From NCBI RefSeq assembly GCF_002159175.1, contig NZ_NFGZ01000026.1:1-42041 (forward strand): a stretch of 42,041 nucleotides of DNA. Reading direction: 5' to 3'. Position numbers and translations under genes: made by a program. This document shows positions 1 through 42,041 of the stretch, in pieces; the first letter of the stretch is position 1; each line of letters begins with the position of its first letter. The notes below the pieces were generated by a model, which was given only the letters and a program-made list of their open reading frames with translations, was not told the origin of the DNA and did not search any database. The DNA is from Flavonifractor sp. An92. GTDB lineage: Bacteria > Bacillota > Clostridia > Oscillospirales > Oscillospiraceae.

Positions 1-312
1 CCCGATTTCTTTTCTCGAAAAGAAATCGGGGAAAGAAAAGAAGGAGAGGGGAACTTCTCGTTCCCCTCTCCACTCCCCTCCAAAAGGGCGGCCTTTTATG
101 GGGCCGCCCCGATTGCCAGGGTACAACGCTTTCCGGATAGGCAGAAAGCCCGGAATTGGCCACGCCATGCTTTGGAAATACCGCCGCAGAAGAATGAAAG
201 CCGGGATGCGTTTTGGGGGAGTCCAGAGGGGGGTATCCCCCCTCTGGGCTTTCTTTCCCACCGTGCAGGCGGCCCGTGCGGCGAGCACAAAAGCCCGGAC
301 GGGCACTCTGTC
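1..312 (-). repeat. Dispersed structured repeat, copy 1 (cut by window edge)
   Basis: This fills the gene-free stretch before the ABC permease and reads on the minus strand. It shares with the other four copies the hairpin CCAGAGGGGGG/CCCCCCTCTGG, the CTTTCCG/CGGAAAG hairpin, the GGGCGGCC/GGCCGCCC hairpin, the GGAGAGGGGAAC/GTTCCCCTCTCC hairpin and a terminal palindrome (1-30) built on CCCGATTTCTTTT. The other terminal palindrome (CACCGCTTTCTTT and its complement in complete copies) is reduced here to its last bases, so this copy carries an internal deletion. The outer inverted repeat GTGCTCGCCGCAC is present near 280. The end of the element lies about 5 bases past the stop codon of the minus-strand permease gene. 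Confidence 0.85.
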
Positions 313-316
313 CTCA

Positions 317-961
317 TTACCACTCTTTTTTGAGGTAAATGGCCCGGGACACCCGGTAGGACCCATAGAGGCCCACCACCACCAGCGCGGCAAAGCTCAC
401 CACTCCGATGGTCACCGCAGCAGTAGTGTTGAGATTGTCGGGAAGCGAACCCTCCATCAGCCCGGCAGCGCCGATGATCCCCACAAAGATGCAGACGAAT
501 ACCAGCGTCATGATGACTCTCCCCCGCTCGATGCCGAATTTATAGCACAGCGGCAGGGTAACGGCGGCCATCAGCAGGCCCACGGTCCCGGAGGACAGAT
601 TGCCCAGCAGCAGCGCTGCCAAGCTTTCTTTCAGCAGGCCCAGGGCCCACAGCGCCGCCGACAGCACACAGCACAGCAGGACTGCGGCCGCCCAGATGGT
701 GAGGGTACACAGATACCGTCCGGCCACCGCGCCCCGACCTCCGTCCGGAAGCGAACAGGCGTAGCCGTCCCACCGGGTAGCCTGGTCAAAGGAAAAGGCG
801 GTGAGGGGGCACATCAGGGTCACCAAGGCCACCATGGCCGCAATGAGGTTGGTACCCCACACGCCGCTGATGCTCAGAAGAGCATACACCGCTAAAATAA
901 ATGCATAGGTCCGCATCTGCTTGCGCAGAACGAAAAGGTCCTTTTTCCAAAAGCCGATCAT
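317..961 (-). CDS. ABC-2-type transporter permease subunit
   Basis: A 214-residue, strongly hydrophobic protein with about six membrane segments and a short basic N-terminus (MIGFWKKDLFVLRKQ). It follows an ABC ATPase gene, so it is most likely the membrane half of a small exporter of the kind encoded in Bacillus ytr-type operons. The start ATG overlaps the stop of the ATPase gene as ATGA, which indicates translational coupling. The substrate cannot be told from the sequence; relatives act in envelope stress or antibiotic response. No separate intrinsic terminator follows the stop; repeat copy 1 begins there instead. Confidence 0.75.
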   Translation of the reverse strand: MIGFWKKDLFVLRKQMRTYAFILAVYALLSISGVWGTNLIAAMVALVTLMCPLTAFSFDQATRWDGYACSLPDGGRGAVAGRYLCTLTIWAAAVLLCCVLSAALWALGLLKESLAALLLGNLSSGTVGLLMAAVTLPLCYKFGIERGRVIMTLVFVCIFVGIIGAAGLMEGSLPDNLNTTAAVTIGVVSFAALVVVGLYGSYRVSRAIYLKKEW

Positions 962-1824
962 GCCTGCTCCCCCCTCACGGTAAACACCATAATGTCCTCC
1001 AGGTCCACCGGGTCCACCGCCAGCTCGGGATAGAGCCGCTTGAACTCTCCCCGGCGGCGAATCAGGGCCTCACACTGGAACTGGCTCTTCCGTACCCCGG
1101 CCAGGAAGGCCGGGTCCACCCGGTCCAGCTCCGCCCGGGTGCAGACCAGGCGGCCAAACTCGGAGAGCAGCACGTCCTTCTCTCCCTGGAGGAGGAGCTT
1201 TCCCTTGTGGAGGTAGGCTACATAGTCCGCCGCCTTCTCCAGGTCGCTGGTGATGTGGCTGGAGAGGAGGACCGCCCGCTCCCCGTCGGAAACGAAGTCC
1301 ATGAGCTTTTCCAGGATGGTATCCCGGGCCACCGGGTCCAGGCCGCTGGTGGCCTCGTCCAGCAGCAGCACCTGGGGATTGCGGGCCAGGGCGGCGGCAA
1401 TGGACAGCTTCATTTTCATGCCCCGCGAAAACTCCTTCACCGTCTTTTTCTCGGGGAGCTCGAACTCTTTCACCAGGGCGGCGTAGCGCTTTTCGTTCCA
1501 GTCCGGGCACACTCCGGCCAGGATCTGCCCCACCATGGCGGCGGTCAGATTCTCGTGGAAGGGGCACTCGTCAAAGACCACCGCCGTGCGGGCCTTGACC
1601 TCCCGCTCCTGTTGGAGGTTGTCCAGTCCCATCACCCGGATCTCGCCTCTGTCCCGGCGGATCAGGTTCAGGATGCACTTGATGGTGGTGGACTTGCCCG
1701 CCCCGTTCTCGCCGATGAGGCCCAGAATGGTCCCCTTCGGCACCTCCAGGCTCACATCCTCCAGACAGAAGGAACCATAGTCCTTGGTGAGATGTCTGAT
1801 CTCAATGGCATTATCATAACTCAT
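958..1824 (-). CDS. ABC transporter ATP-binding protein
   Basis: A 288-residue nucleotide-binding subunit. The Walker A motif GENGAGKS lies at residues 38-45, followed by the signature region FSRGMKMKLS and the Walker B/D-loop LLLDEATSGLDP. The start was set at the ATG at 1824 because the family N-terminus (MSYDNAIEIRHLTKDYG) begins there and because it overlaps the upstream GntR gene as ATGA; the open frame extends further upstream but without homology. It would power the permease encoded directly downstream. The C-terminal third resembles the accessory domain found in YtrB/BcrA-type ATPases. Confidence 0.9.
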   Translation of the reverse strand: MSYDNAIEIRHLTKDYGSFCLEDVSLEVPKGTILGLIGENGAGKSTTIKCILNLIRRDRGEIRVMGLDNLQQEREVKARTAVVFDECPFHENLTAAMVGQILAGVCPDWNEKRYAALVKEFELPEKKTVKEFSRGMKMKLSIAAALARNPQVLLLDEATSGLDPVARDTILEKLMDFVSDGERAVLLSSHITSDLEKAADYVAYLHKGKLLLQGEKDVLLSEFGRLVCTRAELDRVDPAFLAGVRKSQFQCEALIRRRGEFKRLYPELAVDPVDLEDIMVFTVRGEQA

Positions 1825-2201
1825 AATGAATCCTCTCCGTATAGGATCGTCAGGGTCTCTTTCAGCTCTTCCAGGGAGATGGACGCGGTCTGGGCCACCT
1901 CCACCGCTGCCGAGAGGTGTTCCTCCACCCGGCGCAGGGCGTCCTCCCGCACCAGCTCCAGGTTCCGGGGGGCCACAAAGCACCCCTTGCCCGGCACGGT
2001 GGTGATGAACCCCTCCCGCTCCAGCTCTTCATAGGCCCGCTTGGTGGTGATGACCGAAATGCGCAGGTCCCGCGCCAGCAGGCGCATGGAGGGCAGGGCC
2101 TCGCCCTCCTTCAGCTCTCCCCGCAGGATGAGGCCCTTCACCTGGCGGGTGATCTGTTCGTAAATGGGTGTGTCTCCGGTATTGCGGATGATGATCTCCA
2201 T
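1821..2201 (-). CDS. GntR-family (YtrA-type) transcriptional regulator
   Basis: A 126-residue protein with an N-terminal GntR winged helix (IYEQITRQVKGLILRGEL, LPSMRLLARDLRISVITT, AYEELEREGFI) and a short C-terminal dimerisation tail instead of a ligand-binding domain, which is the YtrA subfamily layout. The ATG at 2201 was chosen because AGGTG sits just upstream and the conserved domain starts there. It is first in a three-gene operon with the ABC ATPase and permease. Such regulators normally repress their own operon, which fits the dyad overlapping its promoter. Confidence 0.88.
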   Translation of the reverse strand: MEIIIRNTGDTPIYEQITRQVKGLILRGELKEGEALPSMRLLARDLRISVITTKRAYEELEREGFITTVPGKGCFVAPRNLELVREDALRRVEEHLSAAVEVAQTASISLEELKETLTILYGEDSL

Positions 2202-2218
2202 GGTGCACCTCGTTTTAC

Positions 2219-2268
2219 TGTGTATACTCAGCATGTACAGTATAGACACAGTGAACCCCACTTGTCAA
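2219..2268 (-). promoter_or_regulatory. Promoter with overlapping operator dyad for the GntR-ABC operon
   Basis: On the minus strand, TTGACA (2263-2268) and TATACT (2239-2244) are separated by 18 bases. An imperfect inverted repeat, TGTGT..ATACT against AGTATACACA, spans roughly 2219-2251 and covers the -10 box and start site. That position fits autorepression by the GntR protein encoded immediately downstream. Confidence 0.75.
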
Positions 2269-2304
2269 GGGGGTGCGGGAAAAAAGCCGCCGGTGGTTTT
2301 TTGC

Positions 2305-2334
2305 TTTACCATAGTAGGTCGATAATGGTATACT
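2305..2334 (+). promoter_or_regulatory. Putative promoter of the Spo0A-like gene
   Basis: TTTACC (2305-2310) and TATACT (2329-2334) are 18 bases apart and lie 57 bases before the start codon. The -35 box is weak and the -10 box is good. Confidence 0.5.
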
Positions 2335-2390
2335 GATGGTACATTTTTCGCCCGGCTCCGGCCGGAGGGTTTTGCAAAGGAGTGGCTGGC

Positions 2391-3134
2391 ATGGGTGGCG
2401 AACGGGTGCTGCGGGTACTGCTGGTGGAGGACGATCCGGCGGCCCGCCGGCTGCTGCGGGACCATCTTCTGGGCAGTGAGCTGCCCGTCCAGGTGGAGGA
2501 GGCCGAGGACGGCGAGGAGGGCCTGGCCTTGATCGCCGGGCTGGAGCCCGATCTGGTGATCCTGGATCTGGTCATGCCCCGGGTCAGCGGGCTGGGGGTG
2601 CTGCTGGCTCTCCAGGAGCGGCCGCCGGAGCAGCGGCCCCGCATCCTGGTGGTCAGCCAAGTCAGCAGTGTGGCCCTGGCCGACCGGGTGCTGGATCTGG
2701 GCGCCGACTTTTTCTTTCAGAAGCCGGTGCGCTTGGGGGAACTGCTCACCGCCATCCAGGCCCTTTGTCCCTGCCAGGAGGAGGTCCCCTGTCAGCCTCT
2801 GCGCCGGGGTCAGGCCGACCGCCTGCTGGAAGAGATGGGCGCACCGGAGCGGCTCCAGGGCCGCCGGTGGCTGGCGGTGGCGGCAGAGACCATGGCCGCT
2901 GCGGGACGCCCCATCCTGCTCAAGGAGGCCTACTATCCCGCCGTACACCTGAGCGCCTCCACCTACGCCGCAGTGGACAAAAACATCCGTGACGTCATCC
3001 GGCGCATCCACGACACCGGCTCCCCCGCCTACTACGCGGTCATGGGCGGCGTCCCGGACCGCTGTCCCTCCAACGGCGTCTTTCTCCGGTGCCTGGCCCA
3101 TGAGCTCCGCCGCCGGGCCGACAGTGCCGGCTGA
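2391..3134 (+). CDS. Spo0A-like response regulator
   Basis: A 247-residue protein. Residues 1-115 form a receiver domain with the acidic pair (VEDD), the phospho-acceptor D59 in VILDLVMP, a conserved serine (VVSQ) and K111 in QKPV. Residues about 130-240 resemble the Spo0A DNA-binding domain: an LEEMGAP.RLQGRRWL segment, LKEAYYPAVHL, STYAAVDKNIRDVIR and PSNGVFL correspond to its conserved helices, but with clear divergence. The ATG at 2391 is preferred to the in-frame GTG at 2382 because AAAGGAG ends at 2382 with an 8-base spacer. It could be a true Spo0A or a second, diverged Spo0A-type regulator; the divergence favours the latter. Confidence 0.8.
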   Translation: MGGERVLRVLLVEDDPAARRLLRDHLLGSELPVQVEEAEDGEEGLALIAGLEPDLVILDLVMPRVSGLGVLLALQERPPEQRPRILVVSQVSSVALADRVLDLGADFFFQKPVRLGELLTAIQALCPCQEEVPCQPLRRGQADRLLEEMGAPERLQGRRWLAVAAETMAAAGRPILLKEAYYPAVHLSASTYAAVDKNIRDVIRRIHDTGSPAYYAVMGGVPDRCPSNGVFLRCLAHELRRRADSAG

Positions 3135-3148
3135 GCGCCACATTTCCC

Positions 3149-3178
3149 TTGAAATCCCACCAGAGCGAAGTCTATACT
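3149..3178 (+). promoter_or_regulatory. Putative promoter of the P-type ATPase gene
   Basis: TTGAAA (3149-3154) and TATACT (3173-3178) are 18 bases apart, just after the stop of the preceding gene and 55 bases before the ATG at 3233. This means the open frame running from 3149 is not translated from its beginning. Confidence 0.6.
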
Positions 3179-3232
3179 GGGCTTCGGATAACTGGAAAAA
3201 CATGGATTTTCAAAGGGAAAGGGGCGCGTTAT

Positions 3233-5869
<2,637 letters not shown>

Positions 5870-5871
5870 GT

Positions 5872-6272
5872 CTCCGGACGGCCCGGAGGGGGTGCGCTCG
5901 CCGCGCGGGCGTCCTACCCGGACAGGGCACCGCTTTCTTTGCAAAGAAAGCGGTGGGAAAGAAAGCTCAGAGGGGGGATACCCCCCTCTGGACTCCCCCA
6001 AAGCGCATCCCGGCGTATCTTCTGCTGCGGAGGGATTTTCTTCCCCTGGTGGAACAAAAACCAGGCCTGGTGCCTATGAATAACCTGTTGTACCCCGGCA
6101 ATTGGGGCGGCCCCCTAAAAGGCCGCCCTTTTGGAGGGGAGTGGAGAGGGGAACGAGAAGTTCCCCTCTCCGCCTTTTCTTTCCCCCATTTCTTTTCGCG
6201 AAAAGAAATGGGGCTCCCGCCGAGTAGGCGCGTTCCCTGCGCGGCGAGCGCAAACATACCGGCCTTCCCGGA
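5872..6272 (+). repeat. Dispersed structured repeat, copy 2
   Basis: Fills most of the 539-base gap between the Ca2+ ATPase and trkA. It carries outer inverted repeats with GCGCTCGCCGCGC on the left (5893 onward) and GCGCGGCGAGCGC on the right, a left hairpin GTCC-TACCC-GGAC, the terminal palindrome built on CACCGCTTTCTTT, the four internal hairpins and a right terminal palindrome. The last has CCCATTTC/GAAATGGG where copies 1, 3 and 4 have CCCGATTTC-type or mixed stems. It begins about 3 bases after the ATPase stop. The rest of the gap (6273-6408) holds the trkA promoter. Confidence 0.88.
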
Positions 6273-6302
6273 ATCATACCGTCCCAAAATCCGCAATAGC
6301 CA

Positions 6303-6330
6303 TTGCAAAATCCCGTAAAGGTGATATGAT
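6303..6330 (+). promoter_or_regulatory. Putative trkA promoter
   Basis: TTGCAA (6303-6308) and TATGAT (6325-6330) are 16 bases apart, just outside the right end of repeat copy 2 and 78 bases before the trkA start. Confidence 0.5.
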
Positions 6331-6408
6331 GGTAATACTTGCTCGCTGGCCCCATGGACGCGGAGTGCCGGCGGCTCACAATGTGTATGGAATAAAGGCG
6401 GGACGGAT

Positions 6409-7767
6409 ATGCAGATCATCATCGTGGGCTGCGGCAAGGTGGGCCACACCCTGACGGAACAGCTCAGCGCGGAGGGCCACAATGTAGTGGTGGTGGACCT
6501 GAACCCCCAGCTCATCCGGGAGGTCACAGACGATCTGGACGTGATGGGCGTGGTGGGCAACGGCGCCAGCGTGAATGTACTGAAAGAGGCGGGCATCGAC
6601 AAGACCGACCTCATCATCGCGGTCACCGAGTCGGACGAGCTGAACCTGCTGTGCTGCATCATCGGCAAGCGGGCCTCCGGCGGCTGTCTCACCATCGCCC
6701 GGGTGCGTGACCCCCTGTACAACAAGGAGATCGGCTTCATCAAGGAGCAGATGGGCATTTCCATGGTCATCAACCCGGAGCTCACCACCGCCATGGAGAT
6801 CGCGCGGCTGCTACGCTTCCCCTCGGCCATCAAGATCGATACCTTCGCCAAGGGCCGGGCGGAGCTCCTTACCATCAAGCTGCGCAGCTCCTTCGGCCTG
6901 GGCGGCCGCACCGTGCAGCAGATCGTAGGGGATCTGCACAGTAAAATCCTCATCTGCGCCGTCGAGCGCGGGAACGACGTGTTCATCCCCAACGGCAGCT
7001 TTGTCCTCCAGGACGGGGACAGCGTGTCCATCATGGCCACCCCCCAGGAGGCGGCCTCCTTCTTCCGCAAGATCGGCCTGGGCACCCGCCGGGTGAACAG
7101 CACCCTCATCGTGGGCGGCGGCACCATCGCGGTGTATCTGGCCCGGCAACTGCTGGAGATGGGCATCGACGTGCACATCATCGAGGTCAGCCCCGAGCGC
7201 TGCCGGGAGCTGTGCGAGGAGCTGCCCCAGGCCACCATCCTCCACGGCAACGGCAGCGACCAGCAGATGCTGCTGGAGGCCGGACTGGAGACCACCGAGT
7301 CCTTTGTGGCCATCACCAACATGGACGAGGAAAACCTGCTCCTGGCCCTCTATGCCAAGCAGCACTCCAAGGCCAAGCTGGTGGCCAAGGTCAACCGCAT
7401 CACCTTCTATGATGTCATCGAGAGCCTGGACCTGGGCAGCGTCATTTATCCCAAATACCTCACCGCCGACTACATCATCCAGTACGTCCGGGCCACCCAG
7501 AACTCCATCGGCAGCAACGTGGAGACCCTGTACAACATTCTGGACAGCCGTGCCGAGGCCCTGGAGTTCTATGTCCGCAAGGAGTCGGAGATCACCGCCC
7601 ACTCCCTGGCGGAGCTGGACCTGAAGAGCAACCTGCTCATCGGCTGCATCAACCGCCGGGGCAAGGTCATCTTCCCCCGCGGCCAGGACCGCATCCAGGT
7701 GGGTGACTCGGTCATCGTGGTCACCACCAACAAGGGCTTCCACGACATCCGGGATATTCTGCGCTGA
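6409..7767 (+). CDS. trkA: Trk potassium uptake system, NAD-binding regulatory protein TrkA
   Basis: A 452-residue cytoplasmic protein made of two tandem RCK units. The first begins IIIVGCGKVGHTL with the dinucleotide-binding GxGxxG, and a second nucleotide-binding fold begins at STLIVGGGTIAVYL near residue 230. Each is followed by an RCK_C (TrkA_C) domain, the last ending GDSVIVVTTNKGF. It gates the TrkH channel encoded 52 bases downstream in response to nucleotides, and the two genes very likely form an operon. Confidence 0.95.
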   Translation: MQIIIVGCGKVGHTLTEQLSAEGHNVVVVDLNPQLIREVTDDLDVMGVVGNGASVNVLKEAGIDKTDLIIAVTESDELNLLCCIIGKRASGGCLTIARVRDPLYNKEIGFIKEQMGISMVINPELTTAMEIARLLRFPSAIKIDTFAKGRAELLTIKLRSSFGLGGRTVQQIVGDLHSKILICAVERGNDVFIPNGSFVLQDGDSVSIMATPQEAASFFRKIGLGTRRVNSTLIVGGGTIAVYLARQLLEMGIDVHIIEVSPERCRELCEELPQATILHGNGSDQQMLLEAGLETTESFVAITNMDEENLLLALYAKQHSKAKLVAKVNRITFYDVIESLDLGSVIYPKYLTADYIIQYVRATQNSIGSNVETLYNILDSRAEALEFYVRKESEITAHSLAELDLKSNLLIGCINRRGKVIFPRGQDRIQVGDSVIVVTTNKGFHDIRDILR

Positions 7768-7819
7768 TGTCCCGGACCCCGCTTGAGAATACGCAAGGCG
7801 ATAGGAGAGAGAGTACGAC

Positions 7820-9262
7820 ATGAATCGGGAAGCGATTCGCTTTATTCTGGGCTGGATCCTGAACGTGGAGGGGGCCCTGCTGCTCCTGCCCACCCTGGTG
7901 GCGGCCATTTACCGGGAGAGCTGCGGCTGGACCTTTGCGGCCACGGTGCTGCTGTGTCTGGCCATCGGCATCCCCTGCACCTGGGGCGGCCTGCGGCAGA
8001 AGGTGTTCCATACCCGGGAGGGTCTGGTCATCGTGGCCCTGAGCTGGCTGGTGCTCAGTATCGTGGGCGCCATCCCCTTCGTCCTGAGCGGCGCGATCCC
8101 GCACCCGGTGGACGCCCTCTTTGAGACGGTGTCCGGCTTCACCACCACCGGCGCCAGTATCCTCACCGATGTGGAGAGCCTGCCCCGCAGCATCCTCTTC
8201 TGGCGCAGCTTCACCCACTGGATCGGCGGCATGGGCATCCTGGTGTTTATCCTGTCCATCCTGCCCCTGTCCGGCGGGTACCACATGCACCTGATGAAGG
8301 CTGAGAGCCCCGGCCCCGAGGTCAGCAAGCTGGCCCCCCGGGTCCAGTCCACCGCCAAGATCCTCTACGGCATCTATCTGGTGCTCACGGCGGTGGAGGT
8401 GGTCCTGCTCCTGCTGGGGAATATGCCCCTCTTCGACGCCCTGACCACCACCTTCGGCACGGCCGGTACCGGCGGTTTCGGCATCAAAAATGACAGCATC
8501 ACCAGCTACTCTCCCTATATTCAGTATGTGGTGACCATTTTCATGATCCTCTTCGGGGTCAACTTCAACGCCTATTTCCTCATCCTCATGGGCCGGGCCA
8601 AGCAGCTGCGGTATGCCGAAGAGGTCTGGACCTACCTGGGCATCATCGCCGCGTCGGTGGCGGTCATCGCGTTCAACACCTACCGCATCTATCAGAATGT
8701 GGAGGAGACCTTCCGCCACGCCGCCTTCCAGGTAGCCTCCATCATCACCACCACCGGCTTTGCCACCACCGACTTCGACCAGTGGCCCCAGCTTTCCCGC
8801 ACCATCCTGGTGATCCTCATGTTCATCGGCGCCTGCGCCGGCAGCACCGGCGGCGGCATCAAGGTCTCCCGCCTCCTGATTTTGGTCAAGAGCATCCGCA
8901 TGGAGTTCCACTACTTCCTCCACCCCCGCGAGGTGCGCTGCCTGCGGCTGGAGGGCCACGCGGTGAGCAGTGACACCATCCGCTCGGTGAACGTGTTCCT
9001 CATCACCTATATGATGGTCTTTGTGGTCTCCACCCTTCTCGTCAGCCTGGACAATCAGGATCTGGTGACCAATTTCACCGCCGTGGCCGCTACCCTCAAC
9101 AACATTGGCCCCGGCCTGGCCGCCGTGGGCCCCACCCAGAATTTCAGCCACTTCTCGGTGTTCTCCAAGCTCGTCCTCACCTTCGACATGCTGGCCGGAC
9201 GGCTGGAGCTCTTCCCGGTGCTGCTGATCTTCTTCCCCCGGACCTGGAAGCGGTTCAGCTAA
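7820..9262 (+). CDS. trkH: Trk potassium uptake channel TrkH
   Basis: A 480-residue membrane protein with the four-fold pore architecture of the Trk/Ktr family. The filter segments are visible as VSGFTTTGASI, FGTAGTGGFG, IITTTGFATTDF and TLNNIGPGL. The start ATG at 7820 has AGGAGAGA upstream. It pairs with TrkA, and together they import K+ driven by the membrane potential. Length and motifs are normal for the family. Confidence 0.95.
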   Translation: MNREAIRFILGWILNVEGALLLLPTLVAAIYRESCGWTFAATVLLCLAIGIPCTWGGLRQKVFHTREGLVIVALSWLVLSIVGAIPFVLSGAIPHPVDALFETVSGFTTTGASILTDVESLPRSILFWRSFTHWIGGMGILVFILSILPLSGGYHMHLMKAESPGPEVSKLAPRVQSTAKILYGIYLVLTAVEVVLLLLGNMPLFDALTTTFGTAGTGGFGIKNDSITSYSPYIQYVVTIFMILFGVNFNAYFLILMGRAKQLRYAEEVWTYLGIIAASVAVIAFNTYRIYQNVEETFRHAAFQVASIITTTGFATTDFDQWPQLSRTILVILMFIGACAGSTGGGIKVSRLLILVKSIRMEFHYFLHPREVRCLRLEGHAVSSDTIRSVNVFLITYMMVFVVSTLLVSLDNQDLVTNFTAVAATLNNIGPGLAAVGPTQNFSHFSVFSKLVLTFDMLAGRLELFPVLLIFFPRTWKRFS

Positions 9263-9269
9263 AAAGAAC

Positions 9270-9299
9270 TTGACTGGACCCGGTCCCGGGTGAGATAAT
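9270..9299 (+). promoter_or_regulatory. Promoter of the DUF3842 gene
   Basis: TTGACT (9270-9275) and GATAAT (9294-9299) are 18 bases apart. The -10 box overlaps the first in-frame ATG (9298), so a transcript from here would begin downstream of that ATG. Confidence 0.6.
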
Positions 9300-9333
9300 G
9301 ACTTTCAGCACAGAAACGGAGGAGGGAGAGGCC

Positions 9334-9747
9334 CTGAACATTCTCGTTGTGGACGGACAGGGCGGCGGCCTGGGCCGCCAGCTGGTGTCCGCTCTGCGCC
9401 AGGCCTGTCCCACCGCCCACCTCACCGCGGTGGGCACCAATTCCCTGGCCACTGGCGTCATGCTCAAGGCGGGCGCCCATCAGGCCGCCACCGGCGAGAA
9501 CGCCGTGGTCGTCGCCTGCCGTCGGGCCGATGTGATCGTGGGCCCGGTGGGCATCGCCATCGCTGACTCCCTGCTGGGGGAGATCACCCCGGCCATGGCC
9601 CTGGCGGTCGGCCAGAGTATGGCCAAACGGGTCCTCATCCCGGTCAATCTCTGTGACAATTTCATCGTCGGCGTTCCGGACCAGTCTATGGGAAAGCTGG
9701 TGCAGAGCGCCGTGGCCGCGGTAGCGGCTCTGGACCAGCCGGTCTGA
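9334..9747 (+). CDS. DUF3842 family protein, probable CTG start
   Basis: A 137-residue protein of a small uncharacterised Clostridia family. The conserved features are NILVVDGQGGGLGRQL at the N-terminus, GTNSLAT, MLKAGA, ATGENA and DVIVGPVGI. The glycine-rich start suggests a nucleotide-binding fold, but no function is established. The start was placed at CTG 9334: a strong GGAGGAGGG lies 7 bases upstream (9318-9326), homology begins at that residue, and the upstream ATG at 9298 is inside the -10 box. It precedes larE by 147 bases; a role in NPN metabolism is possible only by position. Confidence 0.75.
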   Translation: MNILVVDGQGGGLGRQLVSALRQACPTAHLTAVGTNSLATGVMLKAGAHQAATGENAVVVACRRADVIVGPVGIAIADSLLGEITPAMALAVGQSMAKRVLIPVNLCDNFIVGVPDQSMGKLVQSAVAAVAALDQPV

Positions 9748-9748
9748 C

Positions 9749-9873
9749 GCTCCGACAGGAAGTTGGAGCGGGCGGCACAACGCCGCCCTTCGGTCCCATC
9801 CGGCGCGGTTCCCCCATTTCATTGGATGTCAGGAAGGCATCTGTCCCTTGCAGGGGACAGGTGCCTTCTTTTT
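9749..9873 (+). promoter_or_regulatory. larE leader: three hairpins ending in an intrinsic terminator
   Basis: Hairpins are seen at 9749-9769 (GCTCC/GGAGC), 9770-9788 (GGGCGGC/GCCGCCC) and 9833-9868, the last a 15-bp stem GAAGGCATCTGTCCC paired with its near-complement and followed by TTTTT (9869-9873). The larE ribosome-binding site AAAGGAG starts at 9881, so no promoter fits between terminator and gene. Transcripts reaching larE must pass it. An alternative short stem, GATGT (9825-9829) with GCATC (9837-9841), would break the terminator's 5' arm. I do not recognise a known riboswitch here. Confidence 0.65.
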
Positions 9874-9894
9874 CGGTCAAAAAGGAGTGCTGTT

Positions 9895-10647
9895 ATGACG
9901 CTTTCGGACTTTTTTACCCAAAATCCCCGGGCCGCCGTGGCCTTCTCCGGCGGGGTGGACTCGGCCTTTCTGCTGTGGGCCGCTCGGCACTACGGCTGCG
10001 ACGTGGGGGCCTACTATGTGAAAACCCCCTTCCAGCCCGCCTTTGAGCTCTCCGACGCCCGGCGGCTCACCGAGGAGCTGGGCATTCCCCTCCATGTAGT
10101 GGAGGTGGACGTGCTGGCCGTGCCCGAGGCAGCGGCCAACGGCCCGGAGCGGTGCTACTGCTGCAAGCACGCCCTCTTCTCCGCCCTGTGGGCGGCGGTG
10201 AAGGAGGACGGGCACACCCTCCTGCTGGACGGCACCAACGCCTCCGACGACGCCGGGGACCGCCCCGGCATGAAGGCCCTGCGGGAGCTGGAGGTCCGCT
10301 CTCCCCTGCGGGAGTGCGGCCTCACCAAGGCGGAGGTGCGCCGCCTCTCCCGGGAGGCGGGGCTCTTCACCTGGGACAAGCCCGCCTATGCGTGCCTGGC
10401 CACCCGGGTGCCCACCGGTACCCCCATCACAGCGGCGGATCTCCAGCGGGTGGAGCGGGGGGAAAACGCCCTCTTCCGCCTGGGCTTTCGGAACTTCCGC
10501 CTGCGCCTGCTGGGGGATCTGGCCCGGCTCCAGCTCCCGGCGGCGCAGTTTACACGGGCCGTGGAGCTGCACGACACCATCACCGCCGCCCTGGGGGCGG
10601 ATTTTGCCGGGGTGCTGCTGGACCTGAACCCCCGGGGAGAGGAGTAA
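9895..10647 (+). CDS. larE: NPN cofactor biosynthesis sulfur transferase LarE
   Basis: A 250-residue ATP-dependent PP-loop enzyme with SGGVDS at residues 18-23. LarE activates the pyridinium carboxylate of the biotin-sized precursor made by LarB and installs sulfur. Cysteines C87, C89 and C90 (RCYCCKHALF) and C167 (AYACLATR) are visible. The last sits in the motif region of the sacrificial cysteine of single-cysteine LarEs, while a cluster of three suggests the Fe-S type, so the sulfur source cannot be settled here. The ATG at 9895 has AAAGGAG with a 7-base spacer. larB starts 3 bases downstream of the stop. Confidence 0.93.
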   Translation: MTLSDFFTQNPRAAVAFSGGVDSAFLLWAARHYGCDVGAYYVKTPFQPAFELSDARRLTEELGIPLHVVEVDVLAVPEAAANGPERCYCCKHALFSALWAAVKEDGHTLLLDGTNASDDAGDRPGMKALRELEVRSPLRECGLTKAEVRRLSREAGLFTWDKPAYACLATRVPTGTPITAADLQRVERGENALFRLGFRNFRLRLLGDLARLQLPAAQFTRAVELHDTITAALGADFAGVLLDLNPRGEE

Positions 10648-10650
10648 CAC

Positions 10651-11427
10651 ATGGACAGCCGACAGGAGATTTTGAACCTGCTGCGGCAGGTGGCCGGGGG
10701 AACGGTCGCCCCGGAGGAGGCGCTGCTCTCCCTGAAAGAAAAGCCCTTTGAGGACCTGGGGTACGCCAAGGTGGACCTCCACCGGGGCGTCCGGCAGGGA
10801 GCCGCGGAAGTCATCTACGGCGTGGGCAAAACGGCGGAGCAGATCGCCGGCATCGCCGGGACGATGGGGAGCAAGGGCATTCAGAACATCCTCATCACCC
10901 GGCTGGACGGGGAGAAGGCCCGGGCGGTGGAGGGGACGGTGCCTCTGGAGTACCACCCGGAGGCCAACCTGGGCATCGCCTTTCCCGGTCCCCGCAAAGC
11001 CCTGGGCCACATCGTGGTGGCCACCGGTGGCACCAGCGACCTCCCCGTGGCGGAGGAGGCCGCCCTCACCGCCGAGGTGCTGGGCAACCGGGTCACCCGG
11101 CTCTATGACGTGGGGGTGGCGGGGCTCCACCGGCTTCTGTCCAAGCTGGATGTGCTGATGAGCGCCCGGTGCGTGGTGGCGGTGGCCGGGATGGAGGGGG
11201 CTCTGGCCTCGGTCATCGGCGGGCTGGTGGACTGCCCCGTGGTGGCCGTCCCCACCAGCGTGGGCTATGGGGCCAGCTTCGGGGGGCTGTCCGCCCTGCT
11301 CTCCATGCTCAACTCCTGCGCCAGCGGGTGCAGCGTGGTCAACATCGACAACGGCTTCGGCGCCGGTTTTCTGGCCAGCCGCATCAATCAGATGGAAGGT
11401 CTCGACACAAAGGAGGATTTTTCGTGA
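10651..11427 (+). CDS. larB: NPN cofactor biosynthesis carboxylase/hydrolase LarB
   Basis: A 258-residue protein whose C-terminal half resembles PurE-type AIR carboxylases (VATGGTSDLPVAEEA, YDVGVAGLHRL, GMEGALASVIGGL, PTSVGYG). LarB carboxylates and hydrolyses nicotinic acid adenine dinucleotide to give the dicarboxylated mononucleotide used by LarE. It is the second gene of the lar-nik operon, and its stop overlaps the GTG start of larC as GTGA. Confidence 0.94.
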   Translation: MDSRQEILNLLRQVAGGTVAPEEALLSLKEKPFEDLGYAKVDLHRGVRQGAAEVIYGVGKTAEQIAGIAGTMGSKGIQNILITRLDGEKARAVEGTVPLEYHPEANLGIAFPGPRKALGHIVVATGGTSDLPVAEEAALTAEVLGNRVTRLYDVGVAGLHRLLSKLDVLMSARCVVAVAGMEGALASVIGGLVDCPVVAVPTSVGYGASFGGLSALLSMLNSCASGCSVVNIDNGFGAGFLASRINQMEGLDTKEDFS

Positions 11428-12734
11428 AAACCCTATACATCGAATGTGCCATGGGCGCGGCGGGAGACATGCTCCTGGGCGCGCTGTACGAACTGCTGGA
11501 GGACAAGGAAGGCTTCCTCCGCACCATGAACGGCCTGGGACTACCCGGGGTCCATCTGGAGGCCGAGCAGGCGGTGACCTGCGGCATCTCCGGCACCCAC
11601 ATGAAGGTGACGGTCCACGGCCTGGAGGAGGACGACCACAACCACGAGCACCCTCATGACCATGAACACGAGCATACCCATGAGCATGAACACCACCACC
11701 ATGACCACGAACACGGGCATGACCACCACCATGCGCATGAACATGAGCACGAGCACGACCATGCGCACCACCATCACCACCACGCCACGCCGGACCACAT
11801 CGCCGGTCTCATCGAAGGTCTCGCCCTCCCCACCGAGGTGAAGGCCGCCGCCCGGGGGGTGTACGACGCCATCGCCCAGGCCGAGGCCAAGGCCCACGGC
11901 TGTCCGGTGGGTGAGGTCCACTACCACGAGGTGGGGGCCCTGGACGCGGTGGCCGACGTCACCGGTGTGTGCTACGCCCTGTCCCTCCTGAAGCCGGAGA
12001 AAATCGTGGTCTCCCCCATCCATGTGGGCTGCGGCACGGTGCGCTGTGCCCACGGTGTGATGCCGGTGCCCGCCCCCGCCACGGCCAACCTCCTCTCCGG
12101 CGTGCCCATCTACGGCGGCGAGGTTTTTGGTGAGCTGTGTACCCCCACCGGCGCGGCGCTGCTCACCCACTTTGCCGCGTCCTTCGGCCCCATGCCCGCC
12201 ATGGCCACGGAAAAGGTGGGTTACGGCGTGGGCAGCCGGGTCTTTGACCGGCCCAACTGCGTGCGGGTCTTTTTGGGAGAGAGCGCGGACGAGAACCAGG
12301 GCGAGATCGTGGAGCTGGTGTGCAACATCGACGACATGACCCCCGAGGCCCTGGCCTTCGCTTCTGCCTGCCTTCTGGAGCGGGGTGCTCTGGACGTGTA
12401 TACCACCCCCGGCACCATGAAGAAGGGCCGCCCCGGCCACGTGCTCACCGTCCTCTGTCCGCCGGAGCGGGAGGAGGATGTGGCCAAAGCCGTCCTCAGC
12501 GAGACCACCACCAACGGCCTGCGGGTGCGCCGGTGCGGGAAATACTTCCTTACCCCCGGCGTGGGCGAGGTGGAGACCCCCTGGGGCAAGGTGCGCCTCA
12601 AAACTGCCCGGGGCTTTGGTATCACCCACGTCAAACCCGAGCACGAGGACGTGGCCGCTCTGGCCCGAGCCAAGGGCGTCTCCTATCAGCAGGTGTGGGA
12701 CGCCGCCCGGCTGGCCGCCAAGGAGGGTGTATGA
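11424..12734 (+). CDS. larC: Nickel insertion protein LarC, single frame, His-rich insert
   Basis: A 436-residue CTP-dependent nickel insertase that completes the NPN cofactor. The N-terminus (TLYIECAMGAAGDMLLGAL) and C-terminus match LarC. Residues 71-120 are a low-complexity insert with 30 histidines in 50 residues, mostly alternating with Glu and Asp, a probable nickel store. In Lactobacillus the gene is split as larC1/larC2 and joined by ribosomal frameshifting; here one uninterrupted frame encodes both parts. The GTG start at 11424 has AAAGGAGGA upstream and overlaps the larB stop. The larC stop overlaps the next ATG as ATGA. Confidence 0.95.
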   Translation: MKTLYIECAMGAAGDMLLGALYELLEDKEGFLRTMNGLGLPGVHLEAEQAVTCGISGTHMKVTVHGLEEDDHNHEHPHDHEHEHTHEHEHHHHDHEHGHDHHHAHEHEHEHDHAHHHHHHATPDHIAGLIEGLALPTEVKAAARGVYDAIAQAEAKAHGCPVGEVHYHEVGALDAVADVTGVCYALSLLKPEKIVVSPIHVGCGTVRCAHGVMPVPAPATANLLSGVPIYGGEVFGELCTPTGAALLTHFAASFGPMPAMATEKVGYGVGSRVFDRPNCVRVFLGESADENQGEIVELVCNIDDMTPEALAFASACLLERGALDVYTTPGTMKKGRPGHVLTVLCPPEREEDVAKAVLSETTTNGLRVRRCGKYFLTPGVGEVETPWGKVRLKTARGFGITHVKPEHEDVAALARAKGVSYQQVWDAARLAAKEGV

Positions 12735-14290
12735 GGCGTTTTCTCCCCCTGCTGCTCCTCTTCGCGCTGCTGACCGCCTGCGGGGCGCCTGACGCTGCCT
12801 CCACCCCTGCCCAGACCGGAGCCCGGGACTCGGTGGTGATCGCCATGGGCCCCACCAGCGAGCCGGAGGCCGGTTTTGACCCCGCCTTCGGCTGGGGGTC
12901 CGGGGAGCACGTCCACGAGCCCCTCATCCAGTCCACCCTCACCGTCACCAACACCGACCTCACCATCGGCTATGATCTGGCCACCTCCATGGAGGTCAGC
13001 GACGACGGCCTCACCTGGACGGTCTCCATCCGGGACGATGTGGTCTTTACTGACGGGGAGCCCCTGACGGCGGAGGACGTGGCCTTCACCTACAACACCG
13101 TGAAGGCCACCAGCTCGGTGAACGACTTCACCATGCTGGACCGCGCCGAGGCGGTGGACAGCACCACCGTCCTCTTCCACCTGAACACCCCCTTCTCCAT
13201 CTGGCCCTACACCATGGCGGTGGTGGGCATCGTGCCGGAGCACGCCTATGACAGCGCCACCTATGGCCAGAACCCCATCGGCTCGGGCCGCTACATCCTC
13301 AAGCAGTGGGACAAGGGTCAGCAGGTCATCCTGGAGGCCAACCCCGACTACTACGGCGAGGCCCCCAAGCTGAAGCAGGTGACCATCCTCTTCCTGGAGG
13401 AGGACGCGGCCTATCTGGCGGTCCAGGCCGGGCAGGTGGATCTGGCCTACACCTCCGCCACCTACGCCGACGGGGCTCCGGCAGGGTACTCCCTCCTGTC
13501 CTGCGAGAGCGTGGACAACCGCGGGATCAATCTGCCCGTCGAGGGAAATCCCGTCACCTCCGATCTGGCGGTGCGCCGGGCCATCAACATTGGCATCGAC
13601 CGGGAGGAGATGATTCAGAACGTCCTCAACGGCTACGGGACCCCGGCGTACAGCGTGTGCGACAAGCTCCCCTGGTACAATTCCGCCGCCCAGGTGGAGT
13701 ACGACCCCGAGGGAGCCGTGGCCCTGCTGGAGGAGGCCGGCTGGCTCCCCGGCGAGGACGGCGTGCGTGTGAAGGACGGCGTCCGGGCGGAGCTCAACAT
13801 TCTCTACGCCACCGGCGACTCGGTGCGCCAGGCCCTGGCCGCCGACCTCTCCAACCAGCTGGCCGAGCTGGGCATTTCCTGCACCATCGAGGGGGTGGGC
13901 TGGGATACCGCCTACGACCGTGCCCTCTCTGAGCCCCTGGTGTGGGGCTGGGGCGCCCACACCCCCATGGAGCTCTACAACCTCTACCACACTCAGCCGG
14001 ACACCGGCTCCGCCCTCTATTCCCCCTACGCCAACGAGACCGTGGACGCCTACATGGACGCCGCCCTCCAGTGCTCCGACCTGGAGGAGTCCTACACCCT
14101 CTGGCAGAAGGCCCAGTGGGACGGCACCACCGGCGTCACCCAGGACGGGGACTGCCCCTGGGTGTGGCTGGTGAACGTGAACCACCTCTACTGGGTGCGG
14201 GACGGCCTCCAGGTGGCCGATCAGAAGATCCACCCCCATGGGCACGGCTGGTCCATCGTCAACAACGTGGACCAGTGGAGCTGGGGATGA
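12731..14290 (+). CDS. nikA: Nickel ABC transporter substrate-binding lipoprotein (NikA-like)
   Basis: A 519-residue extracytoplasmic binding protein of the nickel/peptide (SBP_bac_5) family. A lipoprotein signal is clear: MRRF, a leucine-rich core and the lipobox LTAC with C17. Family features include a YDLATSMEVSDDGLTWTVSIR-like segment, DGEPLTAEDVAFTYN and NPIGSGRYILKQW. By sequence alone it could bind peptides; translational coupling to larC makes nickel, free or chelated, the likely substrate. Repeat copy 3 lies between it and the permease genes. Confidence 0.85.
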   Translation: MRRFLPLLLLFALLTACGAPDAASTPAQTGARDSVVIAMGPTSEPEAGFDPAFGWGSGEHVHEPLIQSTLTVTNTDLTIGYDLATSMEVSDDGLTWTVSIRDDVVFTDGEPLTAEDVAFTYNTVKATSSVNDFTMLDRAEAVDSTTVLFHLNTPFSIWPYTMAVVGIVPEHAYDSATYGQNPIGSGRYILKQWDKGQQVILEANPDYYGEAPKLKQVTILFLEEDAAYLAVQAGQVDLAYTSATYADGAPAGYSLLSCESVDNRGINLPVEGNPVTSDLAVRRAINIGIDREEMIQNVLNGYGTPAYSVCDKLPWYNSAAQVEYDPEGAVALLEEAGWLPGEDGVRVKDGVRAELNILYATGDSVRQALAADLSNQLAELGISCTIEGVGWDTAYDRALSEPLVWGWGAHTPMELYNLYHTQPDTGSALYSPYANETVDAYMDAALQCSDLEESYTLWQKAQWDGTTGVTQDGDCPWVWLVNVNHLYWVRDGLQVADQKIHPHGHGWSIVNNVDQWSWG

Positions 14291-14297
14291 TGTTTCA

Positions 14298-14694
14298 TCC
14301 CCGGGAGCCGGGAGGATGTGTCCTCGCCGGACGGACCGCCTGCTCGGCGGGAGCACCGCTTTCTTTGCAAAGAAAGCGGTGGGAAAGAAAGCCCAGAGGT
14401 GGGATACCCCCCTCTGGACTCCCCCAAAACGCTCCCCGGCTTTCATTCTGCTGCGCCGGTATTTCCAAAGTGCGGCGTGGCCAATTCCAGACTTTCCGCC
14501 TATCCGGAAAGCGTTGTACCCTGCTGCTCGGGGCGGCCCCATAAAAGGCCGCCCTTTTGGAGGGGAGTGGAGAGGGGAACGAGAAGTTCCCCTCTCCGCC
14601 TTTTCTTTCCCCGGTTTCTTTTCCGCGAAAAGAAATCGGGCCCCCGCTGGGTAAGCGGCCCGCCCGGCGAGGGCAATTGTTCCGGTCTCCCCGG
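14298..14694 (+). repeat. Dispersed structured repeat, copy 3, inside the nik operon
   Basis: Occupies almost all of the 440-base gap between nikA and nikB, beginning about 7 bases after the nikA stop and ending 36 bases before the nikB ATG. The left end (CCCCGGGAGCCGGGAGGAT) is inverted on the right (CCGGTCTCCCCGG). The left hairpin is CCGCC-TGCTC-GGCGG and the right counterpart CCGC-TGGGTAA-GCGG. All internal hairpins are present. The right palindrome has one extra C (TTTTCCGCGAAAAG) compared with copies 2 and 4. No other feature was seen in this gap beyond the nikB ribosome-binding site. Confidence 0.88.
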
Positions 14695-14730
14695 AGCTGA
14701 ACCGAATCCCAAACCGAAAGAAGGAATCCC

Positions 14731-15723
14731 ATGAAACACCGCCTGGCCTTTGCCGGAAAAAAACTCCTCCGCATGGCCCTTCTGCTGCTGGGGGTGAGTT
14801 TTGCCGCCTTCGTGCTGATGGCGGCCTCCCCCCTGGACCCCCTGCGCACCAACGTGGGCCAGGCCGCCCTGGGCACCATGAGCAGCGAGCAGATTGCCCG
14901 ACTGGAGGACTACTGGGGGGTGAACACCCCGCCCCTGGAGCGCTACGGAAACTGGCTCAGTGCCGCCCTCCACGGGGATTTTGGCACTTCGCTCCTCTAC
15001 CGCCAGCCGGTGACTACCGTCATCGGCCAGCGGCTCGTCGCCTCCCTGGGGTTGATGGTCTTTGCCTGGCTCCTGGCGGGAGCCCTGGGCTTTCTGCTGG
15101 GCTGCGTGGCCGGGGCCTTCCGGGATAAACTCCCGGACAAGCTCATCCGGGGCTGGTGCCTCCTCCTGTCCAGCACTCCGTCCTTCTGGCTGGCTATTTT
15201 GCTCTTATTGGTGTTCGCCGTGTGGCTGGGGTGGCTGCCCATCGGGCTGTCGGTGCCCATCGGGGCGGACGCGGCGTCGGTGACGCTGATGGACCGGCTG
15301 CGCCACGCAGTGCTCCCCGCCCTCACCCTCAGCATCACCGGGGTGCCCTCCATCGCCCTGCACACCCGCGCCAAGCTCATTGAGGTACTGGAGCAGGACT
15401 ATGTTCTCTTCGCCCGGGCCCGTGGGGAGAGCTACCACTCCATCGTGCTCCGCCACGGGCTACGCAATATTGCCCTCCCCGCCCTCACCCTCCAGTTCGC
15501 CTCGGTGAGCGAGATCTTAGGCGGCTCGGTGCTGGTGGAGCAGGTCTTTTCCTACCCCGGGCTGGGGCAGGCGGCGGTGGCCGCCGGAGTGGGCGGAGAT
15601 CTCCCGTTGCTGCTGGGCATCACGGTGCTCACCGCCGCGCTGGTCTTTGGGGGCAATCTGGCAGCGGACCTGCTGTACGGCGTCATTGACCCCCGCATCC
15701 GAAGGGGGGCGGCCAAGGCATGA
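14731..15723 (+). CDS. nikB: Nickel ABC transporter permease (NikB-like)
   Basis: A 330-residue inner-membrane permease of the oligopeptide/nickel class. It has an N-terminal membrane segment, an extracytoplasmic stretch and a C-terminal BPD_transp_1 domain with the EAA-type loop (DYVLFARARGES...LRHGLRNIALPALT). GAAGGA precedes the ATG. The gene overlaps nikC by ATGA. It should form the translocation path with NikC for Ni2+ delivered by the upstream lipoprotein. Confidence 0.88.
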   Translation: MKHRLAFAGKKLLRMALLLLGVSFAAFVLMAASPLDPLRTNVGQAALGTMSSEQIARLEDYWGVNTPPLERYGNWLSAALHGDFGTSLLYRQPVTTVIGQRLVASLGLMVFAWLLAGALGFLLGCVAGAFRDKLPDKLIRGWCLLLSSTPSFWLAILLLLVFAVWLGWLPIGLSVPIGADAASVTLMDRLRHAVLPALTLSITGVPSIALHTRAKLIEVLEQDYVLFARARGESYHSIVLRHGLRNIALPALTLQFASVSEILGGSVLVEQVFSYPGLGQAAVAAGVGGDLPLLLGITVLTAALVFGGNLAADLLYGVIDPRIRRGAAKA

Positions 15724-16541
15724 ACAGCAATTCCCGGCGCGCCACTCTGGCGCTGGCCCTGCTGGCGGCGGCGGTGCTGCTGCTGGTGACGGTGGCGGGA
15801 ACAGCCCTCCACGACGCGGCTATGGTCACCGACTTCTCCCGTAAGAATTTACCGCCCTCCCTGACCTGGCTCTTCGGCACCGATTGGATGGGGCGGGACA
15901 TGCTGGCCCGCACCCTGGCGGGGCTCTCCCTGAGCATCCGCATCGGCCTCCTCACCGCGGCGGTGAGCGCCGTGCTGGCCCTGGTGCTGGGGGTGGCCGC
16001 CGCCGCTCTGGGCGGCTGGGTGGACAGCGTCCTCTCCTGGGTCATCGACCTCTTTCTGGGCATCCCCCACATTTTGCTGATGATGCTCCTGTCCCTGGCC
16101 TTCGGCAAGGGCTTTGTAGGGGTAGTGGCGGCGGTATCCCTGAGCCACTGGCCCTCCCTGGCCCGGTTGCTGCGAAGTGAGGTCCTCCAGCTGAAAAACG
16201 CCCCCTACATCCGGGTGGCCGAACACCTGGGCGTGTCCCGGCTGGCCATCGCCCGGCGGCACTTTCTCCCCCACCTGCTGCCCCAGTTCCTCACCGCCCT
16301 GGTGCTCCAGTTCCCCCACGCCATCCTCCACGAGGCCTCCATCACCTTTCTGGGCTTCGGCCTGTCCTCCGAACAGCCCGCCATCGGGGTCATCCTGTCG
16401 GAGAGCATGAGCTATCTCACCACCGGGCGGTGGTGGTTGGCCCTGTTCCCCGGGCTGGCGCTGGTGGGCGTGGTGGTGCTCTTCGCCCGGCTGGGGGACA
16501 GGGTGCGGGCCCTGCTGGACCCGGCCAGCGTACACGCATAA
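15720..16541 (+). CDS. nikC: Nickel ABC transporter permease (NikC-like)
   Basis: A 273-residue second permease subunit. The segment LFGTDWMGRDMLARTLAG is the typical start of DppC/NikC permease domains, and the EAA loop (RVAEHLGVSRLAIARRHFLPHLL) is intact. The start overlaps the nikB stop, and the nikD ribosome-binding site AAGGAGGG directly follows its own stop. Confidence 0.9.
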   Translation: MNSNSRRATLALALLAAAVLLLVTVAGTALHDAAMVTDFSRKNLPPSLTWLFGTDWMGRDMLARTLAGLSLSIRIGLLTAAVSAVLALVLGVAAAALGGWVDSVLSWVIDLFLGIPHILLMMLLSLAFGKGFVGVVAAVSLSHWPSLARLLRSEVLQLKNAPYIRVAEHLGVSRLAIARRHFLPHLLPQFLTALVLQFPHAILHEASITFLGFGLSSEQPAIGVILSESMSYLTTGRWWLALFPGLALVGVVVLFARLGDRVRALLDPASVHA

Positions 16542-16555
16542 GGAGGGAGAAACAT

Positions 16556-17494
16556 ATGAATCCGATTCTGGAAGTGGAGCACTTTAACCTCTCCTTCACC
16601 CAGTACGACCGGGGGTCCCGGCGCAGGCAGTTCACCGCCATCCGGGACCTGAATCTCACCGTCCGCGCCGGGGAGGTGGCGGCAGTGGTGGGGAGCAGCG
16701 GCTCGGGCAAGAGCCTGCTGGCCCACGCGGTGCTGGGCCTTCTGCCCTACAATGCCGCCCCATCCGGGACCATCCGTTACGCCGGCGAAGAACTTACATC
16801 CGAACGAGTAGCCGCCCTCCGGGGGCGGGAGATGGTCCTCATTCCCCAAGGGGTGTCCTGGCTGGACCCGCTGATGCAGGTGGGCCCCCAGCTCCGCCGG
16901 GGGGACCGCTCCCCCGCCGCCCGGCAGCGCTCTGCCGCCGCCCTGGGCCGCTACGGCCTGGGCCCGGAAACCGAGACTTTGTACCCCTTTGAGCTCTCCG
17001 GCGGCATGGCCCGGCGGGTGCTGATGGCCTGCGCCGTGCAGGAAAACCCCCGGCTTGTGGTGGCCGACGAGCCCACCCCCGGCCTGGACCCCACCGCCGC
17101 TGGGCGCATGTTAGGCCACTTCCGGGAGCTGGCAGAGGGGGGCGCTGGGGTGCTGTTCATCACCCACGACCTGGAGTTGGCCCTGGCGGTAGCCCACCGG
17201 GTAACGGTGTTTTACGCCGGTACTACCGTGGAGGAGGTGGCGGTGGACGCTTTTTCCTCCGGGCAGCTGGCCCACCCCTACACCCGGGCCCTGTGGGACG
17301 CCCTGCCCCAGAACGGCTTCACCCCCCTCCCTGGAGCACAGCCCGGGCCCGGGGAGGTCCTGGACGGCTGCCCCTTCGCCCCACGCTGTCCCCATTGCCG
17401 CCCGGAGTGCCGGTCCGGGGCGCTGCCCCCCTGGCGGGAAACGCCCCTGGGCCGGGTCCGCTGTCACGCCTGGGAAGGAGGAGACGCATTGTGA
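16556..17494 (+). CDS. nikD: Nickel ABC transporter ATPase (NikD-like)
   Basis: A 312-residue ATPase with Walker A GSSGSGKS (46-53), signature LSGGM (147-151) and Walker B LVVADEP (167-173). The C-terminal extension with CPFAPRCPHCRPEC is the oligopeptide/nickel ATPase tail. The ATG at 16556 was chosen for the AAGGAGGG upstream. The stop overlaps the GTG of the next gene as GTGA. Confidence 0.9.
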   Translation: MNPILEVEHFNLSFTQYDRGSRRRQFTAIRDLNLTVRAGEVAAVVGSSGSGKSLLAHAVLGLLPYNAAPSGTIRYAGEELTSERVAALRGREMVLIPQGVSWLDPLMQVGPQLRRGDRSPAARQRSAAALGRYGLGPETETLYPFELSGGMARRVLMACAVQENPRLVVADEPTPGLDPTAAGRMLGHFRELAEGGAGVLFITHDLELALAVAHRVTVFYAGTTVEEVAVDAFSSGQLAHPYTRALWDALPQNGFTPLPGAQPGPGEVLDGCPFAPRCPHCRPECRSGALPPWRETPLGRVRCHAWEGGDAL

Positions 17495-18096
17495 GCCTGG
17501 AAGGACAAAATCTCACCTTTTTCTACCCCAAGAAAAAACATTCCCCCGTGCTCCAGGGGGTCGATCTGACCCTGGAGCCGGGGGAACGGCTGGGGCTCTC
17601 CGGCCCCAGCGGCCGGGGGAAGAGCACTTTGTGTCGCCTGCTGGCCGGGTATGAGCGTCCGAAATCCGGCCAGGTATTGCTGGACGGCGCGCCCCTAACC
17701 GTGAAGCGCGGACGGCCCAACTCGGTGCAGCTTTTGTGGCAGAATCCGGAGCTGGCGGTGGACCCGCTGCTTCCCCTGGGCCGCACCCTGGCGGAGGGCG
17801 GACCGGTGGAAGAGCGGCTGCTGGAGGCCCTCCAGATCCGGCCCGAGTGGCTGAGGCGCTACCCCGCCGAGCTCTCCGGCGGCGAGCTCCAGCGCTTCTG
17901 CATCGCTAGGGCGCTGAGGCCCGCCACCCGGTACCTCCTGTGCGATGAGAGCACCGCCATGCTGGACCTCATCACTCAGGCCCAGCTCTGGGCCTTCCTA
18001 CTGGAAGAGGCGGAGCGGCGGAATCTGGGGCTTCTCATCGTCAGCCATAGTGACGCTCTGCTCCGGCGGCTGTGTACCCGAATTCAGGTGCTGTGA
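17491..18096 (+). CDS. nikE: Nickel ABC transporter ATPase (NikE-like), short
   Basis: A 201-residue ATPase with Walker A GPSGRGKS (38-45), signature LSGGELQR and a Walker B region LLCDESTAML. It ends soon after the switch region (LLIVSHSD) and lacks the C-terminal tail of NikD, making it shorter than the roughly 260-residue E. coli NikE. The start GTG overlaps nikD. It is the last gene of the lar-nik operon; the stop codon directly abuts repeat copy 4. Confidence 0.88.
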   Translation: MSLEGQNLTFFYPKKKHSPVLQGVDLTLEPGERLGLSGPSGRGKSTLCRLLAGYERPKSGQVLLDGAPLTVKRGRPNSVQLLWQNPELAVDPLLPLGRTLAEGGPVEERLLEALQIRPEWLRRYPAELSGGELQRFCIARALRPATRYLLCDESTAMLDLITQAQLWAFLLEEAERRNLGLLIVSHSDALLRRLCTRIQVL

Positions 18097-18476
18097 TTGC
18101 GCGCTCGCCGCGCAGGCCGCCTGCTCGGCGGGAGCACCGCTTTCTTTGCAAAGAAAGCGGTGGGAAAGAAAGCCCAGAGGGGGGATACCCCCCTCTGGAC
18201 TCCCCCAAAACGCATCCCGGCCTCCATCCGGCTGCGGAGGGATTTCATTACCCTGGCGTGGCCAATTCCGGGCTTTCCGCCTATCCGGAAAGCGTTGTAC
18301 TCTGGCAATATGGGGCGGCCACTAAAAGGCCGCCCTTTTGGAGGGGAGTGGAGAGGGGAACGAGAAGTTCCCCCCTCCGCCTTTTCTTTCCCCGGTTTCT
18401 TTTCGCGAAAAGAAATCGGGCCCCCGCTGGGTAAGCGGCCCGCGCGGCGAGCGCAAATCCTCCGGGCTCCCCGGGG
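18097..18476 (+). repeat. Dispersed structured repeat, copy 4
   Basis: Starts at the base after the nikE stop, with the outermost left bases merged into the gene end, and ends with the full right inverted repeat (GCGCGGCGAGCGC then CTCCGGGCTCCCCGG). The left terminal palindrome is 18135-18162 and the GGGGGG/CCCCCC hairpin 18174-18198. The GGGCGGCC/GGCCGCCC hairpin is followed by TTTT and resembles a weak rightward intrinsic terminator. The remaining gene-free sequence to 18534 holds the tRNA-Sec terminator. Confidence 0.88.
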
Positions 18477-18502
18477 AGAAATATATACATAAGCATAAAA
18501 AA

Positions 18503-18534
18503 GAACGCCCGCGCTCGATTGAGCGCGGGCGTTT
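18503..18534 (-). terminator. Intrinsic terminator after tRNA-Sec
   Basis: A 12-bp perfect stem (ACGCCCGCGCTC with its complement, AATC loop) is followed on the minus strand by TCTTTTTT. It directly follows the 3' end of selC. On the plus strand the same stem is followed by TTTT, so it may also stop rightward transcripts from the nik side. Confidence 0.85.
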
Positions 18535-18630
18535 TGGCGGGGACAGGTAAGAATCGAACTCACCAAGGCGGGAACGCCGCCCTCTACGGTTTTGAAGACC
18601 GCGGGGCTCACCAGATACCCTTCTATCCCC
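18535..18630 (-). tRNA. selC: Selenocysteine tRNA (anticodon UCA)
   Basis: A 96-nt tRNA on the minus strand. An 8-bp acceptor stem (GGGGATAG with CTGTCCCC), G discriminator and encoded CCA (18535-18537) are seen. The anticodon stem CGGT/ACCG encloses CTTCAAA with anticodon TCA. A 7-bp extra arm (AGGGCGG with CCGCCTT) and a T arm with GTTCGATTC complete it. The long acceptor and extra arm are the tRNA-Sec hallmarks. It lies downstream of selA and selB. Confidence 0.95.
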
Positions 18631-18634
18631 AGAT

Positions 18635-18679
18635 ACATCTGCCCCGGGTCTATGGATGACCACCCCGGACAGCAGATGT
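18635..18679 (-). other. Hairpin in the 5' leader of pre-tRNA-Sec
   Basis: Between the selC promoter and the tRNA lies a hairpin with a perfect 8-bp outer stem (ACATCTGC with GCAGATGT) and further pairing inside (GGTC/GACC). It ends only 4 bases before the tRNA 5' end. It may guide RNase P processing or folding; no function is established. Confidence 0.6.
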
Positions 18680-18680
18680 A

Positions 18681-18709
18681 ATTATAGCGTAAAATGATAA
18701 AGTCGTCAA
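18681..18709 (-). promoter_or_regulatory. selC: selC promoter
   Basis: On the minus strand TTGACG (18704-18709) and TATAAT (18681-18686) are 17 bases apart, in the gap between the selB stop and selC. tRNA-Sec therefore has its own strong promoter besides any read-through from selAB. Confidence 0.8.
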
Positions 18710-18727
18710 CCGCTTTCCCGCTTTTTC

Positions 18728-20632
18728 TCAGGGCTTTTTCAGCAGAACGCGGCTGTCGCCCTCCTTTTTGGTAAAGCCTTCGCTGTCCCAGTACTCCAGC
18801 AGGGCCAGGGCGTACTTGCGGGAAATGCCCAGGACGTCCCGGAACTCGGCCAGGGAGAGCTGGGGCTTCTGATCGAAGAGGCCGATAAGGGCGTCGGCGG
18901 CCTGCCGGTAATAATCCTTGCGCAGCACGATCTGGGCGTTGAGGGGCACCAGATCCCCGTCGTAGAAGAGGCGCTGGACCACCTGCCGGGCGCCGTCCTG
19001 CTTCTTGCCAAAGGAGCCCACGATGTCGTCCAGATTCTCCGGCGCCAAACCCGCCTTGCCGTAGAGGTCCAGCAGCTGGTCCTTCAGGCCGGTGTAGAAG
19101 GAGTTCCATACCACCTGGAAGTCGGGCAGAGCCACGGTGGGGCCCTCGATGCGCAGGCCCCGGTGCTCGGCAAAGTAGTCGATGAGGGCGTCGATGGCCG
19201 CCGGGGAGGCGGTGGGCAGGAGTTTGCCCCGGAACTCGCCCCGGTTCATGCCGGGCTGGAGGGGCTGGGCCTTGTGGTAGTCGCCCAGGAATTTGACGCA
19301 CTTCTCCCACAGGCCCTCCAGGGCCTCGTGGCTGATGTAGCGGCCCACCAGCTCCACCACCGAACCATTTTCCAGCATGGGGGTGATGGACTCGGTGAGC
19401 TCACCGTCGGTGAGACCGGCGTGCTTGGCCAGGTCGTGGTGCTTGGGCAGGCTGGTACCCGCCTGGCGCAGGGCCTCCAGCACCTGCTTCTCCGACGAGC
19501 CGGAGGCGCGGGCGGCCAGGCCCTCCAGCACCGCCAGGTCGTTGCGCTTGTGGCGGCCCGGGGCGGCATTGAGGATGACGCCGCCGCCCACCGTCACCAG
19601 GGGCGAGAAGAAGCGCACCACATAGTGGTCGCCGTTCTTCACCGCCACGTCCTCCTGGAAGCGGAGCTGGGCGTACCCGGTCTCGCCGGGCTCCATCTGG
19701 TCCTTGCCCAGCACCACACACTTGCACACCAGCTCCCGGCTGCTGTGGTGGAAGTGGAGCTGGGTGTCGTTCTTGATGGGATAGGGGGAGTCTTTCAGCA
19801 CCGTGAGCTGCACGTCCATCTGCCGGGAGAGCACCATGGAGCCGGGCTTGGCGATGGTGTCGCCCCGCTTCACGTCGGCCTTATCGATGCCGGACAGGTT
19901 CACCGCCACGCGCATACCGGCGCTGGCCCGCTCCTCGGGCTGGTCGTGGTTCTGAAGGCCGCGGATGCGGGCCTTTTTCTCGCTGGGATAGATGGACACT
20001 TCCTCGCCCAGCTTCATGGAGCCCTCGATGAGGGTGCCGGTGACCACGGTGCCAAAGCCGTCCACCGAGAACACCCGGTCCACCGGCAGGCGGAAGGGCC
20101 GGTCCTGGTTGCGCTGCTCGGCGCCCTCCACCAGCTTCACGATGAGCTGCTTGAGCTCCTCAATGCCCTGGCCGGTGTAGGACGACACGGCGATGATGGG
20201 GGCGTTCTGGAGGAAGGTGCCCTGGACGGTCTCCCGGGCCTCCTCCTCGATGGCCTCCAGCCACTCCTCGTCCACCATGTCGGCCTTGGTGACCACGATG
20301 ATGCCGTTCTGCACCCCCAGCAGGGACAGGATGCCCAGGTGCTCCCGGGTCTGGGGCATGAACCCCTCGTCGGCGGCGATGACCATGAGGACCACGTCCA
20401 TACCCGACGCGCCCACCAGCATGTTGCGGATGAACTTCTCATGGCCGGGCACGTCGATGATGCTGGCGGTCTGGCCGTTGGGCAGGGTGAGCTGGGCAAA
20501 GCCGATCTCGATGGTGATGCCCCGCTTCTGCTCCTCCTTGAGCCGGTCGGTGTCCACCCCGGTGAGGGCCCGGGTAAGGCAGGTCTTGCCGTGGTCCACA
20601 TGGCCGGCGGTACCGATGATGATATGCTTCAT
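18728..20632 (-). CDS. selB: Selenocysteine-specific elongation factor SelB
   Basis: A 634-residue GTPase that carries Sec-tRNA to UGA codons with a SECIS element. The G domain shows GHVDHGKT (10-17), DVPGH (60-64) and TKAD (115-118). EF-Tu-like barrels follow, and the C-terminal part contains the winged-helix repeats that bind the SECIS RNA. Length matches the family. It starts 15 bases after selA and is followed by selC, giving selA-selB-selC. Confidence 0.97.
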   Translation of the reverse strand: MKHIIIGTAGHVDHGKTCLTRALTGVDTDRLKEEQKRGITIEIGFAQLTLPNGQTASIIDVPGHEKFIRNMLVGASGMDVVLMVIAADEGFMPQTREHLGILSLLGVQNGIIVVTKADMVDEEWLEAIEEEARETVQGTFLQNAPIIAVSSYTGQGIEELKQLIVKLVEGAEQRNQDRPFRLPVDRVFSVDGFGTVVTGTLIEGSMKLGEEVSIYPSEKKARIRGLQNHDQPEERASAGMRVAVNLSGIDKADVKRGDTIAKPGSMVLSRQMDVQLTVLKDSPYPIKNDTQLHFHHSSRELVCKCVVLGKDQMEPGETGYAQLRFQEDVAVKNGDHYVVRFFSPLVTVGGGVILNAAPGRHKRNDLAVLEGLAARASGSSEKQVLEALRQAGTSLPKHHDLAKHAGLTDGELTESITPMLENGSVVELVGRYISHEALEGLWEKCVKFLGDYHKAQPLQPGMNRGEFRGKLLPTASPAAIDALIDYFAEHRGLRIEGPTVALPDFQVVWNSFYTGLKDQLLDLYGKAGLAPENLDDIVGSFGKKQDGARQVVQRLFYDGDLVPLNAQIVLRKDYYRQAADALIGLFDQKPQLSLAEFRDVLGISRKYALALLEYWDSEGFTKKEGDSRVLLKKP

Positions 20633-20647
20633 AGCGCAAGCGCTCCT

Positions 20648-22042
20648 TTATTTCAGAATGGCGTCCAGCGCCCGGACGATCTCCTCCCCGTCCTCATGGG
20701 TGAGGGTGCGGGGGTCCAGCACGTACTTTTCGTGGCGGATGCGGCCCACGATGGGGGTCTCCCAGGCCCGCAGGGCCTTTTCCAGCGCGTCCAGGGAGCA
20801 GTTCACCGGGGCGAGCTCCACCACCCAGGTGGGCAGGGGCACGCCGGGCAGACTGCCGCCGCCCACCTCGCCGGTATCGGGGGCGGTGGTGACGGTGCAG
20901 CGCGCCCCCAGCTTCTCGGTAAGCGCCGCAGCAAAGGCCTCAGCCCGCAACCGCAGCTCCTCCCGGGTGGCCCCCAGCATGGAGAGAGTGGGGATGCGCC
21001 GGGCGGCCAGGGCGTGGTCCTCGTAGAAGCGGAGGGTGGCCTCCAGCGCCGCCAGGGTCAGCTTGTCGATGCGCACCACCCGGGCGAACTGGTTCTTCTT
21101 CATGGCCTCAATGTATTCCTTCTTGCCGATGGCGATGCCCGCCTGGGGCCCGCCCAGGAGCTTGTCGCCCGAAAAGCACACCACGTCGGCTCCGGCCTTC
21201 ACGCTGTCCTCCACGGTGGGGCCGTCGGGGACGCCCAGGACCTGGTCGGTGAAGAGCGCGCCGCTGCCCAGGTCGTGGAACACAGGGACGCTGTACTCCT
21301 TGCCCAGGGCCACCAGGTCCTCGGTAGAGACCTCCTCGGTGAAGCCGATGAGCTTGAAGTTGCTGGTGTGGACTTTCAGCAGGATCTCGGCCCCCTGCTC
21401 CTCGATGGCCCGGCGGTAGTCGGACAGATGGGTCTTGTTGGTGGTGCCCACCTCAATGAGGTGCGCGCCGCTGCGGGCCATGATCTCGGGCACCCGGAAG
21501 GACCCGCCGATCTCCACCAGCTCGCCCCGGGAGATGGCCACCTTCTTCCCGGCGGCCAGGGCAGAGAGCATGAGGAACACCGCCGCGGCGTTGTTGTTCA
21601 CCGCCAGGGCACCCTCCGCGCCGGTGAGGGAGCAAATGAGTTTGTCCACATGGGAGAAGCGGCTGCCCCGCCGGCCCTCGTCCAGATTGTACTCCAGATT
21701 GGAGTAGCCACGGGCGGCCTCGTACACGGCCTTGGCGGCCTCCTCGCCCAGAGGGGCGCGGCCCATATTGGTGTGGAGCACCACGCCGGTGGCGTTGATG
21801 ACCCGCCGCAGGTGGGGCCGGCAGGCGGCCCGGGCCTGAGTGATGGCGGCCTGGGCCAGCACGGCGGTCTCGGGGAGGGCGGTAATGCTGCCGTCCAGAA
21901 TGCCCCGGCGCAGGCCGTCCAGCTGGGCGCGGGCGGCCTCCTTCAGCGCGTGGTAGGGCAGCTCGCTCTGGGCCTCCACCAGCGCGGGGCAGGTCAGAAG
22001 CACATCCATCTTGGGGAGCTGCTGAAGCAGAGCTTTGTCCAT
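20648..22042 (-). CDS. selA: L-seryl-tRNA(Sec) selenium transferase SelA
   Basis: A 464-residue PLP enzyme that converts Ser-tRNA(Sec) to Sec-tRNA(Sec) using selenophosphate. The PLP lysine is K294 in CFSGDKLLGGPQAG. Other family segments are INATGVVLHTNMGRAPL and YSNLEYNLDEGRRGSR. GGAGG precedes the ATG. selD, needed to make selenophosphate, is not in this window, so it must be elsewhere if the pathway works. Confidence 0.97.
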   Translation of the reverse strand: MDKALLQQLPKMDVLLTCPALVEAQSELPYHALKEAARAQLDGLRRGILDGSITALPETAVLAQAAITQARAACRPHLRRVINATGVVLHTNMGRAPLGEEAAKAVYEAARGYSNLEYNLDEGRRGSRFSHVDKLICSLTGAEGALAVNNNAAAVFLMLSALAAGKKVAISRGELVEIGGSFRVPEIMARSGAHLIEVGTTNKTHLSDYRRAIEEQGAEILLKVHTSNFKLIGFTEEVSTEDLVALGKEYSVPVFHDLGSGALFTDQVLGVPDGPTVEDSVKAGADVVCFSGDKLLGGPQAGIAIGKKEYIEAMKKNQFARVVRIDKLTLAALEATLRFYEDHALAARRIPTLSMLGATREELRLRAEAFAAALTEKLGARCTVTTAPDTGEVGGGSLPGVPLPTWVVELAPVNCSLDALEKALRAWETPIVGRIRHEKYVLDPRTLTHEDGEEIVRALDAILK

Positions 22043-22104
22043 GGGGTGAACCTCCAGTTTCCGGGGCGGAGGGGTCCGCCCCGAGTCATCACAATGTATC
22101 AGAC

Positions 22105-22134
22105 ATTATATCATACCGCCCGAAGGAGGGACAA
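22105..22134 (-). promoter_or_regulatory. selA: selAB promoter
   Basis: On the minus strand TTGTCC (22129-22134) and TATAAT (22105-22110) are 18 bases apart, 62 bases upstream of the selA start. Confidence 0.7.
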
Positions 22135-22164
22135 GCCAAAAGGCAAAACTTTGTGGTTCACGCC

Positions 22165-22193
22165 TTGTCCCCGGTTCCCTTCTGGGGTACAAT
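22165..22193 (+). promoter_or_regulatory. Promoter of the transglutaminase-like gene
   Basis: TTGTCC (22165-22170) and TACAAT (22188-22193) are 17 bases apart, pointing right and divergent from the selA promoter. Confidence 0.6.
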
Positions 22194-22234
22194 GGGGAGA
22201 ACGTCCCGCCGGAGCGGGAGCAAGGAGGATGGAC

Positions 22235-23251
22235 ATGGAGCTCTACTACTACCACCATATGAGCCCTCTGGAGCAGGAGGTGTACCGGGCCCTGCGGGAA
22301 GGCCTCAGTCAGGTGCGCCCCACCGTGGTCGTGCCCCGGCTGGAGGGAAAGGCGTTGGGCGATGTGCTCTTCAAGCTGCGGCTGGACCTGCCGGAGCTCT
22401 TCTATGTCACCGGGTTCTCCTACCGCTTCCACCCGGCGGGGAGCCATGTGGAGGTGCTGCCCGAGTACCTCTTCCCCAAGGCCAAGGTCCTCACCCACCA
22501 AAAGGCCATCCAGGCCCGGGTGGAGCGGCTGTGCCGTCCCTTGCAGAAAAAGTCCCCCTGGGAGCAGGCGGAGGCCATCCACGACCTTCTCTGCACCACG
22601 GTCCACTACGATAAGCTGAAAAAGCCCTACTCCCACGAGGTCATCGGTCCGCTGACCCAGGGAGTCGGGGTATGCGAGGGCATTGCCAAGTCAGTGAAGC
22701 TCCTGTGCGACACGTTGGGCATCTGGTGCATCCTGGTCCTCAGCGAGGCCGACCCGGAGCACGGCGTGAAATACCGTCACGCCTGGAACCTGGTGAAGCT
22801 GGGCGGGCAGTACTACCACCTGGACGCCACCTTCGATAACACCCTCAGCCAGGGCGGGGAGTTAAGACGGGACTACCTGTTTCTGGACGACAAACGGGCC
22901 TTCCGGGACCATTTGCCCGCCCTCTACCCGGTGCCCACCTGCACCGACAGCGGCAAATTCTACTACAAGACCGCCAAGCGCTCCTTCACCAAGCCGGAGG
23001 AGGTGGCCTCCCGGGCCCGGCAGGCCATGCGGAAGGATCAGACCCTGGTGTTCCACTGGCGGGGCGGGCCTCTCACCGCCGATGTGCTGGGAGAGCTGGT
23101 GAAACTGCTGGAGGACGTCGCCCGGGAGAAGGACCGCCACGCCCGCATCCAGGTCAACCGCCCCCAGGCGGTCTTTCAGGTGACCTTCCCCAAGGAGGAA
23201 GTCGCCGCCGCGGTGGTGGAGGAAGAGGCCAACGAGGGGGAGAGTTTGTAG
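22235..23251 (+). CDS. Transglutaminase-like domain protein
   Basis: A 338-residue protein with a transglutaminase/cysteine-protease core. C147 in GVGVCEGIAKS, H182 in YRHAWNLV and D197 in YHLDATFD form the expected triad. No signal peptide or membrane segment is seen at this start, so it is probably cytoplasmic. The ATG at 22235 is preferred over 22229 because AAGGAGG ends at 22228. The C-terminal part has no recognisable domain and ends in a Glu-rich tail. The substrate is unknown. Repeat copy 5 follows the stop. Confidence 0.8.
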   Translation: MELYYYHHMSPLEQEVYRALREGLSQVRPTVVVPRLEGKALGDVLFKLRLDLPELFYVTGFSYRFHPAGSHVEVLPEYLFPKAKVLTHQKAIQARVERLCRPLQKKSPWEQAEAIHDLLCTTVHYDKLKKPYSHEVIGPLTQGVGVCEGIAKSVKLLCDTLGIWCILVLSEADPEHGVKYRHAWNLVKLGGQYYHLDATFDNTLSQGGELRRDYLFLDDKRAFRDHLPALYPVPTCTDSGKFYYKTAKRSFTKPEEVASRARQAMRKDQTLVFHWRGGPLTADVLGELVKLLEDVAREKDRHARIQVNRPQAVFQVTFPKEEVAAAVVEEEANEGESL

Positions 23252-23261
23252 GGCCCCTGCT

Positions 23262-23611
23262 TTCCGGGGAGCCCGGAAGATCTGCGCTCGCCGCGCGGGC
23301 GTCCTACCCGGACGGGGCACCGCTTTCTTTGCAAAGAAAGCGGTGGGAAAGAAAGCGCAGAGGGGGGATACCCCCCTCTGCACTCCCCCAAAACGCATCC
23401 CGGCTTTCATTCTGCTGCGGCGGTATTTCCAAAGTACGGCGTGGCCAATTCCAGGCTTTCCGCCTATCCGGAAAGCGTTGTACCCCGGCAAAAAGGGCGG
23501 CCCCTGAAAGGCCGCCCCTTTGGAGGGGAGTGGAGAGGGGAACGAGAAGTTCCCCTCTCCGCTTTTTCTTTCCCCCATTTCTTTTCGCAAAAAGAAATGG
23601 GGCCCTGTCCG
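23262..23611 (+). repeat. Dispersed structured repeat, copy 5, right end truncated
   Basis: Fills the gap between two convergent genes. The left end is complete (CCGGGGAGCCCGGAAGAT, then GCGCTCGCCGCGC and the GTCC-TACCC-GGAC hairpin). The right end keeps the matching GTCCGGGTAGGAC hairpin but stops before the outer GCGCGGCGAGCGC, just before the stop codon of the leftward nucleotidase gene. The right palindrome has the CCCATTTC/GAAATGGG stem seen in copy 2, with CGCAAAAAG instead of CGCGAAAAG. Confidence 0.88.
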
Positions 23612-23622
23612 GGTAGGACAAC

Positions 23623-25881
23623 TTACGCCATCAGAGCGGCGATCATGGCGGCGGCCTCAGCGGCGGTGATGGTGCCCTGGGGGTTGAAGAGGTTATCCTC
23701 GCCCACAGGGATGTACTTCTGGATGATGTTCCACATGGCGCCGTCGGTCGCCCAGGAGGCAATGGAGTCGGCGTCGGCGTAGGTGATCTGGACCGCCCAC
23801 ATACCGGTGGGGCCCTTCTCCAGGACGGTGGCGGCGTTCATCAGCATGACCGCGGCCTGCTCCCGGGTGATGGGGGCGTTGGGGTTGAACTTGCCGGCGC
23901 CGTCGCCGGAGACAATGCCCTCGCTGGCGGCCCAGTCCACGGCGGTGCTGGTAACGTCAGAGAAGGGGGCCTTGGCAAACTCGGGGACAGGGTCAAGGCC
24001 CTGGGCTTCGAAGAGCTTCTCCACGAAGGCCTGACGGGTCACGGTGTCGGCCGCGGGCGCGGTACCGGCGTTGAGGGTCCAGTGGCTCTTGGCCTTGGGA
24101 GGCGTGATGTCCTTGCCCTCGGCGGTCATGGCCTTGATGTACTCGGCGATGACCAGGGTGACGGAGCCGCCGATGGAGCCGAACTCCTCGGAGACCGAGC
24201 CGTCCCACAGCACGGCGTCGGTGCCCATGGTGATGCCGGTGGTGGCGTACCAGCCGAACTCGTCGCCGGCGGCGTTGGCGGACAGGCGGTAGGAGTTGAG
24301 GGCCACCTTGAAGGTCTGGTCATCGGTGACGGGCTTACCCTGGTAGGTGAGGTTCACCACGCGGCTGCCCTCGGGGTTGCCCATGTAGATGTCATAGTCC
24401 ATGCCGTAGAGCTGGTCGGTGCCGAAGCCGCCGCCGGTGATGGTGCCGTCTGCCTCCACGGTGTAGTCCTTGGTGCAGTCCTCCAGCCAGTCCTTGATCT
24501 GCTTGCCGGTCATCTCGATCATGTAGATGAGGTTGTTGTCATACTTGTAGAAGGAGTAGCAGTCCTTCAGGCTGATGGGGGCGCTCTCCGCGCCGTTCAG
24601 GAGCTGGCCGATGCAGAAGTCCTTGTTGGCCACGGGGGAGGCCAGGGACAAGTCCGCGCCGGTGGCCCAGAGCTGGGCCTCGTGGACCAGATTCATGGTG
24701 TCGCTCTGGACATGGAAGAGGTCGGTCTCATCGTCCCAGTCGCCGGAGAGGGTGCCGATCTGCTCGGTGATGAAGGGCAGGGTCCGGTCGTAGTAGGGCT
24801 GCATGAGCTCCTTGAGGCCGGCGTCGTTCTCATAGGTGGTGAGGTCCAGGTTCTCGCTCTGGCCGATGGTGAAGGAGCCGTCGGCCGCGATGGTGACGGT
24901 GGTCTTGGTCAGGGTGGAGGTGCCGCCGTTGACGCAGGGGACGGTCTGGCCGTCGGCGTTCTTCATCTCGGTGACGCCCACCTTGTGGTTGTGGCCGGCG
25001 ATGACCATGTCGATGCCGGTGGTGTTCTCCACCAGGTGGCGGACCTGGTTCTCGGGGGAGAAGTCGGTCTTGCCGGTCTCCACGGCGTCGCCGTCACCGG
25101 CGCCCACCAGGCCGCTGTCCTCGCCGGAGTGGCTGGCCACGATGACGAAGTCGCAGCCCTCGTCCTCCCGCAGGGCCTTCTGCCAGTAGTTGACCCACTC
25201 ATAGGCATAGGTCCGCTCGGTGTTGTCCTTGTGGACGAAGTCGGAGCCCTCGTAGTGAGTGGGCAGGTCCCAGTTGGGGACGTTGACGTTCTCGAAGCCC
25301 AGAATGCCCACCTTGAACTCCTGGCCGCCCACGTCGAAGGTCATGGTCTTGTAGGGCTTCAGGTTGGGCTCCTGGGTCTCGATGTTGATGTAGTTGGCGC
25401 ACAGGGCGTCCACGGGGGTGCCGGGGTACTTGTCGCTGGTGTCGGCCAGCATGTCATAGAAGATCTGCTGGGTCTCCATGTCGAAGTTGAACTCATGGTT
25501 GCCGGGGACAAAGGCGTCATACCCGATGTAGCGCAGGCAGATGGCCATGGGGTTGTCCACGCCGCCCTCCATGTTCATGTTGTAGCTGATGATGGAGCTG
25601 CCCTGGATGATGTCGCCGTTGTCGATGAGGATGGTGCCGTCCATGGCCGCCCGCTCTTCCTTCATGGCGGTGGCCACCTTCAGGTAGCTGTTCTTGACTT
25701 CCTTGCCGTCGATGGGGTTGAGGTCGTAGCATTTGCCGTGCATGTCGGTGGTGGAGTAGATACCCAGCGTGAAGGTATCCTTCTCTGCCGCCAGGGCACT
25801 GACGCCCGCGCAGCTCATCAGCAGAGCGGCGGTCATAGCGCCGGCGGTCAGGCGGCGCAGGGTCCTCTTGTGGCTTGCCAT
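23623..25881 (-). CDS. Secreted 5'-nucleotidase / 2',3'-cyclic phosphodiesterase with SLH domain
   Basis: A 752-residue exported enzyme. The signal peptide occupies about residues 1-32 (basic start, then a hydrophobic core ending SALAA). A calcineurin-like metallophosphatase domain has TTDMHG (44-49), DNGDIIQG, PGNHEF and AGHNH. A 5'-nucleotidase C-terminal domain follows. The last 130 residues contain SLH repeats (FSDV...WA...GIVSGDG...NPNAPITREQAAVML and a second with NPQGTITAAEAAAMI). It should hydrolyse extracellular nucleotides or other phosphoesters while bound to the cell wall. Confidence 0.92.
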   Translation of the reverse strand: MASHKRTLRRLTAGAMTAALLMSCAGVSALAAEKDTFTLGIYSTTDMHGKCYDLNPIDGKEVKNSYLKVATAMKEERAAMDGTILIDNGDIIQGSSIISYNMNMEGGVDNPMAICLRYIGYDAFVPGNHEFNFDMETQQIFYDMLADTSDKYPGTPVDALCANYINIETQEPNLKPYKTMTFDVGGQEFKVGILGFENVNVPNWDLPTHYEGSDFVHKDNTERTYAYEWVNYWQKALREDEGCDFVIVASHSGEDSGLVGAGDGDAVETGKTDFSPENQVRHLVENTTGIDMVIAGHNHKVGVTEMKNADGQTVPCVNGGTSTLTKTTVTIAADGSFTIGQSENLDLTTYENDAGLKELMQPYYDRTLPFITEQIGTLSGDWDDETDLFHVQSDTMNLVHEAQLWATGADLSLASPVANKDFCIGQLLNGAESAPISLKDCYSFYKYDNNLIYMIEMTGKQIKDWLEDCTKDYTVEADGTITGGGFGTDQLYGMDYDIYMGNPEGSRVVNLTYQGKPVTDDQTFKVALNSYRLSANAAGDEFGWYATTGITMGTDAVLWDGSVSEEFGSIGGSVTLVIAEYIKAMTAEGKDITPPKAKSHWTLNAGTAPAADTVTRQAFVEKLFEAQGLDPVPEFAKAPFSDVTSTAVDWAASEGIVSGDGAGKFNPNAPITREQAAVMLMNAATVLEKGPTGMWAVQITYADADSIASWATDGAMWNIIQKYIPVGEDNLFNPQGTITAAEAAAMIAALMA

Positions 25882-25928
25882 AGGATCTCCTCTTTTCCTG
25901 TTTTTATTTTCCCCAGCAGGGTGAGTTC

Positions 25929-25957
25929 ATTATAGTTCTTTTCCCCACGTGTTGCAA
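25929..25957 (-). promoter_or_regulatory. Promoter of the SLH nucleotidase gene
   Basis: On the minus strand TTGCAA (25952-25957) and TATAAT (25929-25934) are 17 bases apart, 48 bases before the start codon. Confidence 0.75.
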
Positions 25958-25997
25958 GAGGCGAACAGGTGTATTCCTCACCCGGTCAACAGGGGTC

Positions 25998-26028
25998 GAA
26001 AAAAGTCCGGCCAAAGCCGGACTTTTTC
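25998..26028 (-). terminator. Intrinsic terminator after ptsI
   Basis: GTCCGGC and GCCGGAC with a 4-base loop, flanked by A and T runs on both sides, give a leftward terminator 34 bases after the enzyme I stop. It would also work rightward. Confidence 0.85.
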
Positions 26029-26061
26029 CATATCTGCCGCCCTTTTTCGGGGGGCGTGTCT

Positions 26062-27714
26062 TTAGTTGAGCAGATCCAGCGTACAGGTCTGGGCGATGCT
26101 CTTGCGGATCTCGGCCCGCAGGGGCAGCACGGAGGACGGGGAGACCGACAGCTCGTCGATGCCGATGGCCAGGAAGGTGGGCAGCAGCGACAGGTCCGCG
26201 CCCAGCTCGCCGCAGATGCCGATCCAGATGCCCGCCTCGTGGGCGGCGTCGGCGGCCTGCTTCAGGGCCCGCAGCACGGCGGGGTGGTGGGGGTCAAAGA
26301 ACTTGCCCAGGTCGTTGCACTGGCGGTCGCAGGCCAGGGTGTACTGGGTCAGGTCGTTGGTACCCACCGAGAAGAAGTCCACCAGCTTGGCCAGATCGGG
26401 GGCCATGAACACGGAGGCGGGGGTCTCGATCATGATGCCGATCTCGGTGTCGGGGTTGAAGGGGATGCCCTCCTCGGTCAGCTCCTGCATGACCCGCTGA
26501 CAGGCCCGCTTGCACTCCTTGACCTCCCAGACCGAGGTGATCATGGGGAACATGATGGCCACCTTGCCGTAGGCGGAGGCGCGGTACAGGGCCCGCAGCT
26601 GGGTACGGAACACCTCGGGCCGGTTCAGGCAGATGCGGATGGCCCGCAGGCCCATGGCGGGGTTCTCCTCCTTGGTGAGCTGGAAGTAGTCCACCTGCTT
26701 GTCGGCGCCGATGTCCAGGGTGCGGATGATGACCCGCTTGCCGTTCATGGCGGCGGCCACCGTCTTGTAGGCCTCAAACTGCTCGTCCTCGGTGGGATAG
26801 TCGCTGGCGGCCAGGTAGAGGAACTCGGAGCGGAACAGGCCGATGCCCTGGCCGTCGTTGGCCAGCACCGCCGCCACGTCCTCGGGGGAGCCGATGTTGC
26901 AGTAGAGCTTGATGTGCTTGCCGTCCAGGGTCACATCCTCCTGGCCCTTCATGGTCTGCATGAGCTCCTTCATCTCGGTCTGCTTCTGGTGCTTGTCCCG
27001 CAGGGCGGCCAGGGTGAGCTCGTCGGGGTCCAGCACCACCTGGCCGGTCTCGCCGTCGATGTAGGCCAGGCGGCCGTGGTACTCGTTCTGGAGGGCCTCC
27101 CCCGCGCCGCAGATGGCGGGGATACCCATGGTACGGGCCAGGATGGCGGTGTGGCTGTTGCCGGAGCCGCCCATGGTGACAAAGCCCAGGATCTTGCTCT
27201 TGTCCAGCTGGAGGGTCTCAGAGGGGGCCAGATCGTCGGCCGCCAGGATCACCGGCTCCTCGGAGTCGATGCCGCCCTCCACGATGCCCATGAGGTTGTT
27301 GAGGATGCGCTGGGTGACGTCCTTGATGTCGGCGGTGCGGGCCCGCAGGTAGGCATCGTCCATGGCGGCGAACATCCCGGCGAACTGCTCGCCGGCCACC
27401 TGTACGGCGTACTCGGCGTTGCACTTCTCGTTCTCCAGCATCTCCAGGATGTTGGCCACATAGTCCTCGTCCTCCACGAACATGGCGTGGGTCTCAAAGA
27501 GGACGGCGGACTCCTCTCCGGCCTCCTCCCGGCACTTGTCGGCCAGAGCTTCCAGCTGCTCCATGGACTTCTGCTGGGCCTCGGTCAGGCGGGCCTTTTC
27601 CGCCTCCACGTCGGCGTTCTCCACCTTCACCACCGTCCGGTCGGGACGCTGGAAGAAATAGAGCGTACCCTTTTCCACGCCCTTGGAAACACCTTGTCCT
27701 TGGATCAAAATCAT
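26062..27714 (-). CDS. ptsI: PTS phosphoenolpyruvate-protein phosphotransferase (enzyme I)
   Basis: A 550-residue enzyme that transfers phosphate from PEP to HPr. The phospho-histidine motif is GSGNSHTAILARTMGIPA, slightly unlike the usual GGRTSH form. The C-terminal barrel has GTNDLTQYTLACDRQ and the catalytic cysteine in GICGELGAD. Length is a little under the 570-575 residues of many relatives. It is the last gene of the leftward ascorbate PTS run, behind an HPr gene, and is followed by a clear terminator. Confidence 0.93.
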   Translation of the reverse strand: MILIQGQGVSKGVEKGTLYFFQRPDRTVVKVENADVEAEKARLTEAQQKSMEQLEALADKCREEAGEESAVLFETHAMFVEDEDYVANILEMLENEKCNAEYAVQVAGEQFAGMFAAMDDAYLRARTADIKDVTQRILNNLMGIVEGGIDSEEPVILAADDLAPSETLQLDKSKILGFVTMGGSGNSHTAILARTMGIPAICGAGEALQNEYHGRLAYIDGETGQVVLDPDELTLAALRDKHQKQTEMKELMQTMKGQEDVTLDGKHIKLYCNIGSPEDVAAVLANDGQGIGLFRSEFLYLAASDYPTEDEQFEAYKTVAAAMNGKRVIIRTLDIGADKQVDYFQLTKEENPAMGLRAIRICLNRPEVFRTQLRALYRASAYGKVAIMFPMITSVWEVKECKRACQRVMQELTEEGIPFNPDTEIGIMIETPASVFMAPDLAKLVDFFSVGTNDLTQYTLACDRQCNDLGKFFDPHHPAVLRALKQAADAAHEAGIWIGICGELGADLSLLPTFLAIGIDELSVSPSSVLPLRAEIRKSIAQTCTLDLLN

Positions 27715-27739
27715 GACGAATACCCCCTATAAAAATAGA

Positions 27740-27792
27740 GGGTACCTGTTATGGCGCGTATCCAAATTTGGCGCGTGTCAGAACAGGTACCC
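27740..27792 (-). other. Long palindrome between ptsH and ptsI
   Basis: An 11-bp perfect outer stem (GGGTACCTGTT with AACAGGTACCC) encloses a second 8-bp stem using some G-T pairs and a central CCAAATTTGG (27762-27771). The whole 53-base unit folds on itself. No T run follows directly, so it is not a clean terminator. It may regulate or protect the transcript between HPr and enzyme I, or be a protein site. Confidence 0.6.
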
Positions 27793-27804
27793 CCTTGTTT
27801 GGCT

Positions 27805-28065
27805 TTACAGGTTTTCCTCCAGGAACTGCTTCAGGGCGGCGGCGGCCTCTTCCTCCCGCTCGCCCTCCACGGTGACGGTGATCTCGTTGCCCTTCTTCAC
27901 CGCCAGGGCCATCAGCTTCATCAGCTGGGAGGCTTTTACCGTCTTGCCCTCCTTGGTGATGGACACCACGGTGGGATCGAAGCTCTTGGCCAGCTTGGCC
28001 AGCAGGCCGGCGGGACGGGCGTGGATGCCCAGCTCGTCCTGGATGGTATAAGTGAACTGCACCAT
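27805..28065 (-). CDS. ptsH: PTS phosphocarrier protein HPr
   Basis: An 86-residue HPr with the active-site H15 in GIHARPAG. Aligned through GKTV and the following helix, the regulatory serine position (KSIMGVMSL in Bacillus) is KASQLMKLMAL here, placing Gln at the serine site with a Ser one residue earlier. Regulation by HPr kinase may therefore be altered. It is encoded between the ascorbate IIB gene and enzyme I, so it probably serves this transporter, though it could also be the general HPr. Confidence 0.92.
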   Translation of the reverse strand: MVQFTYTIQDELGIHARPAGLLAKLAKSFDPTVVSITKEGKTVKASQLMKLMALAVKKGNEITVTVEGEREEEAAAALKQFLEENL

Positions 28066-28093
28066 AGTCTGGTTCTCCTTCCCGGCGGTCCGC

Positions 28094-28399
28094 TTAGAGC
28101 AGACCGGCCTCCTGCAGGGCCTTCTCGATCTCCTGCGCGGACATCACGTTGCGCAGGGGGATGACCACGGTGCCGGCCTTCTTGGCGTCCTCAAAGTTCT
28201 TCTCAAAGGTGCGGGCGCAGAAGAGCACATCATAGCCGCGGGCGGCGGACTTGCCCTCGGACACGGGGCAGTGGCGCAGCTCGGCGGGCTTGACGCCGTA
28301 CTTCTTCAGAACCTTCTCAATGGCCTTTTCCATCATCAGAGAGGAGCCGGCGCCGTTGGCGCAGCAGGCAAGCAGCTTCTTGTTGTCCAGGTTAGCCAT
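28094..28399 (-). CDS. ulaB: PTS ascorbate-type transporter subunit IIB
   Basis: A 101-residue cytoplasmic IIB protein. C13 in CCANGAGSSLM corresponds to the phospho-cysteine of UlaB (CGNGQGSS in E. coli). AAGGAG precedes the start. It takes phosphate from UlaC and passes it to the incoming sugar at UlaA. The galactitol-type IIB family is a close alternative, but the neighbouring IIC and UlaG genes point to ascorbate. Confidence 0.88.
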   Translation of the reverse strand: MANLDNKKLLACCANGAGSSLMMEKAIEKVLKKYGVKPAELRHCPVSEGKSAARGYDVLFCARTFEKNFEDAKKAGTVVIPLRNVMSAQEIEKALQEAGLL

Positions 28400-28465
28400 A
28401 CTTCATTCTCCTTAAATAATCTCAAATCATCCAGTTACTCGCAGCGAATCGGAAGAAGCTCCGCC

Positions 28466-28496
28466 GGGGACAGCCGGCCCAAACCGGCCGTCCGCC
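28466..28496 (-). other. Hairpin between ulaA and ulaB
   Basis: GGACAGCCGG and CCGGCCGTCC pair around a short loop in the 115-base gap between the two genes. No T run is present. It is probably an mRNA stability or processing element. Confidence 0.45.
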
Positions 28497-28514
28497 GACG
28501 TGCATTCATTTGAC

Positions 28515-30032
28515 TTAGTACGCCTCGTCCTCGGTCTTGATGCCCTTGTACTCCTTGTAGGCCTCGTAGTCCTCGGTGATGAGGTAGTAGCCCTTCTTGT
28601 CCATCAGGTACTCGATCTGGGGGATGGCCAGCAGCGCGATGACCACGACGGCCACGCCCACATAGCCCAGGTACTTCATCACGACCGTGAAGGCAGGCCA
28701 CACGGTCGCCCAGTCGAACATGCCCAGGTATCCGCCGTAATTGGCCAGGCCGACCCAGCCGGCGATGAAGGCGGAGCCAAAGACCTGGATGAGGCCGGAG
28801 ATGAAGGGGATGATCAGACAGGCCTTCAGGCCGCCCTTCTCGTTGGCCACCAGACCGATGGTGGCGTTGTCGAAGAACACGGGCACGAAGCCGCAGATGA
28901 TGATGGTGGGGGAACCGGTGAAGATCAGGATCGCGATGGCGATCAGCTGGCCCACCAGGCCGGCCAGGAAGCCGAAGGTCACAGCGTTGGCGTCGCCGAA
29001 GCCGTAGCAGACGGCGCAGTCCACACCGGGGATGGAGGAGGGCAGGAGCTTGTCCGCGATGCCCTGGAAGGAAGCGGTCAGCTCGGTGACGAAGGTACGG
29101 ACACCCAGCTGCAGGATGGCCAGGTACACGGCGAAGTTCAGGGAGGTGGTCAGGCAGTACATCACGAAGTTGTCCGCCTCGGTGGTGGCGCCGGAGGCCA
29201 CGAAGAAGTCCTTGCCGATGACGGCCATGATGGTGCCGAAGAAGGCGGTCATCAGGATGGCGGTACAGACCATGTTCTCATTGAAGATGGAGAAGAAGCC
29301 GGGCATCTCCATATCGCCCACCTTCTTGATCTCCTTCTTGCGCTTGCCGCCGTTGGTGCCGAAGAACTTGTCGGCGGCCCAGTGGCCCAGGCGGATGCCG
29401 AACATCTGCTGATGGGCAATGGCGAAGCCGGCGCCGTCGCTCAGCTCCTGCATGGGCTTGACGGTCAGGTTGGAGCCCACGGCCCAGTAGGCGCCCAGGA
29501 CCACGGACATGACGATGAGCATGGGCACATCGGTGGTGTAGCCCAGCAGGCCGGGCAGCGCGAACATGATGAGCCAGTAAGCGGTGGCCGCCTGCTGCAC
29601 CTGGACGTGGCCGGTGGTGAACAGGGTGCGGCACTTGGTGATCTTGTTGAAGCGAACCAGCAGAATGTTGACGATAAAGGCGATGAGCAGCAGGGTCATG
29701 GCCTGGGAGAAGCCCTTACCAAAGACTTCTTCCACGCCGGCGGTGACGGCATTCTGACCATAGTAGGGGTCGATGACGCAGGCGGTCAGATTGAAGCGCT
29801 CCCGCAGGCCGGCCAGGATGGGGCGGAAGGTATTGGACAGGCCGCTGGAACCCACATTCAGGATCAGCATGCCGATGATGGCCTTCAGGGTACCACCCAG
29901 AATATCATACCACTTTTTCCCCATCAGTGCATAGCCCAAAAGGGTCAAAAAGCCGATCATGTAGGGAGCCTGCCGCAGGATGTAGGTGGCGAAGAACTCC
30001 CAGATGGCCTTCAGGATATCCAGAACGATCAC
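28515..30032 (-). CDS. ulaA: PTS ascorbate-specific transporter subunit IIC (UlaA/SgaT)
   Basis: A 505-residue membrane protein with 10 or more hydrophobic segments. It matches the SgaT/UlaA family from the start (LRQAPYMIGFLTLLGYALMGKKWYDILGGTLKAIIG, here given as family-typical order of segments) through FTTGHVQVQQAATAYW and the C-terminal membrane region. It is about 40 residues longer than E. coli UlaA, mainly from a polar C-terminal tail. The start is GTG at 30032 with GAGGAG upstream. It translocates ascorbate while it is phosphorylated by UlaB. Confidence 0.93.
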   Translation of the reverse strand: MIVLDILKAIWEFFATYILRQAPYMIGFLTLLGYALMGKKWYDILGGTLKAIIGMLILNVGSSGLSNTFRPILAGLRERFNLTACVIDPYYGQNAVTAGVEEVFGKGFSQAMTLLLIAFIVNILLVRFNKITKCRTLFTTGHVQVQQAATAYWLIMFALPGLLGYTTDVPMLIVMSVVLGAYWAVGSNLTVKPMQELSDGAGFAIAHQQMFGIRLGHWAADKFFGTNGGKRKKEIKKVGDMEMPGFFSIFNENMVCTAILMTAFFGTIMAVIGKDFFVASGATTEADNFVMYCLTTSLNFAVYLAILQLGVRTFVTELTASFQGIADKLLPSSIPGVDCAVCYGFGDANAVTFGFLAGLVGQLIAIAILIFTGSPTIIICGFVPVFFDNATIGLVANEKGGLKACLIIPFISGLIQVFGSAFIAGWVGLANYGGYLGMFDWATVWPAFTVVMKYLGYVGVAVVVIALLAIPQIEYLMDKKGYYLITEDYEAYKEYKGIKTEDEAY

Positions 30033-30098
30033 TTGAACTCCTCACTTTCTTCACTTATTGCGGAATTGCTCCGCATTCAGCGCAAGGTATGCTCTTTT

Positions 30099-30581
30099 TT
30101 AAAAATCCTCTTCGCAGGGGTATTTTTCTTCCGCCGCCAGGATATCCTCGGGGGTCTCAGCCTCCATCAGCGCGTCCAGGAGCGGCTCATTGGTAAAGAT
30201 CCCCATCAGGGAGGCGATGTTGTCGGTGTGCTCGTCGGGGTTGCAGGAGGCCAGGGTGAAGAACAGCCGGGCGACCTTCCGCTCGCCGTCCTCGTCCACG
30301 CCGAAGTCCACATCCTCCTTGACCCGCATGAAGCCCACGGAGGTCTTGTGGACGCCGGAGGCGTCCTCCTGGGAGTGCGGCATGGCCACATAGTGGTCAA
30401 AGACCACATAGGGTCCGTACTCCTCGATGCAGGAGACGATCTGCTTGTAGTAGTCCTCGTCCACATAGCCGGTCTTGACCAGGGACTCGGTGCTCAGCTT
30501 CACCGCCTCCTGCCAGGAGGAGACGCTGTCCACGAACTTGTAATGCCCGCGTTCCACGATTTTCTGCAAGACGCTTGCCAT
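30099..30581 (-). CDS. ulaC: PTS ascorbate-type transporter subunit IIA
   Basis: A 160-residue IIA protein of the mannitol/fructose (EIIA_2) fold. The phospho-histidine is H69 in HYVAMPHSQ, with ARLFFTLASCNPDEHTD further on. It takes phosphate from HPr and passes it to UlaB. It sits between ulaG and ulaA in the leftward operon. Confidence 0.9.
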   Translation of the reverse strand: MASVLQKIVERGHYKFVDSVSSWQEAVKLSTESLVKTGYVDEDYYKQIVSCIEEYGPYVVFDHYVAMPHSQEDASGVHKTSVGFMRVKEDVDFGVDEDGERKVARLFFTLASCNPDEHTDNIASLMGIFTNEPLLDALMEAETPEDILAAEEKYPCEEDF

Positions 30582-30600
30582 AATCTTGTTCCCCTTTTCT

Positions 30601-30662
30601 CCCCGCGGACGCGGGGCATTCGATTCAGTGGCGGCGCCGGAGGCCGGAGCTTCCGGCGCCGC
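30601..30662 (-). other. Two strong hairpins between ulaG and ulaC
   Basis: On the minus strand an 11-bp perfect stem GCGGCGCCGGA with its complement (30631-30662) is followed by CCCCGC-GTCC-GCGGGG (30601-30616). Neither has a proper T run. They could limit read-through or protect the upstream ulaG message, separating lactonase from transporter expression. Confidence 0.55.
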
Positions 30663-30681
30663 GGTGGGTCATGCGGTCTGC

Positions 30682-31785
30682 TTACAGGCAGGAGCGGTAG
30701 GGAATGTTCTGAGGATGCTCGAAGCAGTCCTCAAAGCCGCGGCGGTGGTGGTAGTAGATCTTGTCCTTGTCCTGGGGATAGACGTACTTGCCGCCCACCT
30801 GCCAGAAGAAGGGGTGGAACTTGTACTCGTTGCGGTCCTTCTTGAAATCGTACAGGAGCTTGATCTCCTCGCAGTCAGCCTGGAAGTTGGTCCACACATC
30901 CCAGTGGATGGGCACGACCACCTTGCACTGCAGGTTCTCGGCCATGCGCAGGATGTCGGTGGAGGTCATCTTGTCCTGCATACCGATGGGGTTCTCGCCG
31001 AAGGAGCCGAAGGCCACGTCGATGTCGTAGTCCTTGCCGTGCTTGGCGAAGTAGATGGAGAAGTGGGAGTCACCGGAGTGGTAGATGTTGCCGCCGGGAG
31101 TCTTGACCAGGTAGTTGACGGCCTTCTCGTCCATGTCGGTGGGGCACTTGCCGGTCAGCTCCTCCCGGTCCTCGCCGGTGGAGTCGGTGGTGACGATGCA
31201 GGTGCGGTCGAAGCTGTCCAGAGCCACGATCTCGATGTCCTTGATCTTGATGACGTCGCCGGGCTTGACGGTGATGCAGCGGTCCTCAGGCACGCCCCAC
31301 TTCACCCAGGTCTCCACGGACTTCTTGGGGCCGATGAAGGGCACGGGGATGACATTGCCCTTGTCGTCGGTGGTGGTCATGCCGCTCTGCAGCACGTGGG
31401 CGGCCCACTCGGCAGACATGTGGTCCTGATGGTAGTGGGTGGCCAGGACGGCGTCCACCTGCTTGAAGGCGAACGGATCGATGACGAAGGGCACGTTGCG
31501 CAGGTTGGGCTGCATCTTGCGCCCGCCGCACATGTTGGCCATCTGATGGCCGGGCTTCATCTTGCCGTCGCCGTGGGTGCGCTTGCCGTTGCCGCACCAC
31601 AGGTCGATGGTGATGTTGGCGCCGCCGGGGGTCTTGAACCAGACGCCGGTGCAGCCCAGCCACCACATGGCCACGTTGCCGGGCTGGACCACCTCGTTCT
31701 CGATGTCCTCCACCAGCCAGGTGCCCCACTCGGGGAAGGTGGACATGATCCATTTCTCGCGGGTCATCTCGGAAATCTTGCTCAT
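30682..31785 (-). CDS. ulaG: L-ascorbate-6-phosphate lactonase
   Basis: A 367-residue metallo-beta-lactamase-fold enzyme that opens L-ascorbate-6-P to 3-keto-L-gulonate-6-P. The metal site HYHQDH lies at residues 117-122. [21 protein letters not shown] and the length agree with UlaG (354 residues in E. coli). AGGAGG precedes the ATG. It is first in the leftward operon and starts from the control region shared with ulaE. Confidence 0.95.
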
Positions 31786-31858
31786 GGATGCTCCTCCTTT
31801 ATCGTGTTCTCTTTCGGCTCGTTTATGTTCAAACGAACGTGTTTCCTATTGCACTGTT

Positions 31859-31887
31859 ATTATGCCAAACTGCATGATCGTTTTCAA
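31859..31887 (-). promoter_or_regulatory. ulaG: ulaG promoter
   Basis: On the minus strand TTGAAA (31882-31887) and CATAAT (31859-31864) are 17 bases apart. The inverted repeat TCGTTT-N6-AAACGA lies just downstream, around the start of the transcript. Confidence 0.7.
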
Positions 31888-32113
31888 GTGCGTTTTATGT
31901 TTGATTTTCATTTTTATGTTTATTTTGTTTTATGTTAAGTTCGTTTTGCGCAAATTGACCGCAACCTTTCCTTTGTATATATCGGTCAATCCAAGTGTTT
32001 TTTCGGCATTTTAGCATTATTATGCACGATTACCCCTGAAGTACTCCGCCCCTATCCGTCAAAACGCCAATTTTTCCGCTCCCGTGTTCTCACAAAAACC
32101 TCACTTAAAATTG

Positions 32114-32153
32114 TTCGTTTGTGCTTGCAAAACGAAAGTGAATCCGCTATAAT
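32114..32153 (+). promoter_or_regulatory. ulaE: ulaE promoter with overlapping operator
   Basis: TTGCAA (32125-32130) and TATAAT (32148-32153) are 17 bases apart. The -35 box lies within the inverted repeat TTCGTTT-N9-AAACGAA (32114-32136), so a bound repressor would block RNA polymerase. Confidence 0.8.
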
Positions 32154-32235
32154 CGAGCCAGACAGAACGAACAAAGCACCCTCAATAACAAACATCAAAC
32201 ATAAACTCAACCATTTAACAAAGGAGGCCTTTCAA

Positions 32236-33078
32236 ATGAACGCGTACAGCATCGGGTTGTATGAGAAAGCCATGCCTGCGTCCATGACCTGGAGGGAGAA
32301 GCTGGAGTGCGCCAAGGAGTGCGGGTATGACTTCGTGGAGATCAGCATCGACGAGAAGGACGAGAAGCTGGCGCGTCTGGACTGGACCGCGGCGGAGCGG
32401 GTGGAGCTGGCCGCGCTGATGAAGGAGGTGGGGGTGCCCATCCGCAGCATGTGCCTGTCCGGTCACCGGAAGTACCCCCTGGGCGCGTCCGACCCCACGG
32501 TCCGGGCCCGGAGCATGGAGATCATGGAGAAGGCCATCCAGCTGGCCGACGATCTGGGCATTCGCATCATCCAGCTGGCCGGTTATGATGTATACTATGA
32601 GGAGAGCACCCCCGCCACCAAGGCCGCCTTTGCCGAGAACCTGCGAAAGGCCGTGGACATGGCCGCGGAAAAGGGCGTGACCCTGGGCTTTGAGACCATG
32701 GAGACCGACTTCATGAACACCACCTGGAAGTCCATGTTCTATGTGGACATGGTGAACAGCCCCTATCTGGGGGTCTACCCCGACTCGGGCAACCTGACCA
32801 ACGCCGCCGTCACCTACGGCACCTCGGTGCTGGACGATCTGGAGTCCGGCCGCGGCCACATCGTGGCCCTCCACCTGAAGGAGACCGTGCCCGGCAAGTT
32901 CCGCGAGATCCCCTTCCTCACCGGACATGTGGACTTCCCCGCCGTCATCTCCAAGGCCTGGGACCTGGGGGTGCGCCGCTTCGTCACCGAGATGTGGGAC
33001 GTGGGCAATCCCACCTGGAAAGAGGATATCCAGTTCGCCAATCACACCATGCGCACGCTGCTGGACCGGCAGCACTAA
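32236..33078 (+). CDS. ulaE: L-xylulose-5-phosphate 3-epimerase (UlaE-type)
   Basis: A 280-residue TIM-barrel epimerase of the AP-endonuclease-2 superfamily. YSIGLYEKAMPASMTWREKL, EISIDEKDEKLARLDW and SMCLSGHRKYPLGS-like segments are typical of UlaE/SgbU, whose length is about 285. It converts L-xylulose-5-P to L-ribulose-5-P. AAGGAGG precedes the ATG at 32236. First gene of the rightward half of the regulon. Confidence 0.94.
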   Translation: MNAYSIGLYEKAMPASMTWREKLECAKECGYDFVEISIDEKDEKLARLDWTAAERVELAALMKEVGVPIRSMCLSGHRKYPLGASDPTVRARSMEIMEKAIQLADDLGIRIIQLAGYDVYYEESTPATKAAFAENLRKAVDMAAEKGVTLGFETMETDFMNTTWKSMFYVDMVNSPYLGVYPDSGNLTNAAVTYGTSVLDDLESGRGHIVALHLKETVPGKFREIPFLTGHVDFPAVISKAWDLGVRRFVTEMWDVGNPTWKEDIQFANHTMRTLLDRQH

Positions 33079-33095
33079 GAGAGGAGAGTACCATC

Positions 33096-34160
33096 ATGAA
33101 CGTGGAAAAGAAAGTCATCGGCAATCTGAACAAGTGCTACGCCACCACCACTCTGAACTACAAGGGCCGTCCCTGCTTCCTGGTGGCCGCCGAGAAGCAG
33201 GACCCCTGCTACCTCTTCTCTGAGGACGGCGAGCAGCTGGAGACCGTGTGGCAGGGCCCCGGCGGCGTCATGACCATGATCCAGGTCCCCGGCTCCGACG
33301 GGCAGTTCCTGGCCACCCGCAAGTTCTACGGCCCCAACGACGGCGCCGACGCCTCCATCGTCATCGCCACCCCCAAGGGCGAGAACGACTGGGAGATCCG
33401 CACCCTCTGCCGCGCCCCCTTCGTCCACCGCTTCGGCATCCTCAACCGGGGCGGCATCAACTACCTGATCGTCTGCTGCCTGAAGTCCGGCCATGAATAC
33501 AAGAACGACTGGCGCTTCCCCGGCGAGACCTACGGCACGGTCCTGCCCGCGGACCTGTCCGCCTACAACGACGAGAATCAGCTGGAGCTCACCCTCCTCC
33601 AGGACGGGATGCTCAAGAACCACGGCTTCAGCGTGTTCCAGCACGGCGGCCACGACGCCGCCCTGGTGGGCTGCGAGGAGGGCGCTTTCATCTTCGATCC
33701 CCCCATGGTCCCCGGCGGCGAGTGGGTGGTCACCAAGGTGCTGGACATCCCCACCAGCGACGCCGTGATGGTGGACTTTGACGGCGACGGCAAGATGGAG
33801 CTGGGCGTCATCAGCGACTTCCACGGCAACTCGCTCACCATTTACCACGAGAACGAACACGGCCACTACATCCCCCAGTGGAAGTACCCCGCCCCCGAGG
33901 CCGACACCGAGATGCTCCACGCCACCTGGGCCGACACCATTCTGGGCAAGCCCACCTGGATCGTGGGCTGGCGCAAGGGCACCAAGGACACCGTGGCCAT
34001 CACCTGGGACGCCGAGGCCGGCAACTACCGCGCCGACTTCCTGGACCGCAACACCGGCTGCGCCAACGCCATGCACTTTGTGAACTCCAAGGGCCAGGAC
34101 GTCATCGTGGGCACCAACCGGGAGATCAACGAGATCGCTCTGTACACCGTCACCGAGTAA
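33096..34160 (+). CDS. Unknown beta-propeller-like (FG-GAP/VCBS type) protein
   Basis: A 354-residue protein with no signal peptide or membrane segment. The sequence is rich in short beta-strand repeats, and around residue 227 it has DFDGDGKMELGVISDF, the Asp-rich calcium-binding style of FG-GAP/VCBS blades. That suggests a cytoplasmic beta-propeller. I do not recognise a function. It lies 17 bases after ulaE and 23 bases before the Cof-type phosphatase gene, each with its own ribosome-binding site, so it is expressed with the ascorbate genes. A role as binding protein, lactonase-like enzyme or sensor is possible but unproven. Confidence 0.8.
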   Translation: MNVEKKVIGNLNKCYATTTLNYKGRPCFLVAAEKQDPCYLFSEDGEQLETVWQGPGGVMTMIQVPGSDGQFLATRKFYGPNDGADASIVIATPKGENDWEIRTLCRAPFVHRFGILNRGGINYLIVCCLKSGHEYKNDWRFPGETYGTVLPADLSAYNDENQLELTLLQDGMLKNHGFSVFQHGGHDAALVGCEEGAFIFDPPMVPGGEWVVTKVLDIPTSDAVMVDFDGDGKMELGVISDFHGNSLTIYHENEHGHYIPQWKYPAPEADTEMLHATWADTILGKPTWIVGWRKGTKDTVAITWDAEAGNYRADFLDRNTGCANAMHFVNSKGQDVIVGTNREINEIALYTVTE

Positions 34161-34183
34161 CGAATCCGAAAGGAGGCTACGCC

Positions 34184-35023
34184 ATGGAAGGCAACTGCAA
34201 AGCCCTGTTCCTGGACCTGGACGGCACCCTGCTCAACGACCAGAAGGAGATCACCCCCGGCAACCGCGCCGCCATTGAGAAGGCCCTGGCTGTCGGGCAC
34301 CGGGTGGTCATCACCACCGGCCGTCCCCTGGTCAGCGCCATCGAGCAGGCCCGGCGGCTGGGGCTCACCGCTCCCGGTTGCTATCTCATCGCCTTCAACG
34401 GCGGTATCCTCTACGACATGGGCGCACAGAAGGTGCTCTTTAAGGAGACGGTGCCCCTGGACCTGGTCCGCCCCATCTTCGCCGAGGCGGAGCGCCGGGG
34501 GCTGCACATCCAGACCTACGACGAGGAGCGGGTGCTGGTGGAGCCCCGCTGCGACAGCGAAAATGTGCGCCGCTACTGTTCCATCATTCTGATGGAGTAC
34601 GCCGTCATTCCCAGCGTGGACGCCCTGACCCGGGAGCCGGCGAAAATGCTGGTCATCGACTTTGAGCACAAGGAGCCCCTCATCGCCTTCCGGGACTGGG
34701 TGCTGGAGCACTACGGGGAGCGGCTGGACAGCTTTTTCTCCTGCGAACAGTACCTGGAGATCATCCCCCGGGGCCTGAGCAAGGGCAGCGCGCTCCTGCA
34801 GCTGGCCCAGCGGCTGGGCATCCCCCGGGAAAACACCGTCGCCGCCGGGGACGCGGCCAACGACCTGTCCATGCTCCGGGCCGCCGGCGTGGGGGTGGCC
34901 ATGTGCAACGGCACCGACGAGGCCAAGGCCGCCGCCGATGCCGTGACCACCCGGGACAACAACCACGACGGCATCGCCGAAGTCATCGAGAAATATCTGT
35001 TCGATTTGTGTGAGATGTGTTAA
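34184..35023 (+). CDS. Cof-type HAD hydrolase (sugar phosphatase-like)
   Basis: A 279-residue HAD-IIB hydrolase. The nucleophile motif is DLDGTL (D11, D13), followed by a TTGRP motif, an FNGG cap-domain start and the metal site GDAANDLSML near the end. The family dephosphorylates sugar phosphates and similar metabolites. AAAGGAGG precedes the start. Its position in the ascorbate run suggests it removes an unwanted phosphorylated intermediate. Confidence 0.9.
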   Translation: MEGNCKALFLDLDGTLLNDQKEITPGNRAAIEKALAVGHRVVITTGRPLVSAIEQARRLGLTAPGCYLIAFNGGILYDMGAQKVLFKETVPLDLVRPIFAEAERRGLHIQTYDEERVLVEPRCDSENVRRYCSIILMEYAVIPSVDALTREPAKMLVIDFEHKEPLIAFRDWVLEHYGERLDSFFSCEQYLEIIPRGLSKGSALLQLAQRLGIPRENTVAAGDAANDLSMLRAAGVGVAMCNGTDEAKAAADAVTTRDNNHDGIAEVIEKYLFDLCEMC

Positions 35024-35037
35024 AATAGTCTGTGCGG

Positions 35038-35062
35038 GGCCGTCCGCGCGCCGGGCGGCCTT
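35038..35062 (+). other. Hairpin between the HAD gene and ulaF
   Basis: A 9-bp stem GGCCGTCCG/CGGGCGGCC with a 5-base loop is followed only by TT. It is probably a weak terminator or mRNA stability element within the operon. Confidence 0.45.
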
Positions 35063-35089
35063 CAAACGGCAATCATGGAGGGTTCATCT

Positions 35090-35791
35090 ATGCTGGAAGA
35101 ACTGAAGCAGAAGGTATATGAGGCCAATATGGAGCTGCCCCGCCGGGGCCTTGTGACCTACACCTGGGGCAACGTCAGCGGCATCGACCGGGAGAAGGGG
35201 CTTTTTGTCATCAAGCCCTCCGGAGTGGAGTATGACGAGCTGCGCCCCGAGGACCTGGTGGTCATGGACCTGAAGGGCAACAAGGTGGAGGGCGACATGA
35301 ACCCCTCTTCCGACACCAAGACCCATCTGGTGCTCTACAACGCCTTCCCCCAGATCGGCGGCATCGTCCACACCCACAGCCCCTACGCCGTGGGCTGGGC
35401 CCAGGCCGGCCGTGACATCCCCTGCTACGGCACCACCCACGCCGACTACTTCTACGGCCCCATCCCCTGCGCCCGCCACCTGACCCAGGAGGAGCTGGAC
35501 GAGGACTACGAGATGAACACCGGCAACATCATTGTCGAGGAGTTCAAGGCCCGGGGCATCGACCCGGTGGCCGTCCCCGCCGTCATCTGCCACAGCCACG
35601 GCCCCTTCACCTGGGGCAAGGACGCCGCTCAGGCCGTCTACCACGCCGTGGTGCTGGAAGAGGTGGCCAAGATGGCCATGTTCACCCGCCAGGTGGACCC
35701 CAGCGCGGCCCCCGCTCCCCAGCGCATCCAGGACAAGCACTACATGCGCAAGCACGGGCCCAACGCCTACTACGGCCAGGGCAAGCACTAA
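35090..35791 (+). CDS. ulaF: L-ribulose-5-phosphate 4-epimerase
   Basis: A 233-residue class II aldolase-family epimerase. Zinc ligands are H94 and H96 (IVHTHSPYA) and probably H170 (CHSHGPF). GNVSG, KPSGV and SSDTKTH are the substrate-binding segments. It converts L-ribulose-5-P to D-xylulose-5-P. The ATG at 35090 is preferred over 35075 because GGAGGG lies 7 bases before it. AraD has the same activity; the context favours UlaF. Confidence 0.93.
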   Translation: MLEELKQKVYEANMELPRRGLVTYTWGNVSGIDREKGLFVIKPSGVEYDELRPEDLVVMDLKGNKVEGDMNPSSDTKTHLVLYNAFPQIGGIVHTHSPYAVGWAQAGRDIPCYGTTHADYFYGPIPCARHLTQEELDEDYEMNTGNIIVEEFKARGIDPVAVPAVICHSHGPFTWGKDAAQAVYHAVVLEEVAKMAMFTRQVDPSAAPAPQRIQDKHYMRKHGPNAYYGQGKH

Positions 35792-35830
35792 GCATCCCAC
35801 CCCATCATGTTACATAGAGGAGGAAATCGC

Positions 35831-36679
35831 ATGACTTCTGCGGAAGAAAAATCCCTGAAACTCACCGCCGTCAGCGTGCGGGAGGGCGTGCTCACCAGCA
35901 CCCACGGCGCCAAGGCCGGCCATCCCGGCGGCTCTCTCTCGGCGGCCGACATGTTCACCTATCTCTACTTCAAGGAGATGCGCGTGGACCCCAAGAACCC
36001 CAAGTGGGAGGACCGTGATCGCTTTGTCCTCTCCAAGGGCCACACCGCTCCCGGCCTGTACAGCGCGCTGGCGCTGAAGGGCTACTTCCCCGTGGAGGAC
36101 CTGCCCACCCTGCGCCACATCGACAGCTACCTCCAGGGCCACCCCAACATGAACACCGTCCCCGGCGTTGACATGTCCACCGGTTCTCTGGGCCAGGGCC
36201 TCTCCGCCGCTGCCGGCATGGCCAAGGGCGCCAAGTTCCTGAACAAGGACGTCAACGTCTACTGCCTGGTGGGCGACGGCGAGCTGGCCGAGGGTCAGAT
36301 CTGGGAGGCCACCATGTTCGCCGCCCACTACAAGCTGGATAACCTGTGCATCATCGTGGACCTGAACGGCCTGCAGATCGACGGCCGCACCTGCGACGTC
36401 ATGAACACCGAGCCCGTGGACAAGAAGTTCGAGTCCTTCGGCTGCGACGTGGTCAAGATCAACGGCCACGACTTCCAGGACATCGAGTCCGCTTTCGCCA
36501 AGTTCCACGCCAACAAGGGCACCGGCAAGCCCACCGCCATCCTCATGAAGACCACCAAGGGCAAGGGCGTCTCCTACATGGAGGACAAGGCCGGCTGGCA
36601 CGGCAAGGCCCCCAACGATGAGGAGTACGCGCAGGGTATGGCAGAACTGGCGGCCGCTCGCGCCGCACTGGAGGTGTAA
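35831..36679 (+). CDS. Transketolase, N-terminal (TPP-binding) subunit
   Basis: A 282-residue protein equal to the first half of a classical transketolase. H31 (GHPGG), H71 (SKGH) and the TPP-binding GDGE (148-151) are present. The second half is encoded by the next gene, starting 2 bases after this stop. The split form is common in Clostridia. With its partner it moves two-carbon units between D-xylulose-5-P and other sugar phosphates, the exit from this pathway. Confidence 0.95.
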   Translation: MTSAEEKSLKLTAVSVREGVLTSTHGAKAGHPGGSLSAADMFTYLYFKEMRVDPKNPKWEDRDRFVLSKGHTAPGLYSALALKGYFPVEDLPTLRHIDSYLQGHPNMNTVPGVDMSTGSLGQGLSAAAGMAKGAKFLNKDVNVYCLVGDGELAEGQIWEATMFAAHYKLDNLCIIVDLNGLQIDGRTCDVMNTEPVDKKFESFGCDVVKINGHDFQDIESAFAKFHANKGTGKPTAILMKTTKGKGVSYMEDKAGWHGKAPNDEEYAQGMAELAAARAALEV

Positions 36680-36681
36680 TC

Positions 36682-37626
36682 ATGGCAGAAGTGAAAAAAG
36701 TCGCGACCCGTGACAGCTACGGCAACGCTCTGAAGGAGCTGGGCGCCGTGGCCCCCAACCTGGTGGTGCTGGACGCCGACCTGGCCGGCGCCACCAAGAC
36801 CGCCACCTTCCAGAAGGCCTTCCCCGAGCGGCACTTCGACTGCGGCATCGCCGAGGCCAACATGGTCAACGTGGCCGCGGGCCTGTCCACCATGGGCCTG
36901 GTCCCCTTCGCCGCCACCTTCGCCATGTTCGCCGCCGGCCGCGCCTATGAGCAGGTGCGCAACACCATCGGCTACCCCCACCTGAACGTGAAGATCGGTG
37001 CCACCCACGGCGGCATCTCCGTGGGCGAGGACGGCGCTTCCCACCAGTGCTGTGAGGACTTCGCCCTCATGCGCACCATCCCCGGCATGACCGTCATGTG
37101 CCCCGCCGACGACGTGGAGGCCCGCAAGATGGTCAAGGCCGCCTACGAGATGGAGGGCCCCGTCTACATGCGCTTCGGCCGCGCCGCCACCCCCGTGTTC
37201 CACGACGAGGACTATGACTTCCAGATCGGCAAGGGCGAGGTGCTCCAGGACGGCACCGACATCGCCATCATCGCCACCGGCATCATGGTGCCCGAGGCCA
37301 TTGAGGCCGGCAAGGCCCTGGCCGAGGCCGGCATCTCCGCCCGGGTCATCAACATGGCCACCATCAAGCCCCTGGACGAGGAGCTGGTGCTGAAGGCCGC
37401 CAAGGAGTGCGGCAAGATCGTCACCGTGGAGGAGCACTCCATCATCGGCGGTCTGGGCGAGGCTGTGTGCGGCCTGCTGAGCGAGCAGCTGCCCACCCCC
37501 GTCAAGCGCATCGGCGTCAACGACGAGTTCGGCCACTCCGGCCCCGCCGCCGCTCTGCTCAAGCAGTTCGGTCTGTGCGCCGACCACATCGTGGAAGTGG
37601 CCAAGGAGATGACCTCCAAGGGTTAA
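36682..37626 (+). CDS. Transketolase, C-terminal (pyrimidine-binding) subunit
   Basis: A 314-residue partner carrying the transketolase pyrimidine and C-terminal domains. DADLAGATKT, the glutamate-containing GIAEANMVNVAAGL and THGGISVGEDGASHQ are the family motifs. GAGGTG precedes the ATG. It pairs with the preceding gene product. Confidence 0.95.
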   Translation: MAEVKKVATRDSYGNALKELGAVAPNLVVLDADLAGATKTATFQKAFPERHFDCGIAEANMVNVAAGLSTMGLVPFAATFAMFAAGRAYEQVRNTIGYPHLNVKIGATHGGISVGEDGASHQCCEDFALMRTIPGMTVMCPADDVEARKMVKAAYEMEGPVYMRFGRAATPVFHDEDYDFQIGKGEVLQDGTDIAIIATGIMVPEAIEAGKALAEAGISARVINMATIKPLDEELVLKAAKECGKIVTVEEHSIIGGLGEAVCGLLSEQLPTPVKRIGVNDEFGHSGPAAALLKQFGLCADHIVEVAKEMTSKG

Positions 37627-37646
37627 TCGCGAAAGGAGCCGACAGC

Positions 37647-38303
37647 ATGGTACTGGTATGTCCCTCCGTTCTCTCCGCCGACTTCGCCCGGCTGGGCGAG
37701 GAGTGCACCCGGGTGCTGGAGGCCGGGGCCGACTGGATCCATTTTGACGTGATGGACGGCCGGTTTGTGGATAACATCAGCTTCGGGCTGCCGGTGCTGG
37801 AGTCCCTCCACCGCGCTCTGCCCGAGGCGGTGATGGATGTGCACCTGATGATCGCCCATCCCCTGCGCTTCGTCCGCCGCTTCGCGGAGGCCGGAGCCAA
37901 CTACCTCACCGTCCACGTGGAGACCACCGACGCCCTCCCCGCCACTCTGCCCGCCATCCACGCCTGCGGGTGCAAGGCGGGCCTGTCCCTCAATCCGGGT
38001 ACCCCGGTGGAGGCGGTGTTCCCCTACCTGGACCAGCTGGAGCTGGTACTGGTGATGGGCGTGGAGCCCGGCCACGGCGGACAGCCCTTTGACCGCCGGG
38101 CCCTGGGCAAGCTCTCCGCCCTGCGGGACGAGTGCGCCCGCCGGGGCCTCTCCCCCGTCCTCTCGGTGGACGGCGGCGTGAAGCCCGGCACCACCGCGCC
38201 CGAGTGCGTGGCCGCCGGCGCCACCGCCCTGGTGGCGGGCAGCGCTGTCTTCAACGCCAAGGACGTCCCCGCCGCGGTGCGGCAGCTGAAAGAGTCAACC
38301 TGA
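37647..38303 (+). CDS. rpe: Ribulose-phosphate 3-epimerase
   Basis: A 218-residue TIM-barrel metalloenzyme that interconverts D-ribulose-5-P and D-xylulose-5-P. H32 and D34 (HFDVMDG), H66 (DVHLM) and the aspartate in SVDGG are the metal ligands. MGVEPGHGGQ forms the flexible loop. Residues fit Rpe and not the related decarboxylase UlaD. AAAGGAG precedes the start. Confidence 0.95.
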   Translation: MVLVCPSVLSADFARLGEECTRVLEAGADWIHFDVMDGRFVDNISFGLPVLESLHRALPEAVMDVHLMIAHPLRFVRRFAEAGANYLTVHVETTDALPATLPAIHACGCKAGLSLNPGTPVEAVFPYLDQLELVLVMGVEPGHGGQPFDRRALGKLSALRDECARRGLSPVLSVDGGVKPGTTAPECVAAGATALVAGSAVFNAKDVPAAVRQLKEST

Positions 38304-38309
38304 TCCGGC

Positions 38310-38341
38310 GCGGGCGGCACACGATCCCGTGTGCCGCCCGC
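38310..38341 (+). terminator. Strong hairpin after rpe
   Basis: A perfect 14-bp stem (GCGGGCGGCACACG with its complement, ATCC loop) follows the rpe stop by 6 bases. The downstream TGTTTG is a poor T run, so termination may be partial. Confidence 0.6.
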
Positions 38342-38381
38342 TGTTTGCCCCTATCCGACCACCGACCAATGGAGGATCACC

Positions 38382-38933
38382 ATGGACCACAGTCAGACAT
38401 CGCCGTCCGCCTTTCGCGCTGAATTTACCTACACCGACCCCATCCTCTCGGATTTCGAGGCGCTGTACGGGAAAAAGGGCACCGTCTCCCTCCCCGCGCG
38501 CATCCTGTGCGGGGTGCTGGGCACGGTGGGCGCGGTCTATTTCGGCGTAGAGCTCTATACCCAGGGCCTGAGCATCGCTCGGGTGGGCTATCTGATCCTC
38601 TGCTCGCTGATGATCCTGGTGGCACTCTCCAGCCGGAAGCGCAGCGGGTCGGACGAGACGCTGAAAAAATACCGCAAGCACTACCTGAATCAGAAGGTGT
38701 CCTTCCGCATCGACGAGAACGGCGTGGAGATGAAGCTGCAGGGGCAGAAGAATTTCGCCCGCAGCAAGTTCAGCCAGATCTACAGCCTGCTGGAGACGGA
38801 GCGGTGCTTCTACTTCGTCATCAAGGGCAAGGCCTACTACATTCTCTCCAAGGACGCCCTGGCCGACCCTGACGGCCTGCGCCGGTACATGGAGCGGCAG
38901 TGCCGGAAGAAGTTCCAGTCCTTCCAGCTCTGA
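38382..38933 (+). CDS. YcxB-like membrane protein
   Basis: A 183-residue protein with two adjacent hydrophobic segments (about residues 43-62 and 70-88). The soluble C-terminal domain resembles YcxB-like proteins (VSFRIDENGVEMKLQGQ, YFVIKGKAYYILSKDAL). Function is unknown. GGAGG lies 7 bases before the ATG at 38382. It lies after the rpe hairpin, with no clear promoter of its own. Confidence 0.65.
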   Translation: MDHSQTSPSAFRAEFTYTDPILSDFEALYGKKGTVSLPARILCGVLGTVGAVYFGVELYTQGLSIARVGYLILCSLMILVALSSRKRSGSDETLKKYRKHYLNQKVSFRIDENGVEMKLQGQKNFARSKFSQIYSLLETERCFYFVIKGKAYYILSKDALADPDGLRRYMERQCRKKFQSFQL

Positions 38934-38974
38934 GCCGTCTCCCGGCTATCCTGTGAGAGAATCTGGTGATACTT

Positions 38975-39673
38975 ATGATACGGACCGTCATCTTTGACAT
39001 CGACAATACGCTCTACGACTACGACGCCGCCCACGCCGCGGGCTTCGCCGCCCTCACCGGGTACGCCCAGCGGGAGCTGGGGGTGGCGCTGGAGGACTTC
39101 CCCGCCCTCCACCACGCGGCCAACGAGGTCCTCAAGGCCCACGCCGGGGCCAACTGCGCCGCCACCCACAACCGCCTCATCCGCTATCAGCTTCTGCTGG
39201 AGCAGCTGGGAAAGCCCCTCACCCACGCCCCGGTCATGGAGCGGCTCTACTGGAACACACTGGTGGACGCCGCCGTCCCCAGCCCCGGCGTGGAGGACTG
39301 CCTGCGGGCGCTGAAGGCGGCCGGGGTGCGCCTGGGCATCGGCACCGACATGACCGCCGACTGGCAGTATGTGAAGCTGGAGCGCCTGGGGCTGCTGCCC
39401 TGGTTCGACTTCGTGGTCACCAGTGAGGAGGCCTCCGACGAAAAGCCGGGGGAGCACTTCTTTGCCCTGTGCCTGGAGAAGGCCGGGTGCCCGGCGGAGG
39501 CGTGCGCCTTTGTGGGGGACAACCCCAAAAAGGACGTGGCCGGGGCCCTGCGGGCGGGGATGCGCCCCGTCTGGTTCTGCCCCGGGTCGGAGGCCGAAGC
39601 CCCCGCCGGGGTCCTGCGGGTGGACCGGCTGGACCGGCTGCCCGGGCTCCTTCTGGAGGGGCCCACACCATAA
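38975..39673 (+). CDS. HAD-family hydrolase
   Basis: A 232-residue HAD-I enzyme with the nucleophile motif FDIDNTL (D8, D10), a helical cap, GIGTDMT in place of the usual second motif, and GDNPKKDV as the metal site. Relatives are nucleotide or sugar phosphatases. The start could be ATG 38975 or GTG 38966; homology favours 38975. The natural substrate is unknown. Confidence 0.85.
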   Translation: MIRTVIFDIDNTLYDYDAAHAAGFAALTGYAQRELGVALEDFPALHHAANEVLKAHAGANCAATHNRLIRYQLLLEQLGKPLTHAPVMERLYWNTLVDAAVPSPGVEDCLRALKAAGVRLGIGTDMTADWQYVKLERLGLLPWFDFVVTSEEASDEKPGEHFFALCLEKAGCPAEACAFVGDNPKKDVAGALRAGMRPVWFCPGSEAEAPAGVLRVDRLDRLPGLLLEGPTP

Positions 39674-39695
39674 CCATGGAAAAAGAGGATGTATT

Positions 39696-40478
39696 ATGAA
39701 ACGCGATCGCCAGTCGGTCAATGACCGCCATACAAAGATCCTCTCCCTGCTGCGGGAGCGCAGGGAGATCAAGGTCGAGGAGCTGGCGCAGATCTTCGAC
39801 GTCTCTCCCATGACCATCCGCCGGGATCTGCAGCATCTGGAGGATCGCGGCCTGGTCAGCCGATTTTACGGCGGCGCGGTGGCGGAGCAGCGCCTCCCCT
39901 CGCCCGCGGAGGCCGACCAGGTCAAGCTGTACCGTGACCTCATCAGCCGCTATGCCGCCACGCTGGTCTCGGAGGAGGACCACATCTTCATCAACGGCAG
40001 CAAAACCGCCCTGGGTCTGCTGGACTACCTGGAGCAGAAGCAGGTCCGGGTGTTCACCAACAACGGCCTGGTCTGCGCCAAAAAGTACCCCTCCAACCTG
40101 CGCATCACCCTGTCGGGCGGCGATGTCCGGGGGCAGAACGCCATTCTCACCGGCGACTGCACCATGCGCAACCTCCTGATGGAACAGGCCGGAAAGGCCT
40201 TCATCGGCTGCACCGGCATCTCCCCCAACGGCGAGCTGCTGTGCGGCATCCCCACGGAGCTGGCCATCAATGAGACCATGCTGAGCCACTCCAACCAGTA
40301 CTATATCCTGGCCGACCACACCAAGATCGGCGTCATGGGGACGTATGCCAGTCTGCACCTGGAGAAAATGGGGACCGTCATCACTGACGAGAAGGCCCCC
40401 GCCGCCGTGCTGGACCAGCTGCGCTTCATCGGGATGGGGGTCATCCAGGTCAAGCAGAGCGATTTTGACCTGGACTGA
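39696..40478 (+). CDS. DeoR-family transcriptional regulator, probable ascorbate regulon repressor
   Basis: A 260-residue regulator. The N-terminal DeoR helix-turn-helix covers about residues 10-60 (ILSLLRERREIKVEELAQIF, SPMTIRRDLQHLEDRGLV, RFYGGAV). The C-terminal sugar-phosphate-sensing domain includes GSKTALGLL, TNNG, LSGGDVRG and ADHTKIG. It ends the rightward run, and UlaR of E. coli is from the same family. The TTCGTTT sites in the divergent region are its likely targets. It is followed by a clear terminator. Confidence 0.88.
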   Translation: MKRDRQSVNDRHTKILSLLRERREIKVEELAQIFDVSPMTIRRDLQHLEDRGLVSRFYGGAVAEQRLPSPAEADQVKLYRDLISRYAATLVSEEDHIFINGSKTALGLLDYLEQKQVRVFTNNGLVCAKKYPSNLRITLSGGDVRGQNAILTGDCTMRNLLMEQAGKAFIGCTGISPNGELLCGIPTELAINETMLSHSNQYYILADHTKIGVMGTYASLHLEKMGTVITDEKAPAAVLDQLRFIGMGVIQVKQSDFDLD

Positions 40479-40501
40479 CCAGGGTCCCAGCCTCAGATGC
40501 C

Positions 40502-40537
40502 AGCCGGACGCGCTGCTCCCAGTGCGCCCGGCTTTTT
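40502..40537 (+). terminator. Intrinsic terminator after the DeoR gene
   Basis: AGCCGG and CCGGCT, with further inner pairing (CGC.CTG/CAGTGCG), are followed by TTTTT. The terminator ends immediately before the -35 box of the guanine deaminase promoter. Confidence 0.85.
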
Positions 40538-40538
40538 C

Positions 40539-40567
40539 TTGACGGAGTGTCTGAAAGCGGGTATAAT
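40539..40567 (+). promoter_or_regulatory. Guanine deaminase promoter
   Basis: TTGACG (40539-40544) and TATAAT (40562-40567) are 17 bases apart. The transcript would begin just before the riboswitch-like aptamer. Confidence 0.85.
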
Positions 40568-40581
40568 AAAGACAGAATGAA

Positions 40582-40638
40582 GACTCATATAGGCCCATAA
40601 TCGGTTGGGCGTTTCTACCGGCTGCCGTAAACAGCCGC
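40582..40638 (+). promoter_or_regulatory. Purine-riboswitch-like aptamer
   Basis: P1 pairs GACTCATA with TATCAGTC (one mismatch). P2 is GCCCA/TGGGC with loop TAATCGGT. The joining segment GTTTCTACC is exactly the purine-riboswitch J2/3. P3 is GGCTG/CAGCC with the loop CCGTAAA, also exact. J3/1 reads GCCC before TAT where B. subtilis xpt has GAC, and J1/2 is TAGG, so the binding pocket deviates from the guanine consensus although a C precedes TAT. Confidence 0.85.
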
Positions 40639-40697
40639 CCTATCAGTCTCCCGTTCCGGAATGGGGACCGTATGGGCGCAGCTACGGCGGCTTTTTT
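40620..40697 (+). terminator. Expression platform: terminator that reuses aptamer P3
   Basis: GGCTGCCGTA (40620-40629, part of P3) pairs with TACGGCGGCT (40683-40692), which ends in a run of T. The inner part adds CGCCC/GGGCG pairing and a local hairpin CCCGTTCC/GGAATGGG. Terminator and aptamer cannot coexist, so ligand binding should allow transcription into the deaminase gene. Confidence 0.8.
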
Positions 40698-40733
40698 CGT
40701 CCCCACCGACCTTGTGAGAAAGGGTGCATCTAT

Positions 40734-42008
40734 ATGAAAAATTCCTTCGTACTCCGGGGCGACGTGGCGTACAGCCTGAGCCCCAAAGAATGGCGTACCG
40801 TGCCCGGCGGGTATCTGGTGTGCGTGGAGGGCCGCAGCGCCGGCGTCTTTGAGACGCTGCCGGAGCAATATACCTCCCTCCCGGTGCTGGACTTTTCCGG
40901 CAAGCTCATCGTTCCCGGCCTGATCGACCTGCACGCCCACGCCCCCCAGTACACCTACCGGGCCCTGGGCATGGACCTGGAGCTGCTGGACTGGCTGAAC
41001 ATCCACACCTTCCCCGCCGAGGCCCGCTATGCTGACCTGGACTTCGCCGGGGCGGCCTATGACCGCTTTGTGGAGGACCTGCGGCGCAGCCCCACCACCC
41101 GGGCCTGCCTCTTCGCCACCTCCCACACCGACGCCACTCTGCTGCTGATGGAGAAGCTGGAACGCAGCGGCCTCATCACCCAGGTGGGCAAGGTCAACAT
41201 GGACCGCAACTGCGACTCCCCCGCCCGGGAGGCCGACGCCCGGACCTCCCTCTCGGAGACGGTGCGCTGGCTGGACGGGTGCGGCTCGTTCCACCGCACC
41301 ACCCCCATCCTCACCCCCCGGTTCATCCCCTCCTGCACCGACGAGCTGATGGAGGGCCTGGGGAAGCTCCAGCGGGAGCGGGGCCTCCCGGTCCAGAGCC
41401 ACCTGTCGGAAAACTTTGGTGAGATCGCCTGGGTCCAGGAGCTGTGCCCCTGGTCCTCCTGCTACGGCGACGCCTATGACCACTTTGGCCTCTTCGGCGG
41501 GGAGAACTGCCCCACCGTCATGGCCCACTGCGTCCACTCCGGGGCCGAGGAGCGCGCCCTGATGAAGGAGCGGGGGGTGTTCATTGCCCACTGCCCTGAG
41601 TCCAACACCAACCTGTCCTCCGGCATCGCGCCGGTGCGTGCCTTCCTGACCGAGGGCCTGCGGGTGGGCCTGGGCAGCGACGTGGCCGGCGGCGCACAGC
41701 TCTCGATCTTCAAGGCCATGGCCCTGGCGGTACAGGTGTCCAAGCTCCGCTGGCGCCTGACGGATCAGGAGCTGGCCCCCCTCACCGCCGCCGAGGCCTT
41801 CTGGCTGGGCACGGCGGGCGGCGGCGCCTTCTTCGGCAAGGTGGGCTCCTTCGAGCCCGGGTATGAGCTGGATGCCCTGGTGCTGGATGACACCCGCCTC
41901 TCCGGCCCCCATAACCACACCGTGTCGAAGCGGCTGGAGCAGATGATCTATCTGTCCGAGTCGGCCGACGTGACGGCCAAATTCGTGGCCGGACAGCGGC
42001 TCTTCTAA
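40734..42008 (+). CDS. guaD: Guanine deaminase
   Basis: A 424-residue amidohydrolase that converts guanine to xanthine and ammonia. The metal-binding H67 and H69 lie in PGLIDLHAHAPQY, a guanine-deaminase-type motif. DWLNIHTFPAEARY, NMDRNC, QSHLSEN, MAHCVHS, HCPESNTNLSSG and LGSDVAGG complete the family pattern. AAAGGG precedes the ATG at 40734. Control by the purine aptamer directly upstream fits a catabolic gene induced by its substrate. The window ends 33 bases after the stop. Confidence 0.94.
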   Translation: MKNSFVLRGDVAYSLSPKEWRTVPGGYLVCVEGRSAGVFETLPEQYTSLPVLDFSGKLIVPGLIDLHAHAPQYTYRALGMDLELLDWLNIHTFPAEARYADLDFAGAAYDRFVEDLRRSPTTRACLFATSHTDATLLLMEKLERSGLITQVGKVNMDRNCDSPAREADARTSLSETVRWLDGCGSFHRTTPILTPRFIPSCTDELMEGLGKLQRERGLPVQSHLSENFGEIAWVQELCPWSSCYGDAYDHFGLFGGENCPTVMAHCVHSGAEERALMKERGVFIAHCPESNTNLSSGIAPVRAFLTEGLRVGLGSDVAGGAQLSIFKAMALAVQVSKLRWRLTDQELAPLTAAEAFWLGTAGGGAFFGKVGSFEPGYELDALVLDDTRLSGPHNHTVSKRLEQMIYLSESADVTAKFVAGQRLF

Positions 42009-42041
42009 AAAAGACGCCCGGGCCGCCGCGCATCTGCGCGG

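What the first reader, a model, noticed from the sequence alone, without database searches (positions are those of the whole stretch)
1..23611. Five-copy, non-coding, multi-hairpin repeat with inverted ends
A unit of about 380-400 bp occurs at 1-312 (minus), 5872-6272, 14298-14694, 18097-18476 and 23262-23611. Complete copies have outer inverted repeats (left CCGGGGAGCCCGGA..GCGCTCGCCGCGC, inverted on the right), then a small hairpin, a terminal palindrome on each side followed by GGAAAGAAA, and four internal hairpins. No plausible protein is shared between copies. This looks like a MITE-like mobile element or a structured RNA/REP-type element; I do not recognise it as a known family.
Basis: seen in the sequence. 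Interest (0 to 1): 0.8.

Follow-up and report, generated by a model that had tools for sequence, protein, structure and literature searches.

The report
Orphan multi-hairpin repeat at gene ends
A roughly 360-400-letter non-coding DNA repeat, made of two mirror-image sets of hairpins and present in dozens of copies, sits mostly just after the ends of genes in a gut bacterium; relatives with a similar folding plan occur in a few other clostridia and alphaproteobacteria, no enzyme that moves it was found, and its hairpins are kept by paired changes, which suggests it does something at gene ends.

Summary
Confirmed and extended. The repeat is real and non-coding. In its own genome (3.49 Mb) an end-model finds 94 distinct ends: 41 complete pairs (38 of 41 span 355-364 bp) and 12 single ends, 7 of these at contig edges. 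Each element is two inverted copies of one module of four to five hairpins around a centre. Three end helices (H1, H2A, H2B) covary strongly; H2A and H2B overlap and exclude each other. The end unit also occurs in many copies in two alphaproteobacterial MAGs (41 and 32 matches) and in three other clostridial genomes, but of 196 genomes drawn from the class only the own one matched. Copies sit at gene 3' ends: 18 of 40 lie between convergent genes against 9 of 82 other gaps. In 29 own elements 56 of 58 halves point a terminator-like hairpin outward. One site is empty in five relatives. No target-site duplication, no Y1/RAYT transposase in the own genome, no Rfam family, phage or plasmid match. 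Best reading: an orphan REP/BIME-like (REPIN-like) element family kept at gene ends, in this genus probably a bidirectional terminator or 3'-end structure.

The parts
1..312 (-). Copy E0, cut by the contig end; on the other side H3 is deleted
   Evidence: end match 251-290 -
5872..6272 (+). Copy E1, complete; 2 bp after the stop codon of a P-type cation ATPase gene, upstream of a TrkA-like gene
5872..5888 (+). H0 left: outer hairpin, stem sequence differs between copies
   Evidence: sequence
5894..5906 (+). H1 left: GCGC-TCGCC-GCGC; stem covaries between copies, loop nearly constant
5911..5923 (+). H2A left: GTCC-TACCC-GGAC (other copies CCGCC..GGCGG, in other taxa also CAGCC..GGCTG)
5916..5928 (+). 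H2B left: ACCC-GGACA-GGGC, overlaps and excludes H2A, covaries on its own
5929..5954 (+). H3 left: 26-bp palindrome ACCGCTTTCTTTGCAAAGAAAGCGGT
   Evidence: sequence
5955..5964 (+). GGGAAAGAAA spacer; read outward it is the T-rich tail after H4
5968..5990 (-). H4 left: strong hairpin, terminator-like when read outward (- strand)
6141..6183 (+). H4 right with CTTTTCTTTC tail: terminator-like when read outward (+ strand)
6184..6213 (+). H3 right: 30-nt palindrome CCCCATTTCTTTTCGCGAAAAGAAATGGGG
6239..6251 (-). H1 right, inverted
6259..6271 (-). H0 right
   Evidence: sequence
14298..14694 (+). Copy E2, complete; between a solute-binding protein gene and a permease gene; site empty in five relatives
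18097..18476 (+). Copy E3; directly after an ABC transporter ATPase gene, before tRNA-Sec on the other strand
23262..23618 (+). Copy E4; between two convergent genes, right H1/H0 missing

Best explanation
It is a non-autonomous, REP/BIME-like intergenic repeat (closest in plan to a REPIN: two inverted hairpin units), without a known mobilising enzyme. Shown: copies stand at many different places, some sites are empty in relatives, a good part of the sites is shared with a sister species, hairpin stems are kept by paired changes, and copies cluster at gene 3' ends. Inferred: it once spread by an unidentified enzyme working on hairpin ends and is now mostly resident. At gene ends the outward H4 hairpin with its T-rich tail on either strand probably stops transcription from both sides, while the hairpins next to the stop codon may shield or hold the upstream message. 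Likelihoods: REP/BIME-like orphan element 0.7; terminator or 3'-end function in this genus 0.45.
For: Copies: 94 distinct ends, 41 pairs, 12 single (150 of 9286 candidates scored). Covariation: 163 cells with both sides changed against 61.8 in shuffles, 93.9% paired against at most 46.9% when slid (64 ends taken from 139); 11 of 29 RNAalifold pairs changed on both sides (49 own ends); 15 alphaproteobacterial ends: H1 60 of 60 cells Watson-Crick with three pair types at one position. Gene ends: 18 of 40 convergent against 9 of 82 other gaps, Fisher p = 4.8e-5; 35 of 57 neighbouring gene 3' ends within 30 bp, 27 of 57 within 15 bp. Outward terminator-like hairpins: own 28 of 29 right and 28 of 29 left halves, inward 4 and 3 of 29, letter-shuffled halves 0.2 and 0 of 29; G007 57 of 65, G005 9 of 9, G002 6 of 8 modules. 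Outward strand folds more stably in 48 of 49 own modules, mean -7.6 kcal/mol, and in 47 of 52 of G007. Mobility: E2 site empty in G001, G003, G004, G006, G009. Left and right H1 stems vary independently (9 of 49 alike, 12.9 expected; 49 of 52 pairs from several genomes used), so each hairpin pairs with itself rather than with the other end.
Against: Terminator-like hairpins are absent or rare in G004 (1 of 7), G006 (0 of 3) and the alphaproteobacteria (0 of 14). Strand asymmetry is absent in G002 (3 of 8) and G004 (4 of 8), reversed in other clostridia (0 of 8 outward); in alphas 7 of 15 outward with 72-nt modules and only 2 of 15 with 40-nt ones; over whole own elements it is nil (mean -0.37 kcal/mol, 29 elements). 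Copy E2 sits inside what is a tight junction in relatives (20-70 bases between the two matching stretches), where a strong terminator would cut off the permease. G.U intermediates are rare (43 of 768 cells, 30 of them at one pair), fewer than I would expect of a pure RNA constraint. Copies mostly group by species although many sites are shared, so gene conversion could help keep stems alike. No expression data were available.
Confidence: 0.6

Rival explanations
1. A MITE: an internal-deletion remnant of a DNA transposon (TG..CA ends), moved in trans by a DDE-type transposase.
For: Inverted ends, non-coding, high copy, uniform length 355-364 bp in 38 of 41 pairs; outermost bases TG..CA nearly constant.
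Against: No target-site duplication: mean longest direct repeat between flanks 5.81 against 5.85 with swapped partners, 48 copies, though old insertions could have lost it. No own pair of ends between 365 bp and 6 kb. Stems vary while pairing is kept, unlike protein-read double-stranded TIRs; left and right ends do not match each other in H1. DDE transposases themselves were not searched.
Confidence: 0.15
2. A RAYT-mobilised REPIN in the strict sense.
For: Inverted hairpin units, intergenic and near stop codons as in REPs (PMC3733652 passages); RAYT-like genes exist in G001 (two) and G003 (one) and one in G239; PF01797 genes above the cut-off in 5 of 10 genomes of the genus (G001, G002, G003, G004, G006).
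Against: No match in the own genome for PF01797 or for a RAYT protein; of 5 further genomes with the unit only 1 has a RAYT by NF047646; no end unit at E < 0.1 beside the 8 distinct Y1/RAYT genes examined in ten loci; G001 and G003, which have RAYTs, show no end unit at E <= 0.001, only 6 and 7 weak matches to inner parts; no GTAG or CGTC tag.
Confidence: 0.1
3. A structured non-coding RNA (not mainly a repeat of mobile origin), expressed from many loci.
For: Very low folding energy of both halves of E1 against shuffles (z -5.8 and -4.6); conserved overlapping helices H2A/H2B suggest a two-state fold.
Against: Dozens of copies, a site empty in relatives, strand preference not general. Promoters of the copies were not tested.
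Confidence: 0.1
4. Hairpins are kept not by selection but by templated repair of imperfect palindromes and gene conversion between copies.
For: Few G.U intermediates; four H1 stem classes make up 176 of 216 ends (which includes some wrong-strand reads); copies mostly group by species although many sites are shared.
Against: Loop TCGCC in 13 of 15 alphaproteobacterial ends as in clostridia; overlapping H2A and H2B both stay paired, which repair of one palindrome would not obviously produce.
Confidence: 0.15

Closest known systems
REP sequences / BIMEs (bacterial interspersed mosaic elements)
   Same: Intergenic palindromes in inverted pairs, high copy, close to stop codons and between convergent or co-directional genes; palindromes preserved by complementary changes (PMC3733652 and PMC2817692, passages read)
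   Different: Unit is four to five hairpins, element 360-400 bp, no GTAG or CGTC tag, outward terminator-like hairpins on both sides in several species of the genus, unrelated sequence
REPINs with RAYT transposases
   Same: Two hairpin units in inverted orientation make one non-autonomous element (recalled; PMC3116915 seen in search listing only)
   Different: No RAYT found in the own genome, none seen flanked by the unit elsewhere; far longer
CGTC-tagged REPs
   Same: Mostly alphaproteobacterial, no dedicated transposase (PMC3733652 passages)
   Different: Different sequence and tag; ours also in clostridia
bcr1 of Bacillus cereus
   Same: Mobile-like repeat of a Firmicute with conserved secondary structure (recalled)
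   Different: bcr1 is about 155 bp with TTTAT duplications (recalled); no duplication seen here
MITEs
   Same: Short, inverted ends, no coding sequence
   Different: No target-site duplication, no parent transposon found

Membership tests
RAYT-REPIN | RAYT gene in the genome or clade, flanked by the hairpins | tested here: not met
RAYT-REPIN | GTAG (or GTRG) tetranucleotide at the hairpin foot | tested here: not met
   by reading the ends: hairpin H0, then mostly GGRGG(W)TTTG, then H1
RAYT-REPIN | Two palindromes in inverted orientation | tested here: met
   but several palindromes per side
REP/BIME (broad sense) | High-copy extragenic palindromes near gene 3' ends, stems with paired changes | tested here: met
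REP/BIME (broad sense) | Binding by gyrase, IHF or Pol I (recalled) | not testable with these tools
   none
CGTC REP | Unpaired CGTC tag at one end, mostly CCA tail, 4-5 base loop | tested here: not met
   by reading: H2 type 2 contains CGTCC, but as part of a stem, and other copies lack it
MITE | Target-site duplication | tested here: not met
   48 copies
MITE | Full-length relative with transposase sharing the ends | tested here: inconclusive
   none among own pairs up to 6 kb; L103 pair at 1.7 kb holds no transposase recognised by eye; not searched in all genomes
Rfam RNA family | Score above gathering threshold over the element | tested here: not met
   (below-threshold matches such as MIR918, 35 bits against 268, taken as chance)
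Intrinsic terminator | GC hairpin followed by T tract | tested here: met
   own 56 of 58 halves outward; mostly not in G004, G006 and alphas
Intrinsic terminator | Stops transcription | not testable with these tools
   no expression data

The most novel reading that the evidence does not exclude
A previously undescribed, patchily distributed superfamily of hairpin-ended elements spanning Clostridia and Alphaproteobacteria, whose end unit carries two overlapping, mutually exclusive helices that are both kept by paired changes (a two-state DNA or RNA hairpin), moved by an unknown hairpin-reading enzyme and co-opted as a bidirectional 3'-end module.
Probability: 0.35. Interest if true: 0.78.

Novelty: new variant of a known kind. 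Interest (0 to 1): 0.58.

Why it matters
This family puts dozens of hairpin clusters of one plan at gene ends, and at some rearrangement points, in gut Oscillospiraceae. If it stops transcription from both sides it is a movable, ready-made bidirectional terminator. If the end unit really is shared between clostridia and alphaproteobacteria, it points to an undiscovered mobilising enzyme that reads hairpins, and the overlapping covarying helices H2A/H2B give a concrete, testable handle on what that enzyme or RNA-binding factor recognises.

Tried and rejected
Whole-element strand test: folding energy of 29 whole own elements does not favour a strand; only the single modules do, and only in some species. 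Target-site duplication: none seen. Recent copies in G007 to read off a junction: best distinct pair 92.5% alike (the two 100% pairs are the same places fetched twice). Y1/RAYT link: one RAYT-like gene of G001 (L179) stands in the intergenic place where own and G009 have an element, but no end unit flanks it; I take this as coincidence. Element pair 1.7 kb apart in L103: no transposase recognised among its ORFs by eye (not searched against families). Viral contigs with the exact H1-H2 pattern: 0. Literature: ten searches showed no description of this repeat; only the listed top 6-20 papers of each were seen, one search was for an exact 14-letter piece (0 papers), and the library is the openly licensed part of PMC. 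Of papers I read passages of PMC3733652, PMC2267715, PMC2817692 and PMC12306157, no whole text. One search counted some wrong-strand reads of the H2 region as H1 (the GCTC/GAGT rows); one search replaces it: of 139 distinct ends 69 were taken (9 from other genomes, 60 at random), five wrong-strand rows dropped, 64 used. labels L139 as G007 by mistake (it is Ca. Flavonifractor intestinipullorum, by its places the same genome as G009). The count of shared sites (15 of 30 own copies in G007, two more in G009, one in G006; criterion: flank match ends within 50 bases of the site and within 150 bases of an end unit, read off) rests on loci fetched because they hold the element, so it is biased upward.
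Full report
Observation. The five copies are present at the stated places. The window is one whole contig (G000:C19) of a 3.49-Mb, 60-contig genome, so copy 1 is cut by the contig end. BLAST with copy 2 scored 40 places in the own genome (40 of 69 first-look candidates were scored). A covariance model of the 40-nt end unit (R1, built from 64 ends of several genomes) gives 108 own matches (150 of 9286 candidates scored). Removing matches within 3 bases of a better one leaves 94 places: 41 plus/minus pairs and 12 single ends, 7 of the 12 near a contig edge. The span is 355-364 bp in 38 of 41 pairs; the other three are 196, 272 and 295 bp, of which the two read keep both ends and have lost inner parts.

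Anatomy. Each side of the element carries, from outside in: H0, a hairpin whose stem differs between copies and is missing in some; H1, GNNC-TCGCC-GNNC; H2; H3, a 26-30 nt palindrome; the spacer GGGAAAGAAA; H4, a strong GC hairpin; then a centre. The other side is the same in inverted order, with its own H3/H4 sequence. In other species of the genus H3 and H4 have other sequences but the same order; in G005 the H1 loop is enlarged.

Covariation. On 64 distinct ends, H1 (columns 3-6/12-15), H2A (20-23/29-32) and H2B (25-28/34-37) give 93.9% paired cells, 163 cells with both sides changed (shuffles 61.8, sd 7.1; 0 of 500 as high) and a covariation score of 0.522 (shuffles 0.175); the number of pairs with a two-sided change (8) does not exceed shuffles (256 of 500 as high). 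Partners slid by 1-3 columns give at most 46.9% paired. H2B is the weakest (84.4% of cells paired; its outermost pair fails in 34 of 64). H2A and H2B share columns 25-32 and cannot form together in one molecule, yet both covary. On 49 own ends RNAalifold finds 11 of 29 pairs with both sides changed. Left and right H1 stems of one element are independent (9 of 49 alike, 12.9 expected; own and other genomes together), so the pairing that is kept is local.

Strand. G.U pairs are rare: 36 cells wobble on the outward strand, 7 on the inward strand, of 768, and 29 of the 36 are one pair. In right-type H3, 66 of 97 ends hold an outward G.U pair and none an outward A.C pair. Single own modules fold more stably outward in 48 of 49, G007 in 47 of 52, G005 6 of 9, G006 2 of 2; but G002 3 of 8, G004 4 of 8, other clostridia 0 of 8, alphas 7 of 15 with 72-nt and 2 of 15 with 40-nt modules, and whole elements show no preference. 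The outward-RNA reading therefore holds for this species and its sister, not for the family.

Place. With a codon-usage gene caller of my own (its calls on the window are), 44 own copies were placed; 40 have genes on both sides: 18 convergent, 19 co-directional, 3 divergent, against 9 convergent of 82 other gaps of at least 20 bp (Fisher p = 4.8e-5; divergent 3 of 40 against 18 of 82, p = 0.07). Of 57 neighbouring gene 3' ends 35 are within 30 bp and 27 within 15 bp of the element. REPs in other bacteria have the same habit, and REPs within 15 nt of a stop codon lower translation in E. coli (PMC3733652 and PMC12306157, passages). Copy E2 lies between a family-5 solute-binding protein gene and a permease gene, a place like that of the REP between malE and malF in E. 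coli (recalled; the search for it, listed no paper on it).

Terminator-like hairpins. A plain scan of window 5000-24900 finds 23 terminator-like sites (11.4 expected); 14 of the 23 lie in the four elements (my count). With a stricter rule (stem at least 8, at least 5 GC pairs, at least 5 T in 8) 28 of 29 right halves and 28 of 29 left halves of own elements qualify outward, 4 and 3 inward, letter-shuffled halves 0.2 and 0 of 29. Other species: G007 57 of 65, G005 9 of 9, G002 6 of 8, G004 1 of 7, G006 0 of 3, alphas 0 of 14.

Spread. In the 20 kb around copies 2-5, nine same-genus genomes were compared. The E2 site is empty in five (G001, G003, G004, G006, G009: 20-70 bases between the two matching stretches) and filled in G007, there in the other orientation and with a different H0. 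The E4 site is filled in both own and G007, left end in the same orientation, but H0, the H1 stem and the H2 type differ, and the G007 copy is shortened and runs into other DNA. By a fixed criterion 15 of 30 own copies have an end unit at the same place in G007, two more in G009 and one in G006 (read off, biased sample); the own L016 site is empty in G007. In a tree of 22 own, 18 so-called G007 and one G009 copies most group by species; own L003, L008 and L009 fall outside and one G007 copy (L032) lies next to the own group. So copies at shared sites have been made alike within species, by gene conversion or re-insertion. No target-site duplication is seen in 48 copies.

Mobiliser. PF01797 and a RAYT protein find nothing in the own genome. 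PF01797 genes are in 5 of the 10 genomes of the genus. RAYT-like genes exist in G001 and G003 (NF047646 71.7 and 69.2 bits for the two of G001, under the cut-off of 80), the two same-genus genomes with no end unit at E <= 0.001 (they do have 6 and 7 weak matches to inner parts). No end unit at E < 0.1 lies beside the 8 distinct Y1/RAYT genes in ten loci. There are no matches in phage or plasmid records (an alphaproteobacterial copy in plasmids, none) or, for the exact pattern, in viral contigs. DDE transposases were not searched.

Distribution. Matches of R1 at E <= 0.001: G000 108, G007 150 (all 150 scored, so a lower bound), G004 20, G005 19, G002 14, G008 5, G009 5, G006 4; G001, G003, G020, G034 none (own counts include antisense doubles). 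Named contigs of equal length identify G005 as Pseudoflavonifractor sp. MSJ-37, G004 as sp. 524-17, G006 as P. gallinarum and G007 as Ca. Flavonifractor merdigallinarum. In 200 genomes of the family, at least 90% complete, the pattern with up to one mismatch hits 7, of which 6 are the genus (the hits of G001 and of the other genus are single and carry a mismatch). In 196 genomes of the class R1 hits only the own genome at E <= 1e-5, with stricter filters and at most 33 candidates scored each. Five alphaproteobacterial copies read in full (about 130-140 bp from H1 to H1) have both arms in the order H1-H2-H3-centre-H3-H2-H1, four of the five with an H0-like hairpin by eye, and new H2A stems such as CAGCC/GGCTG and GTGC/GCAC occur. 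Dozens of such units per genome are not chance; whether this is descent, transfer or convergence on a shared binding partner is open.

Judgement. By behaviour this is a REP/BIME-like element; by membership it is neither a RAYT-REPIN nor a CGTC REP nor a typical MITE, since defining features were tested and not met. I therefore call it a new variant of a known kind. The function at gene ends is inferred from position and structure only.

Noticed in passing
window 14712-18086 and 18504-23483 against G007:C149 (L168): Between the own genome and G007 these gene blocks are inverted to each other, with breakpoints at the elements E3/E4; something similar around own copies L019/L024.
   Followed up: partly
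L179 1417-1953; L180: RAYT-like genes of G001 with what look like GTAG-type palindromes inside or next to the coding sequence; L179 sits in the gap where own and G009 have an element.
   Followed up: partly
L201 13-416 (G242:C99): End units in tandem, about 91 bp apart, in Clostridiaceae strain 9; other arrays at 59 and 34 bp spacing in the same genome.
   Followed up: no
L103 2715-4418: An element of strain 524-17 with 1.7 kb of unrelated DNA (ORFs of 173 and 113 aa among others) between its ends.
   Followed up: partly
L069 7063-7170: A short element in G007 (92 bp between the two end anchors): H1-H2-H3-H2-H1 without H4 or centre.
   Followed up: no
L057 about 1420-1465: In G020, beside a partial match of the element, a palindrome that looks like a CGTC-type REP (recalled motif).
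   Followed up: no
window 18539-18630 and 40565-40662: tRNA-Sec gene (-) next to copy E3, and a purine riboswitch (+).
   Followed up: no
window 11451-18096: Probable nickel-related operon: nickel insertion protein, solute-binding protein, two permeases, two ATPases, with copy E2 inside and E3 after it.
   Followed up: partly
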